A stretch of 64,000 bases of DNA, taken from Eunapius fragilis. Lineage: Eukaryota > Porifera > Demospongiae > Spongillida > Spongillidae. Position 1 is the stretch's first letter. Each line of letters opens with the position of its first letter. Of the stretch, positions 1 to 64,000 are shown in pieces. Location: assembly GCA_963681505.1 (NCBI GenBank), contig OY811980.1, forward strand, positions 6,953,572-7,017,571. Reading direction: 5' to 3'. Position numbers and translations under genes: made by a program. The notes under the pieces are model-generated. The model did no database searches. It worked only from the letters and a program-made list of their open reading frames with translations, and was not told the DNA's origin.

Positions 1-105
1 TAGAGGGAAGGGAAGGGGTGCTAGAGGGAAGGGGAGGGGTGCTAGAGGGAAGGGGAGGGGTGCTAGAGGGAAGGGGAGGGGTGCTAGAGGGAAGGGGAGG
101 GAGGG
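1..105. repeat. 21-bp tandem repeat (about 5 copies)
   Basis: Units of TAGAGGGAAGGGGAGGGGTGC repeat head to tail from the left edge up to the splice donor of the MutS-like exon 113-205. The strand shown is almost pure purine with G runs. It lies in an intron. The short in-frame LEGRGGV peptide it could encode is a repeat artefact. Confidence 0.9.
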
Positions 106-112
106 TGCTCAC

Positions 113-3100
113 CTTTTCTACTGCTACTGTTGCCAAGGATACGGTCACATCAAGCTGGGCCAGTGCTCTGGCAGTAGACACAATGTACTCTGCATGTGCC
201 ATCACCTAGGCAACAGGTCAGGTATGCACACCCACGTGACACAGTCATTTCCATTACCTTATCACACAGCCTCTTGAATACCATGGCCTGAACTTCCAAG
301 TAGCTTGCCTCTAGCTCTTGAAGTTCAGTGTTCAAGCGTTGCAGTTCCAGATGGCTACAGAAGGGAATGTGACCTAAGTAAGCAGAACACACACAACAGC
401 TAAATGCTCAACACAACAGTACACACTATGTAGGGATCTGTAGCACACCTGTATCTGACCTTTCCCAATGTCTGATCCAACCTGAGGAGAAGACAGCTCT
501 GTACAACAGTGTCCACAGTAAGCAGATAGGGACTAGCTAGTACATGATGAAGTCCTTGAACTGCTCCAGACGAGGGGCCTTAGCTCTTGTGACCTCAAAC
601 ACTCTGCCAAAGGCCTTGTGTGGCACAAGAGAAATGGGAACACCCACCTCTTTCCTGAATAGGTGAGTCACAACTTAACACTGCAGGCACCTCATCACTA
701 CAGGCAATCATCACTATACACCTCATCACTATAGACACCTCATCATTATGGACACCTCGTCTTTACAGGCACCTGTATCACTACACAGATCATCATCTTC
801 AGCAGTTTGAGCTGCTGCCTGATAATGGTCCCCTGCTTAACATTGATAGGGTATTAATTGTGATGAGGTGGCATTGTGATGAGGTGTCTACAGCAATGAG
901 CAGAAGTGCCTAAAGTTATAAGGTGTGCCTTGCGTGATGTGTGGTCATGCAAGCTGCATTTGAACCTTGTACATTCTGTGAGCTCAGACAAAGACTTCTC
1001 TCGCTCTCTGATCTTCTCTCTGAGGTCATCCACTTCAGCTGAATAGCCTTTGTGAACAGTTGGGAAGAGAGGGAAGGAAAGAATGGTGACATCACCACAA
1101 AACGTAAGCTTAGAGCTTTCTGTTACCACTCAGGATGTAATTCCCTCCTCCTTTAACCTGACTGATTGCATGCCCCAGTTCAGCCAGCAGATCTGGAAGG
1201 CATGGCATCTCTGAGGGTGGGAGCAATGGTCACATGACATACTTGTGACAAATCAAAACACACACCAGACAACATGGTGCACAGAGGCTCAAGACTGGTC
1301 ACGTTATTTTGAAGGTACTCCCTGATGTCACCTGTGAAGTCGAAAGAGGTTCAGTTGGCATCAATTGGTGGTGTGTGTGTGTGTGTGGGGGGGGGGGGGC
1401 TTCTGAAACCTGCTGCCTTCAGTGTATCCTTGACAACCTGAAGCTCAAAGAGTGTAGCAAAACCTGTAGCAATCTGTATGTATGTATGTATGTATGTATG
1501 TATGTATGTATGTATGTATGTATGTATGTATGTATGTATGCATGCATGCATGCATGCATGCATGCATGCATGCATGCATGTATGTATGTATGTATGTATG
1601 TATGTATGTATGTATGTATGTATGTATGTATGTATGCATGTATGCATGCATTAGAACAGAAAGGATGAAGTAGAGACAAAAAGGGTTGGGCAGTGGTTAA
1701 GTTGTGGAGGTGGGGGGGTGGGGAGTACAGATACCTTTTGGACTGTTCGTTCCAAGTCTGCACAAGACCTCAGCAAGGTGCGGACCACTTCCAAGTGGAT
1801 TGGCTCAGAAAAAACACGCCAACAGCATCAAGGCGTCTGCAAGGTACCAAGGAAACACACAGTGTGACAACACAACAGGACCACTCCTCCCACCCCCCCC
1901 CCCCCCCTCAGATTACCTGTTGATGTCCCCAATATTCAGCAGTGGTGACCTAAAACGTGACATTGGTACGTTCAAAGCAATCCCCTAGACCTGTGCAGCA
2001 CACACTCCCCCCAGACCTGCAGCAAACACTCACGATAGCCTTGACTTGAGCAGTCTCAATCCTGCTGCTGTTGAAGTCCTGTCAATGCATCCCAGCAAGG
2101 TGGCCTTCTTGGGATTGTTATGCAAGGGACTACGCAACAAAGATACACACGCTTATGTGGAATACATTTCTCTAAGCAATACAAATATGCTTCAAAGTGA
2201 TGATGTTTTTCATCTGGGTAATCCTTTATTTTATGGGGAAAATATTTTATAACCTTTCCTAACCCTAAACCTAACCTAAACCCAGATATCCTGCGTGCCT
2301 TCCTCAGGCTACCTGGGGGCTCAGGTTAGGGAAGGTAATATGAGGTGGATTCCAATTGTCCCCGTAAAGGATTACAGACGTCTGGCATGCATATCTCTTA
2401 CGTGATCATCTCTAGGGCCTTCCTTGTACCGGGATCTATGGCCATGTGGTCACCACGGGCAAAGTGGTGAGGAGCGGTGAAGTAGGGAACAACGTCTCTC
2501 TGGGTGTGCTTGACAAAATGGAGGAGGGCACATGAGGCACTGAGCTAGGGATGGGGAGGAGGAACATTTGAGGTGATCTCTGGCCAATGGGATGTCCACC
2601 TAGTGCAGCCACACACACACACACACACACACACACCTCCAGAGATGAGTACTTGCTCTGTTGTAGTCCCTGAAGCAGATGACTAGCAGGAGTGAGGCAG
2701 CAGTGAGTGAAGGCATAAGGATTGAGAGTAAGGTGAGTGAGGGGGGAGGGAGGTGAGGGAGGGAAGGAGGAGCTGAGACATCTAGTCGTATACCTGTCTT
2801 CCTTGTACCAAGGGCGTGGCACAGGGGTGAGGTGACATTCCTTTAGGAGGGTGGACTTGAGCAGACCACTGACACTGGAGGCGTGCCCATGACTCCCCTG
2901 CTTTGTGCTTATGGCCTCCACCAAGTCCTCAGGAAGCAGCACCTGTTGGTCACGTGAGGGTGAAAGGGATGAAGGGAGTGTGGAAGCCTGCTGTGGTATT
3001 TTGCTTGAGCATATAGAAACTGAAAGGTACATGTACTGTACCAGCTACACTTGAAGCATGTGAAGAGGTGTGTTATGCTACGAACCAACCAAAGCTGCTC

Positions 3101-4209
3101 TTATCCTCCCACCCTAACCCTTCACTGCAGGTACCGCCTGTCCTTTACACAAGGTTATCTACCACCTGAGGTGGCCTTATTCCTCACCTCAGATGACCCT
3201 TATCTATCACAGGTGACCTTATCCCTCACCTCCGATGACCCCTTATCTATCACAGGTGACCTTATCCCTTACCTTAGATGACCCCTTATCTATCACCTGA
3301 GGTGGCCTTACCCCTCACCTTAGATGACCCCTTACCCCTCACCTCAGATGGCCTTATTCTCTCCAAGTCTTCTTCGAAATCTTCTATTTCAGTAGTAGCA
3401 ACCTTTGCAGTGCTCCTATGCATTAGACCCCACCCACCTAGTCAAAGCACTTACCTGAAATTCAGCGGTGGAGATATCGACCCATGCCACACCAAGAGTC
3501 TTGTCAGGTCCAGGACTGACTGACATTAGGTAATTGGCGCTGTGGTCATAGGGCTCAACCAGAGTCCCCGGGGTAACAAGCTTCACAATGCTTCGCGCCA
3601 TAAGGCGGGCTTTGCTCGGAGTGGATCTGCAATAGAAGTTTGCACAGCGCATGAACAAATAAGGACGCTGGGGCCAACTAACGCTGTAGGCATCTGGTTG
3701 CAGATGGCCAATTGGAAACCAGCTTCGACGAGCGTGCGCTGCCAGTCACTCAACGACCTAACCGGGAAACCGGCCATTCGAGTTTCGTTCTTTCCGCACA
3801 CTCGCAATGCAGTCTTTGAAGCAACCGCAACTGGTGCGTAGAGCAAAGAGCGGTTACGAGAAGGGAGGGGGGGGGAGGGGCTACACACGGAACAAATGTC
3901 TTATCAGTTGCATTCAGACGTATAGAAGTTTAGATGCAAAGAACGCATCAATAACTCTCCTCTACCTGCATCGTCTCCGTAGATCTCGTAAAAATCTCCC
4001 ACTTGAAACAGCAGGACGTAGCCCGGGTATTGCTTCTTGATGTTGTCGAACTGGGTTTTGAGCGACATAAGTCTCAAGAAGAGAGATGAATGTGTCCCGC
4101 TCTTGTGGACAGAGGCTTTGGTAAGTCCCTGCACCCACATACGCCGCGGCAACAAGCCAAGTACGTGTCCACAACGCTGCATTCCTCGACCCCACGTTGC
4201 TTTGCACAT
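113..4209 (-). CDS. MutS family mismatch-recognition protein, MSH1/MutS1-like (partial, C-terminus beyond left edge)
   Basis: Exons found by splice signals and family match, in transcription order: 3966-4209, 3683-3830, 3455-3626, 3343-3402, 2794-2942, 2402-2539, 2034-2129, 1735-1836, 1410-1463, 1266-1331, 1130-1192, 973-1047, 544-654, 258-373, 113-205. Domain I shows YPGYVLLFQVGDFYEIYGDDA, AGFP, a Q-I/L-A-I-C-N-Q stretch and VTPGTLVEP. The connector has GVAWVDISTAEFQ and ERIRPSE-VLLPEDL. The core has DPGTRKALE and GCIDRTSTAAGLRLL, and the lever/clamp has YSAEVDDLREKI and KAFGRVFEVTRAKAP. The ATPase domain is outside the window. The FYEIYGDDA form is closer to bacterial MutS1 and mitochondrial MSH1 than to MSH2-6. 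An in-frame upstream start at 4209 adds about 47 basic residues without D or E, like a mitochondrial presequence; a later Met lies at 4068. Exon 1735-1836 changes frame at a run of six T, so an indel or sequence error is likely there. The stretch between 655 and 972 is unresolved. Confidence 0.85.
1477..1648. repeat. (TATG)n / (CATG)n microsatellite
   Basis: A run of TATG units switches to TGCA/CATG units at about 1540-1580 and back to TATG. On the minus strand it lies just upstream of the 1410-1463 exon of the MutS-like gene. The long MYVC or HTYI reading frames across it on both strands are repeat artefacts. Confidence 0.95.
3150..3360. repeat. about 43-bp minisatellite abutting a MutS exon donor site
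   Basis: Imperfect units built from CACCTCAGATGACC, CTTATCTATCAC and AGGTGACCTTATCC repeat about five times. The right end runs into the 3' end of exon 3343-3402, so each unit resembles the exon end plus splice donor read on the minus strand (CATCTGAG|GTGAGG). Confidence 0.8.
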
Positions 4210-4306
4210 GCGCGTTAGGTCACCACAATGACACAGTAAATAATAAACATTAATAACTACAATTACAAACCCACTATAGTATTGTAGTAGTATTTTACAT
4301 CTGCAA
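4210..4306. promoter_or_regulatory. short divergent (bidirectional) promoter region between MutS-like gene and FAF1
   Basis: Only 97 bp separate the upstream in-frame Met of the MutS-like gene (minus strand) from the FAF1 start codon (plus strand). If the MutS protein starts at the later Met the gap is 238 bp. Head-to-head pairs this close normally share one promoter. I see no TATA box that clearly belongs to either gene. The call rests on gene layout, not on a recognised element. Confidence 0.5.
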
Positions 4307-6895
4307 ATGAGTGACAGAAGCGAAGTACTGGCCAACTTTCAGGTAAGCAGCGATTACGGACGCTAGAAAACTTAACCCCCCCCCCCCCCCCTCCCCCCAC
4401 ATACACACGCTTCAAGGCTGTCACTGGTATCGAAGAGATAGAGACGTGTATTAATATACTTGATCATCACAACTGGGACCTCGAGGTAAGCCTACATGGC
4501 GTGTTTCGTGCGTCTAAAAATTACAATACGAACACAGAATGCAGTGAACGCTGTGTTCCCACAAGACCGGTCGAGTTATTCCGTTCCCCAACAAGAAACG
4601 GCCGAAGGCAACCACTCCACGGGACCTGTCGGGCAAATCTTACATCCCGGGGACGTCTTGCCACACCCGCGTACTTCCGGATATCACCAGGCGGACATGT
4701 CAGCGTACATCGACCTCACAGAGGGTGGTGATAGTGGGAAGGGTGTGGAGTCCAGGGGGACCATGGCAACCAGCACAAGAGGTGTAGCCAGCAGTATCGA
4801 TGATAGGACCAATCACATTGTGGTACTCAATCATGGAGACAAGCAGCTGGAACTTACCCTGAACTCAGCAAGCACAGTCTCTGATGTGAGCAGATTGTAA
4901 AATGTTTGAGCGGTACCATTTAGGCACATAACACCCTCACATGTGTCACCATCACACACGAGCATGTATCACCCACCAACACACCACACCATCATCATCA
5001 TATGACACAATGCTACACATCTTCTGCACACACAGCGCTGTACTGTTCTGATGTACGTTTATCACACATGCACCCCCCACACACACACAACACATGCCCA
5101 CACATTTAATCACCATGCACTTCACATGCATCCCACACCACTCACACATCCCCCCACACACACATACTACGCCCACAGATAAAGAAACAGGCAGCGTTGT
5201 GGACAGGTGTACCCGTCTCCCAGCAACAGTGGAGCAGGTGGCCACATGGGAAGAGGATTACTGATGATGTAATGAAGGCCTGGGGACGAGTATAAGGGGG
5301 GTGTGGTGACCTCTTTCTTTGTATTCCTAGCTCACGCTCGGAGAGCTGGGCTTGGGAGCACTGAAGCTGGACTTGGCAGTTTCCAAATATGGTGAGGGTG
5401 AGGGCCCGTCAGGTGGAGTGAGCTACCACCTCCTCCCTAACAAGCCACCCCAACCAGCTTCAAAGAAGAAAGCCAAACCAGAGGTGAGTGTTGTAGGGAC
5501 TGGGGAGGAGATAATGCTGCAAGCTGGTGGATTGTGACGTGTGGGGAGGAGGGGAGGGAGAGGAGTGAGGAGAGGGAGGGTAGTGAGGAGAGGGAGTGAG
5601 GAGAGGGAGAGGGAGAGGAGAGGGAGACAGAGTGAATATTGAGGAGAAGGAGGTTAGTGAGGACAGGAACTGTCAGTCTGGAACAAATGCATTGGTTCAT
5701 CACCTTTAGCCCCTGATTTTTCAGTCAATCTCTCTTTGCTGATCTAGTGTGGTTTGTGTGAGGGTTGACTGCAGTAATCTCAAGTCCTGTACATCACATG
5801 TATTGTACCATCACATGCATCCTCACCAGCCTGATCCAGATGTGGAGGTGGAGGAGATGGTGGAGGTGTCCAGTGAAGAAGAGTTCTTTGATGCTGAAGA
5901 TAACGATAATGATTTTCTATTGGCACCAGACCCACCAGCAAGTGCATCTACGGCTGCAATGAAAGCCCCCTTGAGTAAGTGGTGTGTGTATGCGTGTGTG
6001 TGTGTGTGCTGGTTCAATAATTTGTGTGTGTGTGGTGTGTTGAATGTGGTAATAATTTTGTATGTTTGTGTGTGTATGTTTGTATGTGTGGTGTATTGAA
6101 TCTAATACTATAATTTCCAACGTACGTAGGTACGTCCGCGTAACTCATTTATATACTCGGCCTAGCGCCTATTGGTTGCTAGGTATGTACGCATACCTAG
6201 CAACCAATAGGAACGACCACCTCCCACACAAAAGTACATAGCAACGCGTACTTAGCGACCATGCCTGCCACAGAACCTATATGCCTGTACAGGTAATAAT
6301 GTCATCACATGCAGAAAGAATAAAAGCAACGCTATTGTGGTTCACCCTGAAGTCTCATCGTACAGGCCGAGAACATGTAGTTACTATCTGACATAATATA
6401 ATGTATTGCGCGGGCATGTTATAGAGGTTGCGTAGTAACCGTATGTTAGAACAGGTGGTAGATTATATATGCAACATTTGGTAAAACACTAAAAAAGAGG
6501 AGCTAGGAGGTAGACCAACTGTTCATCTGGCAAATGAATAGCGAGACGAATAATCAGCCCGTGATTATTCACAGGGACACGCTAGTGTGGTAATAATTTT
6601 TGTGTGTATGTTTGTGTGTGTGTTGAATGTGGTAATAATTTGTGTGTGTATGTTTGTGTGTGTATGTGTGTGTGTTGTGGTATATATATATATATTTGAA
6701 AGGGAAGACATGAATTTAAAAAATAAGCACTACAAATAACTAGAAGTCACAGCAGGCGTTTGGTGCGACACATCTGGCCAAAATTGCCCTGGCATTCTGC
6801 CTCATGAGGGTGAGGCTGAGGCGACTGTAGATGGTTGATATAACCTCATTCAGAGGTCGACATAGTTGCATGGCTACTTTGTGTTGTGGTAATAA

Positions 6896-6965
<70 letters not shown>

Positions 6966-7785
6966 GTGGTAATAATTTGTGTGTGTTGTGGTAATAATTT
7001 GTGTGTGTTGTGGTAATAATTTGTGTGTGTGTGTGTTGTGGTATACTATTTTTCTAGAAGGAAAGAAATAAATAAATAAATAAATAAATAAATAAAATGC
7101 GACAGCAATCCTTTCCAGGTGGCTCCCATCTTAAAGTTTATTGAACTGTAGCATGATTTATTAATAATTCAAGCATGTTGTTTCTCCTCCTAAATATTTA
7201 TTTATTGTATTCCTATATTATATGTAATCATGTTTATTAAAATTATTAATAAAATAAATAAAATTTAATTGAATAAAGTCACTCCTGCATGTATGGAAGT
7301 CCTGCTCCGTCTTCTATCTCCATCCTTCTCCTCCACTTCACCCGACTCCCACGAATGCACAAATTTGTAGCACGAAGGATAGCAAACATCAGCCTTGCCC
7401 GCACATAACCCATCACTTCACTGTTTGATTTATGCCAAGTTGCAGCAATTTTTTCTGATAGGAGGTGCATGAATGCCTTTCCTTCAACACCCAGTGCCCC
7501 ATCTGCAGTGTGTGTTGTGGTAATAATTTGTGTGTGTTGTGGTAATAATTTGTGTGTGTTGTAATAATTTGTGTGTGTTGTGGTAATAATTTGTGTGTGT
7601 TGTGGTAATAATTTGTGTGTGTGTTATGGTAATAATTTGTTTGTGTGTGTGTTGTGGTAATAATTTGTGTGTGTGTTATGGTAATAATTTGTTTGTGTGT
7701 GTGTTGTGGTAATAATTTGTGTGTGTGTGTGTGTGTGTGTGTGTTATGGTAATAATTTGTTTGTGTGTGTGTTGTGGTAATAATT

Positions 7786-7816
<31 letters not shown>

Positions 7817-10800
7817 TTTATGTGTCTATATGCCTGATGGCAGTGACACTCATGAACACATGTATATACATGTCATGTCATTAATGTATTGGCTGTCTTC
7901 ATAAGAGGCACACCTGTTTCCCTCCAGTCCCTCAGGGCTGTGATGAACCCACTGAGGCTCTCATGTACTTCACCGAGGTATTCAAACAAAGGTAAAATCA
8001 GGGTCTGGGGAGGAGAGAAGGGGTGGGGAGGGGGATGGGGAAGAGGGATGGGAGGAGAGATGAGGTGAGGAGGAGAGGAGAAGGATGGGGAGGAGAGAAG
8101 GGGAGAGAGGCAGGATGGGGATTATATATTGCGGTCATCATGTTCAGACTGATGAAGTCACCATGGTAACCTTTACTTGTGCACAATTGGGCAGGTACGT
8201 CTTTGAACTATCCATGTGTGTATCACATGACCTCCATGTGACACCATCCCCCACACATATGTACCATGTGTGTATCATCGTACTACTGCACCATGTGTGT
8301 ATCACATGACCCCCATGTGACACCGTACCCCCCCCCACCCACACAGATATGGTCCCTGCCACCCTTCCTTCTATGTGGGGTCCCTCAGTGATGTGGTCAG
8401 AGAAGCTTTGGACTGCCCTGTCAGGAATGTTAGTTGACCATCATCTCGTCTCTTCTCTGTGCCCAAACTGCTTGTTCCTCCTCCTCCTCCTCCTCCTCCT
8501 CCTCCTCCTCCCCCTCCTCCTCCTCCTCCTCCTCCTCCTCCTCCTCCTCCTCCTCCTCCTCCTCCTCCTCCTCCTCCTGTAGCGTAAGCCTCTCTTCATC
8601 TACATCCACCATGATGCCAGTATTCTCTCCAACATCTTCAGCAGGTGGGTGTGGACGCGTGTGTAGGTGTGATGTGTGAGATTTATGTGTGTCTGTGTGT
8701 ATTCATATGTGTGGGTAGGCAATATATGTACGTATGTAGTCTAGGTATGTAAATGTATTTTATTATGTACGCACGTTTATTGGTATGTATGTATGCATGC
8801 ATGTATGTATGTATGTGTGTGTATGTATATACGTATGTGTGTGTATGTATGTATGCATGTATGTATGTATGTGTGTGTATGTATATACGTATGTGTGTGT
8901 ATGTATGTATGCATGTATGCATGTATGTATGTATGTATGTATGTATGTATGTATGTATGTATGTATGTATGTATGTATGTATGTATGTATGTATGTATGT
9001 ATGTATGTATGTATGTATGTATGTGGGGCACTGCCAACCAATGCCGTCTCCTCCTCCCCATACCAGTGTGCTCCTCTGCTCAGAGTCAGTGGTAGCCTAC
9101 CTCACGGCAAACTACCTTACATGGGCGTGGGATGTCACCTGCAGCAAGCACAGAGAGCAGTGAGTGGTGACCATGGTGTGAGTGTGTTAGCAGCTCCAAG
9201 CCCATTGCACCCTGTGCTCATGGGTGCATTGGTGCCTCATCCTCTCCATCACCTCCACATGTCATGTGACCAGGCCACACCCTGCACATCATCATTCACA
9301 CCTCCACACCATCACAAATGATATTGTGCGAGTTTTGTTATTGACTGGCTCATCACCATGGCAACGTCCCTTGCAGGTTGATAGGGATGGTACGTGGTAG
9401 CTTTGGCAACACAGCGGCTGCTAGTGTTGATGACGTGAAGCCAGACCACCTCCCACTGGTCCTCATCGTGTGCAAGCAGAAGGGAGGGTACAATGTTTAC
9501 AACATCCTTCACGGTACAACCTTGTGGGAGGAAGGGTGGATTTCAAGGGATGATCTAGTGGGGTGGTTAGTGGGGGTGGGGGACAGGGGTTAGGATAGGG
9601 TAGAAGGGTATCTCATATATGATTGAGAAGTTCTGGAATTAGTCAGTTTTTAATGGAGCTTTGAATTAGGTGATAATGTAAGGTGTAAGGTATGAGGACT
9701 AAGTATGTCATTTCCTATTAATAGAAATGGTCATGTGATGAAAATCATATAACTTTTTGTATAAGCTGGATACGTAACCTTTGATTAAAGCAAATTCATT
9801 CTGTGTGTAATATTTTCCCTTAACTCTGCCCATATCTGTTGCCTAGGTGACACAGACTTGGATACTTTGATGATGACATTAATTGGAGGTGTGGACAGTC
9901 ACCGTGCACAGCTAGAGATTGATGCCAGGGAGGAGGTGAGGAGGAGAAGGAAGGGAGGGGGAATGAGGGATAGGAGGAGAAGGAAGGGAGAGGGAATGAG
10001 GGATAGGAGGAGAGGGGAAGAAGAAGGGAGAGGGAATGAGGGAGAGGAGGGGAAGAAGAAGGGAGAGGGAATGAGAATGAGGGATAGGAGGAGAGGAGGA
10101 AGGGAGAGGGAATGAGGGATAGGAGGGGAAGGAAGGGAGAAGGAAGGGAGAAGGAATGAGGGAGAGGAGGAGAGAAGGGGAAGGTGAGATGAGGGGGAGA
10201 GGAGGATGAATGATTTCATGAGGGAAGAACAAGTCTATGGTGGATATCCAATGGGAGAGACTATAAGATGTTCAGATATTGACTAGAGGGAGTGCTGAAA
10301 GAGTTATGAAAAGGTGTTTATTAATAGCAAGAAAGACTGGCAAGGGAGAGGATGATTGAAGAACAAGACAGAGCGTACAAGGAGTCACTGGAGATTGACA
10401 GAAAGAAAGTATGTGATAGAGAGGAGGAAGTGGGAGGAGCTAGATGGAGGTGGTGGAGGGAGGAGGAAGTGGGAGGGGGTAGAGGGATGAAATGGAGGGA
10501 GGAGGTGGAGGAGGAGGAGGTGGGAGGATGACAATCAGAGGTGAAAAGTAATATTTGTACTTTGTAGAAGGAGCAGCAGGACCAGGAAGAGGCCATACAG
10601 AAGAGCAAAGAGGTACATGTATATATCTTCTCTCCTTCCCCATCAAAGAGCTGCCTCTTTCAACACTTCCAATGCTCCCTCCTGTTGCTAGGATACAATC
10701 CAACAGATGGGACAACAGGTACCACCGGAGCCTTCAGCAGACTCCTCTGAAAAGGTGTCTCTTCTGAAGATACGCTTTCCAGATGGTACCACCCTCAGTA

Positions 10801-11392
10801 GAAGGTTCCTGGCTGCACACTCCTTAGAGGTAAGCAGGTGTATTTTGTTATGATCATGTGACCCTTCATGTTAATAACTGCAGTGTCTGGTTAGTCTGGT
10901 GGGGTCCAAGGGCTACCTTGTCAGTGAGTACAAGCTGCTTTCTGGCTACCCCAGAAGAGATGTAAGTGCTAAAGCCCCTCCCCCTTATAAAGGGCTACAG
11001 CCCCTCCCCTCATAGTACTGCAGCCACTCCCCTAGCCCTCCCCACATATTACTGCAGCCCCTCTCCCTCACAGTACTGCAGCCCCTCCCCCTCACAGTAC
11101 TGCAGCCCCTCCCCCTCACAGTACTGCAGCCACTCCCCCTCACAGTACTGCAGCCCCTCCCCCTCATAACCCTCCACTCGTATTACTACAGCTCCTCCCC
11201 TCAAAATACTGTAGCCCCTCACAGTACTGCAGCCCCTCCCCCTCACAGTACTACAGCCCCTCCCCCCACAGTACTGCAGCCCCTCCTCCCATACTTTATA
11301 TTTATACACAGGTTTCTGGACTTAATTGCAAGATGACCCTTGAAGAGGTGGGACTTTCCCCTCAAGAAACCGTGTTTGTGGAGGAGAGATGA
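4307..11392 (+). CDS. FAF1: FAS-associated factor 1 (UBA-UAS-UBX protein)
   Basis: Seventeen exons join in phase to 1,791 nt (596 aa; human FAF1 is about 650 aa): 4307-4342, 4417-4485, 4538-4885, 5179-5268, 5331-5483, 5830-5974, 7928-7991, 8347-8428, 8583-8644, 9067-9159, 9377-9513, 9847-9935, 10328-10408, 10568-10612, 10692-10829, 10884-10961, 11312-11392. Residues 1-45 form the UBA domain (ANFQ-AVTGIEEIETCINILD-HHNWDLE). A ubiquitin-like region follows. An acidic linker (EEEFFDAEDNDND) leads to the thioredoxin-like UAS domain (FYVGSLSDVVREAL, FIYIHHDAS-ILSNIF, TANYLTWAWDV). Then comes a charged coiled coil (REEQ/EQDRAYKESLEIDRKK type) and a C-terminal UBX domain (LKIRFPDGTTLSRRF ... GLSPQETVFVEER). 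In other animals FAF1 binds ubiquitinated proteins and the AAA ATPase p97/VCP and promotes protein degradation and cell death. Splice sites are canonical, and the total divisible by three supports the model. Confidence 0.95.
6168..6211. repeat. perfect 20-bp hairpin in FAF1 intron
   Basis: CCTATTGGTTGCTAGGTATG (6168-6187) and its exact reverse complement (6192-6211) are separated by four bases. It lies in the FAF1 intron between exons 5830-5974 and 7928-7991, in a patch rich in CG and TACG unlike its flanks. It is probably the core of a small inserted element. Confidence 0.85.
6590..7830. repeat. TG/GTGTGTTGTGGTAATAATTTG repeat field with AT-rich insert, FAF1 intron
   Basis: GTGTGTTGTGGTAATAATTT units alternate with long (TG)n runs at 6600-6700, 6898-7050 and 7508-7815. 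Between them is an AT-rich block (7060-7500) with (AATA)n at about 7068-7098. No exon was found here. The block may be an old insertion, but its ends are not clear. Confidence 0.8.
8471..8579. repeat. FAF1: (CTC)n microsatellite serving as polypyrimidine tract before FAF1 exon 8583-8644
   Basis: About 36 CTC triplets run up to TGTAG|CGT, the acceptor of the UAS-domain exon. The expanded repeat therefore is the polypyrimidine tract of this intron. Poly-Leu, poly-Ser and poly-Glu reading frames here are artefacts. Confidence 0.9.
8784..9025. repeat. (TATG)n microsatellite in FAF1 intron
   Basis: Variant TATG/TGTG/CATG units are followed by a pure TATG run of about 100 bp, ending 40 bp before the acceptor of FAF1 exon 9067-9159. 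Confidence 0.95.
9936..10220. repeat. purine-only GGAGAAGGAAGGGAGAGG tandem repeat, FAF1 intron
   Basis: The plus strand is nearly all A and G, built of GGAGGAGA, AAGGGAGA and GGGAATGAG blocks. A second, shorter purine patch lies at 10430-10530. Such tracts can form triplexes. Both are intronic. Confidence 0.85.
10975..11300. repeat. CAGCCCCTCCCC...CAGTACTG minisatellite before last FAF1 exon
   Basis: About 13 units of roughly 24 bp (CAGCCCCTCCCCCTCACAGT then ACTG) fill the last FAF1 intron and end at the acceptor of exon 11312-11392. The same repeat with the same exon recurs at 16550-16790 and 61415-61540, and in relic form at 55745-55800. Confidence 0.9.
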
Positions 11393-12028
11393 GTGATTGG
11401 GAGACATGATCAAACCATTCCTCCTTGGGGGTGTGGCCAACCATTCTCCTTGGGGTGTGGTCAGTCATTCCTCCTTGGGTGTTGTCCTGCTTATCTAGAT
11501 TATGTTTTGTTTTGTGTTCACTCTCTTTACAAAGCAAGAGATAATATCCTGCCATTTATTGCTTATGAACCAGGCTTGACATTACATCATCTTGAAGCAC
11601 AGTAAATAAATGGAATAACAGGGGCATTAATGTATGGCCATAGTTGTATATTAATAACGACTGACATTATAGATAGATGTGTAGTGTTGTTTGCCTTTCA
11701 CCACCATTGGGAGTCTGATATATATATTTTTCATTATGTTTGAGGAACATTTCACTGAATAAAGAACAAAACAAGATTATAAGTTAAGAATATGGTGGAC
11801 CCCTACACCTGGTCACTCCGTAGTAACCCCTGGGCGTAGGGCGTGTACGGCAATTTCCCGTCTCTTGTTTGAATTAGTGGCACCAGCAAGTGAACAGAAA
11901 CCAGTTAGGTTAAAAAATTACGTCACGCAATTTTTGACCATGACCCCCCCCCTCGTCGCACATTATTATTTATACATCGTCACACTCCCCTATTATTGGG
12001 CAAAGAAAAAGATTATCTCTGCTAAGTT
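11393..12028. other. FAF1 3' flank and upstream region of receptor copy A
   Basis: It contains repeated CATTCCTCCTTGGGGGTGTGG motifs (11420-11490) and an AATAAA polyadenylation signal near 11605, with another at 11758. The promoter of the next receptor gene probably lies in 11800-12028; no defined element was recognised. Confidence 0.5.
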
Positions 12029-15000
12029 ATGATTGCGTTCGCTTCATCTTGTACCGTTCTCAGTGTGTTTTTGCTTCCACTCCTAACCACAGGTAAGTCG
12101 ATGACCGTAGAGCGGTCGGATGGAAGGGTGGGTGGGGGGATGACTGATTATAATGCCACTCTAATAAAATGTTTAGTTTGTGGTTTACCGCCGGCAAAAA
12201 TTATTATTATTTTGCTTTAAATAAAATCACTAGCAAATGCACTAGCATTACGTATGCATACGTATGCATACGTTGGAGCGCGCGTGTGAATTTTGAAGGT
12301 ACGACAGCAAGTTGGTATCAATTGAGTGTGGCAAACCATTATTTCTCTGCATAATCATCAGTATAATAAAATACTGACAAGTATACGAACGTGCGCGGGA
12401 TCATGGTAGTATCCCATGTTTAAGATAATATATATTATCTCTGGTTTAAGAAAAGATTATGTTGGTGAATGTGTGCGTTATTTTAGAAACTGAACAGAAG
12501 GGACTGTTCGGCTGGCAGGTACAAGTTGAAAACCTTGATATGACGCGTATACGTACCGTGTGTTGTTTAGAACAAAACTGAACCTTGACATCGCCATCTG
12601 GGACTCTAAAATTAGTCAGCTGTTAATTTGTAAACGCGTAGTTGCATGTGTTAAATCCGAGCCTTACTCTAATATATATGCTCGAGCTAAATGTAGGGGG
12701 GGGGGGGGGGGGGGGGGGCGTGCCCCAGCCTGAGTGTACGTAGCACTAGCAGCATGCTGGCGTTGTTTTCTGCCGCCACTTGGCAAATAGCTATATTGAT
12801 CGATTTCAAGCGTGGGCTGGCTGTTAATTTGTTGTAATGCCTATTACATGTAACTACGATCTAACATGTAATTTATTAATAAGGATGTCCATTCTTTTAA
12901 ACGAGGATGATCGTCGGATTCTGATATATGAAGCGCACTCGGTTCATTATTGTTGAAAATTTATAGGTTAGGTTGAAGATGAGGATACAATCATACATGA
13001 TTATTGAAATGTAGGCTTGCATGGCAGCACCATAAGAATCTATAGGGCTGCACAAAATTCGGTTAATACCAGTTCGAACTAAAAATGACGGGCCATATTT
13101 ACATGTAATATGTTGTTGGTGTTGAGTGCCACTGCTAAGCACAGGAAGGTTAAAAAGTGCAGGTTACCAAAGAGTAGGGATGTTAGTGTAGAGGTGGGTA
13201 CATGAAAGGGCTAAGCCCCTCCCACTAAACTGCTAAACCACCTCTTCCCCATCAATGATATGTGTTCCATTTTGCATACATTACTTGTGGTGTTCTTGAT
13301 TATAGAGTGATTATTCATACCTCAGGTCAACCTAGAATCACTTGGAAACTGATCATTGCAGTTGCCAACAACAGTCTGGTGTCCCTGTCAGCAGTTACAC
13401 CAAGAGTGAGTGCAATAAATGAAACACCAACCAGGAATCCTCTGGTGTGTGAGGGTATAACAGGTGGACAGTGGTATCAACCAAATGGAGCTCTATTTCC
13501 ATTAGCAACACCAGACCCTGTAACTACCCCTGGGGGGTTGGGTCAACAAAATGTGTCACGAGGAGTAGAGCTGTATCGTGGAACTCCTTATGACTTCCCA
13601 CATGGTGTTCAATGTTGTACCAATACCATCATCACACTCTGTGTTGGAATGTACACTGATCTCACACTAGCAGCATCATCAGGCATAGCTGCATCAGGCA
13701 CTATGGGCTATACTCTCTCTGTAGCAGCCACTTGTAAGTAGAGAGGAAAGTACATCACATGTGTTATGGAAGTGTTGACTCTCCCACAGATGGTCCTAAC
13801 ATCACAGGAGGTGTCCAGTTTCAGCTGTTGACACCTACAAATGTTGATCCACCAGTGTTCCAGTTGACCTGCACCAGCACTAGTTCTCTCCTACAACTGT
13901 GCAGTGGACCATCAATGGAATTCCAGTGAATGGTGGTAACTATACTTCCTCTCAGATAGTGACAGATCGACCAACATCTACTTACAACAACACCCTGACT
14001 GTGACTGGGAGAGCACCTGGGATGTACACATGCACTGTCACCACTACCTGCTCACCAGTGTGTGGAAGTAATGGGTTTACACACAGATACAATAAAACAT
14101 CCTTCAATGTCAGGTAAGTACTGCTTACAAAGTGTGTCTTGTACCTATAGACATGTATCTCTATACAGGTCCTCCTGCCCCACCCACTGGTGTCACTGCT
14201 GTGCAGTCTGGTCCCACATCTGTCAGTGTCTCTTGGACTGCACCAACCTCAGGTGGTCCAGTGAGCAGATATGATATCTACTATGTGGCTAATGGAGTCC
14301 CAAGTACAATTAAGTGGTGGTTCAACCACTTCTACCTCTTATGTCCTAACCAACCTTCAAGTTGGGGTTCAGTACAACATCAATTATCAACAGCAGGTAC
14401 AAAGTCCTTTAAAAATTAATAACTATAGGTGATTTCAAAGAAGATGATTGGTTGGGCTGCATTTAATCTTGTGCTTAAGTAAAGGTTGTTGTACCGCATG
14501 TAGGCCTAATGTGTTGTGCTTAGGTTTTCTGGAATTGCAGCATTTCAGCCAGTGTAAATCTGGTCAATCTGCAGCCTATTGCATCTGTATAAGATGTGCA
14601 TTGTACATCTTTCAGTATACAGTCCACCACCTGGTCCAGTGAGTGGACTACAAGCCTTCAACAATACCTTCATAACCATCACACTCACATGGCTACCCCC
14701 TCCTACCCCCAATGGAGTGATCATCATGTATCAGGTGACCTACTCCACCAATGGAATAGTTAACACAAACACACCCCCAGTGACAATAACAGGACTGGTA
14801 CCAAGGACCACCTACACCTTCTCTGTCGTTGGTTACACCATCACTGGACCAGGGACATCACAACAAGTACAGACCAGTACTGCAGCTATACATGAGTGTA
14901 CAGCTGTTACTGTATCTACACATACACCTGCATGATGCTTTAATGTTGTACCCTTCAGCCAATGTGACAGGAGTGGTGGTAGTAGCCACCAACACAACAT

Positions 15001-15713
15001 CTGTCAGAGTGTCCTGGCTGGCTGTCCAGTGGCTCCCTCAAGATGGCATCCTTACAGGGTACACTGTGTATTATCGTTCTCTTCCCAACACTTCAAAGAG
15101 GCAGTCGGGTGGGTACATCAGTCAAACCTTCCCACCAACCACCACCTCTGGGAACATCACCAACCTCAGTCCTAATGGAGCGTACCAGTTCAGTGTGGTA
15201 GCCATGGTGACCATTGCAGGACAGTCATACAATGGAGACATCCCATCATCAGGAGGTGACACACCCACCATCACACCAGGTTAGGACTATCTCGTGGCAA
15301 TATCACAACTAATGACATGTGATGTTGAAGGTACCCCAAACAATATGTGCAACTCATACTCTGGAGGAGTGCTTGCTGGCTCACTTATAGCTGAGTTTGT
15401 TATTCTTGTGGTTGTCACTGTGATCATTGTGGTTTTGGTGGAGTACTATAGGTAGAAACAAAGGTGTGGTCTCTAATTAGAATCTGTTTGTACTATTACT
15501 TTTTCTGACACCAATCAATCACAGTAAGGCAAGATCAAAAGGTGAATATTCTAACACTCGGTAAACATTTTGAACCAATACATACATCTCTCCCATGTTT
15601 GAACCAATACATACATCTCTCTCAGTGATGTGATCACCATGAAGTCATGTGATGCATATGATGAAATAAGAACAGGTGGACAGGACAGCTATGAAGTGGT
15701 TGGACACAAGTAA
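12029..15713 (+). pseudogene. receptor copy A: signal peptide-Ig-like-Ig-3xFN3-TM-tail, disrupted
   Basis: Exons by comparison with copies B and D: signal peptide 12029-12092 (MIAFASSCTVLSVFLLPLL), N-terminal Cys-rich domain 13326-13733, Ig 13790-14113, FN3-1 from 14169, FN3-2 from 14616, FN3-3 14959-15279, TM 15331-15451, tail 15626-15713. Lesions against the intact copies: a 1-nt deletion in the Ig exon near 13885 leading to a stop; a 4-nt insertion near 14308 in FN3-1 with the end of that domain missing; and loss of the FN3-2 splice donor near 14889 (GTGAGT changed to ATGAGT). FN3-3, TM and tail remain open. The tail carries Y-D-E-I, seven residues, then Y-E-V-V, an ITAM-like layout. The protein would be a single-pass surface receptor. 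It is probably a pseudogene, though assembly errors could account for some single-base lesions. Confidence 0.75.
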
Positions 15714-15815
15714 CGCAGAACACACAGTTATATTTATATAAAAGTGCCAAAGGTCTTGCTAAGCAGTTACTCTACATTAATTTTAGTTCATCACAGCCCC
15801 ACAGACACACAGACA

Positions 15816-16161
15816 GTTAGCTAATCATACCACAAACATGTTTAGCTAAACATCTTTCTGGGATACATATTCGCCGGGCTGGGACAGCTCATAAAATGGT
15901 TGGTAGCCATTTTTTCCCTCCTTACAACAGTTTGTTTGTTTAGGTAGCTAAGGGTGCTGTCAAAACACTACAATATGATTATCATTAATTGCTTTGATTA
16001 TGGTTAGCTTTGTTGTGACAGCATGGCCACTGCCTTAAAGGAACAAACTGTTGTAAGGAGGGAAAAATGGCTACCAACCATTTTATGAGCTGTCCCAGCC
16101 CGGCGAATATGTATCCCAGAAAGATGTTTAGCTAAACATGTTTGTGGTATGATTAGCTAAC
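15816..16161. mobile_element. 346-bp foldback element with about 120-bp terminal inverted repeats
   Basis: The left arm starts GTTAGCTAATCATACCACAA (15816) and the right arm ends with its reverse complement (16161). The arms stay complementary through the TTACAACAGTTTGTT segment near 15937. The middle, about 100 bp, is unique and non-coding. This fits a MITE. The corresponding place after copy D (about 60730) lacks it, so it inserted after the duplication. Confidence 0.85.
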
Positions 16162-16539
16162 CATGGTAAAAGTTTGGTCAGGATTGTATTTTAATATTTT
16201 TGGATACATCATACTTCATTACAAATTCATGACCCCATTCATGGTATGTACTAAAATGAATCATTTTTGTGTTCTCCTTTGTATTGACAATGATTAAGTA
16301 CAAATTGATCTGACAGCAATGTTGCAGGCTAAAGATATGCTAAACCGAAATGAGCGAGGTCACAAAGAAAGTGAAAATTTTAATTCCTTGCATTTTAAAA
16401 CTGTACACTATAGAGTATACAAATGTACCGTTATTTTGCATGTTCCTATGGGGAGAGCACATAGGGAAAGTAGCATGTCCAAACTAGACTATGATGCTAA
16501 AAGGGTGGCAAATATATATATATGGAATTACCCTACAAC

Positions 16540-16871
16540 CCTCCTCATATTACTACAGCCCCTTCCCTCAGATTACTGTAGCCCCTCCCCTCACATTACT
16601 GCTGCCCCTCCCCTCACAGTAGTGCAGCCCTCTCCCTCAAATTACTACAGCCCCTCCCCCTCAGTTTACTGCAGCCCTCCCCTCACAGTACTGCAGCCCC
16701 TCCCTCACAGTACTGCAGCCCTTCCCTCACAGTACTACAGCCCCTCCCCCCACAGTACTGCAGCCCCTCCTCCCATACTTTATATTTATACGCAAGTTTC
16801 TTAATTACAAGATGACCCTTGAAGAGGTGGGACTTTCCCTTCAAGAAACAGTGTTTGTGAAGGAGAGATGA
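16540..16871 (+). pseudogene. duplicated last exon of FAF1 with its minisatellite (unit A)
   Basis: CAGCCCCTCCCC repeats lead to a copy of the last FAF1 exon (MTLEEVGLSLQETVFVKER, stop at 16869-16871). The acceptor region has lost 7 bp relative to the true exon. The downstream flank also matches the FAF1 3' flank up to about 17100. It was carried along with the receptor duplication and has no FAF1 body. Confidence 0.85.
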
Positions 16872-17517
16872 GTGGTCGGGAGGTGTGGTCAAGCCGTTCC
16901 TCCTTGGGGTGTGGTCAGCCATTCCTCCTTGGGGTGTGGTCCTGCTTATCTAGATGTTTTGTGTTCACTCTCTTTACAAAGCAAGAGATAATATCATTGC
17001 AACACATTGCTTATGAACCAGGCTTGACATTACATCATCTTGAAGCACATGAAATAAATGATCTTAACTTAAATAACAGTGGCATTAATGTATGGCCATA
17101 GTTGTATATTATTGCCAGCCACTAGTATCTCTACCATTGGTGTTGCAATGGTTTAAGATGGCAGACCAGGTGGTTTCCATTCTCCCATGTAGGCCTTACC
17201 ACCAAGCCCTCAGCCATAAGGGAAACAGCAGCAGCCATTGTGGTCATTGGGTACAGCAGTGCTTGGCTTTGAGGAGTGGGGTACATGTGGTGATGGTCAT
17301 ACAACCCTATGGGATCCTGACCAGTCACACTCCATGTTATGTAACTATGGGTAACAGTACCAGTGATTGCATAGCCTTATGCCTCAGCTAGCCTCATGTA
17401 TCATTGGCTAACCCCTTATTGGTTAGCCCCCTCATGTATCATTGGCTAGCCCCCTCATGTATCATTGGCTAGCCCCCTGAGAGATATGTACATGTAGTCT
17501 AGCTACATATCTCCCAG

Positions 17518-17605
17518 TGATGGCATCACCATGAAGTCATGTGAGGTATATGGTGAAATAAGAACAGGTGGACAGGACTGCTATGAAGTGGTTGGACACA
17601 ACTAG
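17518..17605 (+). CDS. second ITAM-like cytoplasmic tail exon of receptor unit A
   Basis: Acceptor CTCCCAG precedes an 88-nt phase-2 exon that ends in TAG. Its peptide contains VYGEI-RTGGQDC-YEVVGHN. It matches the tail exon 15626-15713 and lies after the duplicated FAF1 exon. Splicing from 15626-15709 (AA|GTAACG) to this exon would keep frame and double the tyrosine modules. Whether it is used is unknown. Confidence 0.55.
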
Positions 17606-18885
17606 AACAGTACACAGTAATGTTTACTAAAGTGCAAGATGTAAACTTTCATTTGTGAAAGATACTTCACCAATGGAGTTATGGTTCACAATGTGATGTG
17701 GTATGTACGCACATAGCTGAGAGCAAAACCATCTGGATACAATTCATCAGACTTCCAAGTTCAGCACTACACTTTCTCAACCAACACAAACACAAATAGA
17801 TTCTAAATCTTCCACCTATTGTTTTTTTCAGGCGCTCAACAATATTGTTTGTACCTGCAAAAAGATTGTGCATGCGTATTGTAATGAGCATATTCATCAC
17901 ACATATCACACACCATACACATCACACTCATCACACAGATACACATGTATGAGAGAGAGAAGAGAGCTCAATTGATATATTTAGAGTTGTGGACCCCATG
18001 CACCCTCAGTGGATGTTTATCTATTTATTCCTGCCAGCACAACTGCATTCAATGATGTAGTAGTGCTGTACTGGGGGCATGGGGAGGGTGGAGTCACAGA
18101 CTTGGCATATGCATACCCAATGTGTCAAAGTGACTGGAACCTGAAGTGGTTAACCCTGAGAGGGCTCAAATGAAAATAAAACAGCAAAAGAAGTACCATG
18201 ATCAGAGTTCAAAGGAACTTCCTCCATTAGCAAAGGGTGAGAAGGCAAGGATATGCAAGTGAGAGGAGAATGGGAACCTGCAGCTGTCATACTCCAAGAT
18301 CCTATTTTGTCAGAACTGCTAATGGCAAGAAGAAATATTGTCGAAACAGTCGACATCTGCGAAAGTCACATCAACAAGCATGCAACCCCATTCACGAAAC
18401 ACTGGGAGATGACCCTGTAGCAGTGGAACCAGCACAAGTGATGAAACCAAATCCTGTATGCACTGCCGTAGGGGTCTTGCAACTATCAACCAAAAAGGAA
18501 TGTGTTAGCATAATCCTGGAACTTTTAGGATTAACAAATATTGTGCATGAATCATGTGGCCTCTATTGCTGATGCAGGCTTGTGATGACACCTGGTGTGC
18601 GAATTAAGTACACTGCTTGGTGGCATGTAGGTTCAGAAATGCCTGGTGGACTGTGCAAGTGAGCCAGGACATGCACTCCCCTGGACACAAGACCAACCAC
18701 TCTACTTAATTTATGCACGGCCACCCAGTGGGCAATATTAATGATAAAGACAAAATTAACATAAGGTGAAAAGGACTAACAACTACCGGGACAAATTTTT
18801 TTGTAAAATAGGGCCTGGAGACGAGGATAACACCAACCCAACTGATTAAAAAATCTCGTTCCCAGACGCATTGTATGTTTTAGTG
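17606..18885. other. intergenic, duplicated at 62453-63660
   Basis: It holds no convincing gene. A short open frame near 18237-18572 (RTANGKKKYCR, CNPIHETLGDDPV) has a diverged partner at 63362-63613 with different indels, so it is probably not coding. CACACATCACA runs lie near 17900. The 3' part leads to the receptor B signal exon. Confidence 0.5.
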
Positions 18886-21800
18886 ATGATTGCGTTCGTA
18901 CTCTGGGCACTTCTACTCCTAGCCGCAGGTAAGTCGATGTGAGAAGTTTCCCATCAGCTAGCTACATGTTTAGTTGATGGGATGATTACCATAATGGACC
19001 TTTGTTTGTTTTTACTTCATCAGCACATGCTTATAGATATTAGCGTAACTTCTCTCACCGGCATGCGCACACACTGGATCTATAGTTTGTGTTAGTGTCT
19101 TTTAACACTTTTAAGGCCAATCCTAACTACCTATTTATCATTCTCCTTTTCGGAAACCGGACCGCGGCCGGCCTGTAAGATAGTATATTTTAATGGGCGT
19201 GGCTGCTATGGATAGCGTCACCTTTAGATGCGTTGCAGGTCTCTGGAGCCTATAGACTTAGCAGTTATGCCATCACTCATGTGTGCTAGGGTCCGCGGAG
19301 GGATTTTACGAGTCCACGATCCGCCCATTTGGTGCGGCACATGCACAGCCGGTTGTTTTATAAGACAGCGTTCTTTGTATCCACTTGTTCTGAACGAACA
19401 ATAACTACCAGTACACCGAAGCATGTGAAATACTATCACATGAAACAAAAACATGAAATACTATCACATGAAACAAAATAAATTACCGTGAGCTTACAAC
19501 TGACTAGAAGGTATATGTGCAAATATATGCCTCTACCTTCATATTTTAGACCTATTACTCCCTGCTTTGACTCTGTAACGCGCACTCCCAGCCCCAGGAT
19601 TCAGTTCAGTAGTCAGAATGTCTCATACCACAAACAAACATGTATATATATATATGCAAAGGTATATCTAGATCTTTCTAGATCTTTCTAGTGTGCGTGC
19701 ATGTCATGTGCTTGGTTAACACCAGAGGTGCAAAGTAACTGCCACTACACTCGCACTCGTCACCCTCTCTTCTGAGCTCAGTATCCCAGTCTTTCTGGTG
19801 CATGCCTTTCTCTCAGCGGGTATCGCCTCTCAGCCTGAGAAGTGAGTTGCTCAAAGTGGTCTACTCCAGGTGGTTCCCACGGCTGTGTGCTGCTGTCTGC
19901 TGGTGTTGCTGAATGAGGGGCAAGTTGGGACTTGACTGCTGGCAGGGTTCGTCGATGAAGACGGTTGGTGTGCACCACTTTTGTGCGTTCTCCATCAGTA
20001 ATCTCCACGGTGACAGATGATTTCGTACTCCTTACAGTCCAGTTTCCCTCCCATCGCGGATCGAGTTTGCCTGCTGTGGGCACTGACAACCACACCAAAT
20101 CCCCAGACTTAAACTGCCTCTCTGCTGAATGCCTGTCATAGTCCACTTTCTGCCTACTTGCAGACTCAGCGATGTGTGCCTCCACCAGGTCCTGTAGCTC
20201 AGCCATCTTTGCTTGTAGTACAGCCTGGTATGATGTGGCTTCATAACCTCTAGGGGGGGTTAACATGTTTGACTGATGGTGCCTTCCGTACATCAGCATA
20301 AATGGGGACACTCCAGTGGAGGTGTGGGTGGCAGTTCTATAAGCGTATAAGGCCAGTGGCAGGTATTGTTCCCAGTCTTCCTGTCTCTCCACATAAGTTC
20401 GCAGCAGCTGTAGTAATGAGCGATTAAACCTCTCCACCATCCCATCGCCTTGTGGGTGGTAGGGTGTGGTGTGGCTTTTCTTCACCCCAAAGGCATCCAG
20501 TGTGCTCTGGACAATGCTGCTCTCGAAATTTCGACCCAGGTCCGAGTGAACGATTTCTGGAACACCGTATGTGCAGAACAGTTTGACCAATTCTGCTGTG
20601 ATTCGTATGGCTGTCTGGTCTGGGAGTGGTCTGGCATCAGCCCATTTGGTGAAGTAGTCCTGTATCACCAGCAAATACCTGTTGTTCTTGGTGGACACTG
20701 GTACTTCTAGGATGTCAATTGCAATCATCTGCCATGGGCTTCCAACAGGTATGTTTGTGAGTGGTGACCTTACTGGCATTGGCAGCTTGGACTTCTGGCA
20801 TGTGGCACATTCCCTGCAATGTCTGTCCACGTCCTGGGCCATGTTCACCCAGTACGCCTCACGCCGTATCCTCTCCAGTATCTTCAGTGTCCCTTGATGG
20901 CCTGCTGCTGGGGAGTCATGGCTCATACTCAGAGCTTGCTGGTGCAGTGTTTCTGGTAAAACTGGGACCACAATGGTTTCAGAAGTAGGCCCTGGCTGGT
21001 ACTTCCTGCAAACAATACCATCCACAGTGACAAGTTGTGGCCAGAACTGTGCATATCTCCTCAGTGGTGGTTGTTTCCAGTGTCTGTGTGGGTGGCGTTG
21101 CTCAGACTGGAGTGCTTTGTATAGCTGCTGGATTGTTTCGTCCTGTTGTTGTGCTTGCCTGATCTCTTCTGCTGTGAAGGATGCATGCACTGTGGTCAAG
21201 GCTGTGTACCTAGTTTCCATGTCTGGCCCTCTTCTTCGTGACAGTGCATCAGCATTCCCATTGGTTGATCCCTTTCTATACACAATCTCAAAGCTGAATT
21301 CCTGTATTGCCAGAGCCCAGCGACACAAGAGGCCTTCCATCTTCTGCTCACCCAACCACTGCAGTGGGGCATGGTCTGCCATTAGTTGGAAGATGCGTCC
21401 CAACAAATAGTGGCGGAACTGTTTCATGGCCCACACAATTGCCAAACACTCACGCTGGGTCACACTGTAGTTGGCCTCTGCTTTGGTGAGTGTGCGACTG
21501 GCATAGCCAATCACTCGCTGATCTTGCTCCAGGACAGCCCCCAGGCCTACATTGCTGGCGTCTGTCTGCAGTACCATAGTGCTGGACAGTTTGTCGAACC
21601 GTGGGTATGCAAGGACTGGTGCCTCTGTCAGGCTTGCCTTCAGCCTCTGAAATGACTCCTCGCATGCCTGTGTCCATTGAAAGGGAGTGTCCTTTTGGGT
21701 CAGCTGATGTAGTGGAGCTGCTATGTCGGCAAACCTGTCAAAGTACTTGCGATAGTATGAAGCAAGTCCAAGGAATTGCCGCACCTCTGCCTCATCTTTT

Positions 21801-24800
21801 GGCTGGGGCCAGTTTACTACTGCCTCCACCTTGCTCCTATCTGGTGACATTCCTTCTCTGGAGAATGTGTGACCCAGGTACGTCACCTGTGCCATTCCAA
21901 TCTGACACTTGCTTCCTCTCAGGGTCAGCCCCGCCTCTCTCAACCGTTGGAATGCTTGCTCCAGGTGACTCTTGTGCATCTCCTCGCTCACTGAGTGGAT
22001 CAAGACGTCATCTATGTAAGTGGTGACGAATGGCAGTCCTCGCATCACCACATCCATTAATCTCTGGAATGTGCTAGGTGCCCCGCACAAGCCAAAGGGC
22101 ATCCTTGTGAACTGGAATAGCCCCATTCCAGGTCCAGGTGAAAATGCTGTCTTCTCCTGGTCTTTTGGGTCCACTGGTACTTGCCAGTACCCGCACTGGA
22201 GGTCCAACTTGCTGAAGATCGTAGCCCCTGACAAGCGGTCCTGAACTTCATCTATCAAGGGGAGTGGGTAGGCATCCTTGCTCGTCCTCTTGTTTACCTC
22301 GCGGTAATCCACACACAATCGAATTTCCCCTGTCTTTTTCCTGGTGTAGACCGCAGGTGCAAGCCACACACTGCTACTTTCAACAATGATTCCTTTCCTG
22401 AGCATGTCGTTCATCTGTTCCTGGACTTCTTGCTGGAAGTGTGCTGGTATCCTCCTGGGTGGGACCCTTGCTGGAGGACCAACCGTGTTTATCTGGTGGC
22501 AAGCTAGTGTGGTTTGCCCAGGAGTCTTGACGAATCGGTCTCTTGCTTGCTGTACTGTCTCCTCAAAGCAGGACTTGATGTATCCTGGGAATTCGGCTTC
22601 GGCCAATTCATTGAAAATGGGAATTGCACACTCATCAGCCTCATCTGCAACCGGATCCTCTAGAGATGCTACAGTACACACCTTTGCTCTCCTCTCTCTC
22701 TCTCTGCTTTCCATATTGAATGCTGCAGCAGCATTTCTGGTTCTGGTAGAGGTGCTGGTTTAGGAACTGTGCTCACAGGTGTTTGCTTTCTCTGCCTAGT
22801 TACAGTGACTGATACAGGTGAGGTAGTGAAGTCCAGTACCAGGCCTTGTTGCTGCAGGAAGTCAACCCCAAGGATAACCTGTGAGATCAACTGTTCCACC
22901 ACGATGAAACTGTGCTCAGGTACCTCTACTATGCCTCTTAGCTTCACTGCCGCCTTGACGCTGTTCACAATGGGAAGCTCTTCACCGCCAGCCGAGACCA
23001 GCCTTAGCTTTGGCGTATCTCCCGCGCTTGTCGTTCCGTTGAGGCATTTGGCAATATCTTGCCTGATGAGTGACACCGAGGAACCAGAATCCAGCATAAT
23101 CCCAGCAAAAAGTTCTTGGGCAAGGTTCTTGCCAAGAAGAGCAAGATCTTGGCAGGAGGCCAAGATCTTGCCAGGAGGCTGAGATCTTGCCATATCTTGG
23201 GTAAGATCTTGGCCAAGATCTTGGCCAGAAATTGGCCGGCATAATCTTGGCACCTTGGGCAAGATCTTGGGCAAGTCTTGGGCAAATTGGGCAAGATCTT
23301 GGGCAAGTTGGTCAAGATCTTGGGCAAGTTGGTCAAGATCTTGGGCAGGAATCTTGTCCAAGAACTTTTTGCTGGGAATCTCCACCGTCATCCCTCCAAC
23401 TAGTCCATTTACAATGGATGCGCCGCTTCTGATGGATGCGACGAACACTGCTTCGAGTGGGCTTACTGGCGCGCAGGGTGTCTGTTGCCCTCTGCAGGCA
23501 CCCCTCTGAAGTTTCCCTGATACTGCGTGCGGTTTCGATCTTTGTTGGCGGGTAGATTACGGCAATTTCGACGTATATGACCCGCTTTCCCACAGTGGTA
23601 GCAACGTAGTATTGGTCTCTCGATGCGTGGAATAAACTCGTGTTGTGTTCTGGTTTGCTGTAAGGCGCTCAGTGCTGCAACCTGGTCCGTCAACGCTGCT
23701 ACCTGCTCCGACAGCTTTTCTACAATGGCGTTCGCTGGGTTGCTAGGAGACGTTACTGCGGCGGCTTGCTGCTCGTTCTCCAGCAAGGTCAGTAGCTTCG
23801 CGCGCTCTACCGCAGACTGCAATGTAGTGGTGCTCGCTGTTGCTCTTAATTGCTTGCTGATTGTCGCGGGAAGGCCCGCCATAAACTGGTGTAGCAATAA
23901 TTGCTCTTTTGCTTTGGCGTCGAGTCCAGGCATGGCTTGATCCAGTAACTGCTTTATATCGTGCACGAACACTGGCAGCACTTCGCCGGGAACCATTTTT
24001 CTCTGCCTGAACCCCTCCAGGCCGTTGAAACTCGTCGACGTCATTGCTGCCAGTATCTCTTCCTTTGCCCTGGCGTAGGTTTTTTTTCGCTTCCGGGCTG
24101 AGTTCCAACCACGATGCTAGAGCTTCGCCTTCCAATAGCGTCGGGAGCTTCACTGCCTTCGTTTCGTCGTTCCATTTATTGGCGTCGCTACATATATCAA
24201 AACGCACGAACCATTCGTGGACGTTGCCTGACGCGAACGGTTTTGGGAGACTGATATGAGCATTGGCCATTCTCTGCTACCAATGTAACGCGCACTCCCA
24301 GCCCCAGGATTCAGTTCAGTAGTGTTCAGCTGTTTTTTCGAACACGGTACCATCAAAATACACGTGAGGTTTGTCAGCTGCTTGTCTAGCAAAATGCAGG
24401 ATCATGCGCTATTTAGCTGTATGCATGATTTTGCGGGGAGGTGTGTGCAGATCGTTTTCATTGGTCTGTCCTCTTAGGACACCTGCTATCTGGTGGGCTT
24501 TGTTGTAGATGTCACTAAATGGGTAGTCCCTGTTCATGCATAATGCATAACGTGTTACAACAGCTGGAATTGATCATACATATGAATTCCAGCTGCATCA
24601 ACATTTGAAGACACTCAATTACTCAACAGACAACTATAAGCATGAAGCAGTCTTTGACCACAAACCTATACCATCACCATTATACCATGAAGCAGTCTTT
24701 GACCACAAACCTATACCATCACCATTATAGCATGAAGCAGTCTTTGACCACATGCATGCACCACTTCACCCAGAAGCAAAGCACAAACCACACCACCATC

Positions 24801-27800
24801 ACCCCCCAGGGATTATGGCACACTCAAGGTTGATCGTCAACTCTGCAGCATAGCAATATTTGTAGCCCCCATTCCATCATTCCACAATATGCAAGGATTC
24901 GTTTCTTAGCACCCCTTCGTGCACGATCATTTCATATCTCCCATAGGTCAACCTAGGATCACCTGGAATCAGAATGAACTGTTTGTGATGGCTGCCAACA
25001 ATAGCCTGTGGTCTCTCGCAGCAGTACAAAACAGAGTGAGCACATCCAACCAATCAGCATACATGAAACCTCTGGTGTGTGAGGGTATAACAGGTGGACA
25101 GTGGTATCAACCAAATGGAACCCTGTTTCCACTAGCAACACCAGACTCTGTAACCATGGGAGGGTTGGGTCAACGAAATGTGTCACGAGGAGTAGAGCTG
25201 TATCGTGGAACTCCTTCTGACTTCCCACATGGTGTTCAATGTTGTACCAATACCACCATCACACTCTGTGTTGGAATGTACACTGATCTCACACTAGCAG
25301 CATCATCAGGCATAAATGGAACTACTAGCTATAATCTCTCTGTAGCAGCCACTTGTAAGTAGAGAAGAAAGTACATCACATGTGTTATGGAAGTGTTGAC
25401 TCTCCCACAGATGGTCCTAACATCACAGGAGGTGTCCAATTTCAGCTGTTGACACCTACGAATGTTGATCCATCAGTGTTCCAGTTGACCTGCACCAGCA
25501 CTAGTTCTCCTCCTACAACTGTGCAGTGGACCATCAATGGAATTCCAGTGAATGGTGGTAACTATACTTCCTCTCAGATAGTGACAGATCGACCAACATC
25601 TACTTACAACAACACCCTGACTGTGACTGGGAGAGCACCTTGGATGTACACATGCAATGTCACCACTCTAACCTCTCCCCTAATCAGCTGCACTTCACCA
25701 CAAATGTGTAATACAGGGCCTATTCTTAGTCAAAGATCCACTACCTCATCCCTCAATGTATCAAGTAAGCACTGCCTATGAAGAGTGTCTTGTACCTACA
25801 GACATGTACCTCTCTATACAGGTCCTCCTGCCCCACCCACTGGTGTCACTGCTGTGCAGTCTGGTCCCACATCTGTCAGTGTCTCTTGGACTGCACCCAC
25901 CTCTGGTGGTCCAGTGAGCAGATATGATATCTACTATGCTGCTAATGGGGTCCCAAGTACAAGTGGTGGTTCAACCACTTCTACCTCTTATGTCCTAACC
26001 AACCTTCAAGTTGGGGTTCAGTACAACATCTCTGTCATAGCTATGGGCACTTATATACCATCTCAGAGTGGTATGTTTTATTAACCATGTTGGTTAGCTG
26101 AAGTAAATGTTAATGTAATGGCAGGGTGATGCCCTGGGGGTAGGGCAGGGTTATTAAATATCAATTTGTGTTGTGGTATAACAGAAGTAATTTATGGTGT
26201 GTGTAAATGTTTTGAACATTAGGATGTTGAATTATAAATTCCAAGTGTGTTGTCCCTTATGGAATGAGACCCCCATACTTCTCAACTGTGGATGGCCACC
26301 TTGCATATCCCAGTATACCTCTGATTATCCCTGCTTATCCTTGAATATACTTCTCTATATTCATTTTGTTTTACTTGGTATTTTGGTATGTCCACCACAG
26401 TTACTACAAACAGTACCTTGGTGTTCATCTCTGGTGGCTACCCTCTTCATACAACTACCACCTTCTCCCAACCTACAAGTGCTGTCCCCTCCTCCTCTCC
26501 TACCTCCTCCTCCTCCTCCTCCTCCTCCTCCTCCTCCTCCTCCTCCTCCTCCAACGGTGGTATAATTGGTGGGATCATTGGAGCACTGGTGGTTGTGGTG
26601 TTGATTATCATCATTGTTACCATAGCAATACTCCTCCTGAGGTAGGCTACCCAGCAGTACGTATAATTCATTACCATTGTCCACAGATGTAGGGAAAATG
26701 GAGCTACCAAACCAGAAGCAGTCTATGACATGGATGAGAAGTATTAATGACCCGTATTAAAAACACCATTATTGTTAATAATAACATCATTAACAGCATA
26801 GCCATGAATACACTGCACTGACTATAAGGGACTATTTAGCTATGAGCAACCCTCTATGCAAACTAATAGTTGGCAGCGTTTATATTTTTTTCCATATGAA
26901 ATAGTTGGTACTGTAACCTGTATCAACATTTAGGAAGTGTTAATTAACTCATCATACCATGACCATCACCTCCTACCATGACCATTACCTCTTCATACCA
27001 TGACCATCACCTCCTCATACCATGACCATCACCTCCTCATACCATGACCATCATCTCTTCATACCATGACCATCACCTCCTCATATCATGACCATCACCT
27101 CCTCATGCCATGACCATCACATCCTCATACCATGACCATCACCTCCTCATGCCATGACCATCACATCCTCATACCATGGCCATCACCTTCTCATACCATG
27201 ACTATCACTCTCCTTAGACATTGTGCTCATAAGTCTGAAGCAGGGACCTGTGAAGCTGTGGGTGACAAGAAGTAAGCTCACATACACACCCCCACCGTTC
27301 TACTTTCCTCTCATGTTATTTCTTTAGCCATTACTGTACCATTCCCTTCCATCCTCCTATTCCTTCCTTCCCTTCACACTCCTTTCCTGTAAGTGTTGAA
27401 GGTGTTAGTTATGTGTGTTGGTTGCTTTCAGAAAAGACCCTCCCACCAAATCATCAAGTCCCCAGACCATGGTTTGCTCCCGCAATGATGTAGATCATCA
27501 ATATCTGAACATTACAAAAACAGGTATCCTCCTCCCCTCCCCTTCCCTCTCCTCCACCTCCACCTCTCACCAACACCTCTCATTCCCTTCCATTTACTTC
27601 CATTCTTTACCCTCCAGCCTGGTCCACTTTCTCTCTCCTCCCTCTTCTCTCCTCCTTCTCTTCCTTCCTTTCCTTAAGCCTTTCCTATTCCCTGTTTCTT
27701 CTCTCCCTCATTCAGTCCCCTCCCCCTGCCTCCTTGCCCCTCCCCTCCCTCCCTCCCTCCCTCTCCTTCCCTTCTCTCACCAATATCTCCTCTCGTACCA

Positions 27801-30800
27801 GCTCCCACCATTAAGGAGTTCCCCTCTAACCATGATGTGGTGGATGGGGAGGAGGTGGTCTTCAATGTTCGTGTCACAGGATACCCAAGGCCCTCCTTCA
27901 CCTGGTACCATAATGGGACCAAGGTCACCACAGACCACTCCCTCACCATTGGGGAGGATGGAAGCCTTGTCATCCACACAGCAGAGATGGAACAAGCTGG
28001 TGTGTATGAACTGGAGGTGGCCAATGAACTAGGTGTGGACAGACGTAAAGTGTCCCTTGGTGTGTACGGCAGTGAGATAGAGCTGCCTGGGGACTACCAG
28101 ATGACCATACCAATAATACCATTGGCCAAGTTTGGACAACATGTATCAAAGAATCACGAGAAAAACAATGCTGGGTTCAACAATCAGTACAGGGTGAGTG
28201 GGTGTGGCTATCTCCATGGTAACAAGAGGGTTTTAACCCTTATGTGCCCTTAATTAGTCTCTGGAGTCCAGTACGAAACGTCCCTCCACTGTGGCCACTA
28301 GTGCTGATAATAAGACACTCAACAGATTTGCCAACATTGTGCCCTGTGAGTTTGGGGTGTAGGGACTGGGGATGAGGGATCACGTGCCACACCCTCATGC
28401 CTACAGATGATGAGAATCTAATCCAGCTCTCTCCAATGGAGGGCCAACAAGACTGTCAGAGGAGCTACATCAATGCTTCTTTCATTTCTGTGAGCACTTG
28501 AATTGATGGTGTTCCATGAACCACAAGATGTGTTCCTTCTTAACAGGGATACTCAGGGCCAAAGAAGTTCATAGCCACTCAAGGTAGCTCACCTCTCGTG
28601 AAGCATGTGACCTCTTACCTCCTCCATCTTTCCCCCTCTCTCCAAGGTCCTCTTCCACCTACTATTGTGGACTTCTGGAGGCTGGTGTGGCAGGAGGGTG
28701 TGCCTTCCATCGTCATGGTGACCAGCATCAAGGAGGATGGCAAGATCAAGTGTCAGCAGTACTGGCCAGAGTCAGGCCATCAGAAGTATGGTCCCTTCAC
28801 TGTAGCCACCACTGAGAATAAGGAATTTGCAGACTATGTCATCAGGGTCTTTGAAGTGTCTGTGAGTTTTAGTGGGCAACTGATGTTCAGTATACTGTGG
28901 GATACTGTGGGATACTGTGGGATACTGTGGGTGTGGGATACTATAGGGGTGAACCATGACAATAGGTGTGGGCACTAGAATGACCTGTGTTCATTTTGTT
29001 GTGTCCCTACTACATGCATACTATTAGTTTGCTCAGGATACTGTGGGATACTACTAGTATCTGCAATGTATAGCAAAAGCCTGGATGGTTGGAATCTGCT
29101 AGCAATATACAGTAACTCAATATACTGTACCTACATGTAGCTACATGGTTTACTGAGGGTCGATAGAGCTCATACATTGTTGTGTGGTCCCCAGCCCACC
29201 CTCTAATGCATATTGGTGGGCTTCAAATAGAATTGTACTCCTAATTCATTAGCATTAGTGTGTACAAGCGTTGCTATGATAACAATAATAGTTAGTGCAG
29301 TATGGGCTGGGTAACTTGTAGTCGTTTGTTCACAATCATGGCAAAGCCAATATTTAAGATAGACTAGCTGCTCTAAAATAGTTTTGTTATCACATGCATA
29401 TAGCAACACTTATTAGTACACACCAATGCTAATGAACAAGGTGGGTGCAGCACTGGAGACCACTAAGATAGCATCAGTGTGGGTAACACTGTCACCACTA
29501 AGTAAGCAATGTGGCATGGTCCCCAGTCCTTCCACCCTCTCATCCTCCTCCCGTAGCTGTCAGGGTCAGATGTACCCAAAAGGAAGGTGATCCAGTATCA
29601 CTTCACTGGCTGGCCTGACCATGGGGTACCAGAGTATGCCACCTCCCTCTTGGCCTTCCACAGGAAGGTCAAGTCCCAACATGATGGGGGCAGGGGACCC
29701 CTCTTGGTACACTGCAGGTGGGTGAGGGGAGGAGGGAGAGGGGTGTCATGGTGACCCCTGAGACCCTGCAGTGCTGGTGTGGGGCGCACGGGAACACTGA
29801 TTGCGATAGACACAGTCCTGGAGCAGGTAGAGAAGGAGGGAATGGTGGACATAGCTGGTACCATCAGGAAGATGAGACGACAGAGGATGAAGATGGTTCA
29901 GACACCTGTAGGTCACCTCCTGTAGCCCCTCCCACCCCTCTCTCATGCCCCTCCCACTTCCTCTATCATAGGATCAGTACATATTTCTCCATGATGCCAT
30001 TCTGGAGTCAGTGATGTGTGGGAACACTCAGGTCCAGGTCTCAGATATCCATGTCTCTCTGAACTCATTCCAAACCAAGGATCCTGTGTCAAATAAAACT
30101 GGACTGGAATCTCAGTTTGAAGTACTTGTGACATTCCATCTCTGATGTGATTGATTGATCAATTCATCATCTGTATACCTGTGCAGGTCCTGGGACAAGT
30201 GTCCCCTGATCCCACATCAGTCAGCAGAGATGTTGCCATGGAGGACACAGGAAAGAACCGCAGTATGGACTATCTCCCCCGTGAGTAGGGAGGGGGGAGA
30301 GGGAGAGAAAGGAGGCAGTGTGGGGAGGGAGGGAGGTAGAAGGAAGAGGAGGAGAGGGATGAGGAAATGGCCTGGCCAGTGTGTTAGATTTTCATCATGT
30401 GCACATTCTCTCTGTGTGCAGCTGACAGGTCTCGTGTTATCCTCAAACAGGAATATCCTGATTACATCAATGCCTGCTTCGTTAACGTAAGTACTGGTTA
30501 TTGCCTGTCATTAAGGTTAGGGTTGCCATGACTACATTGCTCCTCCCACCCCAGGGATACAAGCAACAGAAGGCCTTCATTATAGCCCAAGGTCCCTTGA
30601 AGTCCACATGTAGAGACTTCTGGAAGATGGTGTCTGACAGGAAATGTGGAGCCATTGTCATGTTATCCCAGCTCCTGGAGGAGGGGAAGGTGGGTGGAGC
30701 CTGAACTGGTGCCCAGACCATTATCAGTCCCATGTGGTATAAAGGAGGTATGTCACCAGTACTGGCCAGACCAAGGGATAGAGAGCTATGGGGAGTTCAC

Positions 30801-31471
30801 CATAGAGAGTGGAGGGCAGGAGGTCCATGATGGCTACACCACAAGGACACTGTACCTGGCTGCTGCCAAGGTGGGTGTGGCCACTGTTGATATGCTGGCT
30901 GTGTGTATGTGTGTGTATGTGTGTCATTGTGTGTAGAGGTGTATGGTCCTCTGTGATAAACATCTGCAGAGTACACAAAAACATCAAGTGACCCAGTTCC
31001 ACATCACCAACTGGACACCTGATGGGGTGTGTGCTAACCTTGCCACCATCACTGATGTCATTGAAGAGGTGGACAAGGTGCAGAGAGGGACTGGGAACCA
31101 CCCCATTGTGGTGCACTGCAGGTACCTCCTCCCATCCCAACCATAGCCCCCTTTGGATCATGTGAGTTCACATGATGCTTCCTCCTCCCCCTTCCAGTGA
31201 CACAGTGGGAAGGTCTGGTATGTTCTGTGCCATCACCATGGTGACCCAGCAGTGTAAAGCAGAAAGAGTGGTGGGTGTGTTCCAGACAGTAAAGGCTATT
31301 CGTACCCATAAGCCTGGAGCTGTGCTCACTGTGGTAAGCTGTACTTGGTACTCTATTGAACCATAGGGTTATCTGTTTATATCTCCATGGATACAGGACC
31401 AGTACCAGCTAATCTTTAAGGTAGTGGTGGTCTTCCTTGATCAGTTCAACCAGTACTCTAACTTCCGATGA
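18886..31471 (+). CDS. receptor copy B: Ig/FN3 receptor protein tyrosine phosphatase with cytosolic Ig domain
   Basis: Twenty-two exons join in phase to 3,486 nt (1,161 aa): 18886-18928, 24947-25354, 25411-25764, 25822-26070, 26401-26641, 27218-27271, 27432-27523, 27802-28193, 28258-28345, 28407-28489, 28547-28583, 28647-28861, 29557-29717, 29772-29907, 29972-30121, 30187-30280, 30422-30486, 30555-30689, 30745-30870, 30970-31121, 31198-31333, 31397-31471. Order: signal peptide (1-14), Cys-rich N-terminal domain (15-150), Ig (151-268), FN3 (269-351), Ser-rich stalk, TM (about 408-431, [18 protein letters not shown]), linker, I-set Ig lacking both disulfide cysteines (about 481-572), PTP D1 (WPD D773, [10 protein letters not shown] with Cys805), PTP D2 (Cys1091 in [15 protein letters not shown] instead of WPD). 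D1 should hydrolyse phosphotyrosine; D2 looks weak or inactive. Intron 1 holds a Ty3-type element. Joining the ectodomain and PTP parts into one transcript is inferred from phase; they could be two genes. Confidence 0.85.
19574..19762 (-). repeat. putative 3' LTR of the Ty3-type element
   Basis: Its outer 40 bp equal the sequence next to the primer-binding site. The inner end is set by a purine-rich tract (GAAGAGAGGG on the minus strand) followed by TGACGAG. The length, about 189 bp, is an estimate, as the other LTR is incomplete. Confidence 0.6.
19778..22714 (-). CDS. pol: pol: reverse transcriptase, RNase H and integrase of the Ty3-type element
   Basis: One open frame of 978 aa. The RT has [36 protein letters not shown] and the YIDD active site. 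RNase H has [14 protein letters not shown] and RHYLLG. Integrase has the HHCC finger (H...H...[11 protein letters not shown]), IAIDIL and [10 protein letters not shown] for the first two catalytic acids, and [10 protein letters not shown] with the third. The C-terminus has a GPY-like fold region but no chromodomain that I recognise. The intact length suggests recent activity. Confidence 0.95.
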   Translation of the reverse strand: MESRERERRAKVCTVASLEDPVADEADECAIPIFNELAEAEFPGYIKSCFEETVQQARDRFVKTPGQTTLACHQINTVGPPARVPPRRIPAHFQQEVQEQMNDMLRKGIIVESSSVWLAPAVYTRKKTGEIRLCVDYREVNKRTSKDAYPLPLIDEVQDRLSGATIFSKLDLQCGYWQVPVDPKDQEKTAFSPGPGMGLFQFTRMPFGLCGAPSTFQRLMDVVMRGLPFVTTYIDDVLIHSVSEEMHKSHLEQAFQRLREAGLTLRGSKCQIGMAQVTYLGHTFSREGMSPDRSKVEAVVNWPQPKDEAEVRQFLGLASYYRKYFDRFADIAAPLHQLTQKDTPFQWTQACEESFQRLKASLTEAPVLAYPRFDKLSSTMVLQTDASNVGLGAVLEQDQRVIGYASRTLTKAEANYSVTQRECLAIVWAMKQFRHYLLGRIFQLMADHAPLQWLGEQKMEGLLCRWALAIQEFSFEIVYRKGSTNGNADALSRRRGPDMETRYTALTTVHASFTAEEIRQAQQQDETIQQLYKALQSEQRHPHRHWKQPPLRRYAQFWPQLVTVDGIVCRKYQPGPTSETIVVPVLPETLHQQALSMSHDSPAAGHQGTLKILERIRREAYWVNMAQDVDRHCRECATCQKSKLPMPVRSPLTNIPVGSPWQMIAIDILEVPVSTKNNRYLLVIQDYFTKWADARPLPDQTAIRITAELVKLFCTYGVPEIVHSDLGRNFESSIVQSTLDAFGVKKSHTTPYHPQGDGMVERFNRSLLQLLRTYVERQEDWEQYLPLALYAYRTATHTSTGVSPFMLMYGRHHQSNMLTPPRGYEATSYQAVLQAKMAELQDLVEAHIAESASRQKVDYDRHSAERQFKSGDLVWLSVPTAGKLDPRWEGNWTVRSTKSSVTVEITDGERTKVVHTNRLHRRTLPAVKSQLAPHSATPADSSTQPWEPPGVDHFEQLTSQAERRYPLRERHAPERLGY
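22669..23448 (-). CDS. protease region of the Ty3-type element, with in-frame insertion
   Basis: The aspartic protease motif [13 protein letters not shown] lies near 23060-23095, followed by [14 protein letters not shown]. Upstream of the active site about 92 codons derive from the inverted-repeat insertion 23101-23376 ([10 protein letters not shown] repeats). The end overlaps the pol frame start by about 45 bp. Confidence 0.8.
   Translation of the reverse strand: MFVASIRSGASIVNGLVGGMTVEIPSKKFLDKIPAQDLDQLAQDLDQLAQDLAQFAQDLPKILPKVPRLCRPISGQDLGQDLTQDMARSQPPGKILASCQDLALLGKNLAQELFAGIMLDSGSSVSLIRQDIAKCLNGTTSAGDTPKLRLVSAGGEELPIVNSVKAAVKLRGIVEVPEHSFIVVEQLISQVILGVDFLQQQGLVLDFTTSPVSVTVTRQRKQTPVSTVPKPAPLPEPEMLLQHSIWKAERERGEQRCVL
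23101..23376. mobile_element. 276-bp inverted-repeat insertion inside the retrotransposon
   Basis: CCCAGCAAAAAGTTCTTGG at 23101 and its reverse complement ending at 23376 bound the segment. AAT flanks both sides (23098-23100 and 23377-23379), a possible 3-bp target duplication. The interior is built from copies of the palindrome CCAAGATCTTGG and variants. The length is 92 codons exactly, so the protease frame stays open. Confidence 0.8.
23463..24270 (-). pseudogene. gag of the Ty3-type element, frameshifted
   Basis: It starts [20 protein letters not shown] just after the primer-binding site. The frame breaks in a run of eight A (minus strand, near 24079-24086), and the remainder continues in another frame with the retrotransposon gag domain and one zinc knuckle ([14 protein letters not shown]). 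A single homopolymer indel separates the two parts. It forms the particle core in active elements. Confidence 0.8.
24282..24292 (-). other. primer-binding site, initiator tRNA-Met type
   Basis: On the minus strand TGGTAGCAGAG follows the LTR end (TTACA) after one base. It is complementary to the 3' end of animal initiator tRNA-Met (CTCTGCTACCA). Confidence 0.8.
24334..24946. other. receptor B intron 1, right of the retrotransposon, with 45-bp repeat
   Basis: Three units of about 45 bp (AGCATGAAGCAGTCTTTGAC then CACAAACC...) occupy about 24638-24760. No exon was seen before the acceptor at 24946. Confidence 0.7.
26687..26747 (+). CDS. alternative short-tail exon of receptor B
   Basis: This exon follows the TM exon with a proper acceptor (GTCCACAG) and phase 2. 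It encodes [19 protein letters not shown] and then TAA, giving a 451-aa receptor without phosphatase domains. Copy C has the same exon (37757-37814). The PTP form needs this exon to be skipped, or spliced onward at AA|GTATTA. Confidence 0.7.
26940..27205. repeat. 24-bp minisatellite CATACCATGACCATCACCTC, receptor B
   Basis: About 11 units lie in the intron between the TM exon and the linker exon 27218-27271. The inverted partner gene C has a short array of the same unit at 37500-37565, which supports common descent of both 3' regions. Confidence 0.9.
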
Positions 31472-31615
31472 ATAATGCCCAGATGCTGATATTAGATAAT
31501 AATTTCTCAGTTTGCAGTTCTGGATGCTCATGGATAGAGACTATTCAAAGGTTGATATGTATTTGTGTGAGCAAATGTTTATAACTGACATGCTTTAATC
31601 TGTTGAGTTTGATAT
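31472..31615. other. 3' flank of receptor phosphatase gene
   Basis: This is non-coding sequence after the TGA at 31469-31471 and before the minisatellite. No clear AATAAA signal was seen. Confidence 0.4.
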
Positions 31616-31618
31616 AAT

Positions 31619-34600
31619 TGCTAGTGGTAGCAGGGGAGATGGTACATATCACTGCTAGTGGGGACAGGAGAGATGGTACATATCACTGCTAGTGAGAACA
31701 GGAGAGATGGTACATATCACTGCTAGTGGGGACAGGAGAGACGGTACATATCACTGCTTGTGGGGACAGGAGAGACGGTACATATCACTGCTAGTGGGGA
31801 CAGGAGAGATGGTACATATCACTGCTAGTGGGGACAGGAGAGATGGTACATATCACTGCTAGTGGGGACAGGAGAGACGGTACATATCACTGCTTGTGGG
31901 GACAGGAGAGATGGTACATATCACTGCTAGTGGGGACAGGAGAGATGGTACATACCACTGCTAGTGAGGACAGGAGAGATAGTACATATCACTGCTAGTG
32001 AGGACAGGAGAGATGGTACATATCACTGCTAGTGGGGACAGGAGAGATGGTACATATCACTGGTAGTGGGGACAGGAGAGATGGAACATATCACTGCTGA
32101 TGAGGACAGGGGAGATGGTACATATCACTGATAGTGAGGACAGGGCAGATGGTACATATCACTGCTAGTGGAGACAGGGGAGATGGAACATATCACTGCT
32201 AGTGAGGACAGGAGAGATGGAACATATCACTGCTAGTGGGGACAGGAGAGATGGTACATATCACTGCTAGTGAGGACAGGAGAGATGGAACATATCACTG
32301 CTAGTGAGGACAGGGGAGATGGAACATATCACTGCTAGTGGGGACAGGAGAGATGGTACATATCACTGCTAGTGAGAACAGGAGAGATGGTACATATCAC
32401 TGCTAGTGGGGACAGGGGAGATGTTACATATCACTGCTAGTGAGGACAGGAGAGATGGTACATATCACTGCTAGTGGGGACAGGAGAGACGGTACATATC
32501 ACTGCTTGTGGGGACAGGAGAGATGGAACATATCACTGCTAGTGGGGACAGGAGAGATGGTACATACCACTGCTAGTGAGGACAGGAGAGATAGTACATA
32601 TCACTGCTAGTGAGGACAGGAGAGATGGTACATATCACTGCTAGTGGGGACAGGAGAGATGGTACATATCACTGCTAGTGGGGACAGGAGAGATGGAACA
32701 TATCACTGGTAGTGAGGACAGGAGAGAGGGAACATATCACCGCTAGTGAGGATAGGGGAGATGGTACATATCACTGCTAGTGGGGACAGGAGAGATGGTA
32801 CATATCACTGGTAGTGGGGACAGGAGAGATGGAACATATCACTGCTAGTGGGGACAGGAGAGATGGTACATACCACTGCTAGTGAGGACAGGAGAGATAG
32901 TACATATCACTGCTAGTGAGGACAGGAGAGATGGTACATATCACTGGTAGTGGGGACAGGAGAGATGGTACATATCACTGCTAGTGGGGACAGGAGAGAT
33001 GGTACATACCACTGCTAGTGAGGACAGGAGAGATAGTACATATCACTGCTAGTGAGGACAGGAGAGATGGTACATATCACTGCTAGTGGGGACAGGAGAG
33101 ATGGTACATATCACTGCTAGTGGGGACAGGAGAGATGGAACATATCACTGGTAGTGAGGACAGGAGAGAGGGAACATATCACCGCTAGTGAGGATAGGGG
33201 AGATGGTACATATCACTGCTAGTGGGGACAGGAGAGATGGTACATATCACTGGTAGTGGGGACAGGAGAGATGGAACATATCACTGCTGATGAGGACAGG
33301 GGAGATGGTACATATCACTGCTAGTGGGGACAGGGGAGATGGAACATATCACTGCTAGTGGGGACAGGAGAGATGGTACATATCACTGCTACTGAGGACA
33401 GGGGAGATGGTACATATCACTGGTAGTGGGGACAGGAGAGATGGAACATATCACTGCTGATGAGGACAGGGGAGATGGTACATATCACTGATAGTGAGGA
33501 CAGGGCAGATGGTACATATCACTGCTAGTGGGGACAGGGGAGATGGAACATATCACTGCTAGTGAGGACAGGAGAGATTGAACATATCACTGCTAGTGAG
33601 GACAGGGGAGATGGAACATATCACTGCTAGTGGGGACAGGAGAGATGGTACATATCACTGCTAGTGAGAACAGGAGAGATGGTACATATCACTGCTAGTG
33701 GGGACAGGGGAGATGGTACATATCACTGCTAGTGAGGACAGGAGAGATGGTACATATCACTGCTAGTGGGGACAGGAGAGACGGTACATATCACTGCTTG
33801 TGGGGACAGGAGAGATGGAACATATCACTGCTAGTGGGGACAGGAGAGATGGTACATACCACTGCTAGTGAGGACAGGAGAGATAGTACATATCACTGCT
33901 AGTGAGGACAGGAGAGATGGTACATATCACTGGTAGTGGGGACAGGAGAGATGGTACATATCACTGCTAGTGGGGACAGGAGAGATGGTACATATCACTG
34001 CTAGTGAGAACAGGAGAGATGGTACATATCACTGCTAGTGGGGACAGGGGAGATGGTACATATCACTGCTAGTGAGGACAGGAGAGATGGTACATATCAC
34101 TGCTAGTGGGGACAGGAGAGACGGTACATATCACTGCTTGTGGGGACAGGAGAGATGGAACATATCACTGCTAGTGGGGACAGGAGAGATGGTACATACC
34201 ACTGCTAGTGAGGACAGGAGAGATAGTACATATCACTGCTAGTGAGAACAGGAGAGATGGTACATATCACTGGTAGTGGGGACAGGAGAGATGGTACATA
34301 TCACTGCTAGTGGGGACAGGAGAGATGGTACATACCACTGCTAGTGAGGACAGGAGAGATAGTACATATCACTGCTAGTGAGGACAGGAGAGATGGTACA
34401 TATCACTGCTAGTGGGGACAGGAGAGATGGTACATATCACTGCTAGTGGGGACAGGAGAGATGGAACATATCACTGGTAGTGAGGACAGGAGAGAGGGAA
34501 CATATCACCGCTAGTGAGGATAGGGGAGATGGTACATATCACTGCTAGTGGGGACAGGAGAGATGGTACATGTCACTGCTAGTGAGAACAGGAGAGATGG

Positions 34601-35535
34601 TACATATCACTGCTAGTGGGGACAGGGGAGATGGTACATATCACTGCTAGTGAGGACAGGAGAGATGGTACATATCACTGCTAGTGGGGACAGGAGAGAC
34701 GGTACATATCACTGCTTGTGGGGACAGGAGAGATGGAACATATCACTGCTAGTGGGGACAGGAGAGATGGTACATACCACTGCTAGTGAGGACAGGAGAG
34801 ATAGTACATATCACTGCTAGTGAGAACAGGAGAGATGGTACATATCACTGGTAGTGGGGACAGGAGAGATGGTACATATCACTGCTAGTGGGGACAGGAG
34901 AGATGGTACATACCACTGCTAGTGAGGACAGGAGAGATAGTACATATCACTGCTAGTGAGGACAGGAGAGATGGTACATATCACTGCTAGTGGGGACAGG
35001 AGAGATGGTACATATCACTGCTAGTGGGGACAGGAGAGATGGAACATATCACTGGTAGTGAGGACAGGAGAGAGGGAACATATCACCGCTAGTGAGGATA
35101 GGGGAGATGGTACATATCACTGCTAGTGGGGACAGGAGAGATGGTACATATCACTGGTAGTGGGGACAGGAGAGATGGAACATATCACTGCTGATGAGGA
35201 CAGGGGAGATGGTACATATCACTGCTAGTGGGGACAGGGGAGATGGAACATATCACTGCTAGTGGGGACAGGAGAGATGGTACATATCACTGCTAGTGAG
35301 GACAGGGGAGATGGTACATATCCCTGCTAGTGAGGACAGGAGAGATGGAACATATCACTGCTAGTGAGGACAGGGGAGATGGTACATATCACTGCTAGTG
35401 AGGACAGGGGAGATGGTACATATCACTGCTAGTGGGGACAGGAGAGATGGTACATATCATTGCTAGTGGGGACAGGAGAGATGGTACATATCACTGCTAG
35501 TGGGGACAGGAGAGATGGTACATATCACTGCTCGT
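31619..35535. repeat. 3.9-kb minisatellite, 34-bp unit, about 115 copies
   Basis: The unit reads GGTACATATCACTGCTAGTG then GGGACAGGAGAGAT. Units differ at a few fixed sites (GGTAC/GGAAC, GGGGAC/GAGGAC, GAGAGA/GGGAGA, GCTAGTG/GGTAGTG/GCTTGTG). Blocks of several units recur in the same order, a higher-order pattern. No open frame crosses it. It sits between the convergent receptors B and C. Confidence 0.97.
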
Positions 35536-35648
35536 ACTTATCTTTCTGTGTCCTCACACTCTCCTGGGATGTCACTACTACTTCCTAATGAGGTTTTGTT
35601 GTGTTCCCTTTACTTCTAAGAAGTGCAACTCCGACCAGTTCGGATTCT

Positions 35649-35683
35649 GGGGGGCGGGGGGGGGGGGGGGGGGGGGGGGGGGG
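35649..35683. repeat. poly-G tract
   Basis: A run of about 33 G with a single C near its start. Similar G or C runs are at 1387-1399, 4377-4392 and 12697-12718. These places are prone to length errors. Confidence 0.9.
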
Positions 35684-35989
35684 CCTTCCAAATGGCTGCT
35701 CCGTTGTAAATATGATGAATTCATTATTAGCATGAGCAATTAAATATGTGCATGCTACTTGGCTTCCATATATCACCGTTGTTTCCATCAATGTATTCCT
35801 TCCAGGCACCAATAATATTGTTCGTACATGCAAATAGCCAGAGCTGTGAGTAAATAGATTATGTTTGCTCTCAACTATGTGCTTACATACCACACCACAC
35901 TGTGAACCATAACTTCAGTGGTGAAGTATCTCACTCAAATGTAAAGCTTACATCTTGCCCTTTAGAAAAACGTAACTGTGTGTTCTGCT

Positions 35990-36134
35990 TTAGTTGTGTC
36001 CAACCACTTCATAGCAGTCCTGTCCACCTGTTCTTATTTCACCATATGCCTCACATGACTTCATGGTGATCACATCAAGTCCACCTGTTCTTATTTCACC
36101 ATATGCATCACATGACTTCATGGTGATCTCATCA
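35990..36134 (-). CDS. two head-to-tail ITAM-like tail exon copies, minus strand (downstream of copy C)
   Basis: The minus strand from 36134 reads an acceptor (CTCTCTCAG) and a partial tail (SDEITMKSC, AYGEIRTGG). After about 56 bp it joins a second, longer tail copy ending at a stop at 35990-35992 (AYGEI ... YEVVGHN). This is an internal duplication within the exon family. Phase 2 entry fits the upstream tail exons of copy C, so it may be a further alternative end of that gene. Confidence 0.55.
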
Positions 36135-37216
36135 CTGAGAGAGATGTATGTATTGGTTCAAACATGGGAGAGATGTATGTATTGGTTCAAACATGGGAGA
36201 GATGTATGCATTGGTTCAAACATGGGAGAGATTTATGTATTGGTTCAAACATGGAGAGATGTATGTATTGGTTCAAACATGGGAGGGATGTATGTATTGA
36301 TTAAAATATATGTGATGCAGCTATTTCTGCTTTTGAGACATGGAGACTACACTCCTCTTATTGGTTGATTGGTTGTTGCTATAATGCTAGTTGAAATGTA
36401 GGTGAATTCTGGACCAAATATGACAGGTTTATTCCCTTTATATCTTGTTCTCCTTATAAGTCCTATGAAATGATTAAATGTGGTGATCAGTCAAATCTTT
36501 GTATGCATCCAAGGAGTTAGATATTAATAGCACTTATCGTGACACTAACTCCAAAGAATTTAGATTGAATTTTTTTGTTTGAATTCTTGAATATACTGTT
36601 TAAAGACATTGAATGCATCAAACAAGTCCAGCAAGATCATTATTTAAATGTGCATGGTTTCCTCATCATGGATTATACAACTTGATTAGTAAACATTTAG
36701 AATACCATAGTGTGTTATGTGACCTTGTGATGTGTTATATGATTATGAGAAAGCTAGTGTGTTTGTGAATATGTCTGAGCTACTCTCAGTCTATGTTTCA
36801 TGCTCGCTCTTGCAGCTTATTTCTACACCTCACTTTGAGGTGTAGAAATGTCATTAGCACATTTTTCAGTCATGTCATTATCCATCAGGATCACTTTCCC
36901 CAAACATGTTAAATCTGCTCAAAATCTTGCCACCTTTAAATCCTATATCTGAGTGATACTGACCTGTCCCCTTCCTGCAAATTTATATCCCTACAAGTAG
37001 GCAGTACACAAGTGCATTTATATTACCTGCCTGATTAGTGTGTTGTTTTGTAGATTATATTGGTTCAACCATGCATGTATTGAGTAATTGTTGCTGAACT
37101 TGAAGGTTTTGCCTTGGTCCTACAGCTGTACGTAACCATACAGGGTACATTAATTATATCTGTACTAACAGTTCGTTTTTTTTTTTTTAATAAGGGTACT
37201 GATGTTAAAATGCAAC
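36135..37216. other. intergenic or intron, with 31-bp repeat and a hairpin
   Basis: At 36138-36310, six units of GAGATGTATGTATTGGTTCA then AACATGGGA repeat; the same unit, inverted, lies beside the tails of copies A (15590) and D (60490). At 36820-36848 a 12-bp perfect hairpin (TTTCTACACCTC with a five-base loop) occurs. Otherwise it is AT-rich and without exons that I can support. Confidence 0.6.
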
Positions 37217-40200
37217 TTACTTTTTGTTTACAACTTCATAAGTGACACCTTCAGCATTAAGAGGAGTACTTCTGGGTGGAAAGTAGGAGGGAGAGAGGGG
37301 ATGGGAGGAAGGGAAGGAAGGGAGGGGAAGTGGCAGGGAGGGAAAGAAAATCAGTATGGGAAAGGGGAGATGTGTGGGGAGGGAGGAGTGAGCAAGAAAA
37401 AAGTGGGCAGGAGAAAGGAGAGGTGGTGGGAATGTATGTGAACTTACTTGTCACCTACAACTTCATAGGTCACTGCTTCAGACTTATGAGCACTGGGTCT
37501 GAGGAGAGGGATGGTCATGGTATGAGGAGGTGATGGTCATGGTATGAGGAGGTGATGGTCATGGTATCCCACAAGACAAGGCAGTGGTCCACCTAAGCCT
37601 TTACTGCAGGCTGAACCTCAACTAACACTATAAGTATACAAGTTACATAAAATAAATTCATACACTCCACTCAATGATCTCATTGTTATAGGCAATGCAT
37701 GTGCGAGTCATACATAATTGACCCTGGTATTATTACTCAGTAATGATTATGTCCACTCACTTCTCTTCCATATCATAGACTGCTTCTGGTTTGGTAGCTC
37801 CATTTTCCCTACATCTGTGGACAATGGTAATGAATTATACATACTGCTGGGTAGCCTACCTCAGGAGGAGTATTGCTATGGCAACAATGATGATAATCAA
37901 CACCACAACCACTAGTGCTCCAATGATCCCACCAATTATACCACCAAAGGAGGACGAGTAGGTGGAGGAGGGGACAGGACTTGAAGATGGAGGGGTATTT
38001 GTAGGGTAGGCGATAGCTGTGGGGAGAGATACAAACATACGAGAATGAGGAGAAATAGGCTAGGTAGGAGGAGGTGGGAGAGGGGTAGGAGGTGTAGGGG
38101 ACCGCACTTGAAGATGGTGAGGAGATCGCGGTTGTATGAAGAAGGTAGCCATTTGAGATGAACTCCAAGGTACTGCTTGTATTAGCTGTGGTGGATGAAA
38201 AATCGAGCATATATACAAGGATACATGGGGATAAGCAGAGGTATACTGGGATATGCAAGGTGGTCATCAGCTGTAATATGGGTCACATTTCATAAGGGAC
38301 AACACACTTGGAACTCGTAATTTAAAATCTCAATTTTCAAAACATTCACATCCACACTTCCATCATCACATATAAATTATAATCATGAATTACTTCTGTT
38401 ATTCCACAACACAAAAAACCCTGCCCCGCCCCCAGGGCATCTTCCTATCCACCATGTGCCATTACATTAACATTTACTTCAGCTAGCCAACATGGTCAAT
38501 AAAACATACCACTCTGAGATGGTATATGAGTGCCCACAGCTATGACAGAGATGTTGTACTGAACCCCAACTTGAAGGTTGGTTAGGACATAAGAGGTAGA
38601 AGTGGTTGAACCACCACTTGTACTTGGGACTCCATTAGCCACATAGTAGATATCATATCTGCTCACTGGACCACCTGAGGTTGGTGCAGTCCAAGAGACA
38701 CTGACAGATGTGGGACCAGACTGCACAGCAGTGACACCAGTGAGTGGGGCAGGAGGACCTGTATAGAGAGGTACATGTCTGTAGGTACAAGACACTCTTC
38801 ATAGGCAGTGCTTACTTGATACATTGAGGGATGAGGTAGTGGATCTTTGACTTAGAATAGGCCCTGTATTACACATTTGTAGTGAAGTGCAGCTGATTAG
38901 GGGAGACGTTATAGTGGTGACAGTGCATGTGTACATCCCAGGTGCTCTCCCAGTCACAGTCAGGGTGTTGTTGTAAGTAGATGTTGGTCGATCTGTCACT
39001 ATCTGAGAGGAAGAATAGTTATCACCATTCACTGGACTTCCATTGATGGTCCACTGCACAGTTGTAGGAGGAGAACTAGTGCTGGTGCAGGTCAACTGGA
39101 ACACTGGTGGATCAACATTTGTAGGTGTCAATAGCTGAAACTGGACACCTCCTGTGATGTTAGGACCATCTGTGGGAGAGTCAACACTTCCATAACACAT
39201 GTGGTGTACTTTCCTCTAAACTTACAAGTGGCTGCTACAGAGAGATTATAGCTAGTAGTTCCAATTATGCCTGATGCATTAGCTAGTGTGAGATCAGTGT
39301 ACATTCCAACACAGAGTGTGATGGTGGTATTGGTACAACATTGAACACCATGTGGGAAGTCAGAAGGAGTTCCACGATACAGCTCTACTCCTCGTGACAC
39401 ATTTCGTTGACCCAACCCTCCCATGGTTACAGAGTCTGGTGTTGCTAGTGGAAACAGGGCTCCATTTGGTTGATACCACTGTCCACCTGTTATACCCTTA
39501 CACACCAGAGGTTTCATGTATGCTGATTGGTTGGATGTGCTCACTCTGTTTTGTACTGCTGCGAGAGACCACAGGCTGTTGTTGGCAGCCATCACAAACA
39601 GTTCATTCTGATTCCAGGTGGTCCTAGGTTGGCCTGGGTGGAGGGTATGATGTAATACATCAATGCAACACCACAAGTGTAATGTGCATGAGGGTGTGTT
39701 GGTAGAGCAGGATGTACTGGTGAAGGTGTATTAACGTATATCCATGATCTCTACATAACAAGATGGTGGCAATGGTACATGTGTTGACCTTAAATGATTC
39801 AATTGCAAAGTGCACTGTATAAGGCACGTCATCTTAATATACCCATATTTATATACGGGACAGTTCACGTGAAAATAGGGCAAGTCACGTACCCAGACCC
39901 AAGTACGTCATAGCTGTACATCACCGCTACTAGAGTCTGGGAAAGTTTTATGATTATATTATAGCGATACAATATCATGTACGACATTTTCGCGTGAACT
40001 GTCCCAAATATATAGCCTTTCCCTAACACCATACTCTTAGGGAAAGGGCCATCAGTTACGCCTATCTAGGCCATGCTATGTTGTAAGAAGGATATACGAG
40101 AAAGTTCATACACACCTGCAATTAAATGTATAAGTCTTGAGCTGCATCCATAATATAATCAGAGATATAATCATTATTTGGGTATATGATGCTCATAGTC

Positions 40201-40734
40201 CTTTGCGTGCCCATCGCTAGTGTTGTTGACGTATGGCAACTACTAGTAACCTCTCTGTCAGGTAACTGTACTTTCTAAGGAACGTCGTTATTTCATAGTA
40301 AAACATAACACATACATATATATCAGTCAACTCTGCCAGGTCCATATCTATCTTTAATATCTAAATTAATTATGTTCCGCCTGAATGACTACAACTGATT
40401 GCTATCTTAATTTCACTATGTCCTGAAATGCTGAAATGTCCGCACATCGAATCGCTAGCTGATCAATATGACTGACAGAAGGTGTAATAATGTTTGCGGA
40501 GTGTTGTTGAGTCTAGTTTCTTTATAGGCCTGAGTAGCGTATATGCGTTTTCTATTAGCTCCTCCGTACATCATGATCTTGAACCTAGCACTCGCTGATT
40601 GAATTTGGCCGACAGGTCGCGTGAAACCAAACAGACAAGGGATACAAAACTAATACCATCCACTTACCTGCGGCTAGGAGCGGAAGCGTACAGAGAGCGG
40701 CACATGCGAATGAGTAGCAGATATGATGGTGCAT
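37217..40734 (-). CDS. receptor copy C: Ig-FN3-TM receptor with ITIM-like alternative tails
   Basis: Exons on the minus strand: signal peptide 40668-40734 (MHHHICYSFACAALCTLPLL), Cys-rich domain 39226-39633, Ig 38816-39169, FN3 38510-38758, TM 37860-38016, then tail 37757-37814 ([18 protein letters not shown], stop). This gives 430 aa. Ectodomain exons have the same lengths as in copy B (408, 354, 249 nt) and nearly the same protein. Two more tail exons follow in the same phase: 37444-37498 (SEAVTYEVVGDK) and 37217-37271 (AEGVTYEVVNKK). Both contain V-x-Y-x-x-V, matching the ITIM consensus known to recruit SH2 phosphatases. Each tail stop (AAG TGA or AAG TAA) overlaps a GTGAGT or GTAAGT donor. 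A stalk segment at about 38030-38185, homologous to B, does not join in frame and may be skipped. No phosphatase domain follows. Confidence 0.8.
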
Positions 40735-41309
40735 CGGATCGCCTATGTGGTGGTTTCGCCCACTTAAAGAACAATTTACTGGTCTGGTAACGAGACCGAA
40801 AGCCCCTCCCAAAATGAATGGTTTGTAGCTTCTTACTCAACTCAGAGAGATACGTGTCATTAGTTCAAGCATGAAAGAGATGTGTATATTTGGAGATATC
40901 GGAAGTTTCGTTAGAAACTTCCATATAGGATTTGACCCCGACTATGAATGTCATTAAAAAACGCGACCCGTCTGTAATCTGTAACAACACTCCCGACGAT
41001 CGGATCGTGTAGCTTGTTTTAGCAATCGATCTAGAAGTCAAAAATGAGTAGTTTTGTTTTTGTTTCATGTCGCTGAACCGCGTGGTTGTTGAGAACAAGA
41101 GTGTACTGCCCGTCCTCGTACCCAGTCTCGGAACAAGGGGCGGGTCGTCTTCTCATTCTTCTTCTCCTTCTTGGCAACGCATAACTCAGGACAGGAACAT
41201 TTCTAAGCGATGAAAATTTCACCAATAGCTTCAGAATCGGCTGGAGGACTCGCTTTTATATAATATAATACTTTGATAAACAATCGACTATCAGCCTCCT
41301 ATGTCTTGT
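40735..41309. other. upstream region of receptor C
   Basis: Non-coding upstream sequence that should contain the promoter. No element was recognised. Short open frames here have no family resemblance. Confidence 0.35.
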
Positions 41310-41442
41310 TAGTCTCGTACCCAGACCGTCTATGACGTAAGCGATTATCGCTGTAAACAGTATAATCACTACGTCCATACGTATGGACGTAGTGTTTACA
41401 GCGATAATCGCTTACGTCATGGACGGTCTGGGTACGAGACTA
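41310..41442. mobile_element. Mutator-type MITE, 133 bp, 9-bp target duplication
   Basis: TAGTCTCGTACCCAGACC at the left and its reverse complement at the right bound an almost complete palindrome. The flanks ATGTCTTGT (41301-41309 and 41443-41451) are identical 9-bp direct repeats. The same family is at 55982-56118. Confidence 0.9.
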
Positions 41443-41489
41443 ATGTCTTGTATAATTAAATGGGTATGAAAAAAAATAAAGAAAACAAG

Positions 41490-41705
41490 TAAATAAAAAC
41501 ATTCTCTACGAGAAAGTTGGTGGGATATAGGATTTGACTATGACATTGGTGGTGTAAAAAGCAAGGAAACAAGGTCTTATCAGAAGGGAAAATGTCATAG
41601 TCCTATATTTAGCACACAAACAACACATGCCCTAGAAATGTGCTAAATATAGGTCTATGACATTTTCCCTTCTGATAAGACCTTGTTTCCTTGCTTCCCT
41701 TCGTA
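41490..41705. mobile_element. foldback element, family shared with 50535-50823
   Basis: The arm from about 41571 (AAGGTCTTATCAGAAGGGAA) to 41611 pairs with about 41650-41690. GGTGGTGTAAAAAGCAAGGA next to it also occurs in the element at 50.6 kb. The outer right arm is missing, so this copy is shortened. Confidence 0.75.
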
Positions 41706-41911
41706 TCGGGCAAGAAACCGACAGCACACCAAGCCATTATGTTCCCGGCGCTAATAATACTACGCCACTGCTTACACTGCATGCCAACGTTTTGTATACA
41801 GAGTTTTGCAGACACATATTCGTACACAGACACCAGTATATCGATGCTTGCATGAAGACCAAAATGCAGACAAACACGTTCATGTACGTGTACAGGGTTG
41901 TATGCCCTTAA

Positions 41912-42389
41912 GTTATTATTGTTGTTTATTAATATCTAGCTGGATCGCGCTAGCGTTCTCTATTGTCACACAGATTTGATCGATCCGCGCTATGATCGGT
42001 AAGCCTATGATACGGTTACCGTCCTAAATAAAAGACACAGAGAGAGTGTGTATGTGTGCCTGTGTTCGTGTGTGCGAGTGCGTGCGTGTGTTCGTGTGTA
42101 TGCGCGTGTGTGGGCGTCAGTACGTAAAACGCCGTAAAGCGTGCGTTCTCTTACGTACTCTTATAAGATACGAACAGGTGAGTTCAGTTGTTGGATAGAA
42201 ACTGGCTATGTGTTGTCTTTAACAAGAATACCACCTAATGCAGGTGTACCTGCCCTTCTGTTCTACTCACCTCTGTGGGCATGCCTATGGTCTGTGCATA
42301 TCTTACTGTCTTCAGATAACAGGTGAGTTCAGTATGGTTAAAAACAGGTTGCGTGTTGTCATTAATTAGAATAACACCTGATGCATCTG
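41912..42389. other. non-coding, includes TGTGTGTGCG-rich patch
   Basis: No gene was seen. GGTGAGTTCAGT segments at 42178 and 42321 recur at 43858 on the far side of the 324-bp satellite, so the satellite may lie within a larger repeated block. Confidence 0.5.
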
Positions 42390-43700
42390 TACCTTCACCC
42401 TAACATTATAAAACTGTTGGTGCCTGGCAACTGTTGAGATTTGTGGGTTTGGACTGGGACTATACAAACAAAAGACCCAGTGTCTACAAAAGGGAGTGGT
42501 CACAGAGCACAAACCCATGACAGAGGTGTTGAGGGTACTGGCCCACAACTTCTGGGAGTGTTTGGTAAAGACCCAATGTCACTATGATTGTGTGAGGTTA
42601 GCAGGGTAGAACATTAGCAACGTGTGTGATAGCCAGTGAGGGTCATAAGGGTTAAGTGTCCAGTAGGGTCACAAGAGCGAAAACACTCTTAGAATCACCC
42701 TACCAGTCCCCCTGTGATGCCATACCATGATAAAAGTGTTGGTGCCATGACAACTGTTGAGAATTTTGGGTTTGGACTGGGGACTGTACAAACAAAAGAC
42801 CCAGTGTCTACCAAAGGGTGTGGTCACAGAGCACAAACCCATGACAGAGGCGTTGAGGGTACTGGCCCAAAACTTCTGGGAGTGTTTGGTGAGGGCCCAA
42901 TGTCACTATGATTGTGTGAGGTTAGCAGGGTAGAACATTAGCAACGTGTGTGATAGCCAGTGAGGGTCATAAGGGTTAAGTGTCCAGTAGGGTCACAAGA
43001 GCGAAAACACTCTTAGAGTTACCCTACCAGTTCCCCTGTGATTCTATACCATTATAAAAGTGTTGGTGCCATGACAACTGTTGAGATTTGTGGGTTTAGA
43101 CTGGGGACTATACAAACACAAGACCCAGTGTCTACTATAGGGAGTGGTCACAGAGCACAAACCCATGACAGAGGTGTTGAGGGTACTGGCCCACAACTTC
43201 TGGGAGTGTTTGGTGGGGGCCCAATGTCACTATGATTGTGTGAGGTTAGCAGGGTAGAACATTAGCAACGTGTGTGAAGGCCAGTGGGGGTCATAGGGGC
43301 TAGGTGTCCAGGAGGGTCACGATAGTGAAAACACTCTTAGAGTTACCCTACCAGTCCCCCTGTGATGCTATGCCATTATAAAAGTGTTGGTGCCATGACA
43401 ACTGTTGAGATTTGTGGGTTTGGACTGGGGACTATACAAACAAAAGACCCAGTGTCTACCAAGGGGTGTGGTCACAGAGCACAAACCCATGACAGAGGTG
43501 TTGAGGGTACTGGCCCACAACTTCTGGGAGTGTTTGGTGAGGGCCCAATGTCACTATGATTGTGTGAGGTTAGCAGGGTAGAACATTAGCAACGCGTGTG
43601 AAGGCCAGTGGGGGTCATATGGGGTAGGTGTCCAATAGGTTCACTAGAGTGAAGGTACTGGCCCATAACTTCTGGGAGGGTTTGCGAGGGCCCACTGTAA
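42390..43700. repeat. 324-bp satellite, about 4 units
   Basis: The landmark GACAACTGTTGAGA recurs at 324-bp steps (42750, 43074, 43398), with a diverged first unit from about 42396 and a partial last one. Each unit has an open frame of 65 codons (DPVSTKGCGHRAQTHDRG), a by-product of the conserved unit rather than a proven gene. Confidence 0.9.
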
Positions 43701-45590
43701 TTATGACTAGGATTTAACAGACAATTACTGATTGATTTACAAATCTGATTCATAAAGTTTTTATTGACCGATACTGTACCTTCACACTGCCCTTTTGTTC
43801 TAGTTACCTCTGTTTGCATGCCTATGGTCTGTGGATATCTTACTGTTTTCCGACAACTGGTGAGTTCAGTATGATTTGAAAATAGTTGTGTGTTGTTTTT
43901 TACTTATCACAAAGGAGAATTGCGGATCGTATTGTCTCTCACTCTCATTGGGACCTAAGAGTGGCTGGTATGATGGTGACTTGCAACGACTTTATACCCA
44001 CAAGATATCAGAAACAGCAGACCAAGTGCCTACCAGCATTGATAGAAAATATCTTAAGTGTGCAAGATTCCACATTCCTCAACTTTATATATTGTATTTG
44101 AATTAAATTTTATAAGGGGTGCTGGAGAAATGAAATGGTGTTACATAGTGGGGAAAGCAGCTGGTTAGCTGTAAGCAGAACAAGCTTGTCATGTCACTAA
44201 ACATATGTTTCTATGTGTTCAGTACTTGGTATTGAATTTAACCCCTTTATGCCTTACTGCTTAGGCCACACCCACTGAAGGGCACTGTAGTGATAGGTTG
44301 GATAACAGCGGCTGGTAAACTCCTTCTCCAAGAACACTGAAGGGCACTTTAGTGGCAGGTCGCTTCGCCCGTATTTTCCTAGCTGCTTAGACCACACCCA
44401 CTGAGGGGCACAGTACGTAGCGGCAGGTGGAATAACCCCTTTATGTCTAGCTAATAAGTACACACCCACTGAAGGGCACTATAGCAGCAGGTTAAGATCA
44501 CTCCGGTTAGATAAAACCCCTTTATACTGTAGTGGGCAGGTTGCATATAACCTAGCTAGCTGCTTAGACCACACCCACCAAAGGCTTAACCCATTCATTC
44601 CTCTCTCCTAACCACACCCATCTTGAAGACGTGAATGTGATTTCGAGCGCGCCGTCCGACGTACGTACATCTTGATAGCTACAAACGACGTCCGTGCACA
44701 GAAAGCAGGAGACTACAAAACTAAGGTTATATTTGATTAAAAGCGTAATCTGTAGCTATTGGTTTGGTTTGTAAACTAGCAGTCTGAATAGGCAGTCTTT
44801 ATATTTATTCGATCTGCGTGCCCAATCTACTCGGCGTGGCCCGACTAAGCCTAATCTAATAGAACGGAGTGTGTTTGTAGTGCAAAGGTAAATATACTAT
44901 TGGGTATGTACTAAAAAGTTTTAGGTCGGGGCGATGTCATGTTCATTGTGTGCTACCATAGGACACTAAGCACTGGGTGACACTGTGTAAGAAATTGAAA
45001 TTAAGCCCATACCCCCAGCATAGTTAAAGTGTGCATGGCAATGTACGTGGGGACCATCAGTTGGTACTAGGAAATATTGTACTTGTGTTTCTAAGCCACC
45101 CCTAACTTCACATAAGAAGGTGTTTACATCGACTTGGAATTGAACTGTTCAGGATATGCATTATATAGAAGGAACCATTAAGAGCAAAAGAACACACTAT
45201 TGATTTTCTGTATGGATATAAATTTAATCTGAATGTGTGTGTGTGCATTGTATATACATATACAGAAAAGAGACACATTGAATCATTAGGCATACAAACT
45301 ACATGTACAAGGCTATACAGTTGTTAATGGTTCACCATTCTGTGTACTGGAGCAGATAAGATTACATTTTGTTCTATGCCATCTACTATGGCAACTGTTT
45401 TCACTGTAGCTGCTTTGCATTGGATCTGGTAGAGAGAGATGTAGGTTGGTTGATTGGTTTGGAATGTGCTCCATAGATCAACAGTATCACCAAGGCTCTT
45501 TTGTTGTTCTCCAGGAAGAATCTGAAACCACTTAACACATGCCAGAATGTGTTCTGATTTACTGGAATGTAAGTTAATAACTGAGTTTTT
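43701..45590. other. non-coding; about 100-bp imperfect repeat at 44255-44600
   Basis: CACACCCACTGAAGGGCACT and CCCCTTTATG motifs repeat about four times between 44255 and 44600. The rest has no exon that I can support. Confidence 0.6.
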
Positions 45591-45593
45591 TAT

Positions 45594-48585
45594 TTAGCAT
45601 TCGATGGAACATAATTGTTTTTTGTTAGGAAAAACGGAAGTATTCAATCCATATGCACAATGGGATCTCTTGCTCATTGATGATGAAGAGCTGTAGTGTT
45701 CATTTGTACTGTATGTTTCTACATCTGAACATCTTATGTATAACCGAGACACTTGCATTGTAGTTGCATTTGGGTACAGCAATTTATACATTTGTTTCAT
45801 TTCTTCAAATTGTGAATCTGTGAATGCACCTTCATATATTTTTCCACATAGTTTGTCCTTTTGATGTGCTGAGTATGATACTCTTATATCTCCATGTCCG
45901 TGTCTCTGTGCTAGTATGGTTTCGTATGAAGTTGCATCGAAAATCTGTAATTTCAGTGATCCTGTGCTTTTCATCAGTTTAGAACCAATAACAGATAGGA
46001 TCCATTCCTTTGGCATGTCTTCTAATGATGAATCATGATCAAATAGACATTTTTCAAGGGATTGCTGGAGTAAAAATTTTCTCATCACTTGCACGTTAAT
46101 CACATGATTGTTTGTTGAATATGACCCTAGTATGCCGTTGTATCGCTCATAGGGAAAGCACCAAAATGAGTAGATAGGACCAAAATTTAGTATTGTTTCA
46201 GCAAGGTGGCAATGCAAATGCATATTTATTGTACAATAGTCCGGTCCATGAAGACGTTCAAAGCAGTGTTAAATTCCAACAATAGCCTGTGTACTAGTTT
46301 GACATCCTCTTCAGTAATAACTCTGCAACAAACTATTGAACATGCTTTTACAAAAAGTTCCCACATTTTTAATTCTGATGCTGGCAATGTATCGTGTAAA
46401 GCATATATGGAGTATATTATTGTCCAATTTTTCCACTCATCAGCAGTGAAATCGTTAAAATTAGAAGATATTTTTGAGGGTATTCTGCCTATATCTGGTG
46501 GTGGGTTCATGGAATTTACTCTTTCTTGAATGATGACTAGATCACTTGCTGTTATAAGATTTTCTTTTTGCCACACTTCCATTACGTGTTTACTCGTTCC
46601 CAAAAATAAGTTATGCATGGGGTCGATTGCACAATGCTTGATAATGTCCAAGTAAGGTAGATCTAGCAGAACAGAGTATCTAAGACCATGCAAGCTCTCA
46701 ATCCGTTGTCTTTCTACTTTGTTTGTGCATTTAAGGTATTCTTGTGCACGCAATCTGTGCTCTTGATTAGTGCGTTTAGGCCACGAATCTGCATCAAAAC
46801 CACTGTAATCTGTTCTATCATCTTTTCTATTAAAGTCTTTTAGACATTTATTGCAAGCTTTTATAGCGCAATGACCCACAAATCCACACACTTTACGAGA
46901 TGCTGGTATGTCACATGAAGTTGCCAACAACCTAGCTTTAACAATCACCTTTCCCCCTAGTGCATCTGGTGAATAAAATTGGACGCCTGTTTCTAATTGT
47001 GAAAGCTCTTGAATAAGAGGTGTTAGATATGAATTTAAAGTTAGTCTTGGCTCTTTGGGACCAGGTATTAATCCTACTAGTATGGTGTTTTGTTCCTTGT
47101 ATCTCAGCTCTCTTGGTAAATTTAATATTGAAAAATACATTGCTCCTAACGAATAATTACCATGCTTAAACGGGTTAAACCAATCAACATTGAGCATAAA
47201 GCCTAATGAAGGGTTGTTTTTGTTACCACCAAATGTTGACTGAAATTCTTTCCATAGTTTTCCATCAAATATGTCTGTTAAAACACCATCAGCGCTTCTA
47301 TGCTCATGTCCGTAGTTTAATAGATCTAAAAACTTTGACATTCTTAACCTATCAGCCAATGACTGTATAACACTTCTATAGCAGAATACTTTGTTTGGCA
47401 CTAATGTTGTTTTCCCAGAACTCTGCTTAACTTCTTTCATTAAAAGTTGGCCACACGGAGTGCGAAATCTTTTTTGGCAATGGTTTGGAAACTGAACAAA
47501 TCTGCATTTCTTGGAACTCGAAGATCCTCCAACATTTTCTATGCAATCAGCTATGTTGTAGAGGGAATGACATTTGCTGCATACACAAAACTGTGTAAAG
47601 TTATCATATATTCCCAATGTCTTCAATGCAGAAGCTAGGGTTAAAGGAACACTGAACGGGCTATCTTTCACCAGAAGATTAATCAGAACATTCAAAAACT
47701 TCAATAAATCTTTCACTGCATTGTCTGCAACCTTGCATATGCTCTTCCATATCAGAACAAATAGCAATATGTACCGTAGAACATGCAATGATTTGGGGTT
47801 ACCAGTTGCTGCAGAATTTTGTGTGGGATTTGTGCTCTCCTCAGAACTTCTATCCTCTGTTTCCATGGTTTCCATGTCACTCTGAATGTCGTTTGATTCT
47901 TCCACTTCCACTAATGCCTACATTGAGGTTTGTGTGGTTTTTGAAGTGTAACACTCATAATCATACATGTACATGTAAACAATTATTACGACGCATCTAT
48001 TAAAGTCCCACCCCACCTCCGCCCCCATGGAAAAAAAAAGCGTATCTCATATACTAAAACAATATTGAAAAACCTTTGTTTTTTCGAATAACGTTATCAG
48101 TCTAGTGACTCTAGTCCTAGCGCTAGCGCTTATGCATGGTTACGGAGATACGCACATTTAAAAAAAAACGTTCGATTCTTGTCTGTGGGGGCGGAAGGGG
48201 CGTGTCATGTCACGCCCGTTGTCAGTGTGGGCATGGAATCTATGGCAGTATGTATTACATTATGATCTCTTACCTGTACAATATCTGAACCAAATGTATC
48301 TGACTCTGACGAAGACAGATCAGATGACGATGAATATTCGTTTCTTGAATCCATTATGACATTATCTGCAATTTCACATTCATTTGCCTGTCGATCATTG
48401 GCCTGCTGCTGCTGATCAGGAGCTGCTGACTTTCTCTGCCACTGTCCTGTCTCAAAAGAGTAGAACTGTCGCCTATGCAAGTAGTATGCAGAACGACTAA
48501 GACAAACACCGCAATGGGGGCAAAGCTTTCTTTTGGTAGGTCCATGCATTTGAAACATTTTTGAATTTTTAAAAACACAAAACAA
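45594..48585 (-). pseudogene. EnSpm/CACTA-type transposase (TNP2-like), frame broken once
   Basis: Three minus-strand parts. 48205-48585 encodes an N-terminal CPHCGVCLSRSAYYLHRRQF zinc-finger-like stretch. 46226-47911 (561 aa) has the transposase core: MLNVDWFNPFKHG, the GPKEPRLTLNSYLTPLI segment, ASCDIPA-type KVCGFVGHCA and CAIDPMHNLFLGT. 45594-46223 has the conserved tail MHLHCHLAETILNFGPIYSF and CFPYERYNGILGSY. The second and third parts lie 2 bp apart in different frames (stop at 46226-46228), although the family reads through here, so a small indel has broken the gene or a tiny intron is missed. It would catalyse cut-and-paste movement of its element. Terminal repeats were not found. Confidence 0.85.
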
Positions 48586-48617
48586 ACGTGATCTGATGTA
48601 TAACTTGCGCTTGTGCG

Positions 48618-48690
48618 GAAACCCATGCGCGCGCAGCTAAATCATGCAGCTGCATTATGCATTGCACTGATTTCGCAGCTGCATGATTTA
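48618..48690. repeat. inverted repeat GCTAAATCATGCAGCTGC between divergent genes
   Basis: AGCTAAATCATGCAGCTGCA (about 48636) pairs with TGCAGCTGCATGATTTAGCT (about 48675). It lies between the transposase N-terminal exon (minus) and the unknown gene (plus). It could be a transposase binding site, a shared promoter element or an element end. Confidence 0.7.
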
Positions 48691-48709
48691 GCTGAAGGCG
48701 ATACGCGAT

Positions 48710-49980
48710 ATGGCTGGATCGTTTTATGGTTCCGTTAGTACTCCTAGCAGAATTGTCGCCAGGCCTAAAGGCAGAACAATCCAGCTAACACCGCCAGTCC
48801 TTGTGCCTGTAGTCGGGGCTGACGACGACGCGAGCAACCAGCAGCTGCAGCCTTCCGTAATAGAGTTATTGAAGGTCATGGAGGCTCAGCAGAAAGAAAT
48901 TGAAAAGCTTAAAAAGCTATCAGAAGAACAAAACGAGAAACTTGCTATGTTTTCAAATACCCTCGAATCTGTGCAGTCCGCTGCAAAATCACCAGAAAAC
49001 AGGAGCAAAGCAGTTCCGAAGGATGCGCTGGTAAGAGACTTGTATTTATAGCCGCTTGATCATGAATACATCAAATCATCATCATGCACAGGACAAGGTG
49101 AAGCTGCTCTATAGCGCAATGAGTGAAGCGGGAAACAATTTCGAATTCACTGAAAGGTTTGTTTAGAATTATTTTTATGTGTTGAAAAACTGTATACACA
49201 CACTGATCATGACAGGGCCGACAGTTCTCACAATCGCAGAATTTTTGGTGAGATAAAAAAAGAAATGGCTCTTGATGGAACCATATCGCTCCGTATTGCG
49301 CACCGTGAGTTTATAAGTTAATGTGCATGGCTGGATTGCATAACTATTGTGTCTATTCCATTGTCCAAGGAGCTGTCCATCGACATTTTGAAAGTATGAA
49401 GCGTGCCTATACTGAAGAAAATGCCGAGGGGGATGCCTTGGAAAAAGTCAAAAGGGATAAATCGAAGAGAAAAAAAGCAGCACGAACTCACAGAGTAAGG
49501 CTAAAGAATGTGTTTTTTGAGTGACTGACTGAGTTGTGTACGTATATATGTAGCTTTTTGAAAGACGAAAGGCAATGGTCAGGCCCAACGAGCGTCAGCT
49601 GTGGGAAAAACTGACCATTAACTTCATGACCGATGAAAGCGATGTAAGTGGGGATGACACAATTGTGAGGCATCATCTATCCTGGAGGTCAGAAAGTAAG
49701 TTGACCATAATGTATTGCACACATACATACTCATAGTTCTTCATGCAGTGTTAAATGCGTTCATGAACAAGCTTGACGAACGCCACGAGAAGAATCGTGG
49801 GTCATGCTGGGTGGAAGGGAAATAAAGGAAGGCCGGATCCCCGTCGAAACGGCCTCAACCAGAAGGTTTCCCCCCTACCTTCTTTAGACCTGTTTCCATG
49901 TCGGAAGTTCCTGAAGTGGAGGCGGAAGAAGAAATTGAGCAGGAAGACTCTGATTTCAATCCGAACGATTTTTCAGTGTA
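48710..49980 (+). CDS. unknown coiled-coil protein next to the transposase
   Basis: Possible exons: 48710-49032 (MAGSFYGSVSTPSRIVARPK, then a heptad-like KVMEAQQKEIEKLKKLSEEQ), about 49092-49156, 49218-49302, 49371-49494, 49554-49644, and a last part from about 49749. Junctions are GT-AG. The product is basic in the middle (DKSKRKKAARTHR) and acidic at the end (EVEAEEEIEQEDSDFNP, stop near 49980), but a TAA at about 49827 interrupts the last part unless an intron is missed. I do not recognise the family. Its divergent position suggests it may be the second gene of the CACTA element; a host gene is also possible. Confidence 0.45.
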
Positions 49981-50029
49981 GTGCATGTAAATCCAGCTTG
50001 TTTTGTTTTTAAAACATGTTTTAACTGAA

Positions 50030-50384
50030 GAGACAGGCATATTTGCAGGCGTGGGGGGGGAGGGGGAGGGAGGGAGGGGGAGGAATGGATGGGGTGGGGC
50101 CGGGAAGGAGGAAGGCGTGGCGGAAGGAGGGTGTGGCGAAAGGTATATGCTGAGTAGTATAGCATGTGATATGCAGACTTGCGTGTAGCGGATGCAGATT
50201 AGTAAAAAAATAGTATGCAGAGTATCTGCATACTATTCGTATTGCCAAAGTGTCCATTTCAAGAGTTATGCAGAATCTGCACACGTATCGTATAAATAAT
50301 TGCATACGCAACAAATGCTGACGCGTGACAACTAATATTCGTTTAATATCGGGGACCGCATACGGAATGGTCTTTCGCGGTGTG
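50030..50384. other. G-rich repeat and non-coding sequence
   Basis: GGGGGAGGGAGG-type purine repeat at 50052-50140. Also ATACTATTTTTT...AGTATGCAGA-type short inverted repeats near 50205-50240. No gene was seen. Confidence 0.5.
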
Positions 50385-50535
50385 GGATGCATACATGCAC
50401 TGTCACCACTGTCACCAATAACTGCACAACGTACTTATGTAAAACAAATGGGCCTTACAATCCATGATCCACTACCTCATCCCTCAGTGTATCAGGTAAG
50501 TACTGCCTATGAAGAGTGTCTTGTACCTATAGACA
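50385..50535 (+). pseudogene. relic of receptor Ig exon end
   Basis: TGTCACCACTGTCACCAATA, then ...GATCCACTACCTCATCCCTC...GTATCAGGTAAG, match the end of the receptor Ig exon and its donor. The remainder is lost, and a foldback element follows at once. Confidence 0.75.
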
Positions 50536-50823
50536 CAAGTAGATTAAAAAATTTCTCTTTGAGAAATAGAGTGGGATGTAGGATTGGGATTGGTGGTGTA
50601 AAAAGCAAGGAAACAAGACACATGGATTGGTACCAGAATACAACAAGACGGTCCTACATTTAGCCAAGAACCATACACTTTGAATTTCAATTAGCTAAAT
50701 GTAGGACCGTCTTGTTGTATTCTGGTACCAATCCATGTGTCTTGTTTCCTTGCTTTTTACACCACCAATCCCAATCCTACATCCCACTCTATTTCTCAAA
50801 GAGAAATTTTTTTATCTACTTGT
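50535..50823. mobile_element. 289-bp foldback element
   Basis: The left arm begins ACAAGTAGAT and the right arm ends ATCTACTTGT. The arms, about 130 bp each, are almost fully complementary around a loop near 50655-50690. It has no coding capacity. It shares the AAAAGCAAGGAAACAAG segment with 41490-41705. Confidence 0.85.
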
Positions 50824-50959
50824 TTCCTTGCTTTTTTTTCCTACCATGCAGAGGGATTGGTTTGTTGTCTTGAAGCCAATACGTAATATAATTGTTCCAA
50901 TTAAGTTAGCACTATCGGTAATTAAGATTTCATCGGCATTCAATAATGTTACATAATTA

Positions 50960-51320
50960 TGGTTCCCAATGTGCATTGGGGATGTGCTGCTGTACCACCA
51001 GGACTGATTGCTTATGCGAGGTTTGTTCGTGGTATATGTGGTGGTGGTATATGTGGTGACTATGCGCGTGCGTATAATGCTTTTTCAAATTAGCATGTAC
51101 AATTCTTGAACGAGAACCTGCCTCGCCTTGTACGTCCCAGTCGTCCCCTCCTGTAGGGATAAATATAACTGAAGCAGGAGTGAGAGGGATGGATATCAGC
51201 TGTGGCAAGTGGAGCAGGGACAGGAGGAATGGGTTCGTCCTCGATTGTGCTGTACATACCCACTATATCTTCTATTGTAGGATCCATATCTGTATGTAAA
51301 AGAGAAGTACACCAAACCAT
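50960..51320 (-). other. possible retrotransposon 3' remnant
   Basis: Minus-strand frames contain GGDDWDVQGEAGSRSRIVHA and NLKKHY, which recalls the end of gypsy integrases (basic stretch, VHxNxLK). No RT or integrase core is nearby. Weak evidence. Confidence 0.25.
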
Positions 51321-52440
51321 ATTCGCACCCCATATTATTGTCTTGAGTAGAACAACTGAGCAATGATTCAGAGATTACCTTTATATATACTGCTGCACCT
51401 CATTGGTGGGAAAGTAAAAATAGTTGGCTTATCAAACCCGAAGTGAGGCTTCAAATGGACGTGTTAACTATGGTTGCATTAAGTCCTCATACTTTTTTGG
51501 GTGATGATTATTCCAATTGTCACAGAGTAATGAGTTCATACTTTGTAGTTTTCTCACATGTGAATTATACATAACAACTTGTGAATCAGAGTTAGCATAA
51601 GGTATAGGCTTGATACCTTCCACCAAAATGCAAAAGTTAGCTACACATAGGTGTTAATGTAACATCTGGAGCAAAGCATCAGCATGCTGAGGCAGACATG
51701 AAGTGCTAATCCCTAGCCTGCATGACATGTGATACCAGGAGCAGGACTCAAACTTTAGATCCAGTATTCCTCATCCCCTTATTAAAAACCCCTGCTCACC
51801 CTTACCATTGTTATACTGCTATTGTGTGGTATTATATTGAGGGGTGTTCATACACAATTCTCATCACAAATGTCTGCACTTAGGTCACGATCAATGTGGC
51901 AACAATTACCAAGGTCACCTAGAGCTACTCTAATGTCCGCTACAGGCTTTGTGAAAAGTAACTTTGTTTTTATAATTATATCTACCTCTTCATCACTCAA
52001 GCGTCTACACTGACAGGTGCAAAGCCACTTTTTGGGACGGTCATTACTTTCACCCTTACTTTTATCCTTTATTTCATTAGCCACAACACGCCAGCCATTA
52101 GTGTCAACAGGGATTGCTAACATTATAGTGCGTACTTTGGTCAACCAACCATTCATGTGGTTCTTTAAAATCTTCAACAACCTTTTCTTGTACGTTTTAT
52201 TGCTATTTAGTGCCTTTTCAAGCAACATACACCCTGCCTTTTATCATCTCTTTGTGAGACAAAACCTAAACATTAAAATTATACACCCTGCCTTTTACAT
52301 CTCTTGGTTCAAAGAGATAAAATCTGAGTAAAAATTAACCTAACTTTTCATTACATTAAAGTTACACATCAGAATGCTCAGTAATCACCACAGTACTTGT
52401 TACAGTATACACATAAACTCACAGTTTAATCTTGACTTCT
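51321..52440. other. mostly non-coding; one unrecognised open frame (51848-52228, minus)
   Basis: The 126-codon minus frame (KWLCTCQCRRLSDEEVDIII) has a CxCxC stretch but no family that I recognise. CACCCTGCCTTTTAT repeats at 52230-52300. Probably a degraded mobile element. Confidence 0.3.
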
Positions 52441-52448
52441 TATTGTCC

Positions 52449-52812
52449 AGCACTTGGGAGGCAGTGTTTAGATCAGACCCAGACTATTAAGCCTTTTAAA
52501 CTGCTCTTCTTGTTTCAGCATGATCAAGGTAGCGTTTGTGCTCACCAACCCGCTTGGATTCAGGGCCTTTTCGGCACCACCGTGTTCTTTCTGCGTCTCG
52601 CTTCGATCTGCGTCGTCTTTTCTTGCTCGCAGCACTTGGGAGGCAGTGTTTAGATCAGACCCAGACTATTAAGCCTTTTAAACTGCTCTTCTTGTTTCAG
52701 CATGATCAAGGTAGCGTTTGTGCTCACCAACCCGCTTGGATTCAGGGCCTTTTCGGCACCACCGTGTTCTTTCTGCGTCTCGCTTCGATCTGCGTCGTCT
52801 TTTCTTGCTCGC
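52449..52812. repeat. 182-bp direct tandem duplication
   Basis: AGCACTTGGGAGGCAGTGTT at 52449 recurs at 52631 and the two copies match almost base for base. On the minus strand they encode a charged peptide (RARYEKDPETKRARKDDADR), and the flank has AGERYQANSEQKRADERQRD. Such Y-x-x-(N/D)-P-E-x-K-R repeats occur at the N-terminus of some Helitron-type and unknown proteins in early animals. The element is incomplete. Confidence 0.8.
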
Positions 52813-53711
52813 TTCGTCTCAGGGTCTTTTTCGTACCGCGCCCGTCCAGCGTCTCGCATGGGTCATCATCAGAGATACAGTTTGAAGATACAAATTAAAA
52901 TAGGATGACGAGGGTCTGTACCTTGCCCTTTTCCTGACACGATTCACTCAAGATCCCGTTGTCGTTCGTCGGCTCGCTTCTGCTCAGAGTTCGCCTGGTA
53001 ACGTTCTCCGGCTTTTGCTTTGTGTGCCACCGAACTAGGTTCATGCTTTGCTCTCATTGTACCGATCTCTTTTGACGCGAAGGCATGTTTCAACCAGAAC
53101 ATAAAAACGAGCACGTGCAAGGTCACGTGCTTAGTAAACGGGTTCTTATGGTCCTAGGCAATTTATCAAAGTTCCAATAGCAATTTGTATAGACGAAAGC
53201 TCGAAAACATATGGGTCCAAGCATTTAGTTACGATCCTTATCCAACTGTCCATCCGCACGTATACTTCATTTTTTATAAATCGGCAAAAATACACCCACG
53301 CACACTCTTTATTAATTTATATCGAAACTGATATAAACGATACAGTTTCAATATTCATACAGGATGAAACTTCGCATCAAGCGCTACATTTTGGTGCAAA
53401 TATCATTTTTTCCCGCTTTTCCTAACTAGAGTTATGTTTGACGAAAGGAAGGAGAAGAAGAAGGAGAAGGAGAAGGAGAAGGAGAAGAAGGAGAAAAAAA
53501 ATGGCGGATTCGAGGGATCGACTATACCGTCTGGAGACAACGGCAGGGTTGCGAACATCGCGCGTTGGACTATAGATGCAGCGTGTTTTGGGCAGATTTT
53601 ATAGCGACTGGCAAGTGGCTACGAAGCGTATATTCTGTTTTCTAACGCTCGATCGAAAACCACGCCTACGGAGCCAATCCTACATAGGACCTACTATCGT
53701 AGGTCCTGATG

Positions 53712-53875
53712 TCCTCTATACAGGTCCTCCTGCCCCACCACTGATATCATTTCTGTGCAGTCTGGTCCTACTTATGTCAGTGTCTCTTGGACTGCACCAA
53801 CCTCAGGTGGTCCAGTGAGCAGATATGATATCTACTATGTGGCTATTGGAGTCCCAAGTATAAGTGGTGGTTGTT
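53712..53875 (+). pseudogene. relic of receptor FN3-1 exon
   Basis: ATACAGGTCCTCCTGCCCCA, then TCTCTTGGACTGCACCAACC and AGATATGATATCTACTATGT match the FN3-1 exon of copies A-D. A deletion near 53741 shifts the frame, and the 3' half is absent. Confidence 0.85.
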
Positions 53876-53879
53876 TACC

Positions 53880-55735
53880 TTTTGAACAGAAGGTATTAGC
53901 ATCTATCTCAACAATATACCAATGAGAACTGTTAAAATAACACAATATGCCCAGGACATGGTTTGCCACACTGTCTCCAAAGCCAAACCTCCTTGGTGCA
54001 TAAGGTTGTTAATATCAATGATGGATGCTGCATCAAAATATGCTTCCTCTACATTTAACGTTTTGTTAAAAACTTATGTTATCTCATCACCATCCTTATT
54101 GCACCAGTGATGCTTATTTGAAGGTTTCCCAGGCAAGTGAGTGGAAACAAAATACTTCTGTACCTTATCTCCCCATGTATGCGTGGGTCATAATAATATG
54201 ACCTTCTACATTAGCCACTAGTGTTACATCATCTCAAACTTCACTTCATCCATGTACTTCTTTTAGGATACATCCATGTTGCTGTCTTAATGAGCCATGT
54301 GAAGTGAATGCCATTCTTTTGACATGCAATGGCTGTATAGTCATGCTAGCCTCCCAGATCTATGCCATGGTTTTGTGAGTCGGTTCCAGCTAATTTGTAT
54401 TCAGCAATGTATTCTTCAGTTAGAGGCCATGATATATTCAACTTCCTGTATTTCCAATTACAGGATGATTATGGTGTCAGCATCATCATGCATAATTTTT
54501 CAATTCACAGCCCACCCCTTTGGGCTTTCTGTCAATACTAGTTACACGGGATATCGCATCAGAACAAAAATACCTCCCCATGAAGATGCAAACTCATCAA
54601 CATAGTTGCCATCCTGGAAAGATTTTCTGCACCCTTCGTTCATTAAAATCATTAACAAGATATCAAACTGATGGCCCATATGTTGCCTCAAGTGCAGGGC
54701 AGAACGAAAGTTGTCACTAGAGGATTTCAAAATGGTCCCTTGACAAGCTATCCTGCTCTTTAAAGTGAAGGACAGGATATAGACCATCCCTTGTCGATTG
54801 ACCACAAATCCCACCTGGCTTCTGATGTCCTCGTTAATGAACACAGTACACCAAAAATCCTCTTAAGTAGCCTTAGTACATCCTACAGGCAAGTGGCCTG
54901 AAGTCTAAGAAATTACTCCAGGGAACATTTGTAAAAGACCATGACCACCAGCATCATCAGGTCCAGCTACTCCTTCAAGAACTTAAATTGTATGATGATG
55001 CAGGTGATAGTGAAATGTTCCCACTAGCAGTGTTAAATTTTCCCTCAAACACATTGCCGCTCAGCTGGTGCCAATGTCCGAGATGGCATTCATGGCCATG
55101 TAAATAAAACTGTTCCAACCGCATAAGGACATTGAGAATATGTGCATGCTTGTCAAGAGATGAAAGCTACCGAGAACCCTTAAATCCTTGTCGACAATCA
55201 TGGTTGAGAATATTCATGTTGATTTTGAAGAGGCCTATATTAAAACTTTATGGTATAGTTGGGTGATTGTAGCCGGCGTAAGAGGTACAGATTTTAATTC
55301 CTTCACGAAAAAATGTGCTACATAAAATTCGGGAAAATTGGTGGGTGGACACACTGGGCAAAAACCTTGCATAATACTCAACACCTCATATGCATCGATA
55401 TCCATGAAAATTTCGGAGCAAACTGAAAACTGAACATTAATTTCCTCCAATCAGAATCGCTTGGTTTTTGAGCTGGTATTTCACGGCTGTATATACCATG
55501 ATGAGTGATATTGCAATCTGTTACATCTCAAACAGACACACCATGGTTATGGTTTATTTGAGATGCCCAACACAGAATATTTTTTTGTTGGCAGACATAC
55601 GTTAAAAGTATTTGAGATGTGGGCCCAATACAATAGCAACAGCTCAAAAAACATTTGAGAATTTGTGACAGGGACATACTAACTCATATAATGGTCACAG
55701 TTGACAGAAGCAATGTAAGTGCTAAGCTCACTCAT
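53880..55735. other. no gene supported
   Basis: Several 60-100-codon open frames (for example 54542-54844 minus, 55235-55450 minus) show no family signature and no consistent splice sites. The stretch may be decayed transposon sequence. Confidence 0.4.
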
Positions 55736-55739
55736 TGCA

Positions 55740-55891
55740 CTTTAGCCCTTCCCCTCCCCTCGTCCTCTCATAGTACTGCAGCCCCTCCCCTCATAGTATT
55801 TAGTTTCGCACCCAGACCCAACTCTTGAAGAGGTGGGACTTTTCCCTCTGCAAGAAACTGTGCCAGTTTGTAGAGGAGAGATGAGTGACGT
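55740..55891 (+). pseudogene. relic of last FAF1 exon
   Basis: CAGCCCCTCCCC repeats, then CTTGAAGAGGTGGGACTTTT and GTAGAGGAGAGATGA. Small insertions break the frame. It is the third extra copy of this exon. Confidence 0.8.
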
Positions 55892-55981
55892 GAGGTCAGC
55901 CATTACTTCTTGGGGATATCTAGATTATGTCATTGATTATGCGCCATTTATTGGAAACTGAAGACAACTGATGGACCAATG

Positions 55982-56118
55982 TAGTCTCGTACCCAGACCC
56001 CCAATCCCACAGCTGCGGATAGATTACATCACCGCTACGTAGGAGTAGAGCTGTATCCTTTCGTAGAGGTGATGTAATTCATCCGCAGCTATGGGGTGCG
56101 GGTCTGGGTACGAGACTA
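55982..56118. mobile_element. Mutator-type MITE, 137 bp, 9-bp target duplication
   Basis: The ends TAGTCTCGTACCCAGACC and its reverse complement match the element at 41310. The flanks GGACCAATG (55973-55981 and 56119-56127) are identical. Confidence 0.92.
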
Positions 56119-56504
56119 GGACCAATGGATGTCAAAGCATCATTTGATGAGGTGGGATGGAATGTGACTAACATACCCCGCTACATCAAACAGTCCAGGC
56201 AGCAGTTGCTATAAACATTCACGGCACATTGATTACAACCCTTGTATGGCAAAAGTGCATTTGTCAGTATTTGAGATGGATGCGTGGATGAAGTGTGTAC
56301 CGTCTCTACTATTGTTGATCGCTCTGGAACAAGTGTCAGGTGCATGCATGGTTAATTAATGTATGATGGGCGCAGCAGTCTACAGATTTCAGCCTTTGCA
56401 TTCAAAATTACCTACAGTTTTGACAGAGAATATACGGGGAGGACAGAGGGAGGAAGAATGTTTGGTCTGTACGTGACAGGGCGGATACAGGGAGGGGAGT
56501 CCAA

Positions 56505-56672
56505 CAGGGCCGTAGCGTCCAGTCCGGCCAGTCCGGCCATGGCCGGACCGGTTTTAGCCTAGCCAACTTCCAATTATTATGTAAATACTATAATTTATTA
56601 AATCCCTCATGATCTCCTACCCTCGCTCCCACCAATGGCCGGACCGGTTTATTTATCGTGGCTACGGCCCTG
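56505..56672. mobile_element. 168-bp MITE, 5-bp target duplication, intron 1 of copy D
   Basis: CAGGGCCGTAGC at 56505 and GCTACGGCCCTG ending at 56672 are flanked by TCCAA on both sides. The interior has TCCGGCCATGGCCGGA-type palindromes. Confidence 0.85.
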
Positions 56673-56899
56673 TCCAACGTAATAAAGGAGAGTGTGTGGG
56701 AGGCGGTTCTCCTCTCCTGGCTGGGAGGGGCATTGTAGACTTGTTCAACGACGACTGGGGCGCTCAACGGTGCTTTTTTGTTCGACGTTAATTACTTTAT
56801 GACTTATACGAACGTAGACAGACGTACGTACATGTATGTTGACGTTTGAAATTAAACCACGGCGGGCACAGCTGGTCAAAAGAAAAACAGGCTATACAA

Positions 56900-57910
56900 C
56901 AGAGGCGTAGGAACGTATTTAAAAGTGGGGGGGCTGAAGTGAACTGGATAAAGTGGGCGTGGTCATTTATGTGCCATGACGTAATACTACGTCATGGCCC
57001 GCGAGACTGACAAACCGTGTATAGTCGCATGGCCGTAGACAACTCAAGGTTTGGGGATATAAAAACTGGGGGTGCGTGCAGTAGGGGGCGTGCCCCCTCC
57101 TGCCCCCAGATAGGGGGTTTTGGGGAGCGCTGTTAGTATAAGCTTCCCCAATGGGGTCTGGGGCGAAGCCCCAGCCGCTTTAACCTTTTCCTTATTTGTT
57201 GTTAACATTACTGAAATGCAGAAATTGACCCGGCTCTATACGGTATAGCAAAGAATGCTATTGCTATATATTTTAGTTACTTGACCTTTTCAAAAATCAC
57301 TTGCGCCGCGAAGATTGTTTGATCAGCTCTTTGTCTTTTCTTCGATAGTGTCTAATGTATCACGAAGGATTCAATTTGCCTTTACTGCGTCTTGAACAGC
57401 TAAGTTCAGAGCATGGCCATAGCAATGGGTACTAGTATACAAAGCTCTATGCTCTTTTCGAAGTATAGTAGTTGATACACCTGTTTTACAGCCTGCCATT
57501 GAGCTAGCCCACTGTCCACGACAATTCTTAAGTGAAAGGGATAACCTCAGCAAAATGTCTTCTATTGTTCGGATGATGCTTTCTGCAGAGATAGAGCCCA
57601 TGCTGTGGACTTTACTCTCAATGATTACAGCTGCAAGTAGTTAATTCTAATTATACGAGATACGGTTAACATTTTAATATTTTCTCTCAAGGAAAAATTT
57701 GGAGGGTTCAAGCCCCCCCAAGGCCTTGATATTATTATTACGTGCCCGTTACTATCTTTCGCTTTGTCGCCATGAAGCACGTGTCACATGTACATATACC
57801 GCAATAAATAATTATTCATACTCAATAATAAAAGTGGGGGGGCTTAGCCCCCACACATTTAAAAGTGGGGGGGCTATAGTCCCCTCAGCCACCCCCTTCC
57901 TACGCCTATG
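56900..57910 (-). mobile_element. degraded hAT-like element
   Basis: The ends CAGAGGCGTAGG (56900) and CCTACGCCTATG (57910) are inverted and flanked by TACAA. A minus-strand fragment (57371-57601) encodes SLKNCRGQWASSMAGCKTGV and HCYGHALNLAVQDAVK, typical of hAT/zinc-finger MYM-like transposases. The rest is decayed (AAAAGTGGGGGGGCT repeats at both ends). Confidence 0.85.
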
Positions 57911-60657
57911 TACAACAGCCCTAGCCCCCAGGCCAGCTTATAGGGACAGCCCTAGTCCCCAGGCCAGCTATAGGGAGTAAAAGCCATTGACACCACTACC
58001 CAATAAACAGACAATGTTTTGTTGTGCCTTTTTATAAAGACCTCATTTTAATTCCATCATTTATCAGATCAGTAATATGGCTGGTCTAAAGATCTTAAGG
58101 AACACATGGGATATTGTACCATGAGGAGGTTGTCCATCCCCAACTGTTAGTGATACTGATCTTGGGAAAGGGATTGTACTACTGACTAGGGCTGTCTTCC
58201 ATGGGATCATTGCTATGTGTTGGCATGTGCATATAAATCAGTGAACTAAGTGTTCTTTAACCACCACAGGCCAGACTGTTGGAATCTTTTGGAATGTGTA
58301 TGGCGCAAATCTAATGGTTGCCAACAACAGTCTGGTGACCCTCTCTGTGATCCAAAACAGAGTGAGTGCAACATCTACCCAACAGTTTCCTCTGGTGTGT
58401 GAGGGTATAACAGGTGGACAGTGGTATCAACCAAATGGAGCTCTGTTTCCACTAGCAACACCAGACCCTGTCACCACCCCTGGGGGTTGGGTCAACGAAA
58501 TGTGTCACATGGAGTAGAGCTGTATCGTGAAACTCCTTCTGACTTCCCACATGGTGTGCAATGTTGTACCAATACCACCATCACACTCTGTGTTGGAATG
58601 TACTCTGATCTCAAAATAGCAGCATCATCAGGCATAATTGGAACTACTAGCTATGCTCTCTCTGTAGCAGCCACTTGTAAGTAGAGAGGAAAGTACATCA
58701 CATGTGTTATGGAAGTGTTGACTCTCCCACAGATGGTCCTAACATCACAGGAGGTGTCCAGTTTCAGCTGTTGACACCTACAAATGTTGATCCACCAGTG
58801 TTCCAGTTGACCTGCACCAGCACTAGTTCTCCTCCTACAACTTCTACTTACAACAACACCCTGACTGTGACTGGGAGAGCACCTGGGATGTACACATGTA
58901 CTGTCACCACTACCTGCTCACCAGTGTGTGGAACTACAGGGTTTACTCTCAATCCAAGATCCACTACCTCATCCCTCAGTGTATCAGGTAAGTACTGCCT
59001 ATGAAGAGTGTCTTGTACCTATAGACATGTACCTCTATACAGGTCCTCCTGCCCCACCCACTGGTGTCACTGCTGTGCAGTCTGGTCCCACATCTGTCAG
59101 TGTCTCTTGGACTGCACCAACCTCAGGTGGTCCAGTGAGCAGATATGATATCTACTATGTGGCTAATGGAGTCCCAATTACAAGTGGTGGTTCAACCACT
59201 TCTACCTCTTATGTCCTAACCAACCTTCAAGTTGGGGTTCAGTACAACATCTCTGTCACAGCTGTGGGCACTTATATGCCATCTCAAATATCAACAACAG
59301 GTACAAAGTCCTTTAAATATAGGTGATTTCAAACAAGATGATTGGTTCGGCTACATTTGATCTTGTGCTTAAGTAAAGGTTGTTGTACTGCATGTAGGCC
59401 TAATGTGTTGTGCTTAGCATTTGCAATTTCTGCTCACATTTCAGCCAGTGTAAATCTGGTCAATCAGCACCCTATTGTATCTGTATAAGATGTACATTGT
59501 ACATCTTTCAGTATACAGTCCACCACCTGGTCCAGTGAGTGGACTACAAGCCTTCAACAATACTTTCACAACCATCACACTCACATGGCTACCCCCTCCT
59601 ACCCCCAATGGGGTGACCATCATGTATCAGGTGACTTACTCCACCAATGGAATAGTCAACACAACCACACCCCCAGTGACAATAACAGGACTGGTACCAA
59701 GGACCACCTACACCTTCTCTGTCGTTGGTTACACCATCACAGGACCAGGGACACCACAACAAGTACAGACCAGTACTGCAGCTATATGTGAGTGTACAGC
59801 TGTTACTGTATCTTACATTTGTTCACACATACACCTGCATGATGCTTTCATGTTGTACCCTTCAGCCAATGTGACAGGAGTGATGGTAGTAGCCACCAAC
59901 ACAACATCTGTCAGAGTGTCCTGGCTGGCTGTCCAGGGGCTCCCTCAAGATGGCATCCTTACAGGGTACACTGTATATTATCGTTCTCTTCCCAACACTT
60001 CAAAGAGGCAGTCGGGTGGGTACATCAGTCAGACCTTCCCACCAACCACCACCTGGAGTGACATCACCAACCTCAGTCGTAATGGAGTGTACCAGTTTAG
60101 TGTGGTAGCCATGGTGACAATTGCAGGGCTGTCATACAATGGAGACATCCCATCATCAGGAGGTGACTCACCCACCATCACACCAGGTTAGGACTATCTC
60201 GTGGCAATATCACAAACCAATGACATGTGATGTTGAAGGTACCCCAAACAATATGTGCAACTCATACTCTGAGGAGTGCTTGCTGGCTCACTTATAGCTG
60301 AGTTTGTTATCCTTGTGATTGTCATGGTGATCATTGTAGTTGTGGTGGAGTACTATAGGTAGAAGCAGAGGTGTGGTCTCTATTTAGAATCTATTTGTGC
60401 TAATACTTTTTCTGACACTGATCAATCACAGTAAGGCACTCATTACATGTCAAAAGGTGAATATTCTAACACTCGGTAAACAGTCTGAACCAATACATAC
60501 ATCTCTCCCATGTTTGAACCAATACATACATCTCTCTCATGTTTGAACCAATACATATCACTCTCCCAGTGATGTGATCACCATGAAGTCATGTGAGGCA
60601 TATGGTGAAATAAGAACAGGTGGACAGGACTGCTATGAAGTGGTTGGACACATGTAA

Positions 60658-61400
60658 CGCAGAAAACATAGTTATATTTATATAAAAGTGCCAAAGGCCT
60701 TGCAAAGCAGTTACTCTACATTAATTGTAGTACTAGGATATTAGTTAGTTATCTATGTTTGCAGATGTACTTCTCTGATGTCATAGTAAAGATAAAAACT
60801 TTAAAAATTTCTCCCCTGGTGTTATGGTTCACAGTGTGGTGTGGTATGTAGGCACTGCTTGAGCTGGTAGCAAAACCATCTGGATACCAATTGATGAGAC
60901 TTCCCAGTTCAGCACTACCATCCTCCAATCAACATGAATACAACATGAATACAATCAACATGAATACAAATAGATTCTAAACGGAGACCACATCTTTGTT
61001 GTTGGAGGCCTATTATTTTTTTCAGGCACTAACAGTATTGCTTGTACCTGCAAAAAGATCACACATGCTTATTGTGATGAGCATACTCATCACACATCAC
61101 ACACATCACACACACGTACACACATGTGAGAGAGAGAAGAGAGCAAAATTGACATATTTAGAGTTGTGGACCCCACACACCCTCAGTGGATGTTTGGGAA
61201 AGAAAGAAAAATCTGCACCCAGGAAGAATAAAAGCATGCTCCCTATAAACTAGCTAAGCTACCACAGTTCTGTTCACTTTCTGTACATTGTGATCTGATA
61301 TAGCTCGTCATGGAAACCTCCATTACTGCCTGCAGAACCACAACTCCACAGCCACAGCACACAACATCCCATAAATTTTAGCACACACTGCTATAGCTCA
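60658..61400. other. intergenic, duplicate of the segment after copy A
   Basis: It matches sequence at 15714-15790 and parts of 17650-18000. CACACATCACA repeats near 61090. No gene was seen. Confidence 0.5.
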
Positions 61401-61414
61401 TCATAGCTTGTCCC

Positions 61415-61632
61415 CATATTACTGCAGCCCCTCCCCTCAGATTACTGCAGCCCCTCCCCTCAGATTACTGCAACCCCTCCCCTCACAGTACTGCAGCCCT
61501 CCCCCTCTGAGTACTGCAGCCCCTCCTCCCATACTTTATATTTATACACAGGTTTCTGGACTTAATTACACAATGACCCTTGAAGAGGTGGGACTTTCCC
61601 CTCGAGAAACCGTGTTTGTGGAGGAGAGATGA
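61415..61632 (+). pseudogene. duplicated last exon of FAF1 with its minisatellite (unit D)
   Basis: The exon copy 61552-61632 keeps a good acceptor, an open frame (MTLEEVGLSPRETVFVEER) and the stop. No other FAF1 exon is near. The flanks match the true FAF1 3' end to about 61860. Confidence 0.88.
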
Positions 61633-62364
61633 GTGATTGGGAGACATGATCAAGCCATTCCTCCTTGGGGGTGTGGCCAACCATTCTCCTTGGGGCGTGG
61701 TCAGTCATTCCTCCTTGAGTGTGGTCCTGCTTATCTAGATTATGTTTTGTTTTGTGTTCACTTTACAAAGCAAGAGATAATATCCTGCCATTTATTGCAT
61801 CACATTGCTTATGAACCAGGCTTGACATTACATCATCTTGAAGCACAGTGATAAAAGTAGCATTAATGTTTGGCCATAGTTGTATATTATTGCCAGCCAC
61901 TAGTGGTAAATAACGTCCAGTACTACTGACATTATGATTAATGTGTAGCTATTATTGTAGTGGATTGGAAATATCTCCACCACTGGTTGAGGTGTTGCAA
62001 TGTCACAGCTGTACCCAATGACTACAATGGCAGACCAGGTGGTTTCCATTCTCCCGTGTAGGCCTTACCACCATGCCCTCAGCTATAAGGGAACCAGCAG
62101 CAGCCATTGTGGTCATTGGGTACAGCTGTGACTTGGCTTTTAGGAGTGGGGTACATGTGGTGATGGTCATACAACTGTATGGGATCCTGACCAGTCACAC
62201 TCCATGTTATGTAACTGTGGGTAACAGTACCAGTGATTGCATATTCTTATGCCTCAGCCAGCCTCATGTATCGTTGGCTAGCCCCTTATTGGCTAGCCCC
62301 CTCATGTATCATTGGCTAGCCCCCTGAGAGATATGTACATGTAGTCTAGCTACATATCTCCCAG

Positions 62365-62452
62365 TGACGGCATCACCATGAAGTCATGTGATGCATATGG
62401 TGAAATAAGAACAGGTGGACAGGACTGCTATGAAGTGGTTGGACACAACTAA
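62365..62452 (+). CDS. second ITAM-like tail exon of receptor unit D
   Basis: Acceptor CTCCCAG, 88 nt, phase 2, reading AYGEI-RTGGQDC-YEVVGHN then TAA. It is in the same position relative to the FAF1 exon copy as 17518-17605 in unit A. Confidence 0.55.
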
Positions 62453-64000
62453 AGCAGAACACACAGTTATGTTTACTAAAGTGCAAGATGAAAACTTTTG
62501 CATTTGTGTGAGAGACTTTATGGTTCACAATGTGGTGTGGTATGTAGGCACAGAGCTGGGAGCAAAACCATCTGGATACCAATTTATCAGACTTCCCAGT
62601 TCAGCACTACCCTCTCCCAAACAACATAAATGCAGATTGATTCTAAATCTTTGTTTCCACCTTCTTTTTTTCAGGCACTAACAGTTTTGTTTGTACCTGA
62701 AAGATCACACATGGTTATTATTGTGATGAGCATATTCATCACAGCCCCACAGACACACACATGCACACATGTGAGAGAGAGAAGAGAGCAAAACTGAGTT
62801 GTGGACCCCACACACCTTCAGTGGATGTTTGGGAAAGAAAGAAAATCAGCACCCAGGAAAAACAAATAGCATGCTCCCTATAAACTAGCTAAGCTACCAC
62901 AGTTCTGTTCACTTTCTGTACATTGTGATCTGATATATATAGCTCGTCATGGAAACCTCCATTACTGCGTGCAGGACCACAACTCCACAGCCACAGCACA
63001 CAACATCCCATAAACATTAGCTGCATCTCATATATCCTGTCTGTTTATTCCTGCCAGCACAACTGCATTCAATGATGTATACCTATGTGTTGGTTAAGGG
63101 GTAGTGCTGTACTGGGGGCATGGGGAGGGTGGAGTCACAGACTATGCACATGCATACCTAATGTGTCAAGTGACTGGAACCTGAAGTGTTTAACCCTGAG
63201 AGGGCTCAAATGAAGATGAAACAGCCAAAGAAGTACCAGGATCAGAGTTCAAAGGAACTTCCTCCATTAGCAAAGGGTGAGAAGGCAAGGATATGCAAGT
63301 GAGAGGAGAATGGGAACCTGCAGCTGTCATACTCAAAGATCCTATTTTGTGAGAACTGCTAATGGCAAGAAGAAATATCGTCGAAACTGTCAACATCTGC
63401 AAAAGTCACATCAAACAAGTATGCAACCCCATTCATGAAGCACTGGGAGATGACCCTGTAGCACAAGCGATGCAACCAAATTCTGTATGCTTTGCCGCAT
63501 GGGTCTTGCAGCTATTAACCAAAAAGGAAGGTGATAGCATAATCCTGGGATTAACAAATATTGTGCATGAATCATTTGGCCTCTATTGCACACTTCATGC
63601 AGGCTTGTGTTAACACCTGGTGTGCGAATTAAGTACACTGCTTGGCGGCATGTAGGTAAAGAAATGTTTTATTAATTTTAAAATTAATGACTGTAATCAT
63701 TTCCTATAGCTCCTCCCTATGAACCCTGAAGTATAACAGTGGTCTTGAAAAAGCTCAGCAAGCTGTGGACACCCCTGTTAGCTTCATCAAGTTCCTCTTC
63801 CATAGATGCTGCACATCTACAATGTTATTATTACTTGCATCAAATAATCTGTAAGCTGTAGACCAGCTATATATACACACACATACACAAATGCGCACAC
63901 ACCACACCCACACACAAATACACACATGTGCACACACCACACCCACACACAAATACACATGCATACACAAACTGACAAAGACCACAGAGTAATGGCTTCA
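62453..64000. other. intergenic, duplicate of 17606-18640, then unique to the right edge
   Basis: The duplicate part ends near 63650. No gene was seen. ACACACACA/CACACCAC repeats lie at 63870-63970. Confidence 0.5.

Follow-up and report, generated by a model that had tools for sequence, protein, structure and literature searches.

The question posed by this locus is whether neighbouring receptor genes of a freshwater sponge, Eunapius fragilis, which set one kind of ectodomain on several kinds of signalling end, form an array of the paired-receptor type, and what has kept their ectodomains alike. The window, by which is meant the whole stretch of DNA analysed, comprises 64,000 nt of the forward strand of contig OY811980.1 (6,953,572-7,017,571; assembly GCA_963681505.1). 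An earlier note on this DNA had described four copies, A to D, with Cys-rich, Ig and FN3 modules in common; all of its pieces were located, and the array is larger than that note had it. The reading that probably holds, judged from the genes as predicted, is that of a paired-receptor-type array in which phosphatase and tyrosine tails stand on one kind of ectodomain, its copies held similar through gene conversion.

Four receptor copies and the array around them

Copy A (12029-15713, forward strand) has a broken frame. Position 12029, where the earlier note began it, is the ATG of a signal-peptide exon (12029..12092; MIAFASSCTVLSVFLLPLLTT; phase 1, GTAAGT donor) that is also present in the open copy A6. 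The Cys-rich domain exon (13326..13733), Ig and first FN3 exons with disrupted frame (13790..14396) and second and third FN3 exons (14616..15279; Pfam fn3, matched on the D copy) are followed by a transmembrane exon with a Glu within its hydrophobic stretch, LIAEFVIL (15331..15451), and by a last exon encoding an ITAM-like tail, (Y)SDVITMKSCDAYDEIRTGGQDSYEVVGHK and stop (15626..15713). The donor after the second FN3 exon reads AT in place of GT. A second ITAM-like last exon downstream (17516..17605) is either an alternative last exon or a relic. Copy D (58270-60657, forward strand), which is the A gene of the next cassette, is likewise broken: it has Cys-rich, Ig and first FN3 exons in a disrupted frame (58270..59300), second and third FN3 exons (59512..60186; Pfam fn3), a transmembrane exon that has lost the frame (60239..60358), an ITAM-like last exon (60570..60657) and a second one downstream (62363..62452). 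A search upstream of D for the A-type signal-peptide exon did not find one.

Copy B (18886-31471, forward strand) is open over its modelled part, which begins at the signal peptide and reaches the P3 exon of D1; its exons from P3 to the gene end were read by eye. The signal-peptide exon (18886..18928), with a retroelement downstream in intron 1, leads to the Cys-rich exon (24947..25354), Ig and FN3 exons (25411..26070), a Ser-rich stalk and transmembrane exon (26401..26641), a juxtamembrane exon (26687..26740), an ITIM1 exon, here reading GTCEAV with the tyrosine lost, together with an HQYLNI exon (27218..27523), an I-set Ig domain (27802..28193; Pfam I-set, E 2.3e-16) and tandem PTP exons for D1 and D2 that stop after QYSNFR (28258..31471). 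The phosphatase motifs are intact, with WPDHG in D1 and WTPDG in D2, in agreement with the tandem phosphatase that the earlier note had read here. In the similar copy B4 there is a single strong hydrophobic stretch, and it precedes the I-set domain; by topology the I-set domain of B is therefore predicted to lie on the cytoplasmic side. With one membrane segment (counted in B4), a D1 with WPD loop and HCX5R, and a D2, copy B fits a receptor tyrosine phosphatase.

Copy C (40734-35990, reverse strand) is open if an alternative acceptor of the transmembrane exon is used. It has a signal-peptide exon (40668..40734; MHHHICYSFACAALCTLPLLAA), a Cys-rich exon (39226..39633), Ig and FN3 exons (38510..39169), a stalk and transmembrane exon whose alternative acceptor maintains the frame (37860..38016), a juxtamembrane exon (37761..37814), two ITIM-like exons, AVTYEVVGDK (37448..37498) and GVTYEVVNK (37221..37271), and an ITAM-like last exon (35990..36134; CDAYGEI...CEAYGEIRTGGQDCYEVVGHN and stop). 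This last exon is doubled and has the strand and phase of the VTYEVV exons, so that the predicted tail carries both kinds of motif. The ITIM-type tail claimed for C thus stands as far as the two VTYEVV exons go, but it also ends in an ITAM-like exon, and VTYEVV is not exclusive to C, being found in three of nine PTP-type genes (B2, B5 and B9).

The four copies are one part of a much larger array. The Cys-rich exon occurs at 91 places in the genome, 75 of them within 1.3 Mb of one chromosome (C10:6.93-8.23 Mb), and what lies next downstream of these 75 is PTP exons in 30 cases, the ITAM-like exon in 34 (with VTYEVV additionally present in nine) and neither in 11. A cassette of three genes is repeated about ten times along the array: gene A, an ectodomain with an ITAM-like tail; gene B, an ectodomain with a receptor tyrosine phosphatase; and gene C, convergent to B, an ectodomain with two VTYEVV exons and then the kind of ITAM-like exon seen in A. 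The window holds one such cassette and, in D, the disrupted A gene of the one that follows. The count of two broken and two intact copies agrees with the frames described above, and the fast turnover that had been proposed is supported: frames are broken in 10 of the 12 A-type copies read, including both in the window, and one Ig segment, common to B and C, shows in-frame indels and swaps. All nine B copies are open over the modelled part, and the three PTP exons that gave a ratio have pN/pS values of 0.17, 0.17 and 0.48.

The Cys-rich domain itself had no match in Pfam, nor in the PDB when searched with the B copy. It has so far turned up only in the Eunapius genome and in Ephydatia muelleri, to which all 30 matches listed in a search with the Cys region belong.

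Ectodomain likeness across signalling types

In the window the ectodomain DNA of B and C is 97% identical, whereas A and D stand at 89-90% to both, so that the description 'often nearly identical' suits B and C and is less apt for A and D. On a tree of 24 ectodomain copies those of B and C, about 95% alike, are interleaved: the B label requires six changes, of which the starred branches enforce three, and A forms a single clade (100/100). The upstream flanks behave otherwise. Sharing of 15-mers is 0.56 for the ectodomains and 0.00 for B-C upstream flanks (30 pairs), as against 0.44 when B flanks are compared with each other (15 pairs) and 0.29 for C flanks (10 pairs). Interleaved ectodomains beside unrelated flanks indicate exchange of ectodomain sequence, that is gene conversion, across signalling types. 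B-C partners within one cassette showed no significant excess likeness over other B-C pairs (p 0.11 and 0.07, 7 pairs).

Highly similar ectodomains on differing signalling ends, carried by neighbouring genes in this array, are found in E. muelleri as well, where gene models place one ectodomain on either the tail or the PTP end. Of the 71 proteins that a first search brought up, 9 end in the ITAM-like tail, and in two others, P0076 and P0077, that ectodomain is followed by I-set and PTP domains, P0076 supporting the receptor phosphatase architecture of copy B. Ectodomain identity in that species is 90.3% between tail and PTP types (16 pairs) and 89.3% among tail types (28 pairs). At the level of predicted genes the layout is confirmed as that of paired receptors, a shared ectodomain with different signalling ends, in the array and in the E. 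muelleri models. The word 'opposing', which the earlier note applied to the tails, fits less well, since the predicted tail of C mixes ITIM-like and ITAM-like motifs; the clearest counter-acting end would be the predicted phosphatase of B.

Tyrosine tails, a candidate reader and the explanations compared

The ITAM consensus is YxxL/I-x6-12-YxxL/I, with Leu or Ile usual at the last position, and that of the ITIM is (I/V/L/S)xYxx(I/V/L). VTYEVV, as found in C and in three B copies (B2, B5 and B9), is a sequence match to the latter. The tails of A and D end, as had been noted, in Y-D/G-E-I-x7-Y-E-V-V, within a 29-residue tail of form Y-x-x-I-x7-Y-x-x-V in A receptors; the second motif terminates in Val and is thus ITAM-like, not canonical. 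The tyrosine pattern proves nothing by itself, because it has dozens of matches in the six frames of the window. The tail exon as such is not a product of chance: it was listed at 65 places genome-wide, 50 of which have a same-strand ectodomain no more than 6 kb upstream, where roughly 0.12% would be expected, and E. muelleri proteins carry it too. Motif and seven-residue spacing are kept in 35 of 41 tail exons read, one of the 35 having an internal stop. Strong constraint on the tail lacks support inside this genome, the pooled pN/pS of tail exons being 0.85, and between species the tail is 62-72% identical (five comparisons), a conservation no better than that of the ectodomain. A VTYxxV motif joined to an ITAM-like tail was seen in none of 82 proteins examined, which leaves the full C tail without second-species support.

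A candidate reader of such tails is present. Two SH2 domains lie 3 kb apart, each with SYK as best PDB sequence match (E 1.3e-37 and 1.1e-34) and each closest to its C-terminal SH2 domain; by these matches the genome has a tandem SH2 of Syk/ZAP-70 type. No kinase match near it was among the matches listed, and no SHP-type pairing of SH2 and PTP (within 40 kb, one strand) was found among the 33 PTP and 70 SH2 matches listed, a search that split exons could escape.

A mechanism consistent with these parts can be proposed. If the predicted exons are spliced as modelled and the products reach the cell surface, one ligand class would collect several receptors of the array; a Src-type kinase would place phosphates on the A and C tails; the Syk/ZAP-70-type protein would bind the doubly phosphorylated ITAM-like tail through its tandem SH2; and B phosphatases, recruited by the same ligand, would strip the phosphates and so set a threshold. 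Gene conversion, by holding B and C ectodomains alike, would ensure that both ends meet the same ligand. ITAM adaptors of vertebrates pair with a partner through charged membrane residues, and the conserved Glu of the A membrane segment may by analogy mark subunit pairing with a partner that has a basic membrane residue. Put more boldly, this could be an array of the sponge's own with three kinds of receptor, one variable ectodomain on an ITAM-like tail, an ITIM-plus-ITAM tail and a receptor phosphatase, in which gene conversion would maintain the match and a Syk-type kinase would act as reader; that fuller version is tentative, and, if true, would place paired-receptor recognition balanced by kinase and phosphatase at the base of the animal tree.

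What the array would recognise is a separate matter, and a role in self/non-self recognition is only inference. One proposal, compatible with the paired-receptor reading and sharing its signalling logic, is recognition of pathogens or symbionts, with microbial ligands and arms-race turnover. The many broken A-type copies and the changing Ig segment speak for it, as does a like explanation offered for Xenopus CEACAM paired receptors in the part of PMC5112662 that treats them; by sequence it is not separable from allorecognition, and it stands as a serious candidate that falls somewhat short of probable. Allorecognition, equally compatible, appears rather doubtful: ectodomain alleles would bind each other or a polymorphic partner where sponges meet, and the balance of phosphatase and tails would decide between fusion and rejection. 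The large array, the variable Ig segment and the presence of ITAM-like, ITIM-like and phosphatase ends suit it, and ITIM and (hem)ITAM-type motifs are described on candidate allorecognition genes of Hydractinia and Botryllus in the relevant part of PMC12065747, but in a paper on the Amphimedon graft transcriptome the terms immunoglobulin, fibronectin, tyrosine phosphatase and receptor are all absent from a count over the main text. Least likely is the view that adhesion-type receptor phosphatases have simply multiplied in tandem, their ectodomains alike through recent duplication and conversion, and that the ITAM-like and VTYEVV tails are truncated or alternatively spliced by-products with no counter-action: it draws on two PTP exons whose constraint is the strongest of any part measured (pN/pS 0.17), the high tail ratio, a distal array half of mostly PTP genes lacking the ITAM-like exon, and VTYEVV and juxtamembrane exons common to B and C, but signal peptide, upstream flank and membrane exon are all particular to the A-type genes, and the tail exon, with its many places and kept spacing, ends separately predicted proteins in E. 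muelleri.

Relation to known receptor systems

Receptor tyrosine phosphatases with Ig and FN3 ectodomains are known as types IIa/IIb and R3. Copy B resembles them in its Ig and FN3 ectodomain, one membrane segment, active-looking D1 and D2 with altered motifs, and is unlike them in the I-set domain between membrane and D1, in its ITIM-like exons and in an ectodomain that tail-type receptors also have. A receptor phosphatase with an Ig domain predicted on the inner side, in two species, would be a further odd architecture.

The paired-receptor-type array that we favour has close parallels in other systems. CEACAM1/CEACAM3-type receptors and the CEACAMs of Xenopus are, in the portions of the sources that describe them, Ig-type receptors in clusters, whose ligand-binding domains closely resemble one another and are adjusted by gene conversion and whose tails are ITIM or ITAM-like (PMC5112662; PMC2832619); a phosphatase-ended member, such as the sponge array has, is not named in those portions. 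The sponge ectodomain differs further in its Cys-rich domain without Pfam or PDB match, and C in mixing both motif kinds. Siglec-11 and Siglec-16 offer a second likeness, in that repeated gene conversion keeps the ectodomain-coding region alike and the activating partner often occurs as a non-functional allele, as that part of the source relates (PMC5701461); they are, however, one gene pair where the sponge has about ten cassettes, and the same part mentions no phosphatase-ended partner comparable to B. Among invertebrates, Hydractinia Alr and Botryllus FcoR are clustered receptors (FcoR of Ig type) whose cytoplasmic parts bear ITIM, (hem)ITAM or Y-x-x-I/L/V motifs; their ectodomains, by description, look unlike that of the sponge array, and their loci are tied to allorecognition, whereas the sponge array may be no more than a candidate for such a role (PMC12065747, in the pertinent part). 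That part of the source also reports no conservation of allorecognition candidates between sponges, cnidarians and ascidians, and describes ITIM/(hem)ITAM-type motifs for cnidarian and ascidian candidates, not for sponge ones (PMC12065747). An array of this kind in a sponge, combining such tails with a phosphatase end in a genome that has a tandem SH2 of Syk type, would extend the same signalling logic to sponges, and would supply a concrete locus, already sequenced, as a candidate for recognition in these animals.

Architecture and extent of the array

The receptor genes are of three types that share Cys-rich, Ig and FN3 ectodomain exons and differ in their ends. Type A genes (copy A and copy D, the A gene of the second cassette) encode a signal peptide (none was found in D), Cys-rich domain, Ig, three FN3 modules, a membrane segment and a 29-residue tail. 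In copy B, signal peptide, Cys-rich domain, Ig and FN3 are followed by a Ser-rich stalk, membrane segment, juxtamembrane YDM, a first VTYEVV-type exon (ITIM1), an HQYLNI exon, an I-set domain (window 27802-28193) and the tyrosine phosphatase (PTP) domains D1 and D2, and copy C is B-like through ITIM1, after which come a second such exon (ITIM2) and an ITAM-like last exon in doubled form. The signal-peptide exon is specific to each type and has a GT donor of matching phase; within the contiguous 266 kb scanned, which does not take in the 5' regions of copies 7 to 9, these exons lie 5' of B1-B6, the orphan copy B3x and C1-C4 (about 11.5 and 9.8 kb upstream in B3 and B5), and among A copies only of A1 and A6. 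No Pfam family matches the Cys-rich domain, the B copy of it matches none of the PDB sequences, and the AlphaFold2 model of protein P0006 is poor (pLDDT 41).

The sole strong hydrophobic stretch of copy B4 precedes the I-set domain, which by topology would therefore sit on the cytoplasmic side, between membrane segment and PTP D1. Receptor phosphatases bearing this I-set domain number 15 copies in the array on contig C10 and occur in two sponge species overall; the Ephydatia muelleri model P0076 has the domain order of copy B. A distant I-set copy lies near PTP exons at C16:6123178-6123585.

The window corresponds to C10:6953572-7017571. Across the genome (219 Mb, 24 contigs), 99 stretches matching the Cys-rich exon merge into 91 places, and 75 of these fall within C10:6.93-8.23 Mb. 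Ends were assigned by walking strand-wise downstream of each ectodomain to the next ectodomain or for 15 kb, and PTP counts are lower bounds because they are drawn from the matches listed, a part of the 192 in the genome. Within the array, at least 30 ectodomains lead to PTP exons, 34 to the ITAM-like exon (nine of these with VTYEVV exons as well) and 11 to neither; among the 16 elsewhere, eight have a tail exon, one has PTP exons (from the matches listed) and seven have neither. PTP matches off C10 were mostly left out of the map, and among those listed none was seen by eye beside an off-array ectodomain. The tail-exon count of 65 is 83 matches minus 18 first or split halves of doubled exons, with E >0.001 in five of the 65 places. 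About ten A-B-C cassettes with convergent B and C genes occupy 6.93-7.37 Mb, cassette 5 being rearranged, and PTP genes are more numerous in the distal half of the array.

Reading-frame integrity, examined in the DNA of nine cassettes, differs by type. In each of B1-B9 the frame stays open from the first modelled exon as far as exon P3 of D1, the PTP catalytic exons having been read in B1 alone; the orphan B3x has no PTP exons. Ten of 12 A-type copies are broken (A6 and A8 are open), as are C5, C6 and C9. The remaining six of nine C copies are open, C3 and C7 directly and C1, C2, C4 and C8 by another in-frame acceptor, the C1 membrane-exon acceptor of the C models leading to stops in all four; the openness of these four is thus a model choice of acceptor, not RNA evidence. 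Breakage is more frequent in A than in B (7/9 vs 0/9, Fisher p 0.002; 10/12 vs 0/9, p 0.0002), and for A vs C the figures are 7/9 and 3/9 (p 0.15).

Several other elements accompany these genes. An LTR retroelement with RT, RNase H and integrase domains lies in intron 1 of B (window 19778-24276, minus strand), and since most of this stretch is common to the flank of B4, it probably predates the B/B4 duplication. A 34-bp minisatellite of about 115 copies lies where the 3' ends of B and C face each other (31612-35532), with similar arrays in other cassettes, and a 29-bp minisatellite immediately precedes the tail exon at 15560-15625 and 36139-36306, reaching the splice acceptor. A block at 11.0-11.65 kb has further copies at 16.5-17.1 kb and 61.4-61.9 kb; a tnp2-type transposase reading frame of 563 aa lies at 46226-47917 (minus strand). 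At the array edge, with extents judged by eye, are a MutS-domain gene (3416-4338, minus strand) and a UBA-like domain stretch (4315-11392, plus strand).

Ectodomains shared across different ends

The earlier note had proposed a shared ectodomain joined to opposing tails, in the layout of paired activating and inhibitory receptors. The first part of that proposal stands: B and C ectodomains, on different ends, are 95.3% identical when they belong to one cassette and 94.7% when they belong to different ones, close to B-B (95.1%) and C-C (94.4%) values, truncated C copies included throughout. In pairwise scans the resemblance of B1 to C1 is confined to the Cys-Ig-FN3 block, a short part of the stalk (81%), the membrane and juxtamembrane exons and the ITIM1 exon (85%), and the two have nothing in common upstream of the block; B-B and C-C pairs have kilobases of flank in common. 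The likeness of B and C extends over the introns within the block, which points to exchange of DNA between them. In a maximum-likelihood tree of 24 of the 28 copies (omitting B3x, a duplicate of B3, and the truncated C5, A3 and C9), A forms a single clade (100/100), whereas B and C copies are intermixed; six changes are needed to account for the B label, a number reached by 92 of 500 shuffles. Of the variable Ig segment classes SPQM, GTPPV, ADLC and TEMC, the first three each occur in both B and C. A matching of B to C within cassettes was also considered, and same-cassette partners proved not significantly closer.

A search with the Cys-rich region returned 30 matches, every one a gene model from Ephydatia muelleri (order Spongillida), with best identities to its receptor models of roughly 60-80%, which marks the host as another freshwater sponge; the first protein search also returned proteins matching the FN3 part only. 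In that species tail-linked and PTP-linked ectodomains are 90.3% identical, and tail-linked ones 89.3% among themselves (eight tail and two PTP models). The ITAM-like C-terminus ...CDVITMKSCDAYGEIRAGGQDCYEVVEHK, or a near form, ends nine of the 71 first-search proteins, all from E. muelleri, and the mixed ITIM-like and ITAM-like tail of C was found in none of the second-species proteins examined. As these models are described as AUGUSTUS predictions trained with RNA-seq (PMC7385117), they support the predicted transcripts short of proof.

Tails and their candidate partners

The motif Y-x-x-[ILVM]-x7-Y-x-x-[ILVM] is intact in 35 of 41 tail exons read, counted without pattern filter, one of the 35 having an internal stop. 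In a set chosen by a pattern fixing M, C and both Y, the tail exon gave a pN/pS of 0.85, against 0.17 for two PTP exons, so constraint on the tail within this genome is, on these comparisons, not demonstrated. Values for exon X (1.99), JM, the juxtamembrane exon (0.94), Ig (0.96) and Cys (0.78) tell against a simple story; the PTP exon P2 gave no ratio. Of the nine A copies modelled first, seven have a Glu in the membrane segment, A2 and A5 being out of frame at this point, and so do all 11 E. muelleri models inspected.

The tyrosine pattern by itself was dropped as evidence, having dozens of chance matches. VTYEVV has 63 matches genome-wide vs 29 for the reversed pattern, at 21 places in the array, two elsewhere on C10, 36 on C20 and four on C3; one C20 place, judged by eye, seems to be an unrelated repeat next to NHL-like sequence, and places on C20 and C3 were excluded from counts. 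A-type genes have a further ITAM-like last exon 1.8-1.9 kb downstream of the first (window 17516-17605 and 62363-62452), which is either an alternative last exon or a relic. A small set of ITAM-like tail exons at C1:1.956-2.03 Mb has no close Cys-rich match; the one locus read there encodes FN3 and a membrane segment containing Glu.

Two SH2 domains lie 3 kb apart at C10:3.46 Mb, their best PDB sequence matches being SYK and then ZAP-70, and both match the C-terminal SH2 of SYK best. No kinase match lies near the pair among the matches listed, so we infer the kinase of a Syk-type gene. An SH2-SH2-kinase on C19 was set aside as a candidate for Syk, its translations resembling by eye another SH2 kinase; further SH2 and tyrosine-kinase-type matches exist in the genome. 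No SHP-type SH2-PTP neighbour was found among 33 PTP and 70 SH2 rows, and the phosphatase in the same array is supplied by B.

A paired-receptor reading and its parallels

We favour, with some reserve as the search did not reveal a kinase part for the Syk-type gene, the reading of this locus as a paired-receptor-type system. The tails of A and C would be phosphorylated by a kinase and recognised by a Syk-type protein, B may act as the eraser, and ectodomain conversion could hold the A, B and C receptors to one ligand; that the ends antagonise each other, what they bind and what the array does for the sponge we infer likewise. The simple activating and inhibitory split of the earlier note is not established, since the tail of C is mixed.

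Sponge ITAM/ITIM or phosphatase receptors of this kind are not described in the titles and opening lines of abstracts of the papers returned by searches of a mainly open-access literature, nor in the portions consulted of PMC11999971 and PMC7385117. Parallels are found in other animals. CEACAMs (PMC5112662) and Siglec-11/16 (PMC5701461) are presented as paired receptors maintained by conversion, as may hold for the sponge array, and the tails find theirs in the candidates of Hydractinia and Botryllus, whose ITIM and (hem)ITAM motifs have been reviewed (PMC12065747).
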